Made by a program: the position numbers and the translations under genes. Shown here in pieces: positions 1-64,000 of a stretch of 64,000 nucleotides of DNA (positions within the stretch are counted from its first letter, which is position 1; each line of letters begins with the position of its first letter). The stretch spans positions 3,162,001-3,226,000 of the forward strand of contig NZ_CP073315.1 of the NCBI RefSeq assembly GCF_018140925.1, read 5' to 3'. The notes below the pieces were generated by a model. The model did no database searches. It was not told the origin of the DNA and saw only the letters and a program-made list of their open reading frames with translations. The DNA is from Psychrobacillus sp. INOP01 (GTDB taxonomy: Bacteria; Bacillota; Bacilli; Bacillales_A; Planococcaceae).

Positions 1-759
1 ATAAGAGGCTATAGCTTATTTTTAATAAATACACAAGAAGAGCTACTTCATTCAAATGGTTTTTGGAGAAGTCTTGAAAGTCGATTTATCGATGGTTTGA
101 TTTTGGGTTCCTTTCAATTTACTGGAGAGGTATTAAAAGGGATGAAGAATATGAATCTACCTTTTGTTCGTATTGATCGTGCGGTAGGTGATGATGAAAA
201 TAATTCCTTTGGCGTGGATAACAGCGAAGGGGCAAAACTTGCAGTGGAGCATTTAATCGAGGTAGGTTGTAAGAAGATTGCCCATATAAGTGGACCAAGC
301 TCTTATCCTTCTTCTTCAGAGAGGCTAAAAGGCTACCGAGAAGCGTTGAAGAGATATCTTCCTCTACAGGAAGAATGTATTTATGAGGGGGATTTCTCTT
401 TAGAAAGTGGCCAAAATCTCACCAAACTGTTATTGAATAATCACAGAGATTGTGATGGGATTTTCTTTGGAAACGATCTCATGGCAATCGGTGGGCTAAA
501 AACGTTAAAGCTAATGAATATTCGAGTGCCAGAAGAAATAGCGATTATTGGATTTGATGGAATTCAACTAACTCAAATGGTAGACCCTGAAATAAGTACG
601 ATTGAACAACCAATTTATGAATTAGGGAAACTAGCAACAACTCACCTAATCGACATGATCGAAAAAAAGAATGAAGGCAGTGATTACGTTAAACTAGATG
701 TGCATTTGAGGAAAAGGGAGTCTACCTTGGGGATACAACCCTCATCGGGGGCCATGTAG
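1..759 (+). CDS. LacI/GalR-family transcriptional regulator, C-terminal part (5' partial)
   Basis: The frame is open from base 1, so the gene begins upstream of the window and the helix-turn-helix is not visible. What remains is the periplasmic-binding-protein-like effector domain: the VDNSEGAKLAVEHLIE segment, then GCKKIAHISGP, then GNDLMAIGGLK and the conserved EEIAIIGFDGIQLTQMVDPEI region, ending with the helix LGKLATTHLIDMIEK. This order is that of LacI/GalR repressors that bind sugars or related small molecules. A terminator follows, so it is a separate transcript from the ABC transporter genes, but a cre/LacI-type palindrome lies between them. The ligand cannot be read from the sequence. 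Confidence 0.9.
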   Translation: MRGYSLFLINTQEELLHSNGFWRSLESRFIDGLILGSFQFTGEVLKGMKNMNLPFVRIDRAVGDDENNSFGVDNSEGAKLAVEHLIEVGCKKIAHISGPSSYPSSSERLKGYREALKRYLPLQEECIYEGDFSLESGQNLTKLLLNNHRDCDGIFFGNDLMAIGGLKTLKLMNIRVPEEIAIIGFDGIQLTQMVDPEISTIEQPIYELGKLATTHLIDMIEKKNEGSDYVKLDVHLRKRESTLGIQPSSGAM

Positions 760-841
760 CAAATCATCCAGGCATTTGACTATAATTCTTTATTTGATGT
801 GTTTAATACAGGATAAGATATTTCTCGCCTTAACAATTATT

Positions 842-874
842 AGCAACCGAATTTACAACTTCGGTTGCTTTTTG
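842..874 (+). terminator. Rho-independent terminator after the LacI-family gene
   Basis: A perfect 10-bp stem (AGCAACCGAA / TTCGGTTGCT) is followed directly by a run of T. It lies 83 bp after the stop codon and separates the regulator from the transporter operon. Confidence 0.85.
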
Positions 875-927
875 TGTTTGTGAATATTTTGGTTTCATTT
901 ATTAAAAATCAACCTATATACCAACAA

Positions 928-941
928 TAAAAGCGCTTACA
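928..941 (+). promoter_or_regulatory. cre-like / LacI-family operator palindrome
   Basis: TAAAAGCGCTTACA matches the CcpA cre consensus TGNAARCGNWWNCA at all fixed positions but the second. Its core AAGCGCTT is a perfect palindrome with the central CG typical of LacI-family operators. It lies about 110 bp upstream of the ABC transporter operon, so catabolite control, or control by the neighbouring LacI-type protein, is plausible but not shown. Confidence 0.5.
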
Positions 942-1038
942 AAAGGTAGTAAGAAAATTCATACTATTAGAAAAACAGGAGAGGTGATAGCATTGATAAT
1001 AATAAATAACAGAAATGAAGAGGGTGATTAAAATAGAA

Positions 1039-1866
1039 GTGAATCAGGCATTAAAAACGAAGAGGAAAACAAAAATTAAAAATAGACAAATGAAAAAATT
1101 GAATTGGGTAGAAATGATTCCTAGTAATATGTGGGTGCTCATTTCACTCGTTGTTGCGATAATTTTTTGGGCTATTTTATCTATAATTCCAAATACCTCT
1201 AGAAGTTTTCCAAACATTTTCTATGTTTTAGAGTCAGTTGCAACTATGTTGCAACGTGGGGTATTTTGGAGTGATATTGCGAGCAGTCTAATATCTGTTT
1301 TAGTCGGTTTCTTGCTTGGGTTTGTAATTTCTTTACCAGTAGCTATACTGATGGCTTGGTATCGTCCTATCCGTTTTATAATTGAACCTTGGATACAATT
1401 CGTTCGAAATATTCCCCCTTTAGCTTATGTACCATTGGTCGTTATATCGGCAGGGGTTGGAAGGACTCCACAGATTATTGTTATAACAATTGCTACTTTT
1501 TTGACGATGTCTATCACAATTTATCAAGGGGTACGTAATATTGATCCAACTTTAATAAAGGCAGCGAGAGTGCTTGGAGCAAAGGATAAGGATATTTTCT
1601 TGAAGGTTATTGCTCCAGCTTCGTTACCTTTTATTATGACTGCAATCCGACTTGGGACAGCTATAGGGTTAACCTCGTTAATTGCTGCCGAATCTACAGG
1701 GGCGAGTGCCGGACTTGGAATGAGAATAAGGGCATTAAATAATACTTTCGAGTCGGCTCCTATGCTTCTTTACATTATAGTCATTGGTATTATTGGTTTA
1801 ATATTTGAGCGTTTAGTGAAACTGCTTGAAAGGAGATTGACAGGATGGCAGGAGAAGAGAGAGTAG
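1039..1866 (+). CDS. ABC transporter permease (SsuC/TauC family)
   Basis: Integral membrane permease of the nitrate/sulfonate/taurine class. It has about six hydrophobic segments, and the EAA-type cytoplasmic loop (IKAARVLGAKDKDIFLKV, ending in P-A-S-L-P) that docks to the ATPase is clear. The first in-frame ATG is at 1015, but an AGAGGGTGAT ribosome site sits just before the in-frame GTG at 1039, which is preferred (275 aa). The 3' end overlaps the ATPase gene by 22 bp, so the two are translationally coupled. With the following ATPase and lipoprotein it forms a three-part importer. The neighbouring sulfatase makes organosulfur compounds or sulfate esters the likely substrates; this is inferred from context. 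Confidence 0.88.
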   Translation: MNQALKTKRKTKIKNRQMKKLNWVEMIPSNMWVLISLVVAIIFWAILSIIPNTSRSFPNIFYVLESVATMLQRGVFWSDIASSLISVLVGFLLGFVISLPVAILMAWYRPIRFIIEPWIQFVRNIPPLAYVPLVVISAGVGRTPQIIVITIATFLTMSITIYQGVRNIDPTLIKAARVLGAKDKDIFLKVIAPASLPFIMTAIRLGTAIGLTSLIAAESTGASAGLGMRIRALNNTFESAPMLLYIIVIGIIGLIFERLVKLLERRLTGWQEKRE

Positions 1867-2636
1867 TAAAATTAAAGATTGATAATGTTCGGAAAGTATA
1901 TAACTCCCATAATGGGGAGGTTATTGCACTAAATGGTGTTAGTCTCGATATTTATGAAAATGAATTTATTACAGTTGTAGGTCCATCTGGTTGTGGAAAG
2001 TCAACCTTGCTAAATATTATTGCAGGATTAGAAAAGACATCTTCTGGAAAAGTTTTCTGTGATAATCAAGAAATAATGGACACAGGAAATGAAAGAGGAG
2101 TAGTTTTTCAGCAGTATGCTCTATTTCCCTGGTTAACAGTAAAGGGAAATGTAAAATTTGGATTAAACCTGCAAGGTATGAAAAGTGAAAAAGCAGATGA
2201 AATCGCGATGAAATATATTCGAATGGTGGATTTAGAAGACTTTGTAGATGCTTATCCAAAGGAGTTATCTGGTGGTATGAAGCAACGGGTAGCGATTGCC
2301 AGAGCATATGCTGCAAATCCAAGTGTCCTATTAATGGATGAGCCATTTGGTGCTTTAGATGCTCAAACAAGAACACAGTTACAGGAGGAGCTCTTACATA
2401 CATGGGAAAAAGAACAAAAAACCTGTTTTTTTATAACCCATGATGTTGATGAGGCAATTATTTTAGGTCAACGAGTCATTATTATGAGCGCAAGACCTGG
2501 GCGTATTAAAGAAGTGGTAGATATAAATATTCCATATCCTCGTAGTCAGGAAACGAAAATTACGCCTGAGTTTTTAGATGCAAAGAACTATATTTGGAGT
2601 CAGGTGTATAAAGAGTATTTAGAAGTTAGGAAATAA
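1845..2636 (+). CDS. ABC transporter ATP-binding protein (SsuB/TauB family)
   Basis: A 263-aa ATPase with every nucleotide-binding motif in order: Walker A GPSGCGKS (residues 46-53), Q-loop FQQYALFPW, signature LSGGMKQR, Walker B VLLMDEPFGALD and the switch histidine in FFITHDVDEAI. AAGGAG lies just before the ATG at 1845, inside the end of the permease gene. The C-terminal segment MSARPGRIKEVVDINIPYPR is typical of the NitT/TauT/SsuB group. It powers the permease and acts at the cytoplasmic face of the membrane. Substrate specificity is set by the lipoprotein downstream. Confidence 0.92.
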   Translation: MAGEERVVKLKIDNVRKVYNSHNGEVIALNGVSLDIYENEFITVVGPSGCGKSTLLNIIAGLEKTSSGKVFCDNQEIMDTGNERGVVFQQYALFPWLTVKGNVKFGLNLQGMKSEKADEIAMKYIRMVDLEDFVDAYPKELSGGMKQRVAIARAYAANPSVLLMDEPFGALDAQTRTQLQEELLHTWEKEQKTCFFITHDVDEAIILGQRVIIMSARPGRIKEVVDINIPYPRSQETKITPEFLDAKNYIWSQVYKEYLEVRK

Positions 2637-2674
2637 GGATACATCACTAATTATAAACATAGGGAGGAAAGAAG

Positions 2675-3685
2675 ATGAGGAAGTTTTTAAGCATTATAGC
2701 TATTGCTCTAATAGGGTTTATGTTGGTCGGATGCTCGGAAGATGAAGGAACTGGTGAGGCAGAGGGCAAGGAAACAGACAAAGTTAAAGTAGCATATATG
2801 CCGAACTATGCAAGCTTAAATACGGTAGTTGCTGGTATGCAAATAGGTGCCTTTGAAGAGCAAGGAATAGAAGTTGAGCTTGTTGAATTTGCAGACGGAC
2901 CAACAATTATTGCGGCTTTGGAATCTGGAAGCATTGATGTGGGTTATATCGGACCTGGTGCTCATGTGCTACCTATTCAAGGAGAAGCGGAGATTTTCGC
3001 ATTTTCTCAGTTAGGAAATGCCGATGAAGTTATTGGTAGTGCCGAAAAAGGTGTTAAAACTATTGAAGATTTAAAAGGAAAAACAATTGCTGTAGCTACT
3101 GGTACCTCAAGTGAAACAATTTTAGACTTAACGCTTGCAGAAGTAGGTTTAACAAAAGATGATGTGACACTGATGAATATGGATGCATCCGCTATCGTAA
3201 CAGCAATGATTTCTGGAAGTGTGGATGCCGTTGCTACATGGTCTCCTAATACGAATGCTATTAAAAACGAAATGGGTGACGATGCAGTCATGCTTTCGAA
3301 TAATGCTAGATATGCAGACCAATTTCCATCCATCGCATCATGGTTAGTAAAACCGGGTTATGCCGAAAAGAATGAGGATGTATTAGTAAGATTTACTAAA
3401 GGCTTATACAAAGGCATGGATTATCGAGTCGATAATTTGGATGAAGTAGCGAAGTGGGTAGCAGAAGAAATTGCTGTTGATCCAGACGCTGTATTACAAC
3501 AAACTGGAGATGGTGATTGGATTACTCAAGATCAATTGATGGCAATGATCGAAGATGGCACGTTAGAAGCGTATTATAAAAAACAACAAGAAAACTTTAA
3601 GGATGCTGGAAGATTAAAAGATGATGAGATGAGACCAGTAGAAGAATATGTATTATTTAATATTATGAAAGACGCTGCAAAATAA
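2675..3685 (+). CDS. ABC transporter substrate-binding lipoprotein (SsuA/NMT1-like)
   Basis: Starts with a lipoprotein signal peptide: MRK, a hydrophobic stretch and the lipobox LVGC at residues 17-20. A short acidic linker is followed by an NMT1/SsuA-type domain: VAYMPNYASLNTVVAGMQIGAFEEQGIEVE, then PTIIAALESGSIDVGYIGP, then IEDLKGKTIAVATGTSSETI. At 336 aa the length is normal for the family. GGAGG precedes the ATG at a good distance. It should capture the substrate on the outer face of the membrane and hand it to the permease. A taurine/sulfonate-like or aryl-sulfate ligand is inferred from family and neighbours. Confidence 0.9.
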   Translation: MRKFLSIIAIALIGFMLVGCSEDEGTGEAEGKETDKVKVAYMPNYASLNTVVAGMQIGAFEEQGIEVELVEFADGPTIIAALESGSIDVGYIGPGAHVLPIQGEAEIFAFSQLGNADEVIGSAEKGVKTIEDLKGKTIAVATGTSSETILDLTLAEVGLTKDDVTLMNMDASAIVTAMISGSVDAVATWSPNTNAIKNEMGDDAVMLSNNARYADQFPSIASWLVKPGYAEKNEDVLVRFTKGLYKGMDYRVDNLDEVAKWVAEEIAVDPDAVLQQTGDGDWITQDQLMAMIEDGTLEAYYKKQQENFKDAGRLKDDEMRPVEEYVLFNIMKDAAK

Positions 3686-3736
3686 AGTTATATATTTACG
3701 AGTTCTAATAAGTTAGAATTATCTGAAATACTACTA

Positions 3737-3773
3737 CAAAAGGTTATTAATTTTGATAGATAACCTTTTGTAT
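3737..3773 (+). terminator. Hairpin between the binding-protein gene and the sensor-kinase gene
   Basis: A 10-bp perfect stem (CAAAAGGTTA / TAACCTTTTG) with a 14-nt loop is followed by a weak T-rich tail. It probably causes partial termination, so that the transporter is made in excess over the regulators downstream. Confidence 0.55.
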
Positions 3774-3792
3774 TTAATTAGGTGATTTCTAA

Positions 3793-5259
3793 ATGCTAAT
3801 TGTTTTAATGCTCTTCCTATTTTTAACATCCATTTTTGTATTAATACTCAAACGAAATCGAGAGACTTTCTATATTTTTGGGATGTGTATGAGTCTTGCA
3901 ATTATGTTTTCTGGTATTTTACTTTATATCGCAAAAAAAGGTGGAATAAGCAGGGAACTTCAAGAATTCCTTTTCTTAAATATAAAAATAAAAATGCAGA
4001 TTCAATACTTTCTTATAAATGTCTATGATATGGGCTATACAATTGCGATCGGTAGACACTTATTTCCAATGTTTTTGCTATTTTTAGCTTTACATTTTTC
4101 GATGATTCCGTGGTTACAAAGAAATTACTGGGTGAAGAGACTTACTTTTGTGATGCCTGTCCTTTCACTTATCATTTACTATCCCCCTCTTTTTAGTTAT
4201 TTAACTAGTAAAAATGAAAGTCTGCAACAGATTATTGCTATTGGGACTATCGTATGGATTGTTTTGTATACGATAATTTCTATAGGGTTGTTGTTGTTTG
4301 AAGCTTATTCAATTGAAATGAAATTTTTTCAAAGAAAGTTTATATTAATCACATCCTTCATCCTTTCTTTAATTTTATTTTATTTCCTTTATTTTGGTCA
4401 GGACCCAGCTCAGGTCTATCAATTTTATTCGTTCAAAACCGGTATCTATTATATGAACACGGTATTATCTATACCAACTTATATTTTTATTGTATTTATA
4501 AATGTAATCTTTGCCATTATTGGTTTTGCGAGTCTAATGAAATATACAAATGATATCGTACAGTCGAGTAAAGAGGAAGTAATAATTCAAAGGAAATTTG
4601 ATGCGATTAGTACTGGTACCTCGGTGTTTGTACACAGTATAAAAAACCAGCTCTTAGCAAATAGGGTGATTTTTAAGCGAATTAATAATAACTTAGATGA
4701 TCTTGAAAAGGTTAAGGAATATACCGATACATTGTCCAAGCAAAATGAAAATATATTGATGCGTATTGAAGAGCTGTATCGTTCTGTGAAAGCAAATTCT
4801 GTTTATTTAATACCAGTTAGTCTAAGTGATGTGGTAGAAAGTGCTCTTGAACGTTTTAACCAAAAGTTTCCGGATAAAATTGTGGAATTGAATTTAATGG
4901 TCATAGGAAATGTTCTAGCAGATAAAAATCATTTGAGCGAGGCTGCCTATAATCTATTATCTAATGCACAAGAAGCAGTAAATAGTCTGCCAGATGGAGA
5001 AGGAAGGATAGTGTTGAGTTGCTATAATGTAAGGCAATATACAGTAATCGAAGTGAAAGATAACGGAATAGGTTTTAGCAAGGAAGATGCAAAAAAGATT
5101 TGTGAACCGTACTTTACTAAAAAGAACTCTAATTATAATTGGGGTATGGGTTTACACTATGTTCGTTCAATCGTTAAAGAACACTTTGGAAGTCTTCGAT
5201 ATGAAAGTAAGGAAGATAATGGGAGTACATTCTATCTATTACTTCCCAAATATAAATGA
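3793..5259 (+). CDS. Membrane sensor histidine kinase with seven-or-so N-terminal TM segments
   Basis: A 488-aa protein. Residues 1 to about 250 are strongly hydrophobic with around seven membrane segments and no obvious extracellular domain. A dimerisation/phosphoacceptor helix follows with the candidate histidine 281 in FVHSIKNQLLANR. The HATPase domain shows the N-box (EAAYNLLSNAQEAV), G1 (VKDNGIGFS) and G2 (NWGMGLHYV). The gap to the NarL-type regulator gene is only 17 bp, so they form a two-component pair. Its place between a transporter and a sulfatase suggests it senses the imported sulfur compound or its product. The H-box differs from the usual HE-LRTP form, so autophosphorylation at H281 is inferred. 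Confidence 0.85.
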   Translation: MLIVLMLFLFLTSIFVLILKRNRETFYIFGMCMSLAIMFSGILLYIAKKGGISRELQEFLFLNIKIKMQIQYFLINVYDMGYTIAIGRHLFPMFLLFLALHFSMIPWLQRNYWVKRLTFVMPVLSLIIYYPPLFSYLTSKNESLQQIIAIGTIVWIVLYTIISIGLLLFEAYSIEMKFFQRKFILITSFILSLILFYFLYFGQDPAQVYQFYSFKTGIYYMNTVLSIPTYIFIVFINVIFAIIGFASLMKYTNDIVQSSKEEVIIQRKFDAISTGTSVFVHSIKNQLLANRVIFKRINNNLDDLEKVKEYTDTLSKQNENILMRIEELYRSVKANSVYLIPVSLSDVVESALERFNQKFPDKIVELNLMVIGNVLADKNHLSEAAYNLLSNAQEAVNSLPDGEGRIVLSCYNVRQYTVIEVKDNGIGFSKEDAKKICEPYFTKKNSNYNWGMGLHYVRSIVKEHFGSLRYESKEDNGSTFYLLLPKYK

Positions 5260-5276
5260 CAAAGAAGTGAAGTTAT

Positions 5277-5951
5277 ATGAGTGAACTTATTAAAATTATG
5301 ATTGCTGAGGATTTTTCTTTATTATTAGAGGACTTATCAGAATTAATCAATGCCCAGAATGATATGCAGGTCGTGGCTACAGCATCAACCGGAAAAGAAA
5401 TGATTGATTTAGCTAAGAGTGTTGAGCACGATATTATTTTAATGGATATCGAAATGGAAAATACAACAGCAGGCATAGTAGCTACTGAATATATAAGAGA
5501 TTGGGATAAAAATGAGAAAATTATTTATTTAACTGCTCATGAAACTGACGAATTTATATTAACGGCGATGGGAACCGGTGCTATTGACTATATGGTGAAG
5601 GGTATTCCAGATGAAGAACTTTTGAATCATATTAGAAGTGCTTATAATGGTCATTCACTATTAGAAGGTAAAATTCAACAAGTTGTCATGCAAGAGTATA
5701 AACGGTTACAACAATCCGAGAGAGGACTTTTGTTTTTTATACAAAATATCTCCAATCTAACAATGACAGAAAGAGAGCTAATTCGTTATTTAATAAAAGG
5801 TATGAAAATAAGGGAAATAGCATTGGAGAGAAGAGTTGAGGTCGTAACGATTAAATCACAAATTAGCACTCTATTAAAGAAATTCGGTGTAGCGAGAACA
5901 AAAGAAATTGTAAAGAAAATAAATGACTTAAAGCTTTCTCACTTATTTTAA
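5277..5951 (+). CDS. NarL/LuxR-family response regulator
   Basis: A 224-aa two-domain regulator. The receiver has the acidic pair E11/D12, phospho-acceptor D57 in IILMDIEM, a T in YLTAHE and a switch lysine in YMVKG. The C-terminal LuxR-type helix-turn-helix begins at LTMTERELIRYLIKGMKIREIA and has the usual VKSQISTLLKKFGV-like recognition helix. It should be phosphorylated by the kinase encoded just upstream and control this cluster. The DNA target is not evident. The sulfatase gene follows after 39 bp. Confidence 0.88.
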   Translation: MSELIKIMIAEDFSLLLEDLSELINAQNDMQVVATASTGKEMIDLAKSVEHDIILMDIEMENTTAGIVATEYIRDWDKNEKIIYLTAHETDEFILTAMGTGAIDYMVKGIPDEELLNHIRSAYNGHSLLEGKIQQVVMQEYKRLQQSERGLLFFIQNISNLTMTERELIRYLIKGMKIREIALERRVEVVTIKSQISTLLKKFGVARTKEIVKKINDLKLSHLF

Positions 5952-5990
5952 TGCTTCTATAACAATAAGTAAAAAGGAGTGGAATTACTA

Positions 5991-7388
5991 ATGGAACAAA
6001 ACAAGCAACCTAATGTCATTTTTATCATGAGTGATGATCATGCCGCGCATGCAATGAGCTGTTATGGTAGCAGAATAAATGAAACCCCGAATTTAGATAG
6101 AATTGCAGATGAAGGTATGCGCTTCGATAATTGTTTTTGTACCAATTCTATTTGCGCACCAAGTCGAGCTACTATTTTAACTGGACTATATAATCATAAA
6201 AATGGGGTTAAAACACTTGGTGACCAATTTGATAGCCGTCAACCAACTGTTCAAAAGATTTTACGAGACAATGATTATCAAACAGCTCTAGTTGGTAAGT
6301 GGCACCTAGGACATGGAGAAAATCATGACCCTGCGGATTTTGACTATTGGAATATTTTCCCTGGTCAAGGAGTGTATCATGATCCAACGATGATTGAAAT
6401 GGGAGAAGAAAAGACAGTTCAAGGCTATGCCACTGATTTAGTGACAGATTTATCAATTGATTGGATGGAAAAACGAGATAAAGATAGACCATTCATGCTA
6501 ATGTGTCATCATAAAGCACCTCATCGTCCTTGGGATCCAGATAAAAAGCATGCTCATTTATATGAGGATGTGGATATTCCAGAACCGTTAACTTTTCATG
6601 ATGATTATTCTGGCAAGGCATCTGCTGCCAAGGAAGCGAAGATGAGAGTTGACCGTGATTTAGTCACTCGTGATGTTAAGGCAGAACCCCCTGAGGATTT
6701 AACTCCGGAGCAGTTGAAGAGCTGGTACTATCAGCGTTACATAAAGGATTATTTAAGATGCATTGCTTCCATTGATGATAATGTAGGGAGATTACTAGAT
6801 TATTTGGATTCAGAAGGTATTGCTGATGATACGATTGTGGTTTACACATCAGACCAGGGCTTTTTCCTTGGTGATCACGGCTGGTATGATAAGCGATTTA
6901 TGTATGAAGAATCACTTAGAATGCCATTTATCATTCGCTATCCACGCGCTATTAAAGCTGGTACTACTACGAGAGACTTTGCAACAAATGTCGATTTTGC
7001 CGAAACATTTTTAGATTATGCGGGTATAGAAATTCCTGAATTTATGCAGGGGAGAAGTCTTCGTCCAGTTCTGGAAGAGCGCACGCCAGAGGATTGGCAG
7101 ACTTCAATGTATTATCGTTATTGGGAACATTTGAGTGTAGAGCATCAAGTGGGCGCCCACTATGGTCTTAGAACTCATCAATATAAACTTATTTATTATT
7201 ACGGAGAAGCATTAGGTTGTGCAGATGCAATTGACGATCCAAGAACTCCTGAATGGGAATTATTCGATTTAGAGAACGACCCATATGAGATGAATAATAT
7301 ATACCACGATCCTAATTATGCAGAAACGGTTCAAACGTTAAAGAAAGAATTGTATAGCTTTAAACAACGTGTTGGTGATGAAGAATAA
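5991..7388 (+). CDS. Type I sulfatase (CAPSR motif)
   Basis: A 465-aa alkaline-phosphatase-superfamily sulfatase that hydrolyses sulfate esters. The active-site signature CAPSR lies at residues 55-59; Cys55 is the residue converted to C-alpha-formylglycine. The metal-binding aspartates are seen in IMSDDHA (D15, D16) and in YTSDQGFFLGDHGWYDK. WHLGHG and HKAPHRPW supply the other active-site residues. An in-frame GTG lies at 5979, but AAAAAGGAG ends there and the ATG at 5991 is the natural start. There is no signal peptide, so the enzyme is cytoplasmic, which fits uptake of the intact ester by the ABC importer. The gene for the maturation enzyme is 1.3 kb downstream. The exact ester (aryl, alkyl or choline) is unknown. 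Confidence 0.93.
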   Translation: MEQNKQPNVIFIMSDDHAAHAMSCYGSRINETPNLDRIADEGMRFDNCFCTNSICAPSRATILTGLYNHKNGVKTLGDQFDSRQPTVQKILRDNDYQTALVGKWHLGHGENHDPADFDYWNIFPGQGVYHDPTMIEMGEEKTVQGYATDLVTDLSIDWMEKRDKDRPFMLMCHHKAPHRPWDPDKKHAHLYEDVDIPEPLTFHDDYSGKASAAKEAKMRVDRDLVTRDVKAEPPEDLTPEQLKSWYYQRYIKDYLRCIASIDDNVGRLLDYLDSEGIADDTIVVYTSDQGFFLGDHGWYDKRFMYEESLRMPFIIRYPRAIKAGTTTRDFATNVDFAETFLDYAGIEIPEFMQGRSLRPVLEERTPEDWQTSMYYRYWEHLSVEHQVGAHYGLRTHQYKLIYYYGEALGCADAIDDPRTPEWELFDLENDPYEMNNIYHDPNYAETVQTLKKELYSFKQRVGDEE

Positions 7389-7507
7389 GTGAATAACTAA
7401 TATATATGCCTTTCATCAATGCATTTAACTACTCTTTTTTTTAGTAGTCCTTACATTGTTGGAGGGCATTATTAGCTCTCAGGAAGAGAGGAGCAATGTT
7501 ATAAGTT

Positions 7508-8101
7508 ATGGAAACTGACTGGAGGCTTATTAGGGAAATTTTCTTTTCTTTCTTAAAAATTGGTCCTGTAACTTTTGGTGGTGGATATGCTATGATCCCC
7601 CTGATTGAACGGGAAGTTGTACTGAAAAAGGGATGGATTACTGTTAAAGAGGTGACAGAGGTTTTTGCCATTGCCCAATCTGTACCTGGTGCAATTGCTA
7701 TCAACTCTGCTATTTTTGTTGGATACCGACTTGCTGGCTTAAGAGGGGCAGTGGCAGCGATGCTTGGAGTATTGTTACCAACGTTTTGGATCGTGATATT
7801 ATTAAGTGTTTTATATTTACATGTACAAGATAATCACTATATAGAATCGGCTTTTGCCGGAATACGTGCTGCAGTTGTGGCTATTATTACTTATGCCGCT
7901 TATAAAGTTGGATTAACATCAATATACGATAAAACAACAGGGTTAATAGCTCTAGTGTCAGTTATTGTTTTATATGTTCTTCAAGTGCATCCTGTAATTA
8001 TGATTTTGGGAGGGATTCTTACAGGTCTGGTTGCTTTATATATAAAAAAATACTTTGGAATCATGACGAAATTAGAAAAGGAGTCAGAGCAAATAGAATA
8101 G
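7508..8101 (+). CDS. CHR-family (ChrA-like) half-size membrane transporter, first subunit
   Basis: A 197-aa polytopic protein with the CHR family signature FLKIGPVTFGGGYAMIPLIE near the N-terminus and the segment QSVPGAIAINSAIFVGYR. It corresponds to one half of a long-chain chromate transporter; the partner half is encoded 10 bp downstream. CHR proteins are known for chromate export and some are linked to sulfate, a structural analogue of chromate. Lying between a sulfatase and its maturation enzyme, this pair may move sulfate or sulfite; that role is inference. The ribosome site is weak (GGAGC about 13 nt before the ATG). Confidence 0.85.
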   Translation: METDWRLIREIFFSFLKIGPVTFGGGYAMIPLIEREVVLKKGWITVKEVTEVFAIAQSVPGAIAINSAIFVGYRLAGLRGAVAAMLGVLLPTFWIVILLSVLYLHVQDNHYIESAFAGIRAAVVAIITYAAYKVGLTSIYDKTTGLIALVSVIVLYVLQVHPVIMILGGILTGLVALYIKKYFGIMTKLEKESEQIE

Positions 8102-8111
8102 GGGGTTCTTC

Positions 8112-8651
8112 ATGCTATTGTTGGAATTGTTTATGACCTTTTTAATGATTGGATTCGTCTCTTTTGGTGGGGGATATGCAATGATTCCAGTTATTGAATC
8201 CGAGGTTACAGTTCATGGTTGGATGACAACGCAACAGTTTACAGATGTAATTGCAATAGCTGGTATGTCTCCTGGCCCTATAGCTACTAATTGTGCCATT
8301 TTTGTAGGCTATCATACTGCTGGTTTACCTGGTGCTATTATTTCAACGGCAGGAATGGTTTTACCGTCATTACTCATTATTTTGATAGCTGCTAAGTTCT
8401 TTTTCCAATTTCACGAAAATAATTATGTAAAGTTTGCATTTTATGGACTGCGACCAATTATAACAGGACTCATCGCTTATTCTGCAATTCAATTTGCCAT
8501 TTCAAACGATGTAGTTGGGGAGTTGTCCTGGTATACGTTTAGCTTAGTAGCAATTTTTGGGCTATCTTTATTTGCAGTTATTAAACTAAAGATGCATCCA
8601 ATTTTAACAATTTTGTTGTCTGGAATTTGTGGAATTATATTATTTAGTTAA
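8112..8651 (+). CDS. CHR-family (ChrA-like) half-size membrane transporter, second subunit
   Basis: A 179-aa membrane protein homologous to the preceding one: FLMIGFVSFGGGYAMIPVIE followed by GMSPGPIATNCAIFVGYH. Two short CHR proteins encoded in tandem normally work as a heterodimer with opposite membrane orientation. The 10-bp gap and GGGGG ribosome site point to co-translation. Substrate as discussed for the first subunit: chromate by family, sulfate-type anion by context. Confidence 0.85.
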   Translation: MLLLELFMTFLMIGFVSFGGGYAMIPVIESEVTVHGWMTTQQFTDVIAIAGMSPGPIATNCAIFVGYHTAGLPGAIISTAGMVLPSLLIILIAAKFFFQFHENNYVKFAFYGLRPIITGLIAYSAIQFAISNDVVGELSWYTFSLVAIFGLSLFAVIKLKMHPILTILLSGICGIILFS

Positions 8652-8677
8652 AAGTTTAACGTGTAGGGGATGAAAAG

Positions 8678-9628
8678 ATGAAGAAAGAAACTACTTGTTG
8701 CTCAGTGAATAGAACTAATCTATCAAATCAAATCAAGGAGAATACGGTACAAATTAAGGTAAAACTAGATAAGGAAATCAAATTCAAAGAGAAAATGGTC
8801 TATTTGTCTGGTGGCGAATTTATGATGGGAACAAACGACCATGAAGGATCCCCAGAGGATGGAGAAGGACCCGCTAGAAGGATTACTGTTTCTCCTTTTT
8901 ACATAGATCGTCATACGGTGACGAATATAGAGTTTAAGCAATTTGTTAAGGAAACAGGCTATCAAACGGAGGCAGAGCAATTTGGCTGGTCATTTGTTTT
9001 TTATCACTTTATACCAAAAGACGTAGCTAAAACATTACAGCAGGTACCAGGAACTCCGTGGTGGTTAGTTGTCGAAGGAGCCTACTGGTACCAACCAGAA
9101 GGACCTGGTTCTACAATTGATAATCGTTTGGATCATCCTGTTATTCAAGTATCCTGGAATGATGCAAAGGCCTTCTGTGACTGGGCTGGCAAACGCTTAC
9201 CAACAGAAGCAGAATGGGAATTTGCAGCACGTGGTGGACTGGAACAAAAGAAATACGCATGGGGAGACGAGTTAACTCCGAATGGCAAGCATTACTGTAA
9301 TATTTGGCAAGGAACATTTCCATTTGAAAATACTAATGAGGACGGTTATCTAGGGACTGCGCCAGCCCAGTCTTTCCCATCCAATGGATTTGGTTTATAT
9401 AATGTTGCAGGAAATGTATGGGAATGGTGCTCGGACTTGTTTATCAATCATCCAGAAAGTCAAATAGATTTAGCGGAATCTTATAAGCAGACTTCAAAAG
9501 TGATGCGAGGAGGTTCTTATCTGTGTCACCATTCTTATTGTAATCGTTATAGAGTCGCTGCACGTAGTTCAAATACACCAGATAGTTCTACTGGCAATAT
9601 TGGATTTAGATGTGTAAGGGATGTTTAA
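8678..9628 (+). CDS. Formylglycine-generating enzyme (aerobic sulfatase-maturating oxidase)
   Basis: A 316-aa SUMF1/FGE-fold protein that oxidises the CxPxR cysteine of sulfatases to formylglycine using O2. The family order is clear: GGEFMMGTNDHEGSPEDGEGP, then FYIDRHTVTN, RLPTEAEWEFAARGG, GNVWEWCSD and a C-terminal GGSYLCHHSYCNRYRVAAR. Cys283 and Cys288 match the two copper-binding catalytic cysteines of known FGEs (CHxSYCxRYR), so this is a true FGE rather than one of the many FGE-fold proteins lacking them. It is the last gene of the cluster and its client is presumably the CAPSR sulfatase at 5991. The first ~30 residues before the fold are poorly conserved in character. Confidence 0.93.
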   Translation: MKKETTCCSVNRTNLSNQIKENTVQIKVKLDKEIKFKEKMVYLSGGEFMMGTNDHEGSPEDGEGPARRITVSPFYIDRHTVTNIEFKQFVKETGYQTEAEQFGWSFVFYHFIPKDVAKTLQQVPGTPWWLVVEGAYWYQPEGPGSTIDNRLDHPVIQVSWNDAKAFCDWAGKRLPTEAEWEFAARGGLEQKKYAWGDELTPNGKHYCNIWQGTFPFENTNEDGYLGTAPAQSFPSNGFGLYNVAGNVWEWCSDLFINHPESQIDLAESYKQTSKVMRGGSYLCHHSYCNRYRVAARSSNTPDSSTGNIGFRCVRDV

Positions 9629-9897
9629 ACTATTAATTGAAGAACTCTTTTAAGTATCAAAGTAATTGTAATATTATAGGATATTAATATAACAATTAAT
9701 GGTGGCAAGAATATCAGTAGATTAATCGAAGCAGTGACAAAACTTGGGGATATAGTAAAGATTAAAACTTTATTTATGTTGGGAACGTATTGAGCTCAAT
9801 TATGATTACTTCAAGATGAAAACAGAGGAGCTTTAGTAAGGATTCCAACTGTAAGGAAAACTAAAAAGTAGATAAATCTATAGATCTCTAAAAATTA
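9629..9897 (+). other. Intergenic region with no supported gene
   Basis: AT-rich spacer between the FGE gene and the convergent EAL gene. A 35-codon open stretch around 9687-9790 reads INGGKNISRLIEAVTKLGDIVKIKT but has no start codon or ribosome site. It may be a decayed gene fragment; nothing more can be supported. Confidence 0.4.
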
Positions 9898-9927
9898 AAG
9901 GTTTCCTACTAACTAGGGAGCCTTTTT
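9898..9927. terminator. Bidirectional terminator between FGE and EAL genes
   Basis: An 11-bp stem with G-U pairs (AAGGTTTCCTA / TAGGGAGCCTT) has T runs on both strands. It overlaps the stop codon of the minus-strand EAL gene and ends the plus-strand sulfatase cluster. Confidence 0.7.
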
Positions 9928-10865
9928 CAACGTATAGGATCTATCCTCTGTTTTTTCAATAAATCGGCAAACTGATTTGCAGGCAATGGTTTGGAGTACA
10001 GATAGCCTTGTACCGTATTGCAATTATAGTTTTGTAGAACCTCTAATTGCTCCAATGTTTCGACTCCTTCTGCGATTACATCCATTTTTAATTGATTCGA
10101 TAACTGTATGATCATATGTACGATGAAATTTGCATCCTCTTGTGTAGCAATACTTAAATCCTTTATAAAAGAACGATCAATTTTAAGTATGTCAATTTTC
10201 CCGTTAAAATGGTGCAAATGGGATAAAGAAGAGTACCCAGTACCAAAATCGTCTAACGCTATTTTAATCCCTAAATTTTTTAGCTCATCTAATACAGAGA
10301 AAACAATTTCCTCGTTCTTCAAAATAGAAGTTTCGGTAATTTCAATTTCTAAGTATTGTGCTTCAAGCTGAGTTTCTTCCAGTGTTTCCTGTATACTGAT
10401 GACTAAATCTTTCTCCATGAAGCGAGAAGCTGATAGATTGATAGAAACTGGAATAGCTGGTAAGTTAGCTTCCTGCCATGCTTTGTTTTGCGCACATGCC
10501 GTTTTTTTAACCCATTTTCCAATCTTATTTATAAAACCAATCTTTTCTGCCAACGGAATAAAATCCATAGGTAGGATTAACCCTAATTTCGGGTGATTCC
10601 ATCTAATAAGTGCCTCGGCTCCAATGATTAAGTCCTTCTTCGCATCCACTTTAGGTTGGTAATACAACTCAAACTGATTTCGATCTATTGCATATACAAG
10701 GTCCAATTCCAGTGCAGTCAGGGAAGATGCAAATACTTGATTTCGATCAGTTCCTTCTATGCTGTTTGATTCAATAATGATATTTTTTTGATGATTATTT
10801 TTTAGATCTGAGCTATGCTTAAATAATAAAGGTTGATGAACTGCAAGTTTTGCTTTTGTCTGCAT
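9927..10865 (-). CDS. EAL-domain cyclic-di-GMP phosphodiesterase
   Basis: A 312-aa stand-alone EAL protein with no GGDEF or membrane segment, so cytoplasmic. After about 55 poorly conserved residues comes the full catalytic set: E84-A-L86 in AEALIRW, N in INLSASRF, E in IEITETS, the DD pair in LDDFGTGYSSL, K in ILKIDRSF, E in IAEGVET and Q in VQGYLYSKPLP. It should therefore hydrolyse c-di-GMP to pGpG. AAGGAG precedes the ATG. It lies downstream of, and on the same strand as, the PapR-like peptide gene, separated by a strong hairpin, so readthrough from the pheromone promoter is possible. Confidence 0.93.
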   Translation of the reverse strand: MQTKAKLAVHQPLLFKHSSDLKNNHQKNIIIESNSIEGTDRNQVFASSLTALELDLVYAIDRNQFELYYQPKVDAKKDLIIGAEALIRWNHPKLGLILPMDFIPLAEKIGFINKIGKWVKKTACAQNKAWQEANLPAIPVSINLSASRFMEKDLVISIQETLEETQLEAQYLEIEITETSILKNEEIVFSVLDELKNLGIKIALDDFGTGYSSLSHLHHFNGKIDILKIDRSFIKDLSIATQEDANFIVHMIIQLSNQLKMDVIAEGVETLEQLEVLQNYNCNTVQGYLYSKPLPANQFADLLKKQRIDPIR

Positions 10866-10893
10866 GGTTTTCTCCTTATAAAGTATTTTTAAG

Positions 10894-10933
10894 AAAATCC
10901 AATAAAATTAATGGTATAATTTTATTGGATTTT
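10894..10933 (-). terminator. Strong hairpin between papR-like and EAL genes
   Basis: A perfect 17-bp inverted repeat (10894-10910 with 10917-10933, 6-nt loop) starts 7 bp after the stop codon of the papR-like gene. On the minus strand it ends in GGATTTTCTT, so it probably terminates most papR-like transcripts just before the EAL gene. Confidence 0.75.
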
Positions 10934-10940
10934 GATTGAA

Positions 10941-11066
10941 TTAATGTACGAATGGTAGATCTAATGTAGTAACTGGACCTTTTGCTGATAAAGCAGTTTC
11001 GTTACTTACATTTGGAAATAATGCTACTGCTAATACGATTAATAGAATAATAGATAATTTTTTCAT
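10941..11066 (-). CDS. PapR-like secreted peptide pheromone precursor (41 aa)
   Basis: A small minus-strand gene. It encodes 41 residues: MKK, a hydrophobic signal segment (LSIILLIVLAVALFPNV), a short linker and the C-terminus TLDLPFVH. PapR of the Bacillus cereus group is a 48-aa pre-peptide with the same plan, ending in ADLPFEF or close variants; the DLPF core is identical here. A good ribosome site (AAAGGACGG) lies 9 nt before the ATG. It is divergent from the PlcR-like gene at 11109, whereas papR of B. cereus lies downstream of plcR on the same strand. Export by Sec, trimming outside, re-import and binding to the neighbouring regulator are inferred from that system. Confidence 0.8.
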   Translation of the reverse strand: MKKLSIILLIVLAVALFPNVSNETALSAKGPVTTLDLPFVH

Positions 11067-11088
11067 GTTTTTTACCGTCCTTTTTTTA

Positions 11089-11095
11089 TATAATA
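11089..11095. promoter_or_regulatory. Overlapping -10-like elements for the divergent papR-like and plcR-like genes
   Basis: TATAAT is read on the plus strand (11089-11094) and TATTAT on the minus strand (11095-11090). The two start codons are only about 42 bp apart, so the two promoters must overlap each other and the coding starts. No good -35 box is visible for either direction, which would fit an activated promoter. No perfect PlcR box (TATGNAN4TNCATA) is seen here. Confidence 0.35.
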
Positions 11096-11108
11096 TGGGG
11101 TGATTCTG

Positions 11109-11990
11109 TTGGAAATGAAATACTTAGGCATTGAAATAAGTAAAATGAGAGCTGAACTGGGATTTTCCCAAAAGGAGCTCGCAAAAGATATTTGTACACA
11201 GTCGACGATTAGTCGAATAGAGGCGGGAGAAGTTTATCCAGCAATAGATACTTTATTGAAGATAGCCTTAAAGCTACAAGTCCCAGTCGAGTATTTTATT
11301 GAGATGCTATTTCATAAAAATGTTTTAGAAAGTGAAAAACTTATAAAAGATATTGAGTTTCATTTAAAAGAGCATAATTATAAAAAGGTAATTTCTATTA
11401 TTAACAGTAATAAACTTGATGAAGATAATGTTTGGTTGAACTTATATTTAGAATACATATTACTAACTTCAAACTATTCTTTAAAACTGATTGAACCTGA
11501 TGAATGTATAGTTAGTCTGAAAAGAATATTAAATTTTTCTAATCAAACTACCATTCAGTTCCGTTTCCTTCATATTAAAATAAATAATTCAATTGCAAAT
11601 ATATACGGAGATAAAGGTGAAAGTTATAAATGTTTGTATCACTATAATAAAATATTAAAGGAACATATCCATAAAAATTATAATGATTATAAAATTTATG
11701 AAACACTTATAATTGTATTATTTAATAAGTGTAAAATACTGTATGATATTAATGACATCGACGTAGCTTTAGAAACCGCGAACCTTGGTATTCAAAAGGC
11801 TAAAGAGACATCCTTTTTCTTTTTTACTGGGCAATTCCTCTATTACAAGGGTCAATGTTTAGAAAAGAAAGTTGCTCCAGTTGCAGAAATTAGAGAAGTA
11901 TACAGACAAGCTCTATTCATCTTTGAATTTCAAGAGCTTCCATTCTATATTCAAGCGATTAAACAGAATAAAAAGCAATACTTAGATTAG
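11109..11990 (+). CDS. PlcR-like RRNPP-family quorum-sensing transcriptional regulator
   Basis: About 293 aa, close to the 285 aa of PlcR. Residues 1-65 form an XRE helix-turn-helix (MRAELGFSQKELAKDI, then STISRIEAGEVYPAIDTLL), with the same wording pattern as PlcR (TQKQLSE..., SEVSRIESGAVYPSMD). The rest is all-helical TPR-type repeats, including NSIANIYGDKGESYKCLYHYNKIL and GQFLYYKGQCLEKK, which in PlcR bind the PapR heptapeptide. The start is TTG 11109 after GGGGTGA, with ATG 11115 as the alternative; the GTG at 11100 lies inside the ribosome site. Its partner peptide is encoded divergently. Homology to PlcR was judged by eye from remembered sequence. Confidence 0.82.
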   Translation: MEMKYLGIEISKMRAELGFSQKELAKDICTQSTISRIEAGEVYPAIDTLLKIALKLQVPVEYFIEMLFHKNVLESEKLIKDIEFHLKEHNYKKVISIINSNKLDEDNVWLNLYLEYILLTSNYSLKLIEPDECIVSLKRILNFSNQTTIQFRFLHIKINNSIANIYGDKGESYKCLYHYNKILKEHIHKNYNDYKIYETLIIVLFNKCKILYDINDIDVALETANLGIQKAKETSFFFFTGQFLYYKGQCLEKKVAPVAEIREVYRQALFIFEFQELPFYIQAIKQNKKQYLD

Positions 11991-12322
11991 ACTGGGTGTC
12001 TTGCTAGCATTTTCTTTTAACATCTATTGATAGAGTATGTTCCTCCAATTTTGTATTAAGTATTTCAACTTCCTAAGACTCTATGAGTATTTTAGAAGGG
12101 TACGAAATACTTAAATAAAAGTGTATTAATTTCTTTTTGCATTTCAAATATACTAGATATTTAATAAAAAATCTTTAACATATGCATAAATGGATATTTT
12201 CTTAAGCGGTCGAAAAAATTTCGACTGCTATTTTTATACTAAAGAGAAATATGTGATCGCGTAGAAGCGTCATAAATTGATATACAATGGAGATACTAAT
12301 GCTACATAAGGAGGTATTCGAG
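11991..12322 (+). other. Intergenic region with a long-armed inverted repeat and terminator
   Basis: Besides the terminator at 12205 there is an 11-bp perfect inverted repeat, TTAAGTATTTC at 12056-12066 and GAAATACTTAA at 12104-12114. Weaker pairing lies inside its loop. No gene is seen. The next gene starts at 12323. Confidence 0.5.
12205..12236 (+). terminator. Terminator after the plcR-like gene
   Basis: An 11-bp stem with one G-U-type mismatch (AGCGGTCGAAA / TTTCGACTGCT) is followed by ATTTTTAT. Confidence 0.65.
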
Positions 12323-12985
12323 ATGAAGGTGCGGATGGAGTGGGTGTACAAAACGCCGAGGGGAGCAGAGATGGAGTTCTTTTCAGAGGAGGTGCCAGCT
12401 GCGCAGGCGCTGTTGTTTGCGGAAGATATGGATCGTACAGGGCGACTAAAGCAGGTGACATTTGTTGATCGGTTCGATAGTTCGTGGACAGTGAAGGAAT
12501 TGAAGGGATATTTGAAAGGCATTGAGACGGAGCCACATAATGTGACGGTATATTTTGATGGGGGATATGACCGTGAAACGAAAAGTTCTGGGCTTGGCTG
12601 TGTCATTTATTATGAACAGAATGGCAAGGCATATAGATTGAGACGAAATGCCCCCGCGACAGGTTTGGAATCGAATAATGAGGCGGAATATGCTGCGATG
12701 CATTTAGGGTTACAGGAATTGGATTTGCTTGGTGTTCATCATTTGCCTGTTCGTTTTATAGGTGATTCACAGGTAGTTATCAATCATTTAAACGGCGAGT
12801 GGCCAGTAATCGAAAGAGATTTGACTGGTTGGGCAGACCGAATTGAAGAGAAGCTATTGAGTCTTGGAATTCAAGCGGAGTATGAGTTAGTACCAAGGAA
12901 GATGAATGGGGAAGCAGACCGTTTAGCTACACAGGCTTTAAATGGTATTGAGATTCAGGCTGTCATTGAATTGGTAGTGGATTAG
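12323..12985 (+). CDS. RNase H-like domain protein
   Basis: 220 aa from the ATG at 12323, which has an ideal AAGGAGGT site; an upstream in-frame ATG at 12287 does not. Residues 1-70 form an N-terminal region of unknown function. Residues 74-215 form an RNase HI-type fold with all four acidic residues of the DEDD centre: D79 in VYFDGGYD, E122 in SNNEAEYAA, D148 in IGDSQVVINHL and D199 in GEADRLATQAL. It should cleave RNA in RNA-DNA hybrids. The closest named relatives I recall are the short RNase H-like proteins of Bacillus (YpeP type). It is a single-gene unit ending at a long hairpin. Confidence 0.85.
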   Translation: MKVRMEWVYKTPRGAEMEFFSEEVPAAQALLFAEDMDRTGRLKQVTFVDRFDSSWTVKELKGYLKGIETEPHNVTVYFDGGYDRETKSSGLGCVIYYEQNGKAYRLRRNAPATGLESNNEAEYAAMHLGLQELDLLGVHHLPVRFIGDSQVVINHLNGEWPVIERDLTGWADRIEEKLLSLGIQAEYELVPRKMNGEADRLATQALNGIEIQAVIELVVD

Positions 12986-13016
12986 CTTTATTTTCCACTG
13001 AGTTTCCTAACTACAT

Positions 13017-13059
13017 ATAGCAAACACCAGTATCCACAAGGGACACTGGTGTTTGCTAT
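13017..13059. terminator. Long hairpin between convergent genes
   Basis: A 15-bp perfect stem (ATAGCAAACACCAGT / ACTGGTGTTTGCTAT) with further inner pairing (TCC/GGA) lies between the RNase H-like gene and the convergent gene at 13079. The T run is poor on both sides. Confidence 0.6.
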
Positions 13060-13078
13060 GTTGAATCATACGTAGCTT

Positions 13079-13480
13079 TTATACGTGTGCTGTATTTTGT
13101 TGTTTTGCTGGTGAATCGTTGTTGTCTTCATGTAACGATTCTTCTTTTTTCGGTAATTTCTTTTGTTGAGATTTAGGAAATGCTTGTTTTGCCTCTGTTT
13201 TTGATTTAACATCTTGTACATTTTCATTATAATATTGAACGCTTGTCATGGCACCCTCTTCGACCATACGATTATCATCTGGATCATTTGGGTCGGAGTA
13301 GCCCGTCTTTGTCATTTGACTTGGTTTTGTATTTTTAGAAGCCACCATAGAATCAATCTTCGTTTTAGAATTTTTTACTGCTGTTTTTAATTGTGCTTTA
13401 TTGTTTTTATTTGTGAAATATACTGCTGCAAGTGCGGTAGCTGCCCCTATTATCATAGATCTTTTATTTCCGTTTGCCAC
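13079..13480 (-). CDS. Small hypothetical protein with an N-terminal hydrophobic segment
   Basis: 133 aa from a GTG start at 13480, chosen because AAAGGGAG lies 8 nt before it. Residues 9-22 (MIIGAATALAAVYF) are hydrophobic. The rest is polar and charged (K, D, E, N, Q-rich) with the acidic patch DPNDPDDNR and looks unstructured. The family is not recognised; the plan resembles YtxH-like envelope or stress proteins only in outline. It is convergent with the RNase H-like gene and divergent from the DUF457 gene. Confidence 0.6.
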   Translation of the reverse strand: MANGNKRSMIIGAATALAAVYFTNKNNKAQLKTAVKNSKTKIDSMVASKNTKPSQMTKTGYSDPNDPDDNRMVEEGAMTSVQYYNENVQDVKSKTEAKQAFPKSQQKKLPKKEESLHEDNNDSPAKQQNTAHV

Positions 13481-13688
13481 AATCATCACTCCCTTTATAT
13501 ATCTATACCCACATCTATTCTTCATCAATCATTTTTTATCTGTCATTTTTATTGATTGTTTAATTACCCATATACATCTAGAAGGAATATCAGTAACAGA
13601 ACACATGAGCAGTACAAATGCCCGATAACTTTCACACTAGAAATAGTGTAAAATAATTGTCTACATACAAGAAAAAGGAGAATAAAGC

Positions 13689-14168
13689 ATGACAGGAAAC
13701 ACTCACATCATTGGCGGTCTAGCAGCAAGTCTTGCTTTTGCCCAAGTTTCAAATTATGAACCTGTTCTATTAGTTGGTGCCGGAGTTATTGGAGCAATCA
13801 TACCGGACATTTGCCATGGAGGCAGTAAAATTGGTCGCAGATTTAAAGTACTATCAAAGGTGATCAACACACTTTTTGGACATCGATCGTTCACTCATAG
13901 TTTACTATTTTTAGTTTTGATGGCCATTCTTTTGACGTCGTTTGTCGACAACGAATCTATTGTTATGGGTATTCTCGTTGGTATGGCGAGTCATTATGTC
14001 TTAGATATGGCAACAAAAAACGGCATAAAATTACTATATCCCTTAAAGGTAACCGTGCGATTTCCCATTACAACAAGAACTGGCGGCACAGTAGAGTATC
14101 TAGTATTCGCAGTTTTATCATTACTTACCGTCTACTTTGGCTACGGCGTATTCGGGAATTATTTATAA
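13689..14168 (+). CDS. DUF457 membrane-bound metal-dependent hydrolase (YdjM/YbcI type)
   Basis: A 159-aa polytopic membrane protein. The N-terminus MTGNTHIIGGLAASLAF carries the histidine typical of the family. GAIIPDICHGGSKIGRR and HRSFTHSLLFL hold the Asp and His residues thought to bind metal, and GMASHYVLDMATKNGIKLLYP is the final conserved block. The family is predicted to be a membrane-bound metal hydrolase; the substrate is unknown. AAAAGGAG precedes the ATG and a perfect terminator begins at the stop codon. Confidence 0.87.
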   Translation: MTGNTHIIGGLAASLAFAQVSNYEPVLLVGAGVIGAIIPDICHGGSKIGRRFKVLSKVINTLFGHRSFTHSLLFLVLMAILLTSFVDNESIVMGILVGMASHYVLDMATKNGIKLLYPLKVTVRFPITTRTGGTVEYLVFAVLSLLTVYFGYGVFGNYL

Positions 14169-14203
14169 CCAAAAAGCCACTCTTATGAGTGGCTTTTTGG
14201 TTT
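14167..14203 (+). terminator. Rho-independent terminator overlapping the DUF457 stop codon
   Basis: A perfect 16-bp stem (AACCAAAAAGCCACTC / GAGTGGCTTTTTGGTT) with loop TTAT; its T-rich right arm gives termination. Confidence 0.9.
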
Positions 14204-14264
14204 AGGAAACCTATTTTTCAACAATCAATAATTCTGAACACTCTAAGTAGAGTTTGGAATTTTT

Positions 14265-14385
14265 ATCCGTTTCGCAAGTTAATGGCTTTGGAAAGCAAGT
14301 AACCAGTGAATGAGAGCTAGTATTTAGCAGAAAAGTGCAAGTAAATGTCCTCCGAACGCAAGTAACGTGTTCAAAGACAAGAGTT
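14265..14385 (+). repeat. Degenerate 21-bp-period array, GCAAGTAA core
   Basis: The core GCAAGT(T/A)A starts at 14274, 14295, 14316 (as GCTAGTAT), 14337 and 14358, that is at exactly 21-bp steps; only the core is conserved between units. The array lies after the DUF457 terminator. The rest of the 14204-14626 gap holds no supported gene. Confidence 0.75.
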
Positions 14386-14626
14386 AACTCTGATTGAGAA
14401 ATAAATTTAGCGATAGTAACGCTCTTGTATAAGCACCAATCTTTCTCGTATAACAACCGGCAGAATAAAATTACCTTATAATAGTAAACTATCATTATAG
14501 AATCCGAGATTAAGTATGTACACATTTAAGTTGTGATAATGATCAGAAAATTGCATTATATAATTGACGATATAGTAATAGAAATGGGATAGTTAGGGAA
14601 GATGAATGATTAAGGGGGATGTAATT

Positions 14627-15520
14627 ATGAAAAAAGCATTGGTGTTAGGTGGTACTAGATTTTTTGGGGTGCAGCTAGTGGAGTCTTTATTGAAACAGGG
14701 ATTTGATGTAACAATTGCCTCACGAGGGAATCTGGTGGATCCGTTTAGAGACAAAGTGAGTCGAGTAAAGGTCGACAGGTTAGATGTAGGCGATATGCAA
14801 AAGAATTTTGTAGATACGGAATGGGATATCGTATTTGATCAAATATGCTATTCCTCTCAGGAAGCAATAGATTCAATAGACGTGTTTACTGGGAAAACGA
14901 AAAAGTATGTATTTACATCTTCTAAATCTGTCTATGAACAAGCTGGTGGAGATAAAGGATTTACTGAAGAGGATTTCAATCCATTTGAATACAAGTTAAA
15001 TGTAGGACCAAAGGAAAACTTTTCCTATGGTGAGGGTAAAAGACAAGCTGAAGCAGCATTTTTCCAACGCTCATCTTTTCCAGTCGTAGCAGTAAGGTTT
15101 CCAATCGTAATTGGACTTAATGATTATACAGAAAGACTAAATTATTATATTCGAAAAGTAAGAGATCAAGAGGATGTGCATTTCGTCAACTTAGATGCCG
15201 CTATGGATTTTATATCAGAGGAGGAGGCTGGCGATTTCTTAGCATGGATTGGTCAATCTGATTTTGAGGGGCCAATTAATGCGACATCCAATGGACATGT
15301 AAAAATGGGAGAGTTGCTTGAATATATAGAAGAAAAAGTTGGGAAGTCTGCGAAAGTGGTTGCCACGACGGAGAAAGAGAGCGGATCACCATACAATATT
15401 TCAGAGACTTGGCTGATCAGCAATGAAAAAGCAAAGGCACATGGATATGAATTCGAAAATTTGAAGGAGTATTTGCCAGGGCTAATAAGTGATGCATTAG
15501 CTAAAATGAATGAAAAATAG
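14627..15520 (+). CDS. NAD(P)-dependent epimerase/dehydratase-like protein (atypical SDR)
   Basis: 297 aa from the ATG at 14627, which has AAGGGGGAT before it; an earlier in-frame ATG at 14606 does not. The Rossmann nucleotide site is at the N-terminus (ALVLGGTRFFGVQLVESLL). The later SDR elements are YVFTSSKSVYE, the Y-x3-K-like SYGEGKRQAE and VRFPIVIG. This is the pattern of the atypical-SDR group often annotated as NAD-dependent epimerase or CSP41/isoflavone-reductase-like. The substrate cannot be deduced. It appears monocistronic. Confidence 0.82.
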   Translation: MKKALVLGGTRFFGVQLVESLLKQGFDVTIASRGNLVDPFRDKVSRVKVDRLDVGDMQKNFVDTEWDIVFDQICYSSQEAIDSIDVFTGKTKKYVFTSSKSVYEQAGGDKGFTEEDFNPFEYKLNVGPKENFSYGEGKRQAEAAFFQRSSFPVVAVRFPIVIGLNDYTERLNYYIRKVRDQEDVHFVNLDAAMDFISEEEAGDFLAWIGQSDFEGPINATSNGHVKMGELLEYIEEKVGKSAKVVATTEKESGSPYNISETWLISNEKAKAHGYEFENLKEYLPGLISDALAKMNEK

Positions 15521-15636
15521 GCTTGAATACACAACGATTAGTTGCATTAGTCCAATTTACTAGGTTGAAATTATGCTCTCTTAGGAAAGCATATACTTAC
15601 TATATAAATAGGTAGTTTTAGGGGGATTGTTCAAAG

Positions 15637-16353
15637 TTGAGAGCTATTATTGGGGTTTCGTCAAATATAAAAGAGGATTTGTTGTCAGTTCCGATGAGTA
15701 ATGTACATGCAATCACACAGTTCGGAGGAATTCCGATTGTGCTGCCAAATTTAGTTGGAGATGGAATTGAAGAGATTGCAGCGACAATTGATGGTCTATT
15801 ATTAACTGGTGGTGGGGATATTGACCCGACCTTGTTTGGTGAAGAGCCACTACCGGGATTGGGTAATATTGTGCCAGAGCGAGATCTGTTTGAAGTGGCA
15901 CTTATTCAAAAGATGTTGGAGTTGAATAAGCCAATTCTAGGGATTTGTCGTGGTGTCCAGATTATGAGTATTGCGATGGGTGGGGATATGTATCAGGATA
16001 TTTATTCGCAAAAAGATGGGCTATTATTACAGCATGATCAGCAGGCTCCAAATTGGCATGGCTCTCATTTTATAGAAGTGACAGAAGGATCATTGTTACG
16101 CAAAATTGTTGGGGTGGATAAATTTAAGGTGAATAGCTATCATCATCAAGCGCTGCGAAATATGCCAGTTGGTTTTATCGTAAGCGGTATTGCAAGTGAT
16201 GGCGTAATAGAATCCTTTGAAAGCACAGAGCATTCATTTGTTATGGGTGTTCAGTGGCATCCCGAGAGCCTAATAAGTAAACGTGATGCTAGTTCGCTCG
16301 CGATATTTGAGGCGTTTATAAATGCGTGTAAGACAAAAGGTTATACAGCGTAA
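15637..16353 (+). CDS. Gamma-glutamyl-gamma-aminobutyrate hydrolase-like class I amidotransferase (peptidase C26)
   Basis: A 238-aa stand-alone glutamine-amidotransferase-fold hydrolase. The nucleophile is Cys104 in GICRGVQIM, and the His-Glu of the triad lie in QWHPES near the C-terminus. The LTGGGDIDPTLFGEEP segment is typical of the PuuD/C26 group, which cleaves gamma-glutamyl amides such as gamma-glutamyl-GABA. The start is TTG with AGGGGGA upstream. A paralogue is encoded at 57188. Confidence 0.88.
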   Translation: MRAIIGVSSNIKEDLLSVPMSNVHAITQFGGIPIVLPNLVGDGIEEIAATIDGLLLTGGGDIDPTLFGEEPLPGLGNIVPERDLFEVALIQKMLELNKPILGICRGVQIMSIAMGGDMYQDIYSQKDGLLLQHDQQAPNWHGSHFIEVTEGSLLRKIVGVDKFKVNSYHHQALRNMPVGFIVSGIASDGVIESFESTEHSFVMGVQWHPESLISKRDASSLAIFEAFINACKTKGYTA

Positions 16354-16392
16354 ACTTTTGCTGATTTTAAATGATTGTAGTGAATTTTTAAG

Positions 16393-16420
16393 ACGACTGT
16401 TTTTAGAGCAGTCGTTTTTA
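16393..16420 (+). terminator. Terminator after the C26 amidase gene
   Basis: A 7-bp stem ACGACTG / CAGTCGT followed by TTTTTATTATT. Confidence 0.75.
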
Positions 16421-16508
16421 TTATTCTCTTTTTTAATATAAAAATGTAATTCATGAAATATTTTTTCTGGGGCAAGCTATTTGCATCATGAATAAGGAGG
16501 TATTGGCT

Positions 16509-17519
16509 TTGATAAGCTGGCTGAGGCGAGGATGTTCTGTTTTTGTGCTTTCTTTTTTGATCTCAACTAGTGTTTCGGCAGCGGAGGAGAAACCGACCCG
16601 GGAACAGACTTTGGAAATGCGCATGGATTACTATGTAAAATATTCGAGTGAGATGCTACCGTGGTATTACTTGGCAGCAATTGACCAATACGAACGAAAT
16701 TTGCAAGAGGTTCGAAGTGATCTTCCAAAACGAGATGGAGTTGTGGCGTTTCAATTTTCAGCTGACTTTTGGGTTGGTTTATTGAATCCGATAAGGGATG
16801 ATCGGAATAGCACCTCAATCACTTTCTTTGATGGTAGAGGACTTGATGGAAATAATGATGGTTTCGCTGATCTTAAACAAGATGATGACGTAATGTTCAC
16901 GCTAACTAATTATTTGAATGAACGCATCGTAACAGAAGAGGATTTTGAAAAAACTCTGAAGGAATATTACGCTCGGGATGAAGCGGTTAAGCAGATCATG
17001 ACGAATGCTAAAATATATAAGCATTATAATACGGTGGACCTTGATGGACGTGCATTTCCACTGGCACTACAGCATAATTACAGTTACCGTAGTACTTGGG
17101 GTGACAGACGCGGCTGGGGTGGGCGACGTATGCATGAAGGGACCGATTTGTTCGCTTCCTATGGTGTACCGGTGAAGTCGACAACTTATGGCATTGTCGA
17201 GACAAAGGGCTGGAACGATTACGGTGGTTGGCGCGTAGGAATTCGTGATGTTAATAATACCTATCACTACTACGCCCATTTATCAGGTTATACGAAGGAG
17301 TTAAAAGAAGGTGATTTTTTGGAACCAGGAACCGTCATCGGCTACGTTGGTAGTTCGGGTTATGGTCGCCAGGGAACCTCGGGAAAATTCCCGCCACATC
17401 TGCACTACGGAATGTATAAATTTAACGGTCGGACAGAATGGGCTTACGACCCTTTTCCATTATTAAAGCGTTGGGAGCAGCAGGAAAAGAGTGCTAAAAA
17501 GAATCCAGCAGCAAGTTAG
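16509..17519 (+). CDS. Secreted M23 peptidase, LytH-like
   Basis: 336 aa from a TTG at 16509, placed 8 nt after an ideal AAGGAGG that lies inside the longer ATG-started frame (16488). The new N-terminus MISWLRRG plus a hydrophobic stretch ending SVSAAEE is a standard signal peptide. A helical middle region is followed by the LytM/M23 domain with zinc ligands H and D in RRMHEGTDLFASYG and the HxH in HLHYGMYK. Length and layout resemble B. subtilis LytH, the sporulation L-Ala-D-Glu endopeptidase, so a cortex-maturation role is a reasonable guess. A gene-end repeat begins at the stop codon. Confidence 0.85.
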   Translation: MISWLRRGCSVFVLSFLISTSVSAAEEKPTREQTLEMRMDYYVKYSSEMLPWYYLAAIDQYERNLQEVRSDLPKRDGVVAFQFSADFWVGLLNPIRDDRNSTSITFFDGRGLDGNNDGFADLKQDDDVMFTLTNYLNERIVTEEDFEKTLKEYYARDEAVKQIMTNAKIYKHYNTVDLDGRAFPLALQHNYSYRSTWGDRRGWGGRRMHEGTDLFASYGVPVKSTTYGIVETKGWNDYGGWRVGIRDVNNTYHYYAHLSGYTKELKEGDFLEPGTVIGYVGSSGYGRQGTSGKFPPHLHYGMYKFNGRTEWAYDPFPLLKRWEQQEKSAKKNPAAS

Positions 17520-17696
17520 TTGCTGGATTTACATACAAAAAAAGTGAAACTTCAATCAATGGGGGGTCTTTATCTCCCACTTATACTTTGTTACTTGGGT
17601 CAAGCCTTGATAGGAGTCTTACGACGTACAGGATGTACTAGTGCCGATGTTGCCACAGGACGTGGCGACTTAAATCGGCCTGCCCGTTAATGTGGG
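17520..17696 (-). repeat. Gene-end palindromic repeat, copy 1
   Basis: Read from the stop of the LytH-like gene: AAAGTGAAACTTCAATCAATGGGGGG, an inner region, then TGCCCGTTAATGTGGGATTAATGC. The same ends occur, in the other orientation, at 50245-50378 and 62325-62480. The last codons and stop of the convergent gene at 17687 lie inside it. Confidence 0.7.
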
Positions 17697-18022
17697 ATTA
17701 ATGCAAGAGTTAGCCAAAAAAAGTGAAGTATCAGAACGATTACATAGAGGAAAATTGCTACATTTAACAAGATCAATATAAATGGTCTCGATTCTATTTT
17801 AGACACAATACCGATTAATAAAACAGGAAGAGCGATTTTTATAATATAAAAGCCTGTGACGTTAGCTTCATATATACTACGCATAATCGGATTAGCTTCT
17901 GTAATATGATGATTCTGAATGCCAAAATCAGTAAATAGAGCATCGAGAGTGGCAAGTATTAATAGGATAATCCCCATTTTGATTAGCTTATTTCGAGGCA
18001 ATGTGAAAGAAATAGATAGCAA
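17687..18022 (-). CDS. DUF5658-like small membrane protein
   Basis: About 111 aa from a TTG at 18022, chosen because AAAGGAG lies before it; the longer reading uses a TTG at 18043 that precedes this ribosome site. It has three or four membrane segments. The family hallmark is the acidic start of the second segment followed by ITEANPIMRSIY, as in DUF5658 proteins, where an E-x-NP-x-M motif sits in the membrane. Function unknown. Its C-terminal residues (LIPH) and stop are supplied by the gene-end repeat shared with other loci. Confidence 0.75.
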   Translation of the reverse strand: MLSISFTLPRNKLIKMGIILLILATLDALFTDFGIQNHHITEANPIMRSIYEANVTGFYIIKIALPVLLIGIVSKIESRPFILILLNVAIFLYVIVLILHFFWLTLALIPH

Positions 18023-18131
18023 AAGAAAGTGAACTCCTTTCAAGTTTTCTATTAGTATGTGATGGAAGGGGCAGATTCTATTCTTGATTTACAAAAAAAT
18101 AGATTACAATAGAACTAGGTAAGGAAAGGAT

Positions 18132-18797
18132 GTGCCAAAATTGAGAGATATTCCATTTGTATGTTCTTGGAGTGGTGGGAAGGATTCTGCAATGGCCTAT
18201 TATCGGGCAATGAAAATGGGAATGAGACCGAAAAAGTTACTGACCATGTTTGAAGAGGAAGGAGAGATTTCTAAATCCCATGCACTACCCCTTGAAGTTG
18301 TGACAGCTCAGGCAAAACATTTAGGAGTGCCATTATCAATAAAGGAAGCAAGCTGGAATTCCTATGAGGGACAATTTATAGAGGCAATGGACGAATGTGA
18401 TGCGGAAGGGATTACGCATGGTGTATTTGGAGATATTGATCTTGAGGGTCACTTAGAATGGGTACAAAATACCTGTGCAAAATCGAATATCGTTGCGGTG
18501 CATCCGTTATGGAAGGAGCCTCGACTCAAGATTATTGAGGAGTTGTTAGACGTAGGCTTTGAGGCATGGATTGTAGTTGTGAATACAACGATGATGCCTG
18601 CCGAATTTATTGGGAGAAAGTTTTCAAAAGAATTAATAGTAGAATTAGAAGCCCTAGAAATCGATGCTTGCGGAGAAAATGGAGAATTTCATACGGTTGT
18701 AGTGGACGGTCCAATTTTTTCAAAAAGGGTTCCTGTAAAAATTGGACATGCTATCGTAAGAGGTGACTATGTTTTCTCACCGGTATCTATTGCATGA
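18132..18797 (+). CDS. Dph6/MJ0570-like ATP-pyrophosphatase (diphthine-ammonia ligase family)
   Basis: A 221-aa protein of the adenine-nucleotide alpha-hydrolase fold. The PP-loop CSWSGGKDSAMAYYRA is at residues 11-26, and later blocks GITHGVFGDIDLEGHLEW and ENGEFHTVVVDGP are characteristic of the Dph6/MJ0570 family. Eukaryotic Dph6 amidates diphthine in elongation factor 2; bacteria lack diphthamide, so the bacterial homologues must act on another carboxylate or in a salvage reaction not defined here. The start is GTG after AAGGAAAGGAT. Confidence 0.87.
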   Translation: MPKLRDIPFVCSWSGGKDSAMAYYRAMKMGMRPKKLLTMFEEEGEISKSHALPLEVVTAQAKHLGVPLSIKEASWNSYEGQFIEAMDECDAEGITHGVFGDIDLEGHLEWVQNTCAKSNIVAVHPLWKEPRLKIIEELLDVGFEAWIVVVNTTMMPAEFIGRKFSKELIVELEALEIDACGENGEFHTVVVDGPIFSKRVPVKIGHAIVRGDYVFSPVSIA

Positions 18798-18886
18798 AAA
18801 AAGTTTAGTTCATTTTGATTATTAATACTGTAAAAGGGTATCGTAAAAAAGAAAATACATAAATTTTGAAATGGTGGAGAATACAA

Positions 18887-19351
18887 ATGACGAAAATGAA
18901 TAGAGGAATTATAACTGCACTTTCGGCAATTGGGCTAGCGCAAGGCTTAAAGGTATTAACACATAAAAAGCTAACGGGCGATTGGGATTTGAAGCAGGCA
19001 TTTACAACGGGTGGAATGCCAAGCTCTCACTCTGCGGGTGTCGCAGCATTGGCTTCGTACGTTGCTGCAAATAAAGGAACTCGTCATACAGAAACTGCCT
19101 TAGCAGTTGTTTTCGGGGCAATTGTTATGTATGACGCACAGGGAATTCGTAGACATACAGGTGAAATTGCACAATTAGTAAATGACTTGGAAGATAATAT
19201 TGTAGCACTTTCTGGAAATTTTCCTAGCTTTGAATACGTTCAACGAGAAGGCGAATTAAAGGAACTTCTTGGCCATCAACCGATAGAAGTAATGGCTGGT
19301 GCACTATTAGGAACTGCTTTTGGAGTATTATGCGCTAAATTGGAAGACTGA
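18887..19351 (+). CDS. Divergent PAP2 family membrane protein (DUF212)
   Basis: 154 aa from the ATG at 18887, seven bases after GGTGGAGA; the earlier in-frame ATG at 18866 lacks a site. The DUF212 signature GGMPSSHSAGVAALASYV lies near residue 45, followed by FGAIVMYDAQGIRRHTGEIA, which matches the PAP2-like active-site histidine pattern. It has several membrane segments. Members resemble lipid phosphatases, but the reaction is not established. It ends at a shared bidirectional terminator. Confidence 0.88.
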   Translation: MTKMNRGIITALSAIGLAQGLKVLTHKKLTGDWDLKQAFTTGGMPSSHSAGVAALASYVAANKGTRHTETALAVVFGAIVMYDAQGIRRHTGEIAQLVNDLEDNIVALSGNFPSFEYVQREGELKELLGHQPIEVMAGALLGTAFGVLCAKLED

Positions 19352-19364
19352 TCCATTCTTATTT

Positions 19365-19405
19365 AAAGCCAAGTTAGATAGGACATCTAACTTGGCTTTG
19401 TGTTG
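19365..19405. terminator. Bidirectional terminator
   Basis: A perfect 15-bp stem (AAAGCCAAGTTAGAT / ATCTAACTTGGCTTT) lies between the DUF212 gene and the convergent lipoprotein gene. T-rich tails occur in both directions. Confidence 0.85.
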
Positions 19406-19409
19406 TGTT

Positions 19410-19904
19410 TTATTGATTTTCGTCGGTATAAGTTTTAGTCTTTCCATCTTCATACTCGATTTTTAAATCAAACTTTGTGTACTCATCTACTTCGAATGCC
19501 GACGCTACTCTTTGGATTACTTCTTCATCACTCATATCCTTCATGGGCTGCAGTTCTACGAAAATTGGTTGAAGAAGTGCATAGGCAGCATCACCTTTTA
19601 AACTAGAGGCGGCATGCATATTAATATATACTGCTTCCTCTGTTTCGACATTGTACTGAGCCACTACAGAATCCGTGTTATCGGATGTATCGATGTGCAG
19701 GTCGAAGTTGGTGAATCCATATTCATTTTCGGGATTCTCATCTGTGAATGTCTCATCTACTGTATTATCCTCTTCTGGGTTTACGACAGTACCGTTGGGC
19801 ACATTTTCTTCTGGTTCGTCATTATTGTTGCCACCGCATGCTCCTAGAATTAGTGCAGAAGTTAATAATGTAGAGCTGAGTATTTTATATTTTGTAGTTT
19901 TCAT
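19410..19904 (-). CDS. YusW-like lipoprotein
   Basis: A 164-aa protein with a lipoprotein signal (LILGACGG; Cys23) followed by an acidic N/E/D/P-rich linker. The globular part FTNFDLHIDTSDNTDSVVAQYNVE ... FDLKIEYEDGKTKTYTDENQ fits the YusW-like family, small extracytoplasmic beta-rich proteins of unknown function. AAAGGAGT precedes the ATG. It is anchored to the outer face of the membrane. It is transcribed alone towards the DUF212 gene. Confidence 0.75.
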   Translation of the reverse strand: MKTTKYKILSSTLLTSALILGACGGNNNDEPEENVPNGTVVNPEEDNTVDETFTDENPENEYGFTNFDLHIDTSDNTDSVVAQYNVETEEAVYINMHAASSLKGDAAYALLQPIFVELQPMKDMSDEEVIQRVASAFEVDEYTKFDLKIEYEDGKTKTYTDENQ

Positions 19905-20101
19905 GTTGTTTACTCCTTTCGAGGCGTTAAAACCTTTAGTATATTAATAACCTAAAACATTCTTGATTAAACAAGCGTGTTTGGTTTAGTATATATTTAC
20001 AATAGTCAGAATCAATAAAAGCTGTTTGTGAAAAGAGGATTAGGTTTAGGGAAGTGTGGGTAAAAGAGTGTTAAGGTTATCATAAATAGGAGGATGATTG
20101 A

Positions 20102-20434
20102 ATGGTGAATTATACGGAAATTACGTCTGTGGATCAGTGGAAGGAAGTTTTGAAGCAGTCAAGTGAAAAACCAGTAGTGGTGTTCAAACATAGTACAACC
20201 TGTCCAGTAAGTGCTCATGCGTACGGAGAATTCAGTGCGTTTGAAAAACCGATGGATTGTTATTTGGTGAAGGTTATAGAGCACCGTCCTGTATCCAATG
20301 AAATATCAATTGACCTTGGAATTCAACATGAATCTCCTCAAGCATTTTTAATAGTGAATGGGAAAGCTAAGTGGAATGCATCGCACTGGAAAATTACAAA
20401 AAAGGAGTTAGATAAGGTAACAGCATCTTTATAA
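20102..20434 (+). CDS. ytxJ: Bacillithiol-system monothiol protein YtxJ/BrxC
   Basis: A 110-aa thioredoxin-fold protein with a single active-site cysteine, C34 in STTCPVSAHA, the typical TCPxS motif of YtxJ (BrxC). It is a monothiol bacilliredoxin-like protein of the bacillithiol thiol-redox system that removes bacillithiol from mixed disulfides. GGAGGATGA precedes the ATG. The RsbR-type gene follows after 23 bp, so the two are probably co-transcribed and stress-related. Confidence 0.9.
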   Translation: MVNYTEITSVDQWKEVLKQSSEKPVVVFKHSTTCPVSAHAYGEFSAFEKPMDCYLVKVIEHRPVSNEISIDLGIQHESPQAFLIVNGKAKWNASHWKITKKELDKVTASL

Positions 20435-20457
20435 AGAATGGGGATTGGAGCGAAGGA

Positions 20458-21276
20458 ATGGAACCTATACAAAAAGTAAGTGATTATTTAGTGAATAATG
20501 CAGAGGCGATTATACGGGATATTACGGATACAGCACTGGACAATTTGAGTATTAACTTAACGCAGGAAGAGCTTGAACATGCCATTCAAAAAAATGTACA
20601 GTTTTTGGTATTGCTGGCTGAATCCCTACAAGATTCTAAAGAGTCAGCAGAGGAAGTGCTGAAGGAGTGGAGTAAACAGAACGGTGAAGAAGAAGCGAGG
20701 GTGTTTCGTCAATTTTCTACTGTTATTAAGCCATATGCAGTTAATAGATTGTTATTTTTACAAAAAATATCTCAAATATCGATCGAGCATGAGTTATCGA
20801 CAGAGGATGTTGTGAAAGTAAATAATAGATTCTGTTATTTAATGGATATAAGTATGTCAGAAACTATTCAAGCTTATGAAATTTATCGAGATAAATTAAT
20901 GAAGGATCATCAACGAGAAATAAATGAGTTATCCGCACCGATTGTCCCTATTCAAGACGGTGTAGCAGTTTTACCGTTAATAGGTGCAATTGATTATACT
21001 CGTGTGCAGCATTTGTTAAATTATGTAGTCCCTACCATACCAAGTTTAAAGGTTGACCATCTGATTATTGACTTCAGCGGAATTTTAGCAATTGATACGG
21101 AAATAGCTCAGCATATATTCACAATTCACAATGTGCTTGGATTATTAGGTATTCATGTTTTATTCTCTGGTATTCGCCCTAATTTATCGATGACAGTGGT
21201 AAAAGCAGGAATTGACTTTACTTCTTTTAATACATATGGAAGTGTTAAACAGGCCATTGACAGTTTAAAATCATAG
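20458..21276 (+). CDS. RsbR-family STAS-domain stressosome protein
   Basis: A 272-aa cytoplasmic protein. Residues 1 to about 150 form a helical globin-like N-terminal domain with a variable sensory role. Residues 160-272 form a STAS domain: VAVLPLIGAID, then VDHLIIDFSGILAIDTEIAQHIF and GIHVLFSGIRPNLSMTVVKAGID. This is the plan of RsbR paralogues, stressosome co-antagonists that control the sigma-B kinase RsbT. The S and T of DFSGILAIDT are the places where RsbT phosphorylates the family. There is no rsbS/rsbT next to it, so it is a stand-alone paralogue. Confidence 0.85.
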   Translation: MEPIQKVSDYLVNNAEAIIRDITDTALDNLSINLTQEELEHAIQKNVQFLVLLAESLQDSKESAEEVLKEWSKQNGEEEARVFRQFSTVIKPYAVNRLLFLQKISQISIEHELSTEDVVKVNNRFCYLMDISMSETIQAYEIYRDKLMKDHQREINELSAPIVPIQDGVAVLPLIGAIDYTRVQHLLNYVVPTIPSLKVDHLIIDFSGILAIDTEIAQHIFTIHNVLGLLGIHVLFSGIRPNLSMTVVKAGIDFTSFNTYGSVKQAIDSLKS

Positions 21277-21295
21277 AATTTAGTTAATCCAATCC

Positions 21296-21321
21296 TCTAG
21301 TTGAGGCGTTGGATTTTTTTT
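21296..21321 (+). terminator. Terminator after the RsbR-like gene
   Basis: Interrupted stem AATCCAA-CCTC / GAGG-TTGGATT followed by eight T. Confidence 0.7.
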
Positions 21322-21405
21322 GTATTCCTGTTTAATTTTACTACATGGAGGGTAACTAAATTATGTGAACAACATGAATAAAGTTGAATAGAAGGAGGAG
21401 AGAGC

Positions 21406-23157
21406 ATGCTAGATCGCTATTATTGGAATGATACATTATCTTATTTACCCGAGTTAATCGTTGCAATACTTGTACTTGTAATTGGATTTATCGTTGCGAA
21501 AGTATTGGAAAACGCTACCCACAAGTTATTGAGGAAGTTTCGGGTGAATGAACGATTAGGAAACACGAAGTCCAAATGGACCGTAGAGAAGATTATTAGT
21601 AAGGTTGTATTTGTTATTATTTTGATTTTGGCACTAGTTCTATTCTTTAATATTTTGAATTTGAATACGATGGCAACACCATTTGTTTCGATGTATTCGG
21701 GATTAACTGGAGCTTTCCTGAACGTATTGAAAGCCGCTTTAATATTATTATTTGCATGGGTTTTAGCTACGGCTGTGAAAAAAGGTATTCAAATAGCTGG
21801 TTCGAAGCTCAATTTAAATAAATACTCAGAGAAGGCAGGATTCGACGCAAAACCAGAACACCAAGCTAAGTGGACAGATAATGCAGCGAAAGTTGCTTAC
21901 TATTTAATATTCCTTTTGTTCATTCCAGCAGTGTTGAATGCATTAGGAATTGACGGATTAAGTGGACCATTTGAAGGAATGCTCGCAAGCTTCTTTAGCT
22001 TTATACCGAAGTTAATCTCAGCGGCAATCGTATTTGCGATTGGTTGGTTTGCTGCGAAACTAGTTCGTAATTTACTAGAGAAGTTATTACAATCAGCAGG
22101 AGTGGACCGTTTAGCAGATAAATGGAAACTATCTTCTTTTGTTGAGGGTACTAGTTTATCAAAAATTGTAGGAATCATTGCATTTATATTAATCATGATT
22201 CCAGTATCGATTACAGCACTAGAAATTTTAGATTTAGAGGGTATTTCAGGACCGGCAATAGCAATGTTAAATGATGTTATGACTATGTTGCCGAAGATTT
22301 TCGTAGCAATTGTACTAGTGTTAGTGGGCATTATTGCTGCTAAATGGGTTAAGGATGTTGTTGTCTCTTTGCTAGAAAAATTAGGTGTGAATTCAATATT
22401 TGGAAAAATGGGATTCAAATCTGCTAGTGGAGCAGCTCCATCGTTTGCAACTTTAATAGGGACGATTGTTCAAGTTGTTATTATCTTGTTATTCGTAGTG
22501 GAAGCACTTCAATTATTAGAGCTAGACTTTATGGTAACGTTGGCGACAGGTATCTTTGCTTACTTGCCATCAGTAATTGCAGCGATTATCATTCTAGCAG
22601 TAGGATTCTGGTTAGCTAATTTAGTAGAAAAAGTGGTTGGAAACGTGATGACGCATTCATCAGGTACACCACATTTCCTTCGTTATGTAGCGAAATATGC
22701 TATTTTAGCATTTGCATTTTTCATGGCATTAGATCAATTAGGTATTGCTGCTTCTATTATAAATGCGGCATTCATCCTTATCTTGGGTGGGGTAGCATTG
22801 GCGTTCGGACTTGCATTTGGACTTGGAGGCCGTGAGCATGCTGCAAAATATTTGACGAAGATGGAAAAAAGCTTAGATGACGCAGAAGTATCAAAAGAAA
22901 AATATCAACAGGAAAAAGAGTCAATGAAAGAATCATTTAAAGAGAACTTTCAAGATCCTAAAAAAGCAGAACAAAGCTTAAAAGGAACAAGCCCTCACAT
23001 GGACGAGGTGAGCCCAATTCAGGAAGCTGATGTAAATGAAGTAAATCCTGCCCATGAGGAAGATTCACTGAGCACGGGCTATAATATCCCATCGACGGAT
23101 GATCTTCACCCGTTTGAAGACTTACCATCAATGGACGAAAGAAAAGATGAACAATAA
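21406..23157 (+). CDS. TM-helix-repeat mechanosensitive channel-like protein
   Basis: A 583-aa membrane protein built of at least four copies of the conserved TM-helix repeat, each starting with L-P and a long helix ending in a basic amphipathic turn: LPELIVAILVLVIGFIVAK, LPKLISAAIVFAIGWFAAK, LPKIFVAIVLVLVGIIAAK and LPSVIAAIIILAVGFWLAN. A glycine-rich helix (GVALAFGLAFGLGGRE) resembling the MscS pore follows near residue 465. The tail from about 480 is charged and hydrophilic. Family members (CmpX type) are linked to osmotic and envelope stress. GGAGGAGAG precedes the ATG; it is monocistronic. Confidence 0.85.
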   Translation: MLDRYYWNDTLSYLPELIVAILVLVIGFIVAKVLENATHKLLRKFRVNERLGNTKSKWTVEKIISKVVFVIILILALVLFFNILNLNTMATPFVSMYSGLTGAFLNVLKAALILLFAWVLATAVKKGIQIAGSKLNLNKYSEKAGFDAKPEHQAKWTDNAAKVAYYLIFLLFIPAVLNALGIDGLSGPFEGMLASFFSFIPKLISAAIVFAIGWFAAKLVRNLLEKLLQSAGVDRLADKWKLSSFVEGTSLSKIVGIIAFILIMIPVSITALEILDLEGISGPAIAMLNDVMTMLPKIFVAIVLVLVGIIAAKWVKDVVVSLLEKLGVNSIFGKMGFKSASGAAPSFATLIGTIVQVVIILLFVVEALQLLELDFMVTLATGIFAYLPSVIAAIIILAVGFWLANLVEKVVGNVMTHSSGTPHFLRYVAKYAILAFAFFMALDQLGIAASIINAAFILILGGVALAFGLAFGLGGREHAAKYLTKMEKSLDDAEVSKEKYQQEKESMKESFKENFQDPKKAEQSLKGTSPHMDEVSPIQEADVNEVNPAHEEDSLSTGYNIPSTDDLHPFEDLPSMDERKDEQ

Positions 23158-23163
23158 AAAAGG

Positions 23164-23197
23164 CTCCAGCGAGAAATAACCTCGCTGGAGTTTTTTT
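23164..23197 (+). terminator. Rho-independent terminator
   Basis: Perfect 10-bp stem CTCCAGCGAG / CTCGCTGGAG followed by seven T. Confidence 0.93.
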
Positions 23198-23216
23198 GAG
23201 GGGGAGAGCTCGCTGT

Positions 23217-23342
23217 AATCGACCGATTATCTATCTTATTCGACCGATTCTCCATGATTTTCAACCGATAAAATGACATATTCATCCGATTCTAAGTAGT
23301 TAACGACCGATTTTTAGCTTATTCGACCGATTCTAATTTTTG
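23217..23342 (+). repeat. Degenerate 21-bp-period array, TTCGACCGATT core
   Basis: Six copies of TCGACCGAT (or one- to two-base variants) start at 23219, 23240, 23261, 23282, 23303 and 23323, that is at steps of 21, 21, 21, 21 and 20 bp. The remaining bases of each unit vary. It lies between the channel-gene terminator and the acyl-CoA ligase gene. The rest of the gap to 23473 looks like an ordinary AT-rich promoter region. Confidence 0.85.
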
Positions 23343-23473
23343 TCAAACATTCGATCTTTCATCCCATTTATTTAGTTATGATTTCTCTAGTAATTATGTA
23401 TAATATCATTAAAGTGTAAATATTCTTTTACTTCTGAATATTCTGCGCTCCAAAGTGAAAAAGGGGGAATAGA

Positions 23474-24967
23474 ATGTTAGTATCAGAGAGATTGGCATAT
23501 TTAGCAAAGGAACAACCAACGAAAATTATTACTTCTTTTAAAGGTAGGGAGACAAGCTACGAAGAATTATTCGAGCAGGCTAAACGACTTGCCGGATATT
23601 ATCAATCGAAGGGGTATAAGCAAGAAGATATTATAGCAGTATATTTGATAAACTCGGATTACTTTTTGACATGTTATTATGCCTGTCAGCTGGGTGGATT
23701 TACTATCCTACCGATTAATACAAAGTTAACTGCAGCAGAAGTTAATTATATATTTACCCATTCAGAGGCAAAGACTTTAATATATGATGCTCGTTTACAA
23801 TCGATATTAGACGATATTCCAGAAACAATGAACAGTTTCAAAGATATTTTGTATGTAGGAGAAGAAGATACGCTACAAACCGTATTAAATGATGAAAGTT
23901 TGTGCTTTAAAGAAGTAAAGGTGGATGAAAATATAACGACAGTTATATTTTATACATCTGGTACGACGGGTAAGTCAAAAGGAGTTATGCTATCAGCAGC
24001 AAATGTTCGAGCAACGGCAAAACTTTATGGTGAGGCTCTTGAACTAAATTCAGATGATCGCATGCAAATTGTAGCTCCCCTTTTTCATTGTGCAGCAAGT
24101 CATGTATTTAGTATTCCAGTTATTTATGCTGGTGGAACTGTCGTTATTGAAGAAGGATTTTCTCCAGAACAAACGATGCAAACATTGGAACAAGAAAAAA
24201 TCACCGTATTCTTTGGTGTACCAGCAATGTATAGTATTTTATTGAATAGCTCTAAAATGGAAACGCTCGACTTATCTAATTTAAGATTATTTACTTATGG
24301 TGCATCACCTATGCCATTTGAGTTAATCCGTAAAATAAAAGCAATGTTCCCGGAAGTGAAAGTCCAGAATATATATGGCCAAACAGAAAACTCCCCAGCG
24401 GCAACAACGTTAAAGGATCATTATGCGCTTGATAAAGTAGGTTCTGTAGGCGAACCGGTTCCAGGAACACAGGTTCAAGTTGTCGATGAGCAGGGAAAAC
24501 CTCTTCTTCCTGGTCAAGTCGGAGAAATTGTCATAAAGGGTCCGCAGTTAATGAAGGGATATTTGAAAAATGATGAAGCTACGAAACAGGCGATTAGAAA
24601 TGGTTGGTTATATAGTGGCGACTTGGGACGAATGGATGAGGATGGACTGTTATATATTGTAGATCGAAAAAAAGACATGATAAATCGCGGCGGGGAAAAT
24701 GTATTCCCAGTAGAAGTGGAAGAAGTTCTTTATGAAATACCACAAGTACTTGAAGCAGCAGTAATTGGTATTCCCCACGAGATATATGGAGAGGTCCCAA
24801 AAGCGTATCTTGTACTGAAGGAAGGCAAGGAACTAAAAGAAGAAGATGTTATGACGATATGCTCAAAAAAATTGGCAAAATATAAGCTGCCAGTAGAAGT
24901 GGAATTCATCGATAGTTTACCACGCAATGCAAGTGGTAAAGTGCTAAAGACTATACTGCGCAATTAA
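23474..24967 (+). CDS. Acyl-CoA synthetase (class I adenylate-forming, long-chain/OSB-CoA ligase-like)
   Basis: A 497-aa ANL-superfamily ligase that activates a carboxylic acid with ATP and transfers it to CoA. The P-loop YTSGTTGKSKGVMLS lies near residue 160. Then come YGQTENSPA, the ribose-binding YSGDLGRMDEDG, the hinge DRKKDMINRGGENV and the C-terminal catalytic lysine in LPRNASGKVLKTIL. Fatty-acid and o-succinylbenzoate ligases share these motifs. There is no men gene nearby, so a fatty-acyl substrate is more likely. AAAGGGGGAATAG precedes the ATG; a terminator follows. Confidence 0.87.
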   Translation: MLVSERLAYLAKEQPTKIITSFKGRETSYEELFEQAKRLAGYYQSKGYKQEDIIAVYLINSDYFLTCYYACQLGGFTILPINTKLTAAEVNYIFTHSEAKTLIYDARLQSILDDIPETMNSFKDILYVGEEDTLQTVLNDESLCFKEVKVDENITTVIFYTSGTTGKSKGVMLSAANVRATAKLYGEALELNSDDRMQIVAPLFHCAASHVFSIPVIYAGGTVVIEEGFSPEQTMQTLEQEKITVFFGVPAMYSILLNSSKMETLDLSNLRLFTYGASPMPFELIRKIKAMFPEVKVQNIYGQTENSPAATTLKDHYALDKVGSVGEPVPGTQVQVVDEQGKPLLPGQVGEIVIKGPQLMKGYLKNDEATKQAIRNGWLYSGDLGRMDEDGLLYIVDRKKDMINRGGENVFPVEVEEVLYEIPQVLEAAVIGIPHEIYGEVPKAYLVLKEGKELKEEDVMTICSKKLAKYKLPVEVEFIDSLPRNASGKVLKTILRN

Positions 24968-24979
24968 ATTGGATAAATT

Positions 24980-25017
24980 AGCATTCTATTTTAGTCATTT
25001 GAATAGAATGCTTTTTA
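24980..25017 (+). terminator. Terminator after the acyl-CoA ligase gene
   Basis: Stem AGCATTCTATT / AATAGAATGCT followed by TTTTTAT. Confidence 0.85.
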
Positions 25018-25779
25018 TATTGTCTAAAGCCGAGAAATGGATCAACTTAAATAATATTTATTCGAAAAATTAATTTTGAGTAATTGTGTCAATTTCATTA
25101 AAAATTCGAATGTTTATGTGATATCACAATTTTTATTTATTATTTAAAAAGTCGATAATGTTAATTGGAGTGAAAAGCGTCGGCATGAAGAAGAAATCAA
25201 AGTTGTTCGACTTTCATGAAATTAATTCAATTCAATTCAATAAGACTAAAAGAATTTCAATTGGTTAGTAATGGAAAAAATCGTAGTTTTGAGTATCTTT
25301 ATATCGAAGTATTTTTGTTGCTTAATATTGAAAAAATGAGTAAAAAGTAATCAATAAATTTTTATTTGGTATTTTTGCGCTTAAATATTCTATTTTTGTC
25401 CAAAATTAAAAACAAAAAAATGTTATATAAATTTAGTAGTTAGTTTACGTGACAAAAGTCTATGAGTTTATAGGGCTACTAAATTTTTTGTGTTTTTGTA
25501 GGAATTTTGACTATAAGAATATGTAGTGGTATCTATTATATTAAAGGAAAACTTTACTAACACTTCTACCATATTATGTGATTTATAAATTTTCAAAAAA
25601 AATTGTAAATTTATTTAAAAGTAGGTTTATAAACAAGTAGGTAGAGGGTATCGGGTATTAGTTGAACTTTGAATTACTCTATTATATCAATCTAGGAAGT
25701 ATCTGTGAGGGCTTTTTGAAAGCACAACGCAGTTATTTTATAAATGCCACAAAATTTCAAGATAAGGGAGATGTATGGA
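25018..25779 (+). other. Long AT-rich region upstream of the type VII secretion operon
   Basis: About 760 bp without a supported gene on either strand. It contains one perfect 12-bp palindrome, TGTGATATCACA at 25117-25128, that could be an operator, and several TATAAT-like words, none with a convincing -35. The length is unusual for this window and suggests complex control of the esx operon. Confidence 0.5.
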
Positions 25780-26073
25780 ATGTCAGGAATTATTCGCGTA
25801 ACACCAGCTGAGTTAGATGCTATGGCTTCTCGCTACAACCATGAATCAGGGGAGGTTGCTTCTCAAATTGGTCGCCTAGATGGCATGATCGGTGAATTGC
25901 AGTCAATGTGGGAAGGTTCTTCTAGTGCTGCCTTCGCTGAGCAATATGAGAGACTTAAACCTCATTTCAATGAAATGCGTGAGTTATTAAGTGAAGTAGG
26001 TATTCAATTAAGCCGTGCTGGTCAAGCGTTGCAAGATGCAGACCAACAAGTTGCTAGTCAAATTCGCGGATAA
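25780..26073 (+). CDS. esxA: WXG100 protein EsxA/YukE
   Basis: 97 aa from the ATG at 25780, nine bases after AAGGGAG; the longer reading from 25744 adds 12 residues before the ribosome site. It is a helix-hairpin-helix with the W44-E-G46 turn in SMWEGSSSA, the hallmark of ESAT-6-like secreted proteins. The C-terminal helix contains LQDADQQVASQI. It is secreted as a dimer by the type VIIb machine encoded downstream and is needed for its activity. A hairpin after the gene probably gives it more transcript than the rest. Confidence 0.95.
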   Translation: MSGIIRVTPAELDAMASRYNHESGEVASQIGRLDGMIGELQSMWEGSSSAAFAEQYERLKPHFNEMRELLSEVGIQLSRAGQALQDADQQVASQIRG

Positions 26074-26099
26074 TTAATAGTTCCGCATGTCAAAATAGT

Positions 26100-26134
26100 A
26101 GAGCGTCATTCCCACTCAGGAAGGCGCTTTTTCC
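26100..26134 (+). terminator. Attenuator hairpin after esxA
   Basis: Imperfect stem (GAGCG...TTCC / GGAA..GCGCTT) followed by TTTTTCC, 27 bp after the esxA stop. Partial readthrough into yukD is expected, as all following T7SS genes are on the same strand without another promoter. Confidence 0.6.
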
Positions 26135-26151
26135 TTAATTGGGGTGAGAGA

Positions 26152-26391
26152 ATGTATATAGAAATTACAGTAGATCTTTCTAAATACGATGGAAAAGTCT
26201 TAGATCTAAGACTTTCTGATTACTATACAATGAAAAAAATGATTGATATCGCCTGGCAGGCCAATTCTATTTCCAAAACTCCACGCGAAGGCCATTGGGT
26301 ACGCGTAGTGAATAAAGATAAAATATTCCCAGGACATTTGACGTTAGCCCATTGCGGGATAACGACTGGTGACCGAATTGAAATTATTTGA
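26152..26391 (+). CDS. yukD: Ubiquitin-like T7SS protein YukD/EsaB
   Basis: A 79-aa ubiquitin-fold protein: MYIEITVDLSKYDGKVLDLRLS at the start and the C-terminal LAHCGITTGDRIEII, which matches YukD/EsaB. It is a small cytoplasmic component that binds or regulates the membrane complex of type VIIb systems. GGGGTGAGAG precedes the ATG, and essB begins 13 bp after its stop. Confidence 0.93.
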   Translation: MYIEITVDLSKYDGKVLDLRLSDYYTMKKMIDIAWQANSISKTPREGHWVRVVNKDKIFPGHLTLAHCGITTGDRIEII

Positions 26392-26404
26392 AGGAGCTAC
26401 AAAG

Positions 26405-27811
26405 ATGGCCAAACGTTCACATACATACTTAAAAAACCGAATAGGTGCAGAAATAAATGAAGAACCGCTTAAAACTACTTTTGTCTTTCAAAAAGAGAGA
26501 GTAGGATTCAAGCGAACCGAAGAAATTATTTTTCTAAAGGAAGTTAATCCAAAAATAAAAAAAGACATAGTAATAACCGATGACGAGCTAATTATTCAAG
26601 CAGATATCCCAGCGTCCTTTAAGCGTTTTGATGTCATTCAATCAGAGGATGAAAAATCTCGTTGGATGTTTGCTTACCAACTGGTGGAAAAGGTTTATTC
26701 GCATCCATATCCTCGCTTAAATTTAATCGTGTCCCCGGAAAACATTGTGTATAGCCGAGGGATGGATCCTATTTTTCTTTATTATGGAGTGTTAGGGAGT
26801 TTACCGCCATTTGAAACAAATGATGAGCGCGTCTGGTTAGAAACAAAAGCCGTAGTTGCAGCAGCAATAGACGGCTCTTTCACATTTGAAGAGTATTTAA
26901 AGTATTCTGAGATTCTTGAACTAAAAGAAATGGGCGCTACCATTATGTCCATGAAAGAAAGTGACTCTTTACTGGACTTCATAAGTCAGCAAATGGAGCA
27001 ACTAGAAGTAAAAGAACTAGAAAATGTGAAGCTCCCTCGAAAAAAGTGGAAAGTTACCAAATGGCTATCGATTGGGCTAGCTGTACTTATCATTCCAGCA
27101 ATTATATTTACAATCATATATTTTGTACATGAAAAGCCAAAAACGAAAAGCTTTATAGATAGTCAAGCATCCTTCCTCGGTCAAAACTACAGCCAAGTAG
27201 TAACAACTTTAAGCCCTTATAGCGTTAAGTCCATGCCATATATTGTTCTTTACGAACTTGCGTACTCATCTGTTACCAACGAACGCTTGGATGAAGAGCA
27301 AAAAGAAAATGTGCTTTCTAATATTACATTGCAAACCGATGCAGATTATTTAAGATATTGGATTTATCTCGGTCGTGGAGAGGCGGAAAATGCTGTAGAT
27401 ATTGCAAGAGCAATGGAAGATGGCGAATTAATCACCTATGCTTTGTTGAAGTTAAGAGAAGAAGTGAAGGCAGATAGAGATTTAACTGGTGAAGAAATGC
27501 AAGAACAGCTAAATGAAATTGATCAAGAAGTAGAGGAATACGAAAAGTTAATGGAAGAAATGGAAGAAAAAGAACGACAAGAACAGGAAGAACAAGAGCA
27601 GCAAGAACTAGAAAAAGAACAACAGGAACAGCAAGAACTGGAACAAAAACAAAAAGAACAGCAAGAACTAGAACAAAAACAAAAAGAACAACAAGAGCTA
27701 GAAAAGAAGCAAAAGGAACAACAAGAAAAACAGCAGCAAGCAGATCAAACAAATCAAACAGATCAAACAGATCAAACAGATCAAACAGATCAAACAGATC
27801 AAACAAAGTAA
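26405..27811 (+). CDS. essB: T7SS membrane protein EssB/YukC with a repetitive tail
   Basis: 468 aa from the ATG at 26405 (AAGGAGC seven bases before); a longer frame from 26369 overlaps yukD and has no site. Residues 1 to about 215 are the cytoplasmic pseudokinase-like domain, one membrane segment follows (WLSIGLAVLIIPAIIFTIIYF), then an extracytoplasmic helical domain. The last ~85 residues are low complexity: E/Q/K-rich units of the KEQQELEQKQ type and then six Q-T-D repeats coded by 9-bp units (27743-27806). EssB bridges the complex subunits in the membrane. The tail is probably unstructured and prone to length change. Confidence 0.93.
   Translation: MAKRSHTYLKNRIGAEINEEPLKTTFVFQKERVGFKRTEEIIFLKEVNPKIKKDIVITDDELIIQADIPASFKRFDVIQSEDEKSRWMFAYQLVEKVYSHPYPRLNLIVSPENIVYSRGMDPIFLYYGVLGSLPPFETNDERVWLETKAVVAAAIDGSFTFEEYLKYSEILELKEMGATIMSMKESDSLLDFISQQMEQLEVKELENVKLPRKKWKVTKWLSIGLAVLIIPAIIFTIIYFVHEKPKTKSFIDSQASFLGQNYSQVVTTLSPYSVKSMPYIVLYELAYSSVTNERLDEEQKENVLSNITLQTDADYLRYWIYLGRGEAENAVDIARAMEDGELITYALLKLREEVKADRDLTGEEMQEQLNEIDQEVEEYEKLMEEMEEKERQEQEEQEQQELEKEQQEQQELEQKQKEQQELEQKQKEQQELEKKQKEQQEKQQQADQTNQTDQTDQTDQTDQTDQTK
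27743..27806 (+). repeat. 9-bp tandem repeat inside essB
   Basis: Six to seven in-frame units of ATCAAACAG (one with AAATCAAAC) encode the terminal DQT repeats of EssB. Slippage would change protein length by three residues per unit without frameshift. Confidence 0.9.
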
Positions 27812-27876
27812 CACCAAACAAAGTAAGAAATTATGGATAGTTAAAATTCTAAAGTAGTTGAAAGAAGGTGTGGCTA

Positions 27877-30800
27877 TTGCAACAACTATGGTTGTTTTAC
27901 GACGAAAATTATCAGCGGATAACTCTACCAGAAAGTGACTTTACATCTTTAACTATTGGTCCTGCCATAGAACATGATATTACGATACAGACATTTCCTT
28001 TTGGGAATGGTCCTTTTACATTAAAAAAGGAGGATAATGTGCTCGTTGTTTATAGTGGAGACAAATCTTTTGGAAGGATCACAGACGATGAGGGTCTTAC
28101 GATTGAACAAAAAGAAAAAGTGCTTCATTTATATACTTCGTCTACTCCAATAACTTCTAAAACTTACTTTATAGACTTTGACAATGAAGTTTCGTTTGAT
28201 ACCCAATTAGAAATCGCGACATTTCAAAGACTGAAAACAAGTTTTCCAAGAGTAGAGTCTGGACATTTCTCCCTAAATAAAATAAACGATGGATGGATTA
28301 TAAAGAAAGACTTTGGCTGTCCTTTATATGTAAACGGTAAGTTAGTGGAATCTAACACGGTTCTTGCTGATGGAGATATACTTCAGTGGGCATTCATGGA
28401 AATGAAATTACTCCAAAAAGACCTACTAGAGGTAACTGCATCGATTCCTTATGAGACGAAATTATCTATTATAGATGTTCCTGAGTCGGAAATTCTGCAG
28501 ATGTATCCTGATTATCGTCGTACACCAAGAATGATTTATGACCTTCCAGATGACAAAATTTCATTAACATTTCCGACACAGGAAACAGATGATTCCGGAA
28601 GAGGATTATGGCTCATTATAGCTCCACCACTTGTGATGCTCGTTGTTATGGCACTTGTAGCAATTTTTATACCAAGAGGAATTTTCGTAATTATTTCAAT
28701 TACAATGTTTTTAACAGTACTAGTTACCTCTACTGTTCAGTATTTCCGTGACAAAAAGAAGCATAAGCAGAATGCGGAGAAAAGGCGCCGGGTGTATAAA
28801 GCATATTTAGAGAACATGAGAGAGGAGCTTTATGAGCTTGCCGAGAAACAAAAGAAAGTGTTGAACTATCATTTCCCTAGTTTTGAAGAAATGAAACAAA
28901 TGACCAATGATTTATCCAGTAGAATTTGGGAAAGATCACTTGAGAGCCATGACTTTTTAGAGTTCAGATTAGGAACTGGAAGTGTAAAAGCTAGCTATGA
29001 TATTAAACTATCCTCTGGTGATTTAGCTAATAGAGAAATAGATGATTTGCTCGAACAAGCACAGCGAATGGAACAGGTTTACAAAGAGATTCCTTCTGCG
29101 CCAATTACAACGAAATTATCCGAAGGTATTTTAGGTTTAACTGGCAAAGAATCGGTTATTAAGCGTGAACTTCAGCAAATAATTGGTCAGTTGGCATTTT
29201 CTCAAAGTTACCATGATACAAGATTTATATATATTTTCAATCATGAGGAATATGCCGATGTAGAGTGGATGAAATGGCTACCCCATTTTAAGCTGCCGCA
29301 TATGCATGCTAGAGGTTTGATACATAACGAGGAAACAAGAGATCAATTATTGTCTTCGTTATATGAAATTATTCGCGAGAGAGATATAGATGATCAGAAG
29401 GGTAAAACAATATTTGCCCCACATTTAGTTTTCTTCGTTTCGGATTACTCATTGCTTGCAGAGCATGTCATCTTGGAATACTTAGAAAGTAAACATACAA
29501 AAGACCTTGGAATATCGGTTATTTTCGCGGAATCTGCTCAAGAACGAATGACTGAGAATGTGCACACACTTATTCGATACGTAAACGAACGCGAAGGGGA
29601 TATCCTCATTGAGGCAGGCAAGGCGGTAGATATTGCATTCAATTTAGACGAATTTGATGCTACGACCAACGAACGATTTACACGAATGCTTCGAACTTTG
29701 AACCATCAAATAGGCATAAAAAACTCTATACCTAACTCGGTTAGTTTTCTAGAGATGTTCGGCGTTAAGGATATTGAGGATGTTCCAATAGCTCGAAATT
29801 GGGCATTGAACGAGTCAGCTAAATCACTTGCTGTTCCGATTGGTTTTAAAGGAAAAAATGAACTTGTTGCATTAAATTTGCATGAGAAGGCGCACGGTCC
29901 TCATGGTTTATTAGCAGGTACAACGGGTTCGGGTAAAAGTGAATTTTTACAGACGTATATATTATCACTTGCAGTTCATTATCATCCACATGAAGTAGCT
30001 TTCTTATTGATAGACTACAAAGGTGGAGGAATGGCACAGCCTTTCAAGCATATCCCGCATTTATTGGGAACAATTACGAATATTGAAGGCAGTAAAAACT
30101 TTAGTATGCGGGCACTTGCTTCTATAAATAGTGAGCTTAAACGAAGGCAGCGACTGTTTGATCAGTACATCGTTACGCATATTGATGATTACACGACACT
30201 ATATAAAGAAGGAAGAGCGAGGGAACCACTTCCTCATTTATTCCTCATTTCCGATGAATTTGCAGAGTTAAAACGAGAAGAACCTGAATTTATCCGAGAG
30301 CTTGTGAGTACAGCTCGCATTGGACGAAGTTTAGGAGTTCATCTTATTTTAGCTACTCAAAAGCCCGGAGGAGTTATAGACGAACAAATTTGGAGTAATG
30401 CAAGATTCCGAGTTGCATTAAAGGTACAGGATGCATCGGATAGTAAAGAAATCCTGAAAAACGGAGATGCCGCTTCTATCACCGTAACTGGTCGCGGTTA
30501 TCTGCAAGTTGGAAATAATGAAGTGTATGAGCTATTCCAATCTGCATGGAGCGGGGCCCCTTACAAGGAAGAAGTGCTAGAGGGAGAAGATGACGTGGCA
30601 ATTGTCACAGATCTCGGCTTGTACCCACTTTCTGGTATAGCAACAAATGTGAAAAAGAAATCTAGAGGAATGACAGAAATGGAAGCAGTGACAGCGAAAA
30701 TTGCGGAGACAACTGCTGATTTGAATATCAAAAAGGTGGCTAGTCCTTGGTTAGAGCCATTAGGATTCCGTCTTGAAAAGCAATTAGATGTATCTACTAG

Positions 30801-32355
30801 TCAATCTGGTTTTCCTATAGGAATGATTGACGAACCTGATAAACAAAGCCAGACACCAATTGCTTATAACTGGACCAAGGATGGAAATCTTGGAGTGTTT
30901 GGTTCCTCAGGCTATGGAAAATCCTATACATTACTTACTACAATATTGGGACTTGCGGAAAACCTATCTCCAGAAGAAGCGAACTTTTACTTGCTCGATT
31001 ATGGAAATGGATCACTGCTACCACTTAGACAGCTCCCGCATACCGCGGATTATTTCACGATTGATGAAGAACTGAAAAGAGATAAACTAGTTAAGCTTAT
31101 AAAAGAAGAGATTGCTAAGCGAAAAATTGCCTTCCAGCAATCAGAGGTTAGTAACATCCATATGTACAATAAGCTATCAACTTCGTCGTTACCTCTTCTG
31201 TATATTGTTGTAGATAATTATGATATTGTCCGTGAAGAAATGGAAGAGTTAGAGGCTCAACTAATTCAATTTGGTCGAGATGGTCAATCACTTGGAATTT
31301 ATTTGTTTGTGGCTGCGACAAGAGTTCAATCAGTTAGACAGTCCTTAATGAATAACTTAAAAACGAAGATTGTTCATTATTTAATGGATACTACGGAGTC
31401 ATTTACAGTAATCGGTCGTGTACCGTTTGACTTAGAACCATTCCCAGGTAGAGCCATTCTGAAAAAAGAGGATGCTTACTTTGCGCAAATTTACCTACCT
31501 GCTAGTGGAGCAGATGACTATGAAGTATTGGAGTCCATTAAGGTAAAAGTGAGTAATTTACGAAAGCAATACTTGGAAGGAAATCTTCCGAAACCAATTC
31601 CGATGCTCCCGCTCGAGCTTACATCTACAAATTTCTCCTTCTACTTGGATGGAAAGAAAAAAGATGGAGTCATTCCGATTGGGTTGGATGAGGATACAGT
31701 GCTTCCAATTTCTATTGACTTTAAGAAAAATCGTCATTGTCTACTTATTGGACAGGTTCAAAGAGGGAAGACAAATACGATTACTTGGATGCTTCACACA
31801 CTTTTAGAACAGATGACAGGATTCATTTCTATATTTGATTCGTTTGACCGAGGATTATCAAGATTCGCTGAGTATGATGCCATTGACTATCTGGAAACTA
31901 AAGAGAATTTGGCAGAATGGATTACTCGAACAGAGCAATATTATGCAGAAGTAGAGCGAACTTACCTCGAAAATATTCAACAAGGGAAATCTGTAGAAAT
32001 TACACTTTCTTATTTCGTCATCGATGGATATACAAGATTCCTACAAGTAGCTGATATTAGCCTGCAGGATAGACTAGCAAAATTGATGAAGCGTTACGCT
32101 CACTTAGGCTTTAATGTCGTTATGTCAGGAAATAATGCAGAAATCACGAAGGGCTATGACGCCTTTACGAATGAGTTGAAGCTTGTCCGTCAGGCACTCG
32201 TGTACATGAAAAAATCGGAGCAAACTTTGTTTACAGTAGCGTATGAACGCAAAGAAGCAGAGCTACCACTTGGATTTGCGCATTATATTTTGAATGGGAA
32301 CGCAACGAAAGTAAAAATTCCATTAAGTGAGTTGGAGAGGACGAAAGTACAATGA
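27877..32355 (+). CDS. essC: T7SS motor ATPase EssC/YukB (FtsK/SpoIIIE type)
   Basis: 1492 aa from the TTG at 27877, which suits the AAGGTG site; a GTG at 27868 is the alternative. Residues 1 to about 190 are two FHA-like domains, then two membrane segments near residues 245-290, then three FtsK/SpoIIIE ATPase domains. Walker A motifs are GTTGSGKSE (D1), GSSGYGKSY (D2) and GQVQRGKTN (D3). D1 has a full Walker B (HLFLISDEFAELK), while D2 and D3 have weaker ones (LLYIVVDNYD, YFVIDGYT). It is the translocation motor and substrate selector. Its stop overlaps the esaA start (ATGA). Confidence 0.95.
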   Translation: MQQLWLFYDENYQRITLPESDFTSLTIGPAIEHDITIQTFPFGNGPFTLKKEDNVLVVYSGDKSFGRITDDEGLTIEQKEKVLHLYTSSTPITSKTYFIDFDNEVSFDTQLEIATFQRLKTSFPRVESGHFSLNKINDGWIIKKDFGCPLYVNGKLVESNTVLADGDILQWAFMEMKLLQKDLLEVTASIPYETKLSIIDVPESEILQMYPDYRRTPRMIYDLPDDKISLTFPTQETDDSGRGLWLIIAPPLVMLVVMALVAIFIPRGIFVIISITMFLTVLVTSTVQYFRDKKKHKQNAEKRRRVYKAYLENMREELYELAEKQKKVLNYHFPSFEEMKQMTNDLSSRIWERSLESHDFLEFRLGTGSVKASYDIKLSSGDLANREIDDLLEQAQRMEQVYKEIPSAPITTKLSEGILGLTGKESVIKRELQQIIGQLAFSQSYHDTRFIYIFNHEEYADVEWMKWLPHFKLPHMHARGLIHNEETRDQLLSSLYEIIRERDIDDQKGKTIFAPHLVFFVSDYSLLAEHVILEYLESKHTKDLGISVIFAESAQERMTENVHTLIRYVNEREGDILIEAGKAVDIAFNLDEFDATTNERFTRMLRTLNHQIGIKNSIPNSVSFLEMFGVKDIEDVPIARNWALNESAKSLAVPIGFKGKNELVALNLHEKAHGPHGLLAGTTGSGKSEFLQTYILSLAVHYHPHEVAFLLIDYKGGGMAQPFKHIPHLLGTITNIEGSKNFSMRALASINSELKRRQRLFDQYIVTHIDDYTTLYKEGRAREPLPHLFLISDEFAELKREEPEFIRELVSTARIGRSLGVHLILATQKPGGVIDEQIWSNARFRVALKVQDASDSKEILKNGDAASITVTGRGYLQVGNNEVYELFQSAWSGAPYKEEVLEGEDDVAIVTDLGLYPLSGIATNVKKKSRGMTEMEAVTAKIAETTADLNIKKVASPWLEPLGFRLEKQLDVSTSQSGFPIGMIDEPDKQSQTPIAYNWTKDGNLGVFGSSGYGKSYTLLTTILGLAENLSPEEANFYLLDYGNGSLLPLRQLPHTADYFTIDEELKRDKLVKLIKEEIAKRKIAFQQSEVSNIHMYNKLSTSSLPLLYIVVDNYDIVREEMEELEAQLIQFGRDGQSLGIYLFVAATRVQSVRQSLMNNLKTKIVHYLMDTTESFTVIGRVPFDLEPFPGRAILKKEDAYFAQIYLPASGADDYEVLESIKVKVSNLRKQYLEGNLPKPIPMLPLELTSTNFSFYLDGKKKDGVIPIGLDEDTVLPISIDFKKNRHCLLIGQVQRGKTNTITWMLHTLLEQMTGFISIFDSFDRGLSRFAEYDAIDYLETKENLAEWITRTEQYYAEVERTYLENIQQGKSVEITLSYFVIDGYTRFLQVADISLQDRLAKLMKRYAHLGFNVVMSGNNAEITKGYDAFTNELKLVRQALVYMKKSEQTLFTVAYERKEAELPLGFAHYILNGNATKVKIPLSELERTKVQ

Positions 32356-35207
32356 AATCAACTAAAAATACCAAATTATTAAAATACGGTGTTGGAATTC
32401 TATTTATATTAGCTGCTCCGATTATTTTCTTCCAGCTGATGGGTGTTAATATTCTCGATTTGAATAACGCGAATAAACGTACGATTGCTATCGTAAATGA
32501 AGATATGGGTTTAACGAAGGATGCAGAAAAGGTACAAATGGGTGTAGAAGTAGTATCCATTTTAGCGGATGACTCGGATTACGGATGGGAAGTAATGGGG
32601 CGTGGGGCTGCGGAGAATGGACTAAAATCCAACCAGTACGACGCAATTGTATATATTCCCTCCAATTTCTCGGAAAATATAATGTCTTACGACGAACAAA
32701 ACCCGAAAAAAGCAGAGTTTGCATATCAAGTACAGCGTCAGAAAACAGGATTACGTAAAGAACAGGTTTTACATGAAATAGAAGTAGCGACAGACCGAGT
32801 AAATGATAAAGTTTCCACGTTGTACTGGAGCTATATAGCGCAGGAAATGAATCATATTAAAAAAGAATTTACGAGTATTTTAGGAAAAGAAACAGAATTT
32901 CTTAGTGCCATGTCTGCCTATTATAAGCCAGAATCAGAAACGTTGGCTGAACAGATGCAAAGACAAAAAGACCAAATGGCATTATTGCAAACTACGATCG
33001 GATCTGCAAATAATGCCCATACTAGCCGTATTGAAAATGCTGATTCGTTTGGATTACAAATGAACAACTTCATCACCTATGTACAGCAATATAAGGAGTT
33101 TCAGAATACACAAAGACAAATTCTACAACAGGTGCAGGATGATAGTTTAGCCAAAATTCATGCAGCTGCAGCAACACAAGCAGAGCAATTCAATAATTCT
33201 GTACAAATGCTGGAGGATAGTAATAACAAATTAAATGAAGAAATTCAAAAAGTAAATAATATTGTTGAGACAAATAAAGAAAAATTTAATGCATTATCGG
33301 AACTACGAAAAAAAGAAGTAGATCGGCAGGTTAAGGATTTACTAGTAGTGCAAGGTACTGCAATCGACCGTTATAATAATACAATTTTAGATAATCTTGA
33401 AAAAGGTATTGAGACAGGAAAAAGTACCAATGCAGTGCTTTCTGCAGCTTCTTTAGGAACAGAGCCAAGTCAGCTTACTACTATTAAAGAACAGCTGGAA
33501 CAAAAAGCAGCGGAGAAAGCTTCTGCTACTTTACCTGGATTAGAACAAGAACGCTGGAAAGTAGAAAGTATATTATCCGCATTAACTTCCTTAAAAACAA
33601 AAGTAGCAGAAACGGATCCAGCATCCACCTTTATAAGCGAAATTGATCAGCTTCAAGCGGAACTTGGTTCAATTACAGCCGGCTTAACTGAAAGAGAAAC
33701 AACATGGGTGAATGCAAACCAAACAGGAACTGCTGACTATTCAAAAGCTTCTACAGAGTATGCAAAACTATTAGAGAACTATAGCTCTATTTATAGAGAA
33801 TATGAATCTGTCCAACAGGTTGTTAATACTTATCCAACTGATACTGCACGTATAGGAATGGAAATAATACAAAAAGAAGAAGAGTTGTTAGCTAATACTC
33901 ACCTATCAAAAAATCAGCGAGCTAGATTAAAAGAGCTTTTTGCAAAAGGTGCAGCTAAAACAGATACAAGTTCTTTGTTATCCTACTATGCTACGTTAGA
34001 ACAATTTGAATTCACTCTTAATGAGGGCGGAGATAGTGCCAATAAGGATGTTGTTTTAAAGGATGCAATTTTAACAGCTTTGCTGAAAAATGTAGTGGAT
34101 ATTAACGAATTGGAATTAGAGGGTTGGAATTCTGTATCTGAGACTATTCCAGAAACAGAAATAGGAATGTCCGACCTTAGTACAACGTTTGCAGCCATCA
34201 TGTCTGGTTATAAAGAAACTGCGGAACAGCAGCATGCATCGTTAATCAATGAGCTAAATTCCATTGATGAACAAGCAAATGTCTTACTTGCACAAATTCA
34301 AAATCCAGCGAATATGATTCCGTCTGGTGAACCAGTGGCAACTACTTCTGAAGGGGAAGTAATGGCAGGTCAACAAAATGTGACTAATCAGCTTGTAACG
34401 TTAAGTGGAATGATTCAATCATTATCACAAAAACAAAGCAGTTTAGTAGATTACGCAAATGACCTAACTGTGAAAGCAGACAATATAAAAGAGACATCCA
34501 ATGAATTTAGTGGTAAATGGGATACGAATGTAGCTGCCATGTCTGAATTCGATAATGATATTCAAGACTTTCTTGCCAATACATATGTTGATGGTCAGGA
34601 AAACGGATATGCCTTTAGTCACTTTGTGAACCCTCTTGATGTAAAAGGAGAAGCAGCAGTTTCTGATGAAATGGAGAAAGTTCCTCCTGTTATTTTATTT
34701 ATCATTCTATTAATCAGTAGTTTGTTGATCGGATATTTCTCTTATCAGATGAAAGATGGTCCTATTGGGCTCCAATTAGCTATGACAGCTTTATTGTCCG
34801 TACTTGTTGGACTAATTATCAGTTTCTACAGTATCTATATGTATATTTTAAATGACCATCGTGCGCTAGAATGGACAATTTTTACTATTCTTTTATTGCT
34901 TGCAGGCGCAGCCATCATTCGTGTGGCTTTAGAATTCGGCCAATCAGTTGGGTGGCTTGCTAGCGTTGCGTTGATGTGCTTATATATCATTCCATTACTA
35001 ATACTTGCAGTGCCCGATATTAATATTCCTGATGTTTTGTCTACCGTTTATATGTCTATTAAGTATGAACCGGAAACTAGCTTTATATGGGGAGCAGTAA
35101 TCACAGCGGTTATAGCAATAGTGATGTTAGCGACCACTTATTTTATGAATAAAAACAAAAATAATAGATCAAAAGCATCTGTGGCAGATGAAGCGTATGA
35201 AAGTTAA
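32352..35207 (+). CDS. esaA: T7SS membrane protein EsaA/YueB
   Basis: A 951-aa protein of the YhgE/Pip/EsaA group: one N-terminal membrane segment (YGVGILFILAAPIIFFQLMGV), a very large extracytoplasmic helical region of about 730 residues, and five or so membrane segments at the C-terminus. In B. subtilis the homologue YueB also serves as a phage SPP1 receptor, so the long ectodomain may be cell-surface exposed. It is coupled to essC by a 4-bp overlap, and the next gene overlaps its 3' end by 20 bp. Confidence 0.93.
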   Translation: MKSTKNTKLLKYGVGILFILAAPIIFFQLMGVNILDLNNANKRTIAIVNEDMGLTKDAEKVQMGVEVVSILADDSDYGWEVMGRGAAENGLKSNQYDAIVYIPSNFSENIMSYDEQNPKKAEFAYQVQRQKTGLRKEQVLHEIEVATDRVNDKVSTLYWSYIAQEMNHIKKEFTSILGKETEFLSAMSAYYKPESETLAEQMQRQKDQMALLQTTIGSANNAHTSRIENADSFGLQMNNFITYVQQYKEFQNTQRQILQQVQDDSLAKIHAAAATQAEQFNNSVQMLEDSNNKLNEEIQKVNNIVETNKEKFNALSELRKKEVDRQVKDLLVVQGTAIDRYNNTILDNLEKGIETGKSTNAVLSAASLGTEPSQLTTIKEQLEQKAAEKASATLPGLEQERWKVESILSALTSLKTKVAETDPASTFISEIDQLQAELGSITAGLTERETTWVNANQTGTADYSKASTEYAKLLENYSSIYREYESVQQVVNTYPTDTARIGMEIIQKEEELLANTHLSKNQRARLKELFAKGAAKTDTSSLLSYYATLEQFEFTLNEGGDSANKDVVLKDAILTALLKNVVDINELELEGWNSVSETIPETEIGMSDLSTTFAAIMSGYKETAEQQHASLINELNSIDEQANVLLAQIQNPANMIPSGEPVATTSEGEVMAGQQNVTNQLVTLSGMIQSLSQKQSSLVDYANDLTVKADNIKETSNEFSGKWDTNVAAMSEFDNDIQDFLANTYVDGQENGYAFSHFVNPLDVKGEAAVSDEMEKVPPVILFIILLISSLLIGYFSYQMKDGPIGLQLAMTALLSVLVGLIISFYSIYMYILNDHRALEWTIFTILLLLAGAAIIRVALEFGQSVGWLASVALMCLYIIPLLILAVPDINIPDVLSTVYMSIKYEPETSFIWGAVITAVIAIVMLATTYFMNKNKNNRSKASVADEAYES

Positions 35208-35703
35208 ATTGCGTCTTTTGTTTTCAATATTGTTTTTAATACTAGTTGGAAATGGTTTTGTTGTTTTTGCGGAAGAACCAAAAAAGGTAGAAGACTTAGA
35301 TCCTGTTATTTATGAAAAACTAGAATTTAAGAAAAATACAGATTATCTACATGATAAGAAAAAAACCGAAATGAAAAATACAATTCCTAAGAAGCAAGTT
35401 GATATATATTTTGATGGGAGAAAGAAGCTTCCTAACAGAGGAGACACTTCGTATTTGTTTCAAACGGCTGAACGTGGGGAGAAAAGTACAGTAACAGCAA
35501 AATCCTCTGAGCTAAAATTATTTTCTGAAAAAGATATTGCTTTAGCAGATGAATCAGTATCCAAAATAGAAGAGGAATCATCTAGTAATAGCGTGAGGAC
35601 AATCATATTTTTAGGGGTAATAGGAATTGGTATTCTTACTTTGTTTGTCATTTTCTTACCGAGGTTAGTAAGTACCTCAGAATCTTCTGAACCAGCCAAA
35701 TGA
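35188..35703 (+). CDS. essA: T7SS membrane protein EssA/YueC
   Basis: A 171-aa protein with an N-terminal signal-like segment (LLFSILFLILVGNGFVVFA) and a C-terminal membrane segment (TIIFLGVIGIGILTLFVIFL), the topology of EssA/YueC. The ectodomain is short and polar. The start is ATG 35188, or ATG 35197 three codons later; both lie inside the esaA 3' end, so translation is coupled. It is the last core machinery gene, and the effector module follows after 18 bp. Confidence 0.88.
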   Translation: MKRMKVKLRLLFSILFLILVGNGFVVFAEEPKKVEDLDPVIYEKLEFKKNTDYLHDKKKTEMKNTIPKKQVDIYFDGRKKLPNRGDTSYLFQTAERGEKSTVTAKSSELKLFSEKDIALADESVSKIEEESSSNSVRTIIFLGVIGIGILTLFVIFLPRLVSTSESSEPAK

Positions 35704-35721
35704 AAAAGGGAGGGAATGTAT

Positions 35722-36081
35722 ATGCCTGGATATTATTATGCTTTATTAGCTAAAAAGAAGGAAGAACTACAGAGATTAACTGCATGCCAGTCTTCTTTGC
35801 AAGGGAAACAATCCGAATTTAATACGAATGAACCAAAGTGTTTAGAGCCTGAGTTAACTGCCGCTACCTGGCAGGGAACTCATGCAGATAAGTTTGACGA
35901 TATTAGGGAAGCTGGTATTCAAACTAGCTATGTGGATATCTCAGGAAATCAATTTTCCAATGTATTTAGTGCAATCTCAACTAAAATTAGTGAATTGAAT
36001 GCAGAAATTGCTTCTATTGAGCAAACAATTGCCAATATTTTAGCGGAGCAAGAACGTCAACGTCAAGCGAAAGCAAACTAA
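35722..36081 (+). CDS. DUF5082 (YwqH-like) helper of the LXG effector
   Basis: 119 aa starting MPGYYYALLAKKKEELQRL, which has the long N-terminal helix of YwqH/DUF5082 proteins; a helix-rich C-terminal half ends in a charged tail. ATG 35722 is preferred over ATG 35716 because AGGGAGG lies eight bases before it. Small helical proteins of this sort are encoded just ahead of LXG toxins and bind the LXG domain to form a secretion-ready complex. The role here is inferred from that arrangement. Confidence 0.82.
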   Translation: MPGYYYALLAKKKEELQRLTACQSSLQGKQSEFNTNEPKCLEPELTAATWQGTHADKFDDIREAGIQTSYVDISGNQFSNVFSAISTKISELNAEIASIEQTIANILAEQERQRQAKAN

Positions 36082-36102
36082 CTTGCAAGGGGGAGAAGCG
36101 TT

Positions 36103-36405
36103 ATGTCTACGGAAGTTAAAATCGTATATGCTGATGTGGAAAATCAACTTGGAGAAATGACTAGTGCAGTTGACCTGCTAAACCCAAAAGCGGAGCCGCC
36201 TATTACGGGTAATACCCTAGATGTCGTTACAAAGTTCAATGAATTATCCGTAAAACTGGACCAATTATTAGTAAAATATCAAACATTATCAACCAAAAAT
36301 ATTCAAACTACATCCGCTTCAGTAGACTTTATGGAAGAGTCTGATCAAAAAGTATCGGCAGCTATGCAGTGTACTGTAAATGGGCCAAGGATGGTGGCAA
36401 GATGA
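36103..36405 (+). CDS. DUF5344 (YwqI-like) helper of the LXG effector
   Basis: A 100-aa helical protein of the YwqI/DUF5344 kind: MSTEVKIVYADVENQLGEM, a proline-containing turn (NPKAEPPITGNTL) and a second helix ending in DQKVSAAM. It has WXG100-like size and hairpin form. GGGGGAGAAG precedes the ATG, and its TGA overlaps the ATG of the LXG gene, so the two proteins are made together, presumably as partners in secretion. Confidence 0.82.
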   Translation: MSTEVKIVYADVENQLGEMTSAVDLLNPKAEPPITGNTLDVVTKFNELSVKLDQLLVKYQTLSTKNIQTTSASVDFMEESDQKVSAAMQCTVNGPRMVAR

Positions 36406-37853
36406 AAATTCTAGACGTACAACCATTCCATGATGGTCTAGCGCGTAATATTAATATGCTCACTCGCCTAGAGGGAGAAATTAGTGCCATTCAAACTGCA
36501 GTCCAAGGCTTAGTAGCTATGGAGGAAACTCTTAAAGGCGAGGGTGGGAATGCAATAAGATCGTTCTACAATGATTGCCATTCACCGTTTCTACATTTCT
36601 TCTTAACGTTTAAATCTTTATACAATACTACCCTTACTACGATGAATTCCGCACTCGAGGCTTTAGAGCCAGATGCCAATGGCTATATTCGACAAGCGTA
36701 TCTGGAAGGGGAAGTAGAAGAGGGATTGATCGAAATTTCTCAAGTAACAGCTAATTTGACGGATGAATCCAATAACATCATGGATTCTGTTTCCGATATA
36801 GTAGCGTTGCCACATTTAGATGACAGTGGTGTGCAGGAAGGTGTAACTAGTGCTAGAACTTCAAGGGATAACACCGTAACTGATCTAAATGAATTCGATT
36901 TGACTCAAACAAATGCACTAATTCTCATAGAAGCGGCCATTTTAAATATGGAAGTCTGGTTAACAGATATTGAATATTTAATGGAAGAAGGATTAACGGA
37001 TGTTAACTTCCCGGCAGAGGATTGGAATTATGTGCAGGATGCAACGCCGATTGGTCAATTCTATTTGCAGCACCAAATAGATATGCTTGCTGCAGATCCA
37101 CGAGTAGAACAGAATAATGTAGAAGTATCAGCCCCAGCGTATACAGAGAAGAATTTATGGGAAGGCATTATGATCACTGTTGGATTAGATATAAACGATT
37201 GGGAAAATAAGCCAATTAACGCTGCTGCGAATTTTGTAGGATTTGCTGCTGCGGGAAATGCAACATACAAAGATGTAAAATTGGCTTCCAAGGGCTTCGG
37301 CATTACTAGAACTACAAGAACAACGAAACAGAATGTTACAAAAACAGTTATTAAGATTACTAGACCAGAATTGATTGGTGTAAAAAAGAAAACTTATTCT
37401 GGAGCTAACGCTACAAACTATGAAAAGATTTACAAAAGAGTAGACCCAGCGACAAACGTAAAATCTACTTTTCGCTTCTCTGCAAATAAACTTGGATATA
37501 TTGGCGTATTTGCTACAGCGGGTGGAGATATTATACATGGTGTACAAAATAATGAGTCAGCAAGTCAAATAGCTGGTAATGTAACCGGGGATGTCGCAGT
37601 AGCCGGCGTTTCAATGGCAGCTTCGGCTTGGGCTGGTGCACAAGCTGGTGCTACAGTCGGTGCGTTTGGAGGACCAGTTGGGGTAGTAGCTGGTGCTGTA
37701 GCTGGGTTAGTTGTGGGAGTTGTTGCAACTACTTTATTGAGTGAGATAAAAATATTTGATGTAAATAATGATGGACAAAGAGATTCAGTAGGAGATGCTA
37801 TTAAGATAGGAACTAAAGGGCTTATTGACTCCGTATCTTCTTGGTTCAAATAG
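36402..37853 (+). CDS. LXG-domain T7SS effector with a glycine-zipper C-terminus (candidate antibacterial toxin)
   Basis: 483 aa from the ATG at 36402. Residues 1 to about 235 form an LXG targeting domain (MKILDVQPFHDGL start, two long helices, WLTDIEYLMEEGLTD near its end). A linker follows, then a basic stretch (TRTTRTTKQNVTKTVIKITR). Residues ~400-447 are a Gly/Ala-rich hydrophobic region with repeated small-x3-small spacing (AGAQAGATVGAFGGPVG, AGAVAGLVVGVVA), a glycine zipper as in membrane-active T7SS toxins such as TelE. A DVNNDGQRD calcium-loop-like motif and an amphipathic end follow. No nuclease or NADase motif is seen. Membrane permeabilisation is therefore inferred, and the multi-TM neighbour fits as immunity protein. 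Confidence 0.85.
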   Translation: MKILDVQPFHDGLARNINMLTRLEGEISAIQTAVQGLVAMEETLKGEGGNAIRSFYNDCHSPFLHFFLTFKSLYNTTLTTMNSALEALEPDANGYIRQAYLEGEVEEGLIEISQVTANLTDESNNIMDSVSDIVALPHLDDSGVQEGVTSARTSRDNTVTDLNEFDLTQTNALILIEAAILNMEVWLTDIEYLMEEGLTDVNFPAEDWNYVQDATPIGQFYLQHQIDMLAADPRVEQNNVEVSAPAYTEKNLWEGIMITVGLDINDWENKPINAAANFVGFAAAGNATYKDVKLASKGFGITRTTRTTKQNVTKTVIKITRPELIGVKKKTYSGANATNYEKIYKRVDPATNVKSTFRFSANKLGYIGVFATAGGDIIHGVQNNESASQIAGNVTGDVAVAGVSMAASAWAGAQAGATVGAFGGPVGVVAGAVAGLVVGVVATTLLSEIKIFDVNNDGQRDSVGDAIKIGTKGLIDSVSSWFK

Positions 37854-37884
37854 TTAGGAGAGAATTCCAATAGAAAGAGATAGA

Positions 37885-38589
37885 ATGACCAATATTTTTT
37901 CATCTTACTTAAAATTTGAATCACCAAAACAAAATAAACAGAGTATTATCGGGAATTTCCTCGTGTTTTTATATTTAATTGGGATTCTTCCCCTTTTGGG
38001 GGAGCCATTCTCTTGGTCATTTTTCTATGCTGCTATTATACCTACTTTTCTAATAACATTGTGGGGAATAATATATATAGTAGCTCCTTATAAATATGAA
38101 AAATCATATTTTTTATTTTTAGGTGTATATGGAATTGTCAATACTTACGTCTATTTCGTTAGTATTCAGAAATTGTTATTCATTAATCTTGGAATAACTA
38201 GCTGGGGTCCATTTTTAAGTAATACCATATTATTCATCTTATTAGTTGGTGGTATGAACTGGATGAATTGGAAGGCTCTTTATAGTGAGACATATTATAA
38301 CCTGCAACAAAAACGTTCTATTCCCGTAGGTTGGGCATCTCTAGCTGGAGCTTCGTATATATTGGGACAATTAATATTGTCAGTTGTATATACAGACTCT
38401 GGAATAAGTATATTAATCATTGTTTGTCTCTCGATTTTATCTTTATTTACTGCATTTCTTTCAATCAATATTCATCGATACTTTTTCATCAAAAAAAATA
38501 TGGATATAGTAAAGAAAATGTTTCCTGAGTTTGGGTTATCAAAGAGTGAAAGGGATACGAAAAGGAAGAGAAAGAATAAGAAAAAATAG
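37885..38589 (+). CDS. Polytopic membrane protein, candidate immunity protein (paralogue A)
   Basis: 234 aa with about six membrane segments and a very basic C-terminal tail (KSERDTKRKRKNKKK). No family is recognised with certainty. It follows the LXG gene by 31 bp, as immunity genes do, and multi-TM immunity proteins are known for membrane-depolarising T7SS toxins (for example TsaI against TspA). It is about half identical by eye to the protein at 39876, sharing SYLKF/SYLRF, EPFS/ETFS, YGIVNTYVYF and the basic tail. The ATG lacks a good site; GGAGAG lies further upstream, and in-frame codons before the ATG continue the similarity to the paralogue, so a non-ATG start near 37870 is possible. 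Confidence 0.7.
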   Translation: MTNIFSSYLKFESPKQNKQSIIGNFLVFLYLIGILPLLGEPFSWSFFYAAIIPTFLITLWGIIYIVAPYKYEKSYFLFLGVYGIVNTYVYFVSIQKLLFINLGITSWGPFLSNTILFILLVGGMNWMNWKALYSETYYNLQQKRSIPVGWASLAGASYILGQLILSVVYTDSGISILIIVCLSILSLFTAFLSINIHRYFFIKKNMDIVKKMFPEFGLSKSERDTKRKRKNKKK

Positions 38590-38657
38590 TCGATTTATTT
38601 TGAGTAGTAGGTAGTTAGAGGAGAATTCTAATAGAAAAAGAGAAAGAAGGGAAAATA

Positions 38658-39452
38658 ATGATTCCAACATTTACAGTACAGGATATTTTTGTAATGATGC
38701 AAACGTTAAATACGAAAACTTTAATAGGCTTTTCTAATCCCTTCAAACACCTAACAAAGTATGAAATTGAAAAAGAATGGGAGAAAACCTATAAAAAACT
38801 TCATAAGCTTAATCTTATTGATTTAGTAGATAAGGATATTAAATTAGAAGAAAACTTTGGCAATGCCCTGTGGATCATGTCACGTACTAATATGGTTGTG
38901 GAGATAATAAAAGATGGAAATCAGAAAAGTTATTTTTACTTTAGTAAAGACCATGTAGTGGAATGTAAACAGAATTCAGTAGATGAATATACGATATATG
39001 TGCATGGAACCCCTGATCATGTATGGAATAATGTTATTTATCCTCGAATGCTTGTAGGTGTAGAAAGTCACTCTGTCGATATAGTTGAATCTATTTTTGT
39101 TCCAACTGCGGCATATAATGCTTGGGTAAAAGCTGGAGCAATAACAGATGTACAGAGCTTGGAAGACATCAATTCAAGAGAAAACTGGAACCGTATAAGT
39201 AGTCAATTGGATGCTGCGCTAAAAAGTATGATACATAATAATCGATTAATGGTATTTTTCAAAGAGGATGCCCATTGGGTTATCGAAGGTATGCATGTTT
39301 TGACATCTCCTAATAATAATTGGACATTCAAAATGATACAGAAGGACAATAAAGAACTATTAGAAGGAAAACAAAGTACAAATTTGGAGATTGTTTCGGA
39401 GATTTTAGAGGTTTTAGTAAGGATGCAGCATCAGAAAGTAACGATTAAATAA
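38658..39452 (+). CDS. EspG/EsaE-like (DUF5081-type) protein, candidate T7SS effector chaperone
   Basis: A 264-aa soluble protein without signal or membrane segment. Its opening, FTVQDIFVMMQTLNTKTLIGF, then EIEKEWEKTYKKLHKLNLIDLVDKDIKLEENFGNALWIMSRTNMVVEI, resembles EsaE/DUF5081 and mycobacterial EspG, which carry T7SS substrates to the ATPase. The later part, including HGTPDHVWNNVIYPRMLVGV, is beta/alpha mixed. AGAAGGG precedes the ATG. Its leader (GTTAGAGGAGAATTCTAATAG) is nearly the same as that before the immunity gene at 37885. The last 17 codons are repeated at 40690. The family match is from memory of the layout and remains moderate. Confidence 0.5.
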   Translation: MIPTFTVQDIFVMMQTLNTKTLIGFSNPFKHLTKYEIEKEWEKTYKKLHKLNLIDLVDKDIKLEENFGNALWIMSRTNMVVEIIKDGNQKSYFYFSKDHVVECKQNSVDEYTIYVHGTPDHVWNNVIYPRMLVGVESHSVDIVESIFVPTAAYNAWVKAGAITDVQSLEDINSRENWNRISSQLDAALKSMIHNNRLMVFFKEDAHWVIEGMHVLTSPNNNWTFKMIQKDNKELLEGKQSTNLEIVSEILEVLVRMQHQKVTIK

Positions 39453-39571
39453 ATGAAAGTAGGAACATCAAGCACTTTTTTCGTATATTCGAATAGAGTG
39501 CTTGATGTATGTAAAATAGTATTTCTTATGTATTTTCAATGAAGTATTTTTACTGTTAAGCTTTCCAATTG
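39412..39571 (+). repeat. 160-bp direct repeat, copy 1
   Basis: Covers the 3' end of the EsaE-like gene, a convergent hairpin and the 3' end of a minus-strand gene. Copy 2 is at 40690-40849, offset 1278 bp with no gaps and about five differences. Confidence 0.95.
39465..39508. terminator. Convergent hairpin (copy 1)
   Basis: Perfect 12-bp arms ACATCAAGCACT / AGTGCTTGATGT with inner T- and A-rich loop, just after the EsaE-like stop. The same hairpin recurs at 40743. Confidence 0.7.
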
Positions 39572-39598
39572 TAATAGGTTATCCATTTCTTCGAAGGA
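39536..39598 (-). pseudogene. 3' remnant of a copy of the small gene at 40814
   Basis: Reads EMDNLLQLESLTVKILH-stop on the minus strand, against NYTINLAQLESLNVKILH-stop in the intact gene. The rest of the gene is missing and an in-frame stop lies just upstream. It is left over from the duplication marked by the 160-bp repeats. Confidence 0.75.
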
Positions 39599-39663
39599 TT
39601 ACAGCATAATATTACAATGCTCCATGATTGATTTATACGTTCCAGTAAAAGGGGAGGGTGATA

Positions 39664-39762
39664 ATGATAATTTTAGAGAACCATCAACTTCAAAACGAAT
39701 TGTTATATAAACTTTATAACTTCCTCCCAGAGGAAACTGATATAGCTTTTTATATGAAGTAA
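39664..39762 (+). pseudogene. Short ORF with strong ribosome site, probable truncated immunity-type gene
   Basis: Thirty-two codons starting 3 nt after an excellent GGGGAGGGTGAT: MIILENHQLQNELLYKLYNFLPEE, then TDIAFYMK-stop. The amphipathic LYKLYNFLPEE opening looks like the N-terminus of a small cytoplasmic immunity protein such as YezG/DUF600, but the frame closes early and later open stretches are in other frames. Either a decayed gene or a short peptide; uncertain. Confidence 0.35.
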
Positions 39763-39881
39763 CATAGCATGACACTCTAAAAACTCCTGTTTTGTTCAGT
39801 TCAAAAGAACAAACTCTAACCACACATATGTGGAGAGAAACTTACGTGTTATTGGAAAAGTGATAATCTGGAAGGGTGAAA

Positions 39882-40640
39882 ATGATGTCTATTAAATATC
39901 AAGGAAAGCTACAAGTAGAGAAGAGAGAAATCGATAATGTTACTTTATCCTATTTAAGATTTCAAACACCCAAAGAGAATAAAGGAAATATTATTTGTTT
40001 CTTAACATTATTTTTATATTTTATTGGATTGTTTCCTATAATAGGAGAAACTTTCTCATTAACATTTTTTTTAGCCGCTTTTATCCCTACTGTTCTTATC
40101 TCAGTTTGGGCAATTATATATTTAATTGATCCCTATAGGTTCGAGAAGTCCTATTATTTATTTTTTGGCATATACGGTGTAGTAAATACGTATGTGTATT
40201 TCTTGTCTATTGTAAAGTTGCTATATATTGATATGAAGGTAGAAGGAATAATTCCTCTTATCCTTAGCCTATTATTATTCATTATATTATTAGTAGGTGT
40301 AAATTTATTAAATTTAAAAGCACTGTATTCAGGAACCTATCACAAATTACAAAATATGAGGAGTATTAATGTAGCTTGGGTATCTATTGGTGCACTAGGG
40401 TATATTTTAGGTCAGTTTTTACTATCATTTATTTATACTGACTCCGCTTTATATACTCTAATAATTGTATTAATTTCTTTGTTGTCATGTGTTACTGCTT
40501 ATTTTACTGTTTATATTCATCGTTATTATTTTAACGATAAGAACATGGAATTGGTAAAGCAGGTGTATCCAGACTTTGGATTACCAATGAGTGAGAGGAA
40601 CACAAAGAGCAGAAGGAAGAAAAAGAAAAAGAAAATGTAA
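39882..40640 (+). CDS. Polytopic membrane protein, candidate immunity protein (paralogue B)
   Basis: About 252 aa, six membrane segments and the basic tail RNTKSRRKKKKKKM; a close paralogue of the protein at 37885 along its full length, with a ~20-residue N-terminal extension (MSIKYQGKLQVEKREID). GAAGGGTGA lies before the two start candidates ATG 39879 and ATG 39882; 39876 is a third. It is flanked by 160-bp direct repeats, so it arose by segmental duplication. No second LXG toxin lies next to it, so it may protect against related toxins of neighbours (orphan immunity). Confidence 0.7.
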   Translation: MMSIKYQGKLQVEKREIDNVTLSYLRFQTPKENKGNIICFLTLFLYFIGLFPIIGETFSLTFFLAAFIPTVLISVWAIIYLIDPYRFEKSYYLFFGIYGVVNTYVYFLSIVKLLYIDMKVEGIIPLILSLLLFIILLVGVNLLNLKALYSGTYHKLQNMRSINVAWVSIGALGYILGQFLLSFIYTDSALYTLIIVLISLLSCVTAYFTVYIHRYYFNDKNMELVKQVYPDFGLPMSERNTKSRRKKKKKKM

Positions 40641-40689
40641 TCATTCTGTGGGTCGCGGGAGATTAACACTAATTCAGAGGTTTTAGGAA

Positions 40690-40849
40690 TTTTAGTAAGG
40701 ATGCAGCATCAGAAAGTAACGATTAAATAAATGAAAGTAGGAACATCAAGCACTTTTTTCGTATATTCGAATAGAGTGCTTGATGTATATAAAGTAGTAT
40801 TTCTTATGTATTTTCAATGAAGTATTTTTACATTTAAACTTTCCAATTG
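40690..40849 (+). repeat. 160-bp direct repeat, copy 2
   Basis: Begins with the last ~50 bp of an EsaE-like gene (ending QHQKVTIK-stop), but the rest of that gene is absent; then the convergent hairpin and the 3' end of the intact minus-strand gene at 40814. About 97% identical to copy 1. Confidence 0.95.
40743..40786. terminator. Convergent hairpin (copy 2)
   Basis: Same 12-bp arms as at 39465; it ends the small minus-strand gene. Confidence 0.7.
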
Positions 40850-41014
40850 CGCTAGGTTGATCGTATAATTGTTTTCGGTATCTACAAATAGCCCACCATT
40901 CACTTTATTCCTTTCAGCTGTTCGGATATCTGTATTCGTTTCGAATATCAGATTATGTCCACCTTTAAACTTTAGGTAAAATTTATACTTTTTCAATTCA
41001 CCAGCTTTACGCAA
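40814..41014 (-). CDS. Small hypothetical protein of the T7SS island
   Basis: 66 aa from a TTG at 41014, six to seven bases after a perfect AAAGGAGGG; the longer frame from 41044 has no site. The protein LRKAGELKKYKFYLKFKGG... is basic and predicted beta-rich, with no signal or membrane segment. The family is not recognised. A 3' remnant of a second copy is at 39536, so the gene belonged to the duplicated segment together with the immunity and EsaE-like genes. Confidence 0.6.
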   Translation of the reverse strand: MRKAGELKKYKFYLKFKGGHNLIFETNTDIRTAERNKVNGGLFVDTENNYTINLAQLESLNVKILH

Positions 41015-41216
41015 AGTTCTCCCTCCTTTAACGAAGTATATCACTCGTCCTGATAAAGGTTAATAGATAGAAAATAGTTTTATTGGGTATATAGTTTATG
41101 AGACTTAATGAGGAAGTCCTTCTTATAGAAATAAATTAGGCGATACGACTTAAGTAGTATATAATGAAGGGATGCTGAAAATACTGAATTAGAGAATATA
41201 AAGGAGTTTGAATCAT

Positions 41217-41654
41217 ATGGGAAACAAAACTATAAACAATGAATTACCAGAGAATTACGAGGAACTAAAGAAAGCAGCAAATCGGACTGCAAGTTGGAAA
41301 GCACGCTATGACGCTGTAGTTGAATTAGGTAAGTACAACCATAATCAAGTGAAAGACATTTTAAGAACACGCCTAGCAAATGATCCGGTTTATAAAGTAC
41401 AAGAGGCTGCTTTCCAAAGTTTATTAGATTTTGGGGAAGAAGCACAGTTACCGAAGCGTAAAAAGTTTGAATTAGTAAAAGGAGCAAACAAAGTGTTTGT
41501 TCGCGTTAAGAAAAGTTTACCTAAGGATCATACTTTTGAAGAATTTTTAACAAAATTAAAAAGAATGCGTATCGACGTTTATGATACGTATGAAGGTGAC
41601 AAAGGTGACGAATTTAAAACTTGGCTAGAAAAAGAATGGTCTAATTTAAAATAA
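41217..41654 (+). CDS. HEAT-repeat protein
   Basis: 145 aa from the ATG at 41217 (AAAGGAG ten bases before). Two or three helical HEAT-type repeats are visible: ASWKARYDAVVELGKYNHNQVKDILRTRL, then DPVYKVQEAAFQSLLDFGE. A C-terminal segment (FVRVKKSLPKDHTFEEFLTKLKRM) of another type follows. Such proteins usually act as protein-binding scaffolds; the partner is unknown. It is monocistronic with a clear terminator. Confidence 0.75.
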   Translation: MGNKTINNELPENYEELKKAANRTASWKARYDAVVELGKYNHNQVKDILRTRLANDPVYKVQEAAFQSLLDFGEEAQLPKRKKFELVKGANKVFVRVKKSLPKDHTFEEFLTKLKRMRIDVYDTYEGDKGDEFKTWLEKEWSNLK

Positions 41655-41664
41655 TTCATAGATA

Positions 41665-41697
41665 AAAAGCAATTGTCGTCATGGACAATTGCTTTTT
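41665..41697 (+). terminator. Rho-independent terminator
   Basis: Stem AAAAGCAATTGTC / GACAATTGCTTTT followed by TT, directly after the HEAT-repeat gene. Confidence 0.9.
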
Positions 41698-41784
41698 TGT
41701 TTTTAAAAAAAGAAAGTATATAAACATGTCCTTTGACCACTGGGTTCGTGGGACTTTAATAAAGGGATAGTACTGCTGATTTCC

Positions 41785-41897
41785 GTTTCGGGTGGACGCG
41801 TTCCGCAGGGTGAGTGATGAACCATCACCGACGCTCCGCGCTCGCCTGTGATGGTTCATCTGTCTCACTCATCCTGCCGGAGTCGCCACCTTTCACT
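41785..41897. repeat. GC-rich long hairpin element
   Basis: A near-palindrome of ~100 bp. The 13-bp perfect arms are GATGAACCATCAC (41816-41828) and GTGATGGTTCATC (41848-41860). They extend outwards through GCAGGGTGAGT / ACTCATCCTGC and GGTGG / CCACC. Its base composition is much richer in G+C than its surroundings. It has the look of a dispersed intergenic repeat that I associate with Bacillaceae/Planococcaceae. Confidence 0.8.
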
Positions 41898-42267
41898 ACA
41901 ACCAATTAGTTTGTAATACTCCACTATATGATTTAGTATAGCTTATCGCTTAGATGATAAGATTGGTCAAATTTTAGAGAGTAATCAAATTATTTGTAAT
42001 CGCTTTTGAATTAGAAATGCGATTATCCAATGATAGAGGAAGCAAGCAGATTTTCTTTTTCTTTTATACTAGTGGAAACATAAAGAAATAGTAAGTGTTT
42101 GACTCATAAAGAAGCGAAATAGCGAACGAAAATTGATCTTCGAGAGCTTACTCATTGAATAGGAAAGTAACTTTTCTCTAGTTATCCATAAACGCACTTA
42201 CCTGTTTCTAAGCGTTGTAGGGGAGCGACGGATAGACAAACGCCATAAGATTACCGAAAAAAAGGGT

Positions 42268-42303
42268 GCTGGTTGGTTTTGACGGACGTCACAACCAACC
42301 AGC
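42268..42303 (+). other. Hairpin within repeat copy A
   Basis: Perfect 11-bp arms GCTGGTTGGTT / AACCAACCAGC enclose the loop TTGACGGACGTCAC. The same GACGGACGTCAC loop is kept in copy B at about 48888-48899. Confidence 0.75.
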
Positions 42304-42431
42304 CTCTCAAAAAAATCATTCGGTTATAATATAGCAACTAGTCTATTCAAAGCCTATTGAAAACGGTAGAAACAGGTTTTGACCTTAAAGGACCGATCAT
42401 CTATTTGCCTTGTTTTTCTTATTAATTATGG

Positions 42432-42552
42432 TCTCTGGAGCAGCGGGAAACTTTTAAGTGTTGGTTAAGGGGAATTATGTGGTCGTTGGAAGTGTTAATG
42501 CGGTAGTTAAATAGAGGTAAGTGGTAGTTGGAATGATTTATGTGGTACCGAT
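42432..42552 (+). repeat. Degenerate 21-bp-period array, (A/T)GTGGTNGTT core
   Basis: Core words start at 42436 (TGGAGC), 42457 (AGTGTT), 42478 (TGTGGT), 42499 (TGCGGT), 42520 (AGTGGT) and 42541 (TGTGGT), each exactly 21 bp apart. The array lies upstream of the RocB-like gene. The remaining 42553-42807 is AT-rich with no gene. Confidence 0.75.
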
Positions 42553-42807
42553 ATTTCCGATGCTTTAACTTTCTATTTTCTGGAATAAATTATAAGTAGG
42601 TTAGAATACGAGCTATTATTACAAATTTATCAGTCAGACTTCTATTATGATCGACATATCTAGATAGAATCAACAATTAATTGATGTGAAGTAGTATAAT
42701 TAATAAGTTATATTAATAAAAATTCTAAATAGATTGACAGTTTATGGGTGAGCCCCTATATTTTAAATAGATAGTTAATAGGATGATGGGATTGGAGAGA
42801 AACAATT

Positions 42808-44403
42808 ATGAGTAAATTATGGGATACACCTGAGAAACTACGGGCTTTGTTATGCGAATTGGTTAGCTGGGATAGTATTACATTAACAGAGGGGGAGCGA
42901 GCATTTGCCCCTAAATTAGTACAGAAGCTTGGAGAATTACGTTATTTTCAAGATCATCCGAGCCTATTACAAATGCATGATGCGGGACTTGGTAGACAAG
43001 TAGTAACTGCCTTGTATAAACACCCAGAAGCGACAGAGACGATTGTGCTTATCAGCCATTTTGATACGGTTCAGACGGAGGAGTACGGTGTTTTGGAGCC
43101 GCTTGCTTATTTTCCTGAGGAGTTAACAAAAAAGTTAATGGAGAATCCAGAAGAATTGCCAGAAGGTGCTCGTACTGATTTGGAGACGGGTAAGTATTTG
43201 TTTGGACGCGGCACAATGGATATGAAGATGGGGCTTGCGTTACATATGCAGCTTATAGAAAAAGCAAGTGTCGAACAATGGCCAATCAATCTTATTTTGA
43301 CAACTGTTCCGGATGAAGAAGTCAATTCAGCTGGTATGCGTGCTGCAGTCACTCACCTAGTGCGTATTCGTGAAGAGTTCGGATTAACGTACAAGCTATT
43401 TTTAAATAGTGAGCCATCATTTTCTCAAAATCCTACTGACATTGCAGAATATATTTATACAGGTACAATCGGTAAAATCATGCCTGCAGCTTTGTTTTAC
43501 GGGAAGGAAACACATGTGGGAGAGCCTATGAAGGGTATGACTGCCAATTATATTGCATCCTTTTTAACGCAACGAATGGAGTGGAATACTCTATTCCGCG
43601 AGACGGATCTAGGAGAAAGTACGCCTCTGCCTGTTTCATTGCAGCAGAAGGACTTAAAACTGTCTTATTCTACTCAAACACCGTATCGTGCAGTTGCCTT
43701 ATATAATGTGTTTTTACTGAAGCGTACTGCTTCGGAAGTGATGAATTTGTTCGAGCAAGTTGCAGAAGAGGCAATGCATGCACTGAACGAAAATTATTCT
43801 ATGATTTGTGAGCGTGAGCAGGTAACGGGCGTAGGGGAGGTAAAAGTTATACGCTATGAAGAACTACTAGCATACGCAAATAAGAAATTAGGAACAGTCC
43901 AAGTAGAACAGCTTAAAAAACAAACACTGGAAAACGAGGAATGGGATGACCGAGAAAAATCGCTTCGTATTGTAGATGATCTAATGATCCAATGTCAGGA
44001 ATTAGCACCAGCAACAGTTATCCTTTTCGCGCCACCTTATTACCCAGCAGTTAACACTTCCAATGATCCATTGATTAGAGATGCGGTGAAATTGATGAAG
44101 CAATCAGGCTTATCGTTTAATAATAAAATTGATCAAATCCATTATTTCAATGGAATTTGCGATTTAAGTTATGTGAACTATGTGGACGAAGGTAAGGGAT
44201 GGACTGCTTTTGAAAATAATACACCAGTATGGGGAGACACCTACAATATTCCATTTAACGACATGGCGAAGTTAAAAGGACCTGTCCTGAATGTTGGACC
44301 ATTCGGTAAGGATGCTCATCAAAAAACGGAGCGACTTCATGTAGACAGTGCATTTGTAGAGATGCCAATAATGTTAGAAACATTGATTAAAAGTTTATAT
44401 TAA
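42808..44403 (+). CDS. RocB-like M20 family peptidase
   Basis: 531 aa, similar in length to B. subtilis RocB (arginine-utilisation protein). Metallopeptidase M20 motifs are clear: ISHFDTVQTEEYG and GRGTMDMKMGLALHMQ (metal ligands H and D), then TVPDEEVNSAGMRAA (catalytic and metal-binding E). The C-terminal half with YFNGICDLSYVNY and GPFGKDAHQKTERLH is typical of the RocB branch. The enzyme is thought to act on an amide or peptide in arginine/ornithine catabolism. The glutamate dehydrogenase gene follows, in keeping with a nitrogen-metabolism neighbourhood. GGAGAG precedes the ATG. Confidence 0.88.
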   Translation: MSKLWDTPEKLRALLCELVSWDSITLTEGERAFAPKLVQKLGELRYFQDHPSLLQMHDAGLGRQVVTALYKHPEATETIVLISHFDTVQTEEYGVLEPLAYFPEELTKKLMENPEELPEGARTDLETGKYLFGRGTMDMKMGLALHMQLIEKASVEQWPINLILTTVPDEEVNSAGMRAAVTHLVRIREEFGLTYKLFLNSEPSFSQNPTDIAEYIYTGTIGKIMPAALFYGKETHVGEPMKGMTANYIASFLTQRMEWNTLFRETDLGESTPLPVSLQQKDLKLSYSTQTPYRAVALYNVFLLKRTASEVMNLFEQVAEEAMHALNENYSMICEREQVTGVGEVKVIRYEELLAYANKKLGTVQVEQLKKQTLENEEWDDREKSLRIVDDLMIQCQELAPATVILFAPPYYPAVNTSNDPLIRDAVKLMKQSGLSFNNKIDQIHYFNGICDLSYVNYVDEGKGWTAFENNTPVWGDTYNIPFNDMAKLKGPVLNVGPFGKDAHQKTERLHVDSAFVEMPIMLETLIKSLY

Positions 44404-44415
44404 ATACATAGAACC

Positions 44416-44445
44416 AGACTTCCTAAAGTGGGAAGTCTTTCTTTG
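44416..44445 (+). terminator. Terminator after the RocB-like gene
   Basis: 8-bp stem AGACTTCC / GGAAGTCT followed by TTCTTTGTTTT. Confidence 0.8.
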
Positions 44446-44459
44446 TTTTACCGAAATGT

Positions 44460-44520
44460 CGATCACTTGCGTTAAAAAGGAATTTACTTGCTCGGAATGA
44501 TGACTTACTTTCGAGAGTAG
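44460..44520 (-). repeat. Short 21-bp-period array, inverse of the GCAAGT family
   Basis: ACTTGC at 44465, ACTTGC at 44486 and ACTTTC at 44507 are at exact 21-bp steps. Read on the minus strand the core is GCAAGT, the same as in the array at 14274. It lies between the RocB-like terminator and gdhA. Confidence 0.6.
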
Positions 44521-44669
44521 GTTAAAAAGTATATCATCTCAGTATTCATAAATGTGAAAATTATAAGACTATTTTGTATTTTAATAACTTTTTGTTTATA
44601 AATATGTTGAATATAAATAGTATTTTGGAGATAATGAAACTAATAATTTTTTACGATAGGAGTAATTGA

Positions 44670-46052
44670 ATGGAAATAACAACAAGAAATAATACGGAAC
44701 ATAAAAACAGAGCGAATGACTATGTGCATGAAGTATACGAACTGGTAAAGGAAAGAAATCAAGGGGAAAAAGAATTTTTACAGGCAACGCGTGAAATTTT
44801 TGATTCACTGCGGCCGGTATTTTTGAAAAACCCACAATATATACATAATGGAATTTTAGAGCGTATTACGGAGCCAGATCGAGTAATTACATTTCGAGTT
44901 GCATGGGAAGACGATACTGGAAAGGTTCAGGTCAATCGTGGTTTTCGAGTACAGTTTAATAATAGCCTAGGGCCTTATAAAGGCGGAATTCGTTTCCATC
45001 CGACAGTAAACAGTAGTATTATGAAATTTCTGGCCTTCGAGCAGACATTTAAAAATGCATTGACGGGACAGCCGATTGGCGCAGGTAAAGGTGGATCTGA
45101 TTTTAATCCAAAAGGAAAGTCAGAACGTGAAATTATGCGATTTACGCAAAGTTTTATTACCGAATTAAGCAAATATATTGGGCCTGATATGGATGTGCCA
45201 GCTGGAGATATTGGAGTTGGGAAGAGAGAAATAGGTTATATGTTCGGCCAGTATAATCGTTTAAAAGGCGGCTATGAGGCGGGTGTATTTACTGGAAAAG
45301 ATCCAAATCACGGAGGGAGTCTCGGTCGAAAAGAGGCTACAGGTTACGGCACAGTCTATTTTGTTGAAGAAATGTTGAAGTCATTAAATGATAGCTTTGA
45401 AGGGAAAAAAGTAGTTGTCTCTGGATCCGGCAACGTAGCAATCTACGCAATGGAGAAGGCGATTGAGCTTGGTGCAGTAGTGCTGGCATGTAGTGATTCT
45501 AATGGATATATATACGATCCTAAGGGTATTGATGTAGAAACGATAAAACAGTTAAAAGAGTTTGATAGTAAAAGAATTAAAGAGTATACAAAGGTTCATA
45601 AAGATGCAGTTTATCATGATGGTTGCACGGACATTTGGTCGGTTGCTTGTGATATTGCTCTACCTTGCGCCACGCAAAATGAAATGGAAAAAGACGATGC
45701 CATTATGTTAATACAAAATGGGGTGCGGGCAATAGGGGAAGGTGCTAATATGCCTTGCACAGAAGAGGCTATTCTTGCCTTCCAAGCAAATGGTGTATTA
45801 TTTGGCCCAGCTAAAGCAGCAAATGCGGGCGGAGTAGCTGTTTCTGCAATGGAGATGTCACAAAATAGTATGCGGTTATCGTGGACGGTTGAAGAAGTAG
45901 ATGAAAAGTTAAAGCAGGTAATGAAGAACATATACATTAGCTGTTATAATGCCGCAGAAAGTTACGGACATCCAGGTAATTTGGTGATAGGAGCAAATAT
46001 AGCAGGATTCCTTAAAGTGGCAGACGCAATGGTAGCACACGGAATTCACTAA
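44670..46052 (+). CDS. gdhA: NADP-type glutamate dehydrogenase
   Basis: 460 aa, the normal size of hexameric class I GDH. It interconverts 2-oxoglutarate plus ammonia and glutamate. Key parts are GPYKGGIRFHP, the catalytic-lysine region QPIGAGKGGSDFNPKG, GPDMDVPAGDIGVG, and the Rossmann motif VVVSGSGNVAIYAMEKA. The KGGSDFNPKGKSE wording is that of the NADP(H)-specific biosynthetic enzymes. Its start has TAGGAGTAATTG before the ATG. A strong terminator follows. Regulation cannot be read from the upstream region. Confidence 0.95.
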   Translation: MEITTRNNTEHKNRANDYVHEVYELVKERNQGEKEFLQATREIFDSLRPVFLKNPQYIHNGILERITEPDRVITFRVAWEDDTGKVQVNRGFRVQFNNSLGPYKGGIRFHPTVNSSIMKFLAFEQTFKNALTGQPIGAGKGGSDFNPKGKSEREIMRFTQSFITELSKYIGPDMDVPAGDIGVGKREIGYMFGQYNRLKGGYEAGVFTGKDPNHGGSLGRKEATGYGTVYFVEEMLKSLNDSFEGKKVVVSGSGNVAIYAMEKAIELGAVVLACSDSNGYIYDPKGIDVETIKQLKEFDSKRIKEYTKVHKDAVYHDGCTDIWSVACDIALPCATQNEMEKDDAIMLIQNGVRAIGEGANMPCTEEAILAFQANGVLFGPAKAANAGGVAVSAMEMSQNSMRLSWTVEEVDEKLKQVMKNIYISCYNAAESYGHPGNLVIGANIAGFLKVADAMVAHGIH

Positions 46053-46056
46053 TAAG

Positions 46057-46096
46057 AAAAAGGAGCAGTTCTCTAGTTAGAGAGTTGCTCCTTTTT
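46057..46096. terminator. Bidirectional terminator
   Basis: Stem AAAAAGGAGCA-TTCTCT / AGAGA-TTGCTCCTTTTT with a short loop, shared by gdhA and the convergent chemoreceptor gene. Confidence 0.88.
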
Positions 46097-46104
46097 ACTA
46101 TTTA

Positions 46105-47805
46105 CTAAAGCCTAAATTTACCTACAATTTGATTTAATTGATGAGCAATATCATTTGTTTCATTAGAACGGTTTGCAATTTCATCAATCGAAGCTGTCGT
46201 TTGTTCTGTTGCTGCTGAAATAGATGTAGTAACCTGTTCAATCTCTCTAATCGATTCGGTAAGGTGATTGATCAACTCTACGACTTGTTTCGAATTGTCT
46301 GCTTCTGTAGTAGTCAATTCTGAAATCATGGAGATTTCTTCAACTGTTTTTGCAACTGCTGTAGAAATATCACTTAATGATTGAGATGTTTGAAGAACAG
46401 TCGAAGAGCCCGTTTCGATTAACTTCGTACTTTCTTTTGTAGAATCTACTACTAGCTTAATGCTTTCTGTAATGTCTTTAATAATTGATTCTACTTGCTC
46501 TACTTCAGTATTTGATTGTTCAGCTAGTTTTCTAACTTCCTCCGCGACTACTGCAAATCCTTTTCCATGTTCACCTGCGCGAGCTGCTTCAATTGAAGCG
46601 TTAAGTGCTAGTAAATTAGTTTGAGCAGCAATTGCTGAGATGGAGCCCGTAATTTGTTGAATCTGTGTAGTAGCTTCATTGAGACGTCCTATTGTCTCAC
46701 TAGTTTCAATGGAGGCAGATCTGATTTTATCCATGTCACGACTAATCTCACTTGCACGAGTCAGCCCTTCTTCGGCAGTGTGCATAGTTGTTTTGGAATT
46801 TATCACAGTTGTATCTGCACGGTCTTTAGAATTTTGTAACCCTTGTGCTAGGTTTTGTAAAATATTAGAGGAACGTTCAGCCGTTATCGTTCCGTCGGAT
46901 ATTGATGCGGCGGTTTCACTCATATTAGTTGATACTTGGTGCACTGCATCTTTCATTTCGTTTAGTGAAATAGAATTGTTCTCGACATTATTAGTTAATT
47001 GAACGGAAGTTGTTTGAATCGTTCCTATAATATCTCGTAGGTTCGACGCTAATGTATTTAATGTTCTACTTAAATCTCCAACCTCATCTTTACTTGTGAA
47101 ATGCGTGTCCTTGACAGTTAAATTACCTTTTGCAATTTCACCTGCGTGTGCAATAAGTGCTGAAAGCGGCTTTGTTTTTCTTCTTATTAAATATATTGTA
47201 ATTAATGATGCTAAAATTAATGGAATAAGGCTAATAAGTATTCCTCCACTAACAACATCCCAAGTGCGATCTGTAACAATAGATGCATCAAAATCAATGA
47301 CGCTAATAGCTATTATATCTTTAGAAGGGTCATGATCTTCAAAAATTGGTGCATAGCCAGAAAGTCTTTCTAAGCCAGCAAACTCATAAGCATCTGAATA
47401 CGTAGAATGTTTCATTTCTACTAACATCGCAATGGCTTCCTTATCTATATAAAACTGATCTCCAGCTTTAAAGCCATCTTCCTTTAAGTTGTCATCCATA
47501 GCGAGTAATTTACCATCTAAATCTATAATATACTGCGTTTCAAATATATCTTTGTGTGCGGTAGTCCAATTTAGTTGCTCCCCTACCTTATCAATGGCTG
47601 ATGAATCTCCTGCAATGATCTTCTTAACATCATCAGGTTGGATCAATCCAGTAGTAATATTTGCACACCCATAAGCTTCAATACCAGCTGCCTTATAAAG
47701 TTCGTCATACGCAGTATTATATGTAGCAACCGAAGTGATTAACAGCATAGAAGCAATGATTCCAACAATAATCATCCCTAAATGCACTGTTAGGGTATTT
47801 TTCAT
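46105..47805 (-). CDS. Methyl-accepting chemotaxis protein
   Basis: 566 aa from the ATG at 47805, which has AGGAGAG and the expected [22 protein letters not shown] membrane helix; the longer frame from 47904 adds an unlikely leader. An extracytoplasmic sensor domain of about 150 residues follows, then a second membrane helix ([17 protein letters not shown]), HAMP, and the cytoplasmic signalling domain with the conserved hairpin tip [20 protein letters not shown]. It passes ligand signals to CheA/CheW. The ligand is unknown; the sensor shows a PAS/Cache-like [14 protein letters not shown] segment. Confidence 0.93.
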
Positions 47806-48126
47806 TTTAAATTCTCTCCTGTCTAACTTTCCATAAAACTTATATACACATTTATACCATAAAAAGAGGTAAAAAAGATACAGTTTTATAAATGGAAATA
47901 ACACGAATATGTGACTAATTTACTTCCAAGTTATATCCTTTAGACTTAGTTATTTTTGTTAGTTATCGAAATATTGTTTACAGAAATATATTGTAACGTT
48001 TTGTAACATTAATTAGAACTTTCTTTAAGATAACGAAATTATTGGACTTAGTGAGTTTATAATGAGAAAGTCTGTAATATTATTGTTACACAACTGTAAA
48101 GTTACTTTAGTTTAAAAGGTGATAGT
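47806..48126. other. Divergent promoter region between chemoreceptor and NlpC/P60 genes
   Basis: About 320 bp, very AT-rich, no supported gene. It must hold both divergent promoters; no box stands out enough to call. Confidence 0.4.
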
Positions 48127-48216
48127 ATGGGTATAGAGAAATTTTCAGAAAACATATTAAATCGAATTTTTCAATACACATCTTGGAGGAACATAAATTT
48201 TGACTTCATTGTTTAA
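48127..48216 (+). CDS. Possible leader ORF overlapping the NlpC/P60 start (29 aa)
   Basis: ATG 48127 follows AAAGGTGAT at proper distance and opens 29 codons (MGIEKFSENILNRIFQ and onwards) to a TAA at 48214, inside the NlpC/P60 gene that starts at 48200 in another frame. The main gene's ribosome site lies within this ORF. It may be a leader peptide that couples or limits translation, or a chance ORF. Confidence 0.3.
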   Translation: MGIEKFSENILNRIFQYTSWRNINFDFIV

Positions 48217-48685
48217 GAAAATCATCACAATCTTTAGTTTAACTGTAGTTTTAGCCGCGGGAACATTTGCAGGAAATACAGAAGCAGCAAGCACTGTAGC
48301 ATCCAATGAAATAGTATCAAGTGCGAAAAGTTTAGTAGGAATTAAATATCGTTATGGTGGAACAACGAAGACAGGTTTTGATTGTTCAGGTTATATCGGA
48401 TACGTTTATAAAAGTAAAGGAATTTACTTAGCAAGAACTGCAGCAGGAATGTACAACTCAGGAAAAACGGTAAATAAAGCAAATTTAGCTGTGGGAGACT
48501 TAGTTTTCTTCAATACATCTGGTAAAGGCGTATCACATGTTGGAATGTACATAGGTAGCGGTAAATTCATCCATGCTTCAACATCTAAAGGCGTTCGCGT
48601 CGATAAATTAAATGACCCTTATTACTGGGGTAAAAAATACGTTGGTGCTAAAAGAGTAGCGACGGTAACAGTAGCAAACAAATAA
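48200..48685 (+). CDS. Secreted NlpC/P60 cell-wall endopeptidase
   Basis: 161 aa with a TTG start (TTGGAGGA upstream). The signal peptide ends near NTEAAST. The rest is one NlpC/P60 domain with catalytic Cys62 in GFDCSGYIGYV, His113 in GVSHVGMYIG and a third polar residue, His125, in GKFIHAS. It should cut gamma-D-Glu to diamino-acid bonds in peptidoglycan stem peptides. It lacks LysM or SH3 anchors, unlike most larger Bacillus homologues. A perfect terminator follows. Confidence 0.9.
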   Translation: MTSLFKKIITIFSLTVVLAAGTFAGNTEAASTVASNEIVSSAKSLVGIKYRYGGTTKTGFDCSGYIGYVYKSKGIYLARTAAGMYNSGKTVNKANLAVGDLVFFNTSGKGVSHVGMYIGSGKFIHASTSKGVRVDKLNDPYYWGKKYVGAKRVATVTVANK

Positions 48686-48697
48686 TCCTAAATTATC

Positions 48698-48731
48698 AAC
48701 CGTTTCAGCAATGCGCTGAAACGGTTTTTTT
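48698..48731 (+). terminator. Rho-independent terminator
   Basis: Stem AACCGTTTCAGC / GCTGAAACGGTT followed by TTTTT. Confidence 0.93.
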
Positions 48732-48734
48732 AAA

Positions 48735-49022
48735 AGATAAGAAAGTATATAAAAGTGTCTTGTGAATATTGGGTTCATGAGACTTTAAAGAATGAATAAT
48801 ACAAAAATGCACTAACCTGTTTCTAAGAGTTATAGAAGGGCGACGGACAGACAAATACCATAAAATTACAAGAAGAGACAGGCGCGACGGACGTCACGAC
48901 CAGCCTCTTTAAAAATACACTCGGTAATAATGTAGCGACCTGTCTGTCCGAAGCACTTCGAAAACGATAGAAATAGATTTTGAACGTAAAGGACTGGGCA
49001 TCTTTTTTTTTCGTTTTTTTTT
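48735..49022 (+). repeat. Dispersed structured repeat, copy B (uninterrupted)
   Basis: Starts GAAAGTATATAAAAGTGTC..., contains the TGGGTTC-loop hairpin, the CGGACAGAC / GTCTGTCCG outer stem (48840s with 48943-48951) and the GACGGACGTCAC loop. It ends in AAAGGACTGGGCATC and a poly-T run at about 49002-49022. It fills the gap ahead of the glycerate kinase gene, whose ribosome site begins some 25 bp later. Confidence 0.75.
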
Positions 49023-49057
49023 TTAAAATACCAAATAGAAAATGCGAGGGTGATTTT

Positions 49058-50182
49058 ATGAAAATTGTTATTAGTCCTGATTCCTTTAAGGGTTCTTTAT
49101 CTGCTTTAGAAGCAGCTCATGAGATTGATAATGCCATCAAAGAAATTAATCCGTCCATCGAAACTGTATTACTTCCTATTGCAGATGGGGGTGAGGGGAC
49201 GCTCGAAACACTTATTTCGGCAACGGGCGGAAGTACTATCCAAGCCGAGGTACATGATCCGCTAGGTCGTCTAATACAAGTGGAGTATGGAGTTCTTGGC
49301 GATGGAGAGACCTGTGTGATAGAAGTGGCGAAATCTTCAGGTATTACTCTTTTAAAGGATGACGAGAAAAATCCATTAGCTGCATCCACGTTTGGCACAG
49401 GGGAACTTATTCTTCATGCACTTAACCTGGGATATAAGAAGTTCATAATAGGACTTGGGGGTAGTGCAACAAATGATGGAGGAACAGGGATGCTGCGTGC
49501 TCTAGGCATGAAATTCCTAAGTAAAAACGGAGAAGAACTTCCTCTAGAACCTAAGTCTTTAAGCGAATTACATGGAATCGATGATACAGTCTTTGATATA
49601 AGGATAAGGGAATGCCATTTTATCATTGCGTCAGATGTGGATAACTCCTTTGTAGGATTAAACGGTGCAACAGTAGTATTCGGGCCACAAAAAGGAGCGA
49701 CACCAGATATAGTAAAAGAGTTAGATGAGAATCTAGCACATTTAGCAAATAAAATAGAAGAAGTCACGAACATTTCGTTACACAACTTATCCGGAGCTGG
49801 TGCAGCTGGTGGTCTAGGTGGAGCGTTTCTAGCATTCTTTCCGGTTCATATAAAGCCGGGCATTGAAGTTGTGATGGAAGCAACAAATTTTCAAAAGCTA
49901 ATCGAAGATGCCGATTTCATCATAACGGGTGAGGGTAAATCAGACCAACAAACACTTTCTGGAAAAGCGCCTATTGGTATTGCCAATGTTGCAAAGAAAC
50001 ATGGGATACCGGTTATTTTAATCTCCGGATATATCGAGCCAGAAAGTATTTCCGACCTATCTAGCTGTTTTTCAAAACTTGTAAGTATTGCAAATACGTC
50101 AATTTCTACTGAGGAATCTATGAGAAGAGCGGGTTATTACTTAAGGGAAAGAACAAAAGAAGCGATGAAATCCATAGTATAA
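49058..50182 (+). CDS. Glycerate kinase (GarK/GlxK family)
   Basis: 374 aa from the ATG at 49058 with GAGGGTGAT before it; the longer frame from 48980 translates the poly-T stretch as poly-Phe and is not real. Family blocks are all present: MKIVISPDSFKGSLSALEAA, PIADGGEGT, GGSATNDGGTGMLRALG, GAAGGLGGAFLAFF and ITGEGKSDQQTLSGKAPIG. It phosphorylates D-glycerate for entry into glycolysis. It is monocistronic with its own terminator. Confidence 0.95.
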   Translation: MKIVISPDSFKGSLSALEAAHEIDNAIKEINPSIETVLLPIADGGEGTLETLISATGGSTIQAEVHDPLGRLIQVEYGVLGDGETCVIEVAKSSGITLLKDDEKNPLAASTFGTGELILHALNLGYKKFIIGLGGSATNDGGTGMLRALGMKFLSKNGEELPLEPKSLSELHGIDDTVFDIRIRECHFIIASDVDNSFVGLNGATVVFGPQKGATPDIVKELDENLAHLANKIEEVTNISLHNLSGAGAAGGLGGAFLAFFPVHIKPGIEVVMEATNFQKLIEDADFIITGEGKSDQQTLSGKAPIGIANVAKKHGIPVILISGYIEPESISDLSSCFSKLVSIANTSISTEESMRRAGYYLRERTKEAMKSIV

Positions 50183-50210
50183 AGATATAGTAACATTTAT
50201 AACAAAAGCA

Positions 50211-50244
50211 AAAACCGATTCTAGTTTTCACTAGAATCGGTTTT
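50211..50244 (+). terminator. Rho-independent terminator
   Basis: Perfect 14-bp stem AAAACCGATTCTAG / CTAGAATCGGTTTT with a 6-nt loop. Confidence 0.9.
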
Positions 50245-50378
50245 AAGTTCGGAAAAATAATCACACATTAAGGAAGACTCTCGCTTAAAGAAGCAGTTGG
50301 AGGTCTCACTGTCCGTAATACCCACTATGGTTTCGTTTCCAATCAGTAGGTATGACGCACCCAATGATTGAATTTTCA
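50245..50378 (+). repeat. Gene-end palindromic repeat, copy 2 (diverged)
   Basis: Plus strand: AATCACACATTAAGGAAG at one end and CCCAATGATTGAATTTTCACTA at the other, matching the ends of copies 1 and 3. It abuts the 3' end of the minus-strand SLH-VWA gene. Confidence 0.55.
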
Positions 50379-52634
50379 CTACTTAATGGTTACTTCTTTT
50401 GTTCCAACGAGGTTGCCAGATGCATCATAGCTTATAAACATTCCTTCCGAGAAGAGGGAAAGATCTATAATTTCATCTAATTTTTTTTCAAGAGCAAAAT
50501 AGTTTTGTCCCCGATAAATTAGTTCATAATCAATATCACCCTCTAAAGAAGAAAATCGTACAATAACTCTCTCCACATCCCCACAACTCTTATCAATAAA
50601 TGTATTCATATAAAAGTTTGATTGTGTGGACTTTATCGTCGGTGAGATAAATCCTTGGTTATAATTTGAGCAACCAGGTGGATGTGTTTCACAGGTGACT
50701 TCATCCAGAATAGATTGATAAGTACCGGCAAGATTTACATTTTTTTCTACGTGATAATAACTTCCACCAGTGCTATTTGCAATTTGTTCCAATAAAGGTT
50801 CATTTAATTGACTTACGGAACCAAGTCCAATAGTGAATATCTTTATATTTTTATCTTTTGCTTTTTGAAGTGATGAAAGTATTTTACTAGTGTTAGATTT
50901 TCCGTCTGTTAATAATATAGCAATTTTTGGTGTAGAGTCATTTGAAAACTTGTTAATTGCTACTTCTAATCCATCTGCAATATTAGTACCACCAGATTGA
51001 CCAACATTTACAAAAGTAGAACCTACATAACTAGCTGATCCCTTCGCTAAAAAGTGTCCTTTAGAGTCAAAATGGGCACCAATATTTGTGGTAGCACTAA
51101 GAGCTGAAATGAACTTTTGTGATTTAGACACCCTAAATCGTTCGGGGTCACTTCTTTTCATACTACCTGAGGAATCTATAATAAAACCAACTTCAAAATT
51201 TCGTGGACAGCTATAGTCTGTCGTGAGCGGACGATCGATTTGAATCTGATGACTATGTGTCTTATTTACAACTGAAGATAGTTCGCTTGAGTATCTTGGA
51301 TCCTTCTCAGAAATTCTTGCACTAAAGGAGAAGTCCCCCCAGGTGTAAGAACTGACGCTAGTACGGGCAACGCCGTTTACAAAGCTTACCTCTTTATTTG
51401 CAAAAGAAAGTTGTGATGAAGTGAAGACTACTTTCCCTTTATAATCTGAAATTACTTGGCCACCGGGAAGGACAATAGTGGCTTTTATAGTTACTAATCC
51501 ATCTTTATCATTATTTTCAACTGCATGCTCAATACGTAATTCTGCTTGTGGTGCATAGGTAATATTTACGTTAACCGGTGTTCTATAGCAGGACATGTTT
51601 AAATTATTGCTTCTGTTGTCACTAACTTTAAAGGAAATTGTATCAATTACAGTTTTAGTTGATTTTATTGCTGTAATCTCTGCAGTTAAATCAGCTCCAT
51701 CCGTGTATAAAATAGGGGAACCAGAAACCTTTCCACCTTTTTCATTGGTAATAACTGCTCCAGATTTGGATGTAATTACAAATGGGATAGATTCATCGTA
51801 AGAAATATTATTTCCATAGCAGTCCTTTAATATTAACGTGACAAATGACGTATCTACACCGTTTGCGATAAGTGTAGGAGATTCAATATCCAGACTTGCA
51901 ATACGCGCATCATGATTAGAAGATGGTGTTTTTTCAGGTTCTTCATAATCTGGTGATGGAAAAACTATAGTTCCTCCATCCGGAAAATCAGTAGGCAATT
52001 CACTTGCTACATTGTCCTTGCCAGCAGGAGCATTACGTAGACCTTTAATACTGAAGGTTCCTCGTTTTGCAATTCTATTTAGAAAGACAGTTGCATCTAC
52101 ACGGGTCAGTGTGCGCGAAGGTTTAAAATCCTCATATGTTTTTTTACCATTTGTTCCAGTTGATAAATTTTGCGTGTATAAATATTGGACAGCATAGGTT
52201 TCTGTGAGGTCATAACCGTCAATAGCAGCAATAATTCGTGCAAATTGACCTCTAGTTACCGCTTTTCCTCTAACTTGTGTATTAGTATACCCATTTACTG
52301 GCATATTTTTACTTTTGAAATATCGATAATATCCAGATGCACTATCTTCATTTTTCTTAGCCACATAAGGTGAGATTGCCTTATAGGAAGTATCAAATTT
52401 GGATAGTACGGAAACTAACTGAGATTCTGTGATTTCTTTCTGAGGACCGAAAGTTCCATCAGGATAACCCTGCATAATACCAACTTTACTTGCCCATTCT
52501 ATCGATGGATATGCCCAAAAATTATTTTTGATATCTTTGTATAAACTAGCAGCACTTGTACTTTCCTGTGTTAATGGAATTGTTAGAAACAAAACAATAA
52601 ACAGTAGTAATGACCGCAAAGTAGTTTTTTTCAT
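50379..52634 (-). CDS. SLH- and VWA-domain surface protein
   Basis: 751 aa. The signal peptide ends near STSAASLY. Three N-terminal SLH modules follow (first: YKDIKNNFWAYPSIEWASKV...GYPDGTFGP), which anchor the protein to the wall. A proline/serine linker leads to two Ig/invasin-like beta domains (ARIASLDIESPTLIANG and onwards). A von Willebrand factor A domain at about 480-640 has a complete MIDAS: DSSGS in FIIDSSGSMKR, T in GGTNIADGLE and D in ILLTDGKSN. The C-terminal ~110 residues are unassigned. It is probably an adhesion or surface-binding protein, last gene of the three-gene operon. Confidence 0.9.
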   Translation of the reverse strand: MKKTTLRSLLLFIVLFLTIPLTQESTSAASLYKDIKNNFWAYPSIEWASKVGIMQGYPDGTFGPQKEITESQLVSVLSKFDTSYKAISPYVAKKNEDSASGYYRYFKSKNMPVNGYTNTQVRGKAVTRGQFARIIAAIDGYDLTETYAVQYLYTQNLSTGTNGKKTYEDFKPSRTLTRVDATVFLNRIAKRGTFSIKGLRNAPAGKDNVASELPTDFPDGGTIVFPSPDYEEPEKTPSSNHDARIASLDIESPTLIANGVDTSFVTLILKDCYGNNISYDESIPFVITSKSGAVITNEKGGKVSGSPILYTDGADLTAEITAIKSTKTVIDTISFKVSDNRSNNLNMSCYRTPVNVNITYAPQAELRIEHAVENNDKDGLVTIKATIVLPGGQVISDYKGKVVFTSSQLSFANKEVSFVNGVARTSVSSYTWGDFSFSARISEKDPRYSSELSSVVNKTHSHQIQIDRPLTTDYSCPRNFEVGFIIDSSGSMKRSDPERFRVSKSQKFISALSATTNIGAHFDSKGHFLAKGSASYVGSTFVNVGQSGGTNIADGLEVAINKFSNDSTPKIAILLTDGKSNTSKILSSLQKAKDKNIKIFTIGLGSVSQLNEPLLEQIANSTGGSYYHVEKNVNLAGTYQSILDEVTCETHPPGCSNYNQGFISPTIKSTQSNFYMNTFIDKSCGDVERVIVRFSSLEGDIDYELIYRGQNYFALEKKLDEIIDLSLFSEGMFISYDASGNLVGTKEVTIK

Positions 52635-52651
52635 CTAATCGTTCCTTTCTA

Positions 52652-54103
52652 TCAGTCAAAGAAGAGCATGTCATCACGATAATTTTGTTTTAGATCAGAC
52701 TCTAAGAAGGTTAAAAATCTAGAAATCATTGCGGAAGATTGGGCTCTTGTAAGAGATTGATTTGGATTGAAACGGTTCTTCTCATCTCCATTAATAAGCC
52801 CTAGCTCTGTTGCAACATACACGCTATCTTTGGCATAGGCAGGTATAATCTTATCGTCAGAGTAGTTAGTAGAGAATCCTGGACTAGGAGCACGTCCTTC
52901 CATTCCTAGAGCTCGTACAAGAATCGCTACTGCTTGAGCCCTTTTAATTGGTTGGTTCGGACCAAATGCGTTAGGATTAACTCCATTAATAATCCCTTTT
53001 TCAACAGCACTTTCAATGTAGGGATAATCAGGATGTTTAGGATCAAGATCGGCAAAAATAGCCTTTTTCGAAGTTGTTTTCTTTTGAGGTTCTTCAAAAA
53101 CTCGTAAGTTAACAGCCTTTAACACGCCTACTGTAAATTGGTATCTCACCATTGGAGTATTGGGAGAAAAAAATTGACTTGCTTCATCAAAAATACCTAA
53201 TGAATATAACTTCTCTATATCACTCTTAGCCCAATGATTCGATAAGTCACGAAATTTCGGTACAATTAGACGATCGATTTTTGGGACATTAACTTGATTG
53301 AGATGTAAAACTCCCTTGGAATTTTTATTACTAGTTGCAAACGGAATATCATAATTGTATTCAGAAATCATATTACTAGAGCTAATAACAGAATGGCCTC
53401 CAACGAAGCTAGAGAAGGAGGGAGTATTAGGCTCATATTGAAGTGTTCGTGATTTGCTATCAGAAACCTTACTTGTTACATATGCAGTGCCTTTGCTTGT
53501 GTTTATCTCAAAATCTAGTAGCTGTGTCTCAGTTGCTCCCCAGAAGTTTTTATAGCCCACATCTCTTCCGTTTAAAAACACGGTGATAGTTTCTGTACTT
53601 TTAGCTCCCTTTGCTTTTTTAAGATATATTTTTCTTCCTACTACATTCCCAGAATAGTAATCACTTGCTGGACGATTATCAATTACAGATGCTTGAGAAA
53701 ACTGATAGTCATCTAACGTATAAGTATCTCCACCAATTGTTACTTTTTCTGAGTAGCTTTTTATTGATGTATTTGAAGTAGTTTGGCCTTTGTCTAAATG
53801 TGCTTCTAATGTTGAAACGTATGAGACGCTTCTAGTTAGTTTGTCCCCATTGGGATTAGATAGATTGAACTTGTATGTAGTTGTAATCAGGTTTTTACTT
53901 GCTCGCTCTGAAATAGTAGCTTTTCCACTAAATTTAATAGGAGCTCCAGAAAGGAAGAAAGCCTCTTCATACGTATACTCGTTTAACACACCCCCGTTAA
54001 AGCCAGGCGCCTTTGCCTTTGTATCTGTATTAAAGAAAACTAGTGAAAAAATTATCGCTGCCAAAGAGACAGATATCCGTTTAATGATTGATTTCTTTTT
54101 AAT
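52652..54103 (-). CDS. SLH-domain surface protein with probable ATT start codon
   Basis: The usual reading begins at a TTG (54062-54064) with no ribosome site and a clipped signal peptide. In the same frame, 13 codons upstream, an ATT at 54103 lies six bases after GATGAGGG and gives MKKKSIIKRISVSLAAIIFS, a textbook signal peptide; there is no ATG, GTG or TTG between. The protein is then 483 aa. A ~290-residue beta-rich region of unknown type is followed by three C-terminal SLH modules (FRDLSNHWAKSDIEKL, FADLDPKHPDYPYIES, YSDDKIIPAYAKDSV) that bind wall polymer. Confidence 0.85.
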   Translation of the reverse strand: MKKKSIIKRISVSLAAIIFSLVFFNTDTKAKAPGFNGGVLNEYTYEEAFFLSGAPIKFSGKATISERASKNLITTTYKFNLSNPNGDKLTRSVSYVSTLEAHLDKGQTTSNTSIKSYSEKVTIGGDTYTLDDYQFSQASVIDNRPASDYYSGNVVGRKIYLKKAKGAKSTETITVFLNGRDVGYKNFWGATETQLLDFEINTSKGTAYVTSKVSDSKSRTLQYEPNTPSFSSFVGGHSVISSSNMISEYNYDIPFATSNKNSKGVLHLNQVNVPKIDRLIVPKFRDLSNHWAKSDIEKLYSLGIFDEASQFFSPNTPMVRYQFTVGVLKAVNLRVFEEPQKKTTSKKAIFADLDPKHPDYPYIESAVEKGIINGVNPNAFGPNQPIKRAQAVAILVRALGMEGRAPSPGFSTNYSDDKIIPAYAKDSVYVATELGLINGDEKNRFNPNQSLTRAQSSAMISRFLTFLESDLKQNYRDDMLFFD

Positions 54104-54132
54104 TGTAAACCCTCATCTCATGTTAAAGTTCA

Positions 54133-54166
54133 ATCGACATATAGCTTAGTAACGCTATATGTCGAT
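54133..54166 (-). terminator. Intergenic hairpin within the surface-protein operon
   Basis: Perfect 13-bp stem ATCGACATATAGC / GCTATATGTCGAT with an 8-nt loop lies between the 54172 gene stop and the ATT-started gene. There is no T run, so an mRNA processing or stability element is as likely as an attenuator. Confidence 0.6.
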
Positions 54167-54171
54167 CGCTA

Positions 54172-55809
54172 TTAATCTACAAAAATTAGTCGACTTTTAA
54201 TAATCGATTCATGAATTATAAACAATCTATCATTAGGCTTTAAGTCATTAACAGAAATTACTTTTCCTTCCTTAATAATAGTAGCTTGTTCTATATTCAT
54301 GTTGTATATTTTTCCTGCCTCTTTCCATATACCATTTTGCCACTGACTAACGTTTTGGACACGAATAGTTGTTCCACCCGTTGTGCTTTCTAAACGACCG
54401 ACAGAAACTAAATTCGAAATAGGTGATGAGCTTCCTACGATATGGCTAGAAATAATTTGATTGTTCTTTACGTAAAAGTACCCATATTTCCCAACTCTCT
54501 CATCGATTTCGTTTCTAGGAACTACTTTTAGTGTGGAACGTCTAAAGTCTTCCACCACATAAGTGTCATCACTAAAGCTAAGTGCTGTCGTTGAAACATT
54601 TGACCAATAGTTATTGGATAATTTTTTTGCATTGTTAATAGTTAAATTGTACGTTCCAGTAAAAGCAATTTTACCGAAATAAACGGTGTGATCTGCAAGG
54701 TTAGGACTCATAAAACCATCGTTAGTAATATGAATAACATTTGCATATTTGCTAGTGCTTGGTCCGTCAGTCACGACAAAAGCAGTTCCACTTGACTGTA
54801 GACTATAAGAATCAACTAATCTTCCATTTCTGATAAGAATGGAACCGTCATGATAAGGTAATAAACCTACATTTCTTAAACCTATTTTTTTGATAGAAGT
54901 GTTAATAGAAGTCATTGGTTCGTAATATGTGCGTTCATTATTTCGTTTAATAACCATCTTTTGTATTACTTCTTTTCCAAATTGCTTTACAGTAACATAG
55001 TAAACATCATCGTATGTATAGTATCGTAATTGATCCTGTTTAATTTGCTTGTTTCCTACATATATCGGAGTTTTATCGGTGAAAGTTTTAGCAGTATTAT
55101 CTATCGAAATTTGCGATTGCCACTTCCAATCCCGAAAAATTTGTTCATCATTTACGATTAATTTGTTTTGGATAGGATCAATTTTCTGTATTTTTCCTTT
55201 ATACAGATTTTCTATAACCTCTCCTTGGGTGTTTATATCTACTGATGTAATTATTCTAGAGTCATATTCGTCTATTTTTAATTTTACTCGATCCCCTTCA
55301 TACAAAACACTAAGATCGGACATTTTTGTATCTTTATAAAATTCTGTGTCGTCATTGATATAGTAAGTTTTAGAGATTCCATTATCTAATCTAACGGAAA
55401 GAAAGGTTCCTTTTTTGTCAATTCTATTTATTGTTCCTGAAAATGATTTGCCTATTGCATCTGTATTTTGTTGAGATACATATGATGTACCACGAAGTTC
55501 TACTACCTTGCCTAAGTTAACATCTGCTTCAAGTTCCATGCCTATTTTAAAAGCATCAATAGATGTTGGAAGAGAATTTACTGAAAGTCTTGTATACTTA
55601 TCGATTTTAAGTGTCAATTTATTATTTTTTTTATTTTTAATGGTAATTGACTTGAGATTTTTTTGATATGAGCCATCGCTCTGCTCGATAGTCTCAAAAG
55701 TGACATTTTCAAAGTTTCCTTTAACAAGTGTTGCTCCAAATGTTTCGGATGGTAAAATAAGTAAAGTGCACAGAAACAGAATTGGAATAAATAATAACTT
55801 CTTGAACAA
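54172..55809 (-). CDS. Secreted beta-rich protein of the surface-protein operon
   Basis: 545 aa with a signal peptide (MFKKLLFIPILFLCTLLILP ... GATL). There is no SLH domain or membrane anchor. It is made of several beta-rich units that look like DUF5666/OB-like modules, for example GKSFSGTINRIDKKGTFLSV, YEGDRVKLKIDEYDSRIITS, YKGKIQKIDPIQNKLIV and YFGKIAFTGTYNLTINNAKK. The function is unknown. As first gene of an operon with two SLH proteins it probably works at the cell surface with them. GGAGGAG precedes the ATG. Confidence 0.8.
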   Translation of the reverse strand: MFKKLLFIPILFLCTLLILPSETFGATLVKGNFENVTFETIEQSDGSYQKNLKSITIKNKKNNKLTLKIDKYTRLSVNSLPTSIDAFKIGMELEADVNLGKVVELRGTSYVSQQNTDAIGKSFSGTINRIDKKGTFLSVRLDNGISKTYYINDDTEFYKDTKMSDLSVLYEGDRVKLKIDEYDSRIITSVDINTQGEVIENLYKGKIQKIDPIQNKLIVNDEQIFRDWKWQSQISIDNTAKTFTDKTPIYVGNKQIKQDQLRYYTYDDVYYVTVKQFGKEVIQKMVIKRNNERTYYEPMTSINTSIKKIGLRNVGLLPYHDGSILIRNGRLVDSYSLQSSGTAFVVTDGPSTSKYANVIHITNDGFMSPNLADHTVYFGKIAFTGTYNLTINNAKKLSNNYWSNVSTTALSFSDDTYVVEDFRRSTLKVVPRNEIDERVGKYGYFYVKNNQIISSHIVGSSSPISNLVSVGRLESTTGGTTIRVQNVSQWQNGIWKEAGKIYNMNIEQATIIKEGKVISVNDLKPNDRLFIIHESIIKSRLIFVD

Positions 55810-56044
55810 ATTTTCTCCTCCTCATAATTTTATAAATAGTCCTAGACGTTATATCGACTAAAATTCTATGTTTGTTATAAGAATTGGAAATTTTGTAGTA
55901 AAAATCGAAATTGTGTAAAATTTTTCGAAAATAATTTTAAAAAGGTATTTCTAATTTTCGTAAAAGTAGTATAATTGCATATAATATATTGCACACTTAA
56001 AATTGTTGCAATTTACTAATATTAATTGATAGGGGAAACACACT

Positions 56045-57121
56045 ATGAATAATTTAAAAATTCGAACTACAAAAAATGAAATTAAGAATGAGAAAACACC
56101 AGCAGATCAACTTGTGTTCGGAACGAAATTTACAGATCATATGTTTATCGCTGATTACACAGAAGGAATAGGTTGGCATGATCATCGTATCGTCCCTTAT
56201 CAGCCAATTACATTAGATCCATCTGCATCAATATTACATTACGGACAAACCGTTTTTGAAGGTATGAAAGCTTACCTTTCGGAAGATGGAATTGTTCGAT
56301 TGTTTCGACCAGAACAAAACATGAAACGTATGAATAGTTCGGCAGACCGTCTAAGCATGCCACAAATAGAAGAAGAATTAGCTATTGAAGCTTTAAAACA
56401 ATTAATTGAGCTAGACAAAGAGTGGATACCTACAGATCCAGGAACATCCCTTTATATCAGACCTTTTATGATTGCAACGGAAGCACATCTTGGGGTATCA
56501 GCTTCTAAAACATATAGCTTCATCATTATCATGTCACCAGTTGGTTCTTATTACAAAGAAGGTATTCATCCAGTGAAAATATTAGTGGAAAGTGAATATG
56601 TTCGAGCAGTTGCTGGTGGTACAGGAACTGCTAAAACTGCAGGTAACTATGCTTCAAGCTTAAAAGCGCAGGAAGTAGCTGATCGTGAAGGATACGCTCA
56701 GGTTCTGTGGTTAGATGGACTAGAGAGAAAATATATTGAAGAAGTTGGAAGCATGAATGTGTTTTTCAAAATTGATGGGGAAGTAGTTACTCCAGCTTTA
56801 AATGGTAGTATTTTAGATGGCATTACGAGAAAATCTATCATTGAATTATTAAAGTACTGGGGTGTTCCAATAACAGAACGTAAAGTTTCCATGGAAGAAA
56901 TTCGTGAAGCTTACTTAAAAGGTAAACTAGAAGAAGCTTTTGGAACTGGTACTGCTGCTGTTATTTCACCAATCGGAGAATTACGCTGGAAGGGTGAGTT
57001 ATTCTACGTGAATAACGGAGAAACAGGAGAGCTTTCCCAAAAATTATATGATACGTTAACTGGAATTCAACGTGGCATTATCGAAGATCCATTTGGCTGG
57101 GTTGTTGAGTTAGAAAAATAA
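56045..57121 (+). CDS. ilvE: Branched-chain amino acid aminotransferase
   Basis: 358 aa, fold-type IV PLP enzyme of the eukaryotic-like class II length. It transfers the amino group between glutamate and the 2-oxo acids of Leu, Ile and Val. Motifs: LHYGQTVFEGMKAY, LYIRPFMIATE, PLP lysine K197 in GTGTAKTAGNYASSL, QVLWLDG..YIEEVGSMN and GTGTAAVISP. AGGGGAAACAC precedes the ATG. No T-box or leader peptide is visible upstream, so regulation is probably through CodY or a similar regulator; that is inference. Confidence 0.93.
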   Translation: MNNLKIRTTKNEIKNEKTPADQLVFGTKFTDHMFIADYTEGIGWHDHRIVPYQPITLDPSASILHYGQTVFEGMKAYLSEDGIVRLFRPEQNMKRMNSSADRLSMPQIEEELAIEALKQLIELDKEWIPTDPGTSLYIRPFMIATEAHLGVSASKTYSFIIIMSPVGSYYKEGIHPVKILVESEYVRAVAGGTGTAKTAGNYASSLKAQEVADREGYAQVLWLDGLERKYIEEVGSMNVFFKIDGEVVTPALNGSILDGITRKSIIELLKYWGVPITERKVSMEEIREAYLKGKLEEAFGTGTAAVISPIGELRWKGELFYVNNGETGELSQKLYDTLTGIQRGIIEDPFGWVVELEK

Positions 57122-57130
57122 TATTTTACT

Positions 57131-57160
57131 AGTCGCTTCTCTTCACCGAGAGGCGATCAT
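57131..57160 (+). terminator. Weak terminator after ilvE
   Basis: GTCGCTTCTC / GAGAGGCGAT stem with G-U pairing, then CATTTTGTTT. Confidence 0.5.
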
Positions 57161-57187
57161 TTTGTTTAGACAGAACGGAGAATAACT

Positions 57188-57985
57188 ATGAAACCACTAA
57201 TTGGTATATGTGCTAACTACTTATCAGACGACACAGTTGGAATTACAGCGGGCATCGGTGCAAAAGATCAGGAATGGCAGTTGCTAGCAGATGATTATAT
57301 TGTAGCTATTGAAAGAGCTGGAGGGGTTCCGGTTATTTTGCCTATCACAAAAGATATAGAAACTTTGACTCCACTACTTCAAAAGTTGGATGGGATATTA
57401 TTTTCTGGCGGTTCTGATATAGATCCACATTTATACGAAGAATATCCGAAGTTTGGCTTAGGAGCTATTGAACCAAAGAGGGATTTCCATGAGGTTTGTC
57501 TAGCTCGTAAAGTTTTATCGGAAATGAACATTCCGGTACTTGGCATTTGCCGTGGAATGCAGTTGCTAACGGTAGCAACTGGAGGGAAACTTTACCAAGA
57601 TTTAGCGTCTCAAAAACCAGACGGGATCAACCATTCCGTACCAAAATCAATTAGACATCATGCATTTCATCCAGTTCGAATTGAAACTAGCTCTATATTA
57701 TTTGATATTTTTCAAGGTGATGAGCTGAGAGTAAATAGTTTTCATCACCAAGCAGTAAAAGAGCTAGGTAAAGGTTTTAAAGCGACGATGACTGCTCCTG
57801 ATGGAATTATAGAAGGAATGGAATGGGAAGAGCCAAACCGATTTGTTGTAGCCGTTCAATGGCATCCCGAAATGATGGAAGAACAAGTAGATACAGTACG
57901 TCCGATTTTTAATGCTTTTGTAGAGGCAAGTAAAATGACTGCCCGTGCTATCGAACTAGTCCCATCTGCCGAGACAATAGCATAA
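57188..57985 (+). CDS. Gamma-glutamyl-GABA hydrolase-like class I amidotransferase (peptidase C26), second copy
   Basis: 265 aa. Nucleophile Cys121 in LGICRGMQLL, oxyanion region FSGGSDIDPHLYEEYP and the catalytic histidine in QWHPEMM. A paralogue of the protein at 15637, with extra residues in the N-terminal third. It probably splits gamma-glutamyl amides, releasing glutamate next to ilvE, which uses glutamate as amino donor; whether they share a pathway is unknown. A hairpin overlapping the convergent transposase gene ends it. Confidence 0.88.
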   Translation: MKPLIGICANYLSDDTVGITAGIGAKDQEWQLLADDYIVAIERAGGVPVILPITKDIETLTPLLQKLDGILFSGGSDIDPHLYEEYPKFGLGAIEPKRDFHEVCLARKVLSEMNIPVLGICRGMQLLTVATGGKLYQDLASQKPDGINHSVPKSIRHHAFHPVRIETSSILFDIFQGDELRVNSFHHQAVKELGKGFKATMTAPDGIIEGMEWEEPNRFVVAVQWHPEMMEEQVDTVRPIFNAFVEASKMTARAIELVPSAETIA

Positions 57986-57998
57986 TGATTGATTGAAG

Positions 57999-58045
57999 AA
58001 ATCCTCCTCATGTCAAACTATATTGATTATGGGAGGATTTTTCTA
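57999..58045. terminator. Convergent terminator overlapping the transposase stop codon
   Basis: Arms AAATCCTCC / GGAGGATTT with a ~22-nt AT-rich loop and T runs outward on both strands. The stop codon of the minus-strand gene (58008) lies inside it. Confidence 0.65.
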
Positions 58046-58607
58046 CTTCCATTTCAATATTCTCGCAGTACATATTATAATTTTCCATCTTTAATTCAGG
58101 ATATTTTTTGATCAAAGAAGGTAGTAAATATGTATTTATATAAGAAGGTTTATACTTTTTTTCATCCACATAAAATGGATAGGAGCTATACGGGTAATTC
58201 TCTAATTTGCCTAAAATTGTTCTTTGTGTATAAAGATGATTTTGGTGTATATACTTGCTCGCTTTTAATAACTCCTTCGGATCAGAAATCATATTAGTGT
58301 AATATCTAGTTTCATATAATTGGTCAACGAATTTATACTTACGCTTAAAGTAATTGGAGTATTGTTGATTGATAAAAATCAACACTTCAGAAAGTGGCAC
58401 TCGAGGAGAACGTATAAGTAAATGATAGTGATTGTTCATAAAACAATATGCAATGATCGTAAAGGAGTAAATTGTATTTGCTTGTTGAAGGGTATGGGTA
58501 AAGAAATTGAAATCTCCTTTACTTATAAAAATACGTTGTTTGTTATTACCGCGCATCGTAATATGATAAAAAATTTCTGGTTGCCAAACCTTTCTCATAT
58601 TTCCCAT
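58008..58607 (-). CDS. Y1 HUH transposase-like protein (RAYT / REP-associated type)
   Basis: 199 aa from the ATG at 58607, preceded by AGGAGG; the longer frame up to 58754 is unlikely. The N-terminus (KVWQPEIFYHITMRGNNKQRIF) and the HUH motif H60-Y-H62 in FMNNHYHLLIRSP are those of the Y1_Tnp family. The catalytic tyrosine is in FINQQYSNYFKRKYKF. The YETRYYTNMISDPKELLKASKYIHQNH block marks the RAYT-like branch, whose members are single-copy genes tied to dispersed palindromic repeats. No IS200-type ends are seen around it. The single-strand nickase activity is inferred from the family. Confidence 0.85.
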   Translation of the reverse strand: MGNMRKVWQPEIFYHITMRGNNKQRIFISKGDFNFFTHTLQQANTIYSFTIIAYCFMNNHYHLLIRSPRVPLSEVLIFINQQYSNYFKRKYKFVDQLYETRYYTNMISDPKELLKASKYIHQNHLYTQRTILGKLENYPYSSYPFYVDEKKYKPSYINTYLLPSLIKKYPELKMENYNMYCENIEMEVEKSSHNQYSLT

Positions 58608-58885
58608 AGGAACTTCGCCTCCTCTACATTGACAACACCATATAATAAAATAGAGTAAACAACAATTGTCACAATTCATTATTATAAACAACAATTCCAT
58701 TCCCGATTCAAAAACGCTATCAAAATTTAGTTTCCCTCGATAAATAACCTTCAAAATAAAATTCTATTCGTATATCTTTTTTTAATATATTCTAGAGCAG
58801 GATTAGTTTTCTCCTATTAAACTCTTTTTTAGAAACTGCTCCCGCCTCATATTGTATGATAAACTAGGGAAAAAGGAGTGTTTCC

Positions 58886-59593
58886 ATGAAGGACAAGGTG
58901 TTAATTGTAGAAGATGAAAAAAATATTGCTCGTGTTCTTCAGTTAGAACTAGAGTTTGAGGGATACGCTGTGGATATTGCATATACAGGAATAGATGGTT
59001 TGATCAAATACAGAGAGCAAAAATGGGATTTAGTTTTACTCGACTTAATGCTTCCTGGATTAAATGGGTTGGATGTTTTAAGGCGAATTCGTACTACAGA
59101 GGATGAAACACCTGTTATTTTGTTAACGGCAAAAAATAATACAGAAGATAAAGTAACTGGTTTGGACCTTGGCGCGAATGATTATGTGACTAAACCCTTT
59201 GAAATTGAAGAATTGCTAGCTCGCGTACGTTCGGCAATTCGTTTTGCTAAATCACCAACATCAGTACCAGTTCATGATGAAAGTGTACATGTGTTTGAGT
59301 CGCTTTTATTGAACGAGCAAACACGTGAAATTACTAATTCTGGAGTGTCTATTAATCTGACACCTCGAGAATATGATTTATTGTTATATATGATGAAGCA
59401 TCCTAACCAAGTGTTGACACGAGAGCAGCTCCTGGATGCTGTGTGGGGATTCGATTATTATGGAGATACGAATGTTGTAGATGTTTATATTCGTTATGTT
59501 AGAAAAAAGTTAGAAGAAAACCAGCAATCAACACTTATACAAACAGTACGCGGTGTCGGATATGTGTTGAAGGAGCAAAAGAATGAAACTTAA
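58886..59593 (+). CDS. OmpR-family response regulator (YkoG/ArlR-like)
   Basis: 235 aa. The receiver has E9/D10, phospho-acceptor D53 in LVLLDLMLPG, T in ILLTAKN and K in YVTKPFE. The C-terminal winged helix (INLTPREYDLLLYMMKHPNQVLTREQLL ... NVVDVYIRYVRKKL) is full length. AAAAGGAG precedes the ATG. Its 3' end overlaps the kinase gene by 11 bp. With the PepSY gene third in the operon it matches the ykoG-ykoH-ykoI layout of B. subtilis. Confidence 0.93.
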   Translation: MKDKVLIVEDEKNIARVLQLELEFEGYAVDIAYTGIDGLIKYREQKWDLVLLDLMLPGLNGLDVLRRIRTTEDETPVILLTAKNNTEDKVTGLDLGANDYVTKPFEIEELLARVRSAIRFAKSPTSVPVHDESVHVFESLLLNEQTREITNSGVSINLTPREYDLLLYMMKHPNQVLTREQLLDAVWGFDYYGDTNVVDVYIRYVRKKLEENQQSTLIQTVRGVGYVLKEQKNET

Positions 59594-60944
59594 AACGAAA
59601 ATACATCTATTTTCTACCTTATTGACGCTCATAATTATGGGGTTAATGAATATAGGTGTATATTTTTTATTTGAAGAAATGGCCTTTGATACGGAATACA
59701 ATCAGCTTAACTCCGATGTAGATGAACTGATTGGAGCATTAAGTAAGATGCAAAAAGAAGATGATCCTGCCACAATTTTACGGACATATATACCTCCAAG
59801 TGGAGGGATACGAGTCCTAGATAGTCAAGGAGAGTTACAATTAGTTGTTCAAACAATGGAGGAAATGACTTCCTACCAACCTCATTTTGAAGTTGGTGAA
59901 CCATACTCTGTTGGAACGCTTGAGGGTACACCTGTTTTAACGATAAGTAAACCAGTTATTTGGCCGAACGGGGAAGTAGTAAAAGTACAGACCATGAAAC
60001 AATTATTGGATGTAGGAAATAATTTAGATTTCCTTCGTCTTATTTTAGTTGGCGTAACCATTATCGGGATGTTATTGATGACTGCTTCGAGCATAACTTT
60101 AGGGAAAATTATTACAAAGCCAATCAATAAATTAATACATACTATGTCTCATAGTAGAATTTCTGGTAAATATGAAAAGATAGCAGTTCGACCAAATAGG
60201 AAAGATGAAATGGCTCAAATGGGTATAGCTTTTAATGAAATGATGGAGCAGCTGGAGCAAAATTATAAAAAGCAAGAGCAGTTCGTGTCTAATGCTTCGC
60301 ACGAATTAAAAACACCATTAACCGTTATAGAAAGCTACGCAAAACTTCTGTCTCGACATGGATTTAGTGATATCGAAATTGCGGAAGAATCAGTCCGTGC
60401 CATCATTAATGAAACGAGCAGAATGAAAGAAATGGTATCTCAAATGCTATTTCTAGCAAATAGTAACGGAAAACAAAAACATCGTTATGAATTGATTGAT
60501 GTGCAAATATTAATCGAAGAAACTTTACGGTCAATGCGAATTGCTTATGATCGAAATTTTTTATTAAAAGGTGAGGGTCCTTTTTATGTGAATACTGATA
60601 CAGAGCAATTGAGACAGTTGCTTTTTATCATTTTGGATAACGCACGAAAATATAGTGAAAAAGAAATAAAGACTACTATTTCAGAAAATGAGGAAGGAAC
60701 AACTATCTCAATCATGGATTATGGTAACGGTATCTCCAAAAAAGACTTGGATCGAATTTTTGATCGTTTTTACCGCGTGGACGAAGCACGAAACCGTAAA
60801 ACTGGTGGCACTGGACTTGGGATGGCTATTGCAAAAGATATTGCAGATCGACTTTCAGCAAAAATATCAATTGAAAGTACGGTAGGATTTGGTACAACCA
60901 TCCATATTTTTCTTCCTTCTAATCAAATTCTCACCGATTTTTAA
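59583..60944 (+). CDS. HAMP sensor histidine kinase (YkoH/ArlS-like)
   Basis: 453 aa: membrane helix 1 (LFSTLLTLIIMGLMNIGVYFLF), an extracytoplasmic loop of about 120 residues, helix 2 near 151-173, HAMP, then HisKA with H240 in FVSNASHELKTPLTV and a complete HATPase (LDNARKYSE, DYGNGISK, RFYRVDEARNRKTGGTGLGMAI). It pairs with the regulator encoded upstream, with which it overlaps. The extracytoplasmic loop may interact with the PepSY protein encoded next. Confidence 0.93.
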   Translation: MKLKTKIHLFSTLLTLIIMGLMNIGVYFLFEEMAFDTEYNQLNSDVDELIGALSKMQKEDDPATILRTYIPPSGGIRVLDSQGELQLVVQTMEEMTSYQPHFEVGEPYSVGTLEGTPVLTISKPVIWPNGEVVKVQTMKQLLDVGNNLDFLRLILVGVTIIGMLLMTASSITLGKIITKPINKLIHTMSHSRISGKYEKIAVRPNRKDEMAQMGIAFNEMMEQLEQNYKKQEQFVSNASHELKTPLTVIESYAKLLSRHGFSDIEIAEESVRAIINETSRMKEMVSQMLFLANSNGKQKHRYELIDVQILIEETLRSMRIAYDRNFLLKGEGPFYVNTDTEQLRQLLFIILDNARKYSEKEIKTTISENEEGTTISIMDYGNGISKKDLDRIFDRFYRVDEARNRKTGGTGLGMAIAKDIADRLSAKISIESTVGFGTTIHIFLPSNQILTDF

Positions 60945-60983
60945 TGTTCGTCACTTAAGATGAATAGAAGGAGGGATGCGTGA

Positions 60984-62042
60984 ATGAGGTATACAAAAAT
61001 GAACAAATTTGCATTCGTATGTCTCGCTACATTCGGTACTATAGTAATTGTATTTATAGTGAATACCGTTGACGCTAATCATATATCTATAACAGAAAAC
61101 AACGTCCGCTCCCAACTTGAGCAAATGTATGACGCAGAAGTAGCAGAAGTGAAGAAAAATGAAGATGTCTACGAGGCGATTATCGCTAAGAGTGGAGAAG
61201 TGTATTTGGTCGAAATGAATGCCGCCACTGGAGATGTTAAATCGTTAGAACACACAGATGAGTTCATCATAGAAGAAGTACCCTTTGTATCAAAAGAAAT
61301 AACCAATGAAGTAGCAGATAATAGTCCAACAAAAACTCCCTCCCCAGAAGACAAAGTAAAAAGTAATAATGGAGCGTCTAAATTGGTTGTCACAGAAAAA
61401 CCAAAAGAATCTTCCGAGAAAGTAAAAGTCGTTGAAAAACCTAAAGACACGGAGAATAAAACGAAGAAAGATGCCACTTCTAAAAAAGAAGAAAAAGCAG
61501 AAGAGAAGCCTATTAAAAAAGTCATTAAAGATGCTATTAAAGACGTGTTAAAAAAAGAAGAAAACAAAACAGAAACAGCTATTAAAGACAAGAAAAAAGT
61601 AGACGAAGTAAAAAAAGAAGAAATAGCAAAAGCAGAAGTTTCCAAAGCAGCAAATGAATCCGCTCCAATTAATGTCGAACCTGAGAAGCTTGAATCTTTA
61701 ACGGTAGAACCAACAAAAGCAGATACTCCTAAAGCAGAAGCAGCAGAAGTACCTAAATCTGAAGAATCGCAATCCTCCAAAGAGAGTATCTCAATCAAAG
61801 CAGAGGAAAAGAGTGAGGATCTAGAGAAAAACGCTACTGTTCTCATTACTGCAGAAGAGGCTATTAAGCTTGCTCTTGCATATCAAAAAGGAGTAATGGA
61901 AAGTAATACCTTTATTCGAACAAATGAAGGAGGCTATTACTTAGTTGTTATGGGAATAGAATCATCCAAAGAGAAGAAATCAAAAGCAACTGTGCAAGTA
62001 CATGCGATATCTGGAAAAGTACTTTCGATTACATTGGAGTAA
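60984..62042 (+). CDS. PepSY-domain membrane-anchored protein (YkoI-like) with long Lys/Glu linker
   Basis: 352 aa. An N-terminal membrane anchor (FAFVCLATFGTIVIVFIVNTV) is followed by a PepSY module (ITENNVRSQLEQMYDAEVAEVKK ... GEVYLVEMNAATGDVKSLE). Residues ~105-285 are a K/E/S/T/P-rich unstructured linker with repeated KPKE, KKEE and VEPEK words. A second PepSY module ends the protein (ITAEEAIKLALAYQKG ... HAISGKVLSITLE). It sits outside the membrane; PepSY proteins often inhibit proteases or modulate a partner kinase. YkoI-type proteins are co-encoded with YkoGH; the long linker is unusual. Confidence 0.85.
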   Translation: MRYTKMNKFAFVCLATFGTIVIVFIVNTVDANHISITENNVRSQLEQMYDAEVAEVKKNEDVYEAIIAKSGEVYLVEMNAATGDVKSLEHTDEFIIEEVPFVSKEITNEVADNSPTKTPSPEDKVKSNNGASKLVVTEKPKESSEKVKVVEKPKDTENKTKKDATSKKEEKAEEKPIKKVIKDAIKDVLKKEENKTETAIKDKKKVDEVKKEEIAKAEVSKAANESAPINVEPEKLESLTVEPTKADTPKAEAAEVPKSEESQSSKESISIKAEEKSEDLEKNATVLITAEEAIKLALAYQKGVMESNTFIRTNEGGYYLVVMGIESSKEKKSKATVQVHAISGKVLSITLE

Positions 62043-62207
62043 ATACTCTCATCAAATTCTAATTTATCTCTCCAGAAATTCTCATTTACTTTCTATATGA
62101 TAGAAATAACAAATGAATATTGCAAAAAAATAGTAAACAGGGGAACTATATTAGGGCAACCAACCTTAAATTACGTAATATTAACTAAATAGTTAAGTAA
62201 AATGAAT

Positions 62208-62244
62208 ACACCTCACTCTATACATTCCCCGTAGAGTGAGGTGT
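62208..62244. terminator. Strong hairpin in the ykoI-like/putB intergenic region
   Basis: Perfect 13-bp stem ACACCTCACTCTA / TAGAGTGAGGTGT followed by TTATTATTTT; it probably ends the two-component operon, although it is 165 bp beyond the stop codon. Confidence 0.75.
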
Positions 62245-62285
62245 TTATTATTTTGCATCACAACTTGTACTAACAATATTTAGAT

Positions 62286-62323
62286 AAAAACCGCACTTCC
62301 CTAAATGGAAAGTGCGGTTTTTA
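62286..62323. terminator. Bidirectional terminator
   Basis: Stem AAAAACCGCACTT-CC / GG-AAAGTGCGGTTTTT with an A/T tail on both sides. Together with the hairpin at 62208 and the repeat at 62325 it makes up the 62043-62480 gap, in which no gene is seen. Confidence 0.85.
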
Positions 62324-62324
62324 G

Positions 62325-62480
62325 TAATTATCCCGCATTAACGGGCAGTATGTCTCCCACTTCAAGTGCTTGGTTCAAGCAACATAGCATAAGTGGGAGA
62401 TAACTGCCCGTAAAAGCCCGAATGGTGAAATTAACAATCAGTGGGGGATGAAGAAGACCCCCACTGATTGAAGTTTCACT
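62325..62480 (+). repeat. Gene-end palindromic repeat, copy 3 (most complete)
   Basis: Nested hairpins: ACGGGCAG...CTGCCCGT around TCTCCCACTT...AAGTGGGAGA, then a perfect 13-bp stem CAATCAGTGGGGG (62435-62447) / CCCCCACTGATTG (62458-62470) and the end GAAGTTTCACTT. It abuts the stop codon of the minus-strand putB gene. Confidence 0.8.
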
Positions 62481-63458
62481 TTATTTACGTTTATTCCGTT
62501 TTGTTAAACGACCAAGTGCAAATGCACCAGCAGCAAGACCGATCATTGTATTAGTGTTTTTATTGAAAACTTGTTTTACAACTAAGTTCATATTGGCAGG
62601 ACGCTCTGCTAGGCGACGCATGAAATATCCATACCAGTCTTGACCAAATGGTACATACGTGCAGAAGTTATAACCTTCTTTTGCAAGTTGCTGTTGCATT
62701 TCTGTACGGAAACCGTATAACATTTGGAATTCAAATTTATCATAAGGAATATTATTGTCTTTGATGAACTGTTTAATATGGTTAATCACATTATGATCAT
62801 GAGTAGCGATAGAAGTGAATTTACCATTTAATAAATGCCATTCTATTAGCTCTACATAGTTTTTGTCAATTTCTTCCTTTGTTTGGTATGCGTATTCAAC
62901 AGGCTCCTTATAAGCTCCTTTTACGATACGTAGACGGAAGTTTTTATACTTTTGAATGTCTTCAACTGCACGGTAGAAGTATGCTTGAATAACGGTTCCA
63001 ACGTTATCATAGTTTTTGGAAAGCTCGTCCAAAATATCAAATGATGGTTGTAAATGTTTGGTTGATTCCATGTCAATATTGATGAACGTACCATATTTAT
63101 GTGCGATTTCTACAATTTCTTTTAAGTTGTTTAAAGCAAAGTCATAGTCAATATCTAAACCAAGTTGTGATGGTTTTAAGGAAATATGTGCATCTACTTG
63201 ATGCTCCTCAATTGCTTCGATTACTGCGATAATTTGTTCTTTAGCAGCTAATGCTTCTTCTTTTACGAAAACAAATTCCCCTAAATTATCTACTGTACAA
63301 GAGATACCCATTGCATTCAGTTTTTTAATACTTTCTATTGTTTCTTCAATGTTAGTTCCAGCAACAACATGCTGTGCACCCATTTTTAAACCATATTTTT
63401 TTGCCGCACCATTTAGTACTTGATTCTCCGACAAAGCCATAAAAATATCTTTTAACAT
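62481..63458 (-). CDS. putB: Proline dehydrogenase
   Basis: 325 aa, the size of monofunctional PRODH of Bacillus (PutB about 303). It is an FAD-dependent TIM-barrel enzyme oxidising proline to pyrroline-5-carboxylate at the membrane. Motifs: DNLGEFVFVKEEALAAKE, HISLKPSQLGLDIDY, FINIDMESTKH, the FAD-contacting RIVKGAYKEP, IATHDHNVI, FQMLYGF and the substrate-binding YVPFGQDWYGYFMRRLAERPAN. A short C-terminal segment rich in basic residues follows. With rocB-like and gdhA genes elsewhere in the window it fits proline/arginine/glutamate catabolism. Confidence 0.95.
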   Translation of the reverse strand: MLKDIFMALSENQVLNGAAKKYGLKMGAQHVVAGTNIEETIESIKKLNAMGISCTVDNLGEFVFVKEEALAAKEQIIAVIEAIEEHQVDAHISLKPSQLGLDIDYDFALNNLKEIVEIAHKYGTFINIDMESTKHLQPSFDILDELSKNYDNVGTVIQAYFYRAVEDIQKYKNFRLRIVKGAYKEPVEYAYQTKEEIDKNYVELIEWHLLNGKFTSIATHDHNVINHIKQFIKDNNIPYDKFEFQMLYGFRTEMQQQLAKEGYNFCTYVPFGQDWYGYFMRRLAERPANMNLVVKQVFNKNTNTMIGLAAGAFALGRLTKRNKRK

Positions 63459-63807
63459 TGTAATGCTCCTATCTCTGTTTGAATGCCTAAATTATATCAT
63501 ATATTTCTACATAATATCTAACCTTGTAACAAAAGCCTTTTATTTTGTCATATAGCATCGAATGAAAAGTTTCAATTATAACACTTTGCATTCTAAAGTA
63601 GTTATAGAGCAAGTAATAGTAGTACTTTGTATTATGGATTATTACCGAGTTGTTACGGTTTCTTTAATGCAGTTTATCCAAATGAGCCTTGGGTAGTTAG
63701 TGACTAAGCACAGGTTATTTCTTTACGTGAAGAAAAATATGGAAATTTTATTAGGACGAGGAATGTGCTTACACTCCCATTTACTTACGAAGGAGGAGGA
63801 ATTTTTT
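63459..63807. other. Divergent promoter region of putB and the last gene
   Basis: About 350 bp without a supported gene. On the minus strand a TATAAT-type word at 63497-63492 lies at a suitable place for putB. The strong AAGGAGGAGGA of the next gene is at 63790-63800. Confidence 0.4.
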
Positions 63808-64000
63808 ATGAAGAATAACGGACTAAAAGTTACTGCAGCAACAGTTTTACTATCTGCCGGTATTTTGAGAACCCCTTTAGTAGGAGATGCATATGGAAAC
63901 AATCACGGTAAAGAAAGAGGACAATCTCATCGGATGATGGATAAGAATCATCATAAGCAAGAAAGACATAATAATAACAATGTAAAATGGGGAAAATCGA
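63808..64000 (+). CDS. Secreted protein, 5' part (3' partial)
   Basis: The ATG at 63808 follows an excellent AAGGAGGAGGA site. The 64 codons in the window give MKNNGLKVTAATVLLSAGIL, a further signal-peptide part ending near VGDAYG, and then a His/Asn/Lys-rich segment (NNHGKERGQSHRMMDKNHHKQE). The gene runs out of the window, so the domain content is unknown. The His-rich start of the mature part might bind metal; that is only a suggestion. Confidence 0.75.
   Translation, partial: MKNNGLKVTAATVLLSAGILRTPLVGDAYGNNHGKERGQSHRMMDKNHHKQERHNNNNVKWGKS

Follow-up and report, generated by a model that had tools for sequence, protein, structure and literature searches.

Phased 21-bp arrays between genes of Psychrobacillus sp. 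INOP01: rows of putative protein sites at gene ends

Four arrays in the window

The window, the whole 64-kb stretch of Psychrobacillus sp. INOP01 DNA analysed here, contains four intergenic arrays of short direct repeats, A1 to A4 (Table 1). They lie within two bases of where an earlier note on this DNA had placed them; a first copy of A3 at 42436, also claimed there, is an unconvincing match. That all four sit between same-strand genes is borne out by the flanking pairs: YdjM and an epimerase at A1, an MS channel and an AMP-binding protein at A2, a HEAT-like protein and an M20 peptidase at A3, and an M20 peptidase and a glutamate dehydrogenase at A4. A1, A2 and A4 each follow a terminator-like hairpin that belongs to the gene upstream, and the first core of A2 begins about 23 bp past the hairpin and its T-run. 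The four different cores described in the note are really three, because A1 and A4 belong to one family on opposite strands.

Table 1. Positions of the arrays and their associated features in the window
Feature	Position	Strand	Remarks
F1 5' leader TGGAATTTTTATCCGTTTC, start signature of array A1	14255..14273	+	own-genome F1 consensus
Array A1, family F1 (GCAAGTAA), 5 units of 21 bp	14274..14378	+	
A1 core starts	14274, 14295, 14316 (GCTAGTAT), 14337, 14358		
Terminator-like hairpin and T-run of gene upstream of A2	23164..23197	+	visible in sequence; conserved in relatives
Array A2, family F2 (TATTCRACCGATT), 6 cores	23221..23332	+	orthologues in G078, G068, G004
A2 RACCGATT core starts	23221, 23242, 23263, 23284, 23305, 23325		steps 21, 21, 21, 21, 20
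Array A3, family F4 (AACCACCACATAA; + strand ~TTATGTGGTNGTT), 5 units, outermost diverged	42458..42550	-	orthologue in G117
A3 unit starts	42458 (diverged), 42479, 42500, 42521, 42542		
Array A4, family F1 on minus strand, 3 units	44463..44512	-	longer orthologue in G117
A4 core starts	44465, 44486, 44507		

The 5-copy lag-21 scores of A1 (0.51), A2 (0.58) and A3 (0.58) in the window exceed those of all 100 block-wise dinucleotide shuffles of it (maximum 0.48), and a chance origin was rejected for these three. With its three copies, A4 alone is not significant against the window shuffles; its support comes from a core that is the A1 core reversed and from a longer array at the orthologous place in G117. 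Under a strict test that demands triples of an identical 6-mer, A2 is the sole array detected within the window. A mechanically called minus-strand ORF of 104 aa (14211-14525) overlaps A1 and is read as spurious. RNA structure was rejected as an account of the arrays, folding of A1-A3 on both strands giving z values of -1.7 to +1.0. No known RNA family was found at the arrays; a Bacillaceae-1 RNA, the one match in the window to reach gathering level, lies elsewhere.

The 21-bp period across the genome

A scan for any 6-mer that recurs unchanged three times at one fixed lag (lags 8 to 60, 1.26 Mb sampled) finds 25 intergenic places at lag 21 and 0-2 at each other lag, the harmonic 42 excepted. 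Four of the stretches (L073, L077, L082 and L089), like many of the relatives' stretches, were off-grid and mostly on known hits, so that counts are not densities; without these four, 18 places remain at lag 21 and at most 2 at other lags. In a 100-kb E. coli control, lags 21 and 27 give one place each. Exact pair patterns searched over the whole genome match at 69 (F1), 21 (F3), 22 (F4) and 17 (F2) places, and the backward-pattern controls at 0, 1, 0 and 0. The earlier reading implied a 21-bp excess elsewhere in the genome, and scan and pair patterns together reveal a strong one, confirming that the 21-bp arrays are real and genome-wide. Hand clustering of the exact pairs yields 54 loci in four core families, with 31 loci for GCAAGTAA, 9 for ACCACCACATAA, 8 for TATACGAGAGAG and 6 for RACCGATT; some F1 pairs among these may be chance, and A3 is outside the list. 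The loci are clustered along the chromosome. The G-rich strand carries the core at 38 of the 48 F1, F3 and F4 loci and at 1 of 6 F2 loci, with origin and terminus placed from GC skew only.

Phase and core families can be read directly from the units. An array has about 3-10 sites, all in one orientation, with a core-to-core step of 21 (seldom 18-23); steps of 19 and 20 bp occur within arrays. Repeat blocks of 82, 103 and 186 bp are also present, showing that tandem duplication shapes the arrays as well. Units for the constraint profile were chosen by an exact core of 6-7 bases, columns that are invariant by construction, and constraint reaches past them to about 14-16 bp. The spacers of different loci seem unrelated, local duplicates excepted, and those of F3 and F4 are less random than those of F1, partly through duplicated blocks. 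Directly 5' of the first core in 27 F1 arrays (own-genome material) stands the leader TGGnaAAAtaTtCCgTTcC (majority consensus), which sets array starts apart from 103 inner units.

Arrays are found in 12 of 79 convergent gaps, 20 of 268 codirectional gaps and 1 of 77 divergent gaps, as delimited by gene calls from a crude longest-ORF method (convergent versus codirectional, p=0.046; codirectional versus divergent, p=0.056). This share roughly tracks the number of gene 3' ends per gap type, a location that is directly observed, and none of the 34 array clusters comes closer than 70 bp to a called start codon. The count of 0 arrays inside ORFs is partly by construction, since array-overlapping ORFs of <250 aa were removed before the gaps were counted. 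The neighbouring genes share no common function, as judged by a Pfam scan of 28 proteins at or near arrays (24 with hits, 4 without).

Arrays in related genomes

The earlier note had pointed to the Planococcaceae for comparison, and an excess at lag 21 is seen in most relatives sampled, coding and intergenic places being counted together. G123 has 0 lag-21 places in 100 kb, and G129 has a microsatellite and one weak lag-21 case. Arrays with a 20-bp step occur in Ornithinibacillus, Lentibacillus, Sporosarcina and Piscibacillus; 20-kb stretches of Lentibacillus and Piscibacillus (L458, L459) contain none at lag 20 or 21. A viral origin was considered and rejected: at least 120 viral stretches carry an F1 pair, and among the 80 listed, 79 have one pair and 1 has two. 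The listed viral stretches, which are biased for lag 21 because they were retrieved by a 21-bp pair, hold at least 50 lag-21 places, 47 of them in ORFs of at least 150 aa (exceptions L385, L414 and L442).

Within one genus (17 genomes) the number of F1 pairs runs from 0 to 202. Pairs of GCAAGTAA number 38 in G000, 202 in G023 and 74 in G117, all three with 0 GMGAGTAA pairs; G078 has 48 GMGAGTAA pairs and 0 of GCAAGTAA. One sister species (G078) is thus seen to use a changed core genome-wide. Mixed counts (GCAAGTAA/GMGAGTAA pairs) are found in G004 (2/4), G068 (40/1) and G129 (0/4). Two F2-type cores are both in use in G068 and in G078, and since such cores can coexist, the differing A2 core of G004 may be a second-family replacement rather than a concerted mutation. 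G023 lacks A1, and of the relatives compared, G117 alone has clear copies of A3 and A4. Arrays are therefore gained and lost between species, which argues that single arrays are not essential.

When the A2 units of orthologues are paired in order, G000 and G078 differ at 7 of 48 core and 33 of 76 spacer positions, and G000 and G068 at 6 of 48 and 37 of 77. Among paralogous F1 arrays in L073, 1-5 of 48 core and 13-22 of 78 spacer positions differ. Because units entered these counts only if the core had 2 mismatches or fewer, core conservation is partly built in. Some A2 spacers are still alike between species, in the same order. The earlier suggestion that the arrays may be kept under selection for phase is supported by this directly observed contrast between core and spacer in homologous arrays, which points to probable selection on core and phase alike.

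Boundaries at gene ends and competing readings

The best explanation, given about an even chance, is that the arrays are rows of putative protein sites on one face of the helix, most likely boundaries at gene ends. Each core would be the site of a sequence-specific DNA-binding protein, and the 21-bp spacing (20-bp in some other genera) would place the bound proteins on the same helix face, where they could touch their neighbours. A separate putative binder, or one variant of a paralogous binder, would serve each core family, and core and protein would shift in step from one species to the next. The resulting short nucleoprotein filament, placed after a terminator and ahead of the following promoter, or where the ends of two genes converge, would block read-through transcription or supercoiling across gene ends. 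Counting against a boundary are the gain and loss of single arrays, the wide variation in numbers between species, the clustering of loci along the chromosome, the tandem duplication of blocks, the marginal p values for gap type, the several cores per genome, which would need several binders, and the G-rich strand bias, which a symmetric boundary does not need. The earlier proposal of phased protein sites or phase-selected repeats stands in part, as regards the 21-bp lag, the noncoding nature and selection, and falls as regards its four cores.

A broader proposal, tentative and leaning towards doubt, is that the arrays represent a class of chromosomal nucleoprotein elements in Bacillales: phased arrays at gene 3' ends with fast-evolving putative binders, dialects (several per genome) that differ genome-wide between sister species, and a putative role as insulators of transcription or topology. 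No published description of these arrays was found in the open-access literature searched. If confirmed, they would be an undescribed layer of chromosome organisation in the intergenic gaps of this group of bacteria, each genome having dozens of loci and several sequence dialects. DNA sites and binders that co-evolve would then form a natural series, bacterial insulators would become directly testable, and spurious short repeat ORFs like that across A1 would in some cases be accounted for.

The nearest described kinds are STAR and ParR/parC, and the arrays fail defining features of both. STAR elements of Staphylococcus (PMC3532100) are direct repeats scattered through intergenic DNA. They have a single GC-rich core of 14 conserved bp, T(G/A/T)TGTTG(G/T)GGCCC(C/A), together with locus-specific spacers, at least 40 bp between cores and a start signature, GTGGGACAGAAATGAT; their numbers and places differ between species. 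A selfish or near-neutral dispersed repeat of this kind, somewhat improbable here, would have its leader and array spread to new intergenic places by copying machinery, the core being retained because that machinery needs it and 3'-end gaps merely tolerating insertion. The arrays are likewise intergenic, dispersed, provided with a start signature and variable in number and place; the range of F1 pairs within one genus, the turnover of places between species, the conserved F1 leader (as in STAR elements; PMC3532100) and the tandemly duplicated blocks all favour such a repeat. However, they differ from STAR in having several cores per genome (GCAAGTAA, RACCGATT, TATACGAGAGAG and ACCACCACATAA), different cores in sister species, steps of 20-21 bp, a leader of another sequence (compared for F1 only) and a tie to gene 3' ends. 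No transposase or recombinase is among the 28 scanned proteins (4 without a Pfam hit), insertion footprints were inspected by eye only, and different loci have seemingly unrelated spacers, local duplicates aside. The old locus A2 retains core constraint despite strongly diverged spacers, and copying leaves the exact two-turn phase without explanation.

Sites that organise or segregate the chromosome, with a nucleoid filament like that of ParR on parC and promoters avoided to spare genes, are unlikely. As described in PMC9426499 and PMC5016525, parC is a plasmid site adjoining its own par genes, made of tandem direct repeats that are each bound by ParR to give a helical array, and parC families have different repeats with matching binders; the repeat bound by ParR of pSK41 is 20 bp (PMC9426499). 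The arrays share tandem direct repeats at about two helical turns, and the G-rich strand bias of F1, F3 and F4 and the clustering of loci fit such a role. Unlike parC, they occupy 54 chromosomal loci, with several cores per genome, beside ordinary genes at the loci examined; the 28 proteins scanned with Pfam include no par-type gene product, neither actin-like ATPase nor ParR. The densest bin (~2.6-3.0 Mb) coincides with neither skew switch, and the strand bias is confounded with gene direction. The 3'-end association fits a transcription boundary or a STAR-like repeat at least as well as it fits a nucleoid or segregation role. Plasmid iterons are also direct repeats at about two helical turns, bound by Rep on one face; the arrays differ from them in their many chromosomal copies, and no replication gene is among the 28 proteins. 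TAACTGA direct repeats (PMC4679880) are abundant, intergenic and patchily distributed in Beggiatoaceae, some Cyanobacteria and Bacteroidetes; their unit is 7 bp, and in the BOGUAY genome (Beggiatoaceae) the majority are found no more than several nucleotides upstream of start codons. Abundant short-motif intergenic direct repeats with a patchy distribution are common to both, but the arrays are spaced at 21 bp and lie away from start codons.

An RNA-level element, in which transcribed arrays are tandem protein- or RNA-binding sites, is quite improbable. F1 and F4 cores in codirectional gaps mostly run with the neighbouring genes (F1 12:4, F4 10:0), arrays are close to gene 3' ends, and the folding of A1 slightly surpasses that of shuffled sequence (z -1.6 and -1.7). 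However, A1, A2 and A4 are past the terminator-like hairpin of the upstream gene, A2 and A3 give no folding signal, and a 20/21 spacing has no obvious meaning in single-stranded RNA.

That the arrays are coding heptad repeats (21 bp being 7 codons), whether decayed or living, is barely credible. Open frames do exist: the ORF across A1, ORFs of 97-227 aa across 6 of 30 arrays (the same number as the lag-21 places scored as coding in the lag scan), ORFs of 126-252 aa across some arrays of named relatives, and the viral genes of the listed stretches, whose coding 21-bp repeats use the same letters (47 of 50 places). The refutation that the earlier note had named, decayed coding heptads, is nevertheless contradicted by steps of 19/20 and blocks of 82/103 bp that break frame and by the 20-bp arrays of the four other genera, most of them without an ORF of 100 aa; most frames of A1-A4 contain stops, and the constraint has no codon periodicity. 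A CRISPR-like array, with the core as repeat, the 13-bp remainder as acquired spacer and the F1 leader as leader, would match the constant unit length, unrelated spacers and 5' leader but is extremely unlikely, as the units fall far short of the length required, the 28 proteins scanned include no cas family, core-adjacent bases are constrained too, and the A2 spacers are partly alike between species in order, which fits divergence in place.

Arrays in the window and their proposed nature

The four intergenic 21-bp arrays that an earlier note had placed in the window (A1 to A4) are all present. A1, A2 and A3 each give a lag-21 signal (lag being the spacing between repeated motif copies) that none of 100 dinucleotide shuffles reaches. 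Taken by itself A4 does not stand out in this test, but its core is that of A1 in reverse orientation. A1 and A4 represent core family F1 (GCAAGT type), A2 represents F2 (RACCGATT) and A3 represents F4 (ACCACATA type); F3 has an ACGAGAG-type core.

The suspected genome-wide excess was borne out by counting, in intergenic DNA and for lags 8 to 60, how often one 6-mer stands three times in a row at the same spacing; the window and 60 stretches of 20 kb, together 1.264 Mb, were covered. Lag 21 yielded 25 such triples versus 0-2 at other lags, apart from lag 42, a harmonic of lag 21, with 11. Without the off-grid stretches L073, L077, L082 and L089, lag 21 has 18 triples, and the maximum at lags besides 21 and 42 is 2. 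Six additional lag-21 places lie under short ORFs (97-227 aa), which we read as by-products of the arrays.

Judged from sequence, the arrays are likely to consist of sites that sequence-specific DNA-binding proteins read from one face of the helix. This interpretation is based on the constraint on cores combined with free spacers, the strict two-turn phase, the single orientation within each array, the avoidance of promoters and a core that varies genome-wide from one sister species to another. The strongest rival, dispersal in the manner of the staphylococcal STAR elements, may be partly right; the spread of the arrays would follow from it, whereas the two-turn phase is accounted for by binding. 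STAR elements are the closest known system in anatomy, and parC/ParR (plasmid centromere repeats and their binding protein) the closest in geometry, but the arrays lack defining features of both. No description of such arrays was found in the open-access literature searched.

Spacing and unit anatomy

The quantity that is kept is two helical turns, not seven codons. Within chains of 20-22-bp steps, 152 of 159 steps are 21 bp, six are 20 bp and one is 22 bp. With no limit set on the distance between adjacent cores, the peak is at 21 for F1 (68), F4 (35, with 5 at 19 and 2 at 18) and F3 (17). Cores 82 and 103 bp apart turn up repeatedly, and listings for the relative G023 contain a 186-bp block: groups of units have been duplicated.

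A further sample for lag counts came from 80 named loci collected via an unrelated enzyme, in which lag 21 occurs at 7 places, lag 20 at 4, and lags 19 and 22 at none. The lag-21 places in L121 and L160, from non-Bacillales bacteria, are probably coding, since they lie within ORFs of 267 and 441 aa; those in L106 and L122 are under ORFs of 126-127 aa, and those in L105, L128 and L131 have no ORF of 100 aa over them. The lag-20 arrays come from Ornithinibacillus, Lentibacillus, Sporosarcina and Piscibacillus, and three of the four have no overlying 100-aa ORF, the Lentibacillus array being under a 132-aa ORF. One Ornithinibacillus stretch holds more 20-bp arrays as well as 21-bp arrays, and a 252-aa ORF covers two of the 21-bp ones. 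The occurrence of 20-bp arrays, mostly without a 100-aa ORF, argues against the decayed coding heptads that the earlier note had raised as an alternative. Viral genes do hold coding 21-bp (7-codon) repeats, which calls for caution in genome-wide lag-21 scans.

Across the 4.30-Mb single contig, of which the window takes up bases 3162001-3226000, exact core pairs at 21 bp were counted at 69 places for GCAAGT (backward pattern 0), 21 for ACGAGAG (backward 1), 22 for ACCACATA (backward 0) and 17 for RACCGAT (backward 0); grouping by hand gave 31, 8, 9 and 6 loci, respectively. Further cores were seen among the lag-21 places. Distinct units chosen by a 6-7-base core (96, 38, 40 and 27) gave, in that order, the consensus sequences GAnMGCAAGTAAAY, YTATACGAGAGAGA, YAACCACCACATAAAY and TATTCRACCGATTNT, so that the informative part of about 14-16 bp extends beyond the bases used for the choice. 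F1 arrays start with a leader (consensus TGGnaAAAtaTtCCgTTcC, 27 leaders) that is clearly unlike the 103 inner units compared.

Location relative to genes

When gaps of 150 bp or more are considered, arrays occupy 12 of 79 convergent (15%), 20 of 268 codirectional (7.5%) and 1 of 77 divergent gaps (1.3%; convergent vs divergent, p=0.0023). These frequencies are near the 2:1:0 ratio of gene 3' ends in these gap types, though the codirectional vs divergent contrast taken singly has p=0.056. Over 34 array clusters, no called start codon comes closer than 71 bp, whereas some gene ends are within 11 bp. Because of this location, our best guess is that an array filament would act as a boundary at gene ends. 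The G-rich strand carries the cores at 38 of the 48 F1, F3 and F4 loci and at 1 of the 6 F2 loci, and the loci are clustered along the chromosome.

A Pfam scan of 28 proteins, nearly all array neighbours, gave matches for 24, including enolase, S-layer proteins, an aminotransferase, NERD proteins, glutamate dehydrogenase and one HTH-cupin regulator. The regulator is a DNA-binding protein, and no feature singles it out as the array binder.

Coordinates of individual features (L numbers are fetched DNA stretches)
Feature	Location	Strand	Remark
Bacillaceae-1 RNA (RF01690)	window 17625-17690	minus	52.3 bits; sole Rfam gathering-level match in the window
YukC-family secretion gene	window 26369-27811		
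3' end of YukC-family gene	window 27550-27805		overlapping 9/15/24/30-bp tandem repeats
Two NERD-domain genes	L073:3143-4168, 10224-11111		adjoin arrays of different families, F1 and F4
HTH-cupin regulator gene	L073:4644-5207	minus	adjoins F1 array
Three F1 arrays	L078:8950-9987	minus	alike in sequence 3' of last unit; longer dispersed-looking repeat between them
21-bp array, Bhargavaea sp. CC-171006	L105:489-630		four units in one orientation, then three in the opposite

Turnover and core differences among relatives

Array places turn over between species. The A2 locus has six cores at 20-21 bp in each of G000 (the genome itself) and the relatives G078, G068 and G004. Cores differ at 7/48 positions and spacers at 33/76 between G000 and G078, at 6/48 and 37/77 between G000 and G068, and at 5/48 and 43/77 between G078 and G068. 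In G004 the core is RATCGATT, and its core and spacer differences are 12/48 and 49/77 from G000, 10/48 and 47/77 from G078, and 13/48 and 47/78 from G068. G023 and G117 have a one-core remnant of A2 at most. A1 is absent in G023, and its place in G004 is a 3-kb stretch, read in part. Clear A3 and A4 arrays occur only in G117 among the relatives compared; G004 may hold a remnant of A4. Near the expected A3 site, upstream of the M20 peptidase gene, the intergenic sequence of G078 and G068 (L235, L236) is another one: it is longer, has a higher GC content and resembles a dispersed repeat.

In the comparison with relatives that the earlier note had called for, the excess extends to most of those sampled: lag 21 is the commonest of lags 15-31 in 8 of 11 family genomes sampled (G023, G078, G068, G117, G087, G031, G015 and G089). 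It ties with lag 22 in G129, G004 has one lag-21 place and two each at lags 18 and 30, and the sampled DNA of G123 has no lag-21 place. Of the 151 genomes of the family, 13 have pairs of GCAAGTAA (5 of 19 genera), and a triple is present in 3 of 398 class genomes including this one, the other two being of one genus of another family. Among the best 80 loci, the top match to a window protein is its Psychrobacillus sp. OK032 counterpart (72% identical), own or very near genomes possibly being left out.

The F1 core difference between species is cleaner than the F2-type difference. Genome-wide counts in 19 genomes gave RACCGATT pairs in G104 (58), G087 (45), G068 (19), G147 (15), G000 (11), G078 (2), G004 (1) and G123 (1), and RATCGATT pairs in G004 (15), G078 (12), G141 (10), G068 (9), G111 (3), G135 (2) and G000, G147 and G087 (1 each), with none in the others in either case. 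G078 has 48 GMGAGTAA pairs and no GCAAGTAA pairs; G000, G023 and G117 have 38, 202 and 74 GCAAGTAA pairs and no GMGAGTAA pairs. The GCAAGTAA/GMGAGTAA counts are 40/1 in G068, 2/4 in G004, 0/4 in G129 and 0/1 in G041.
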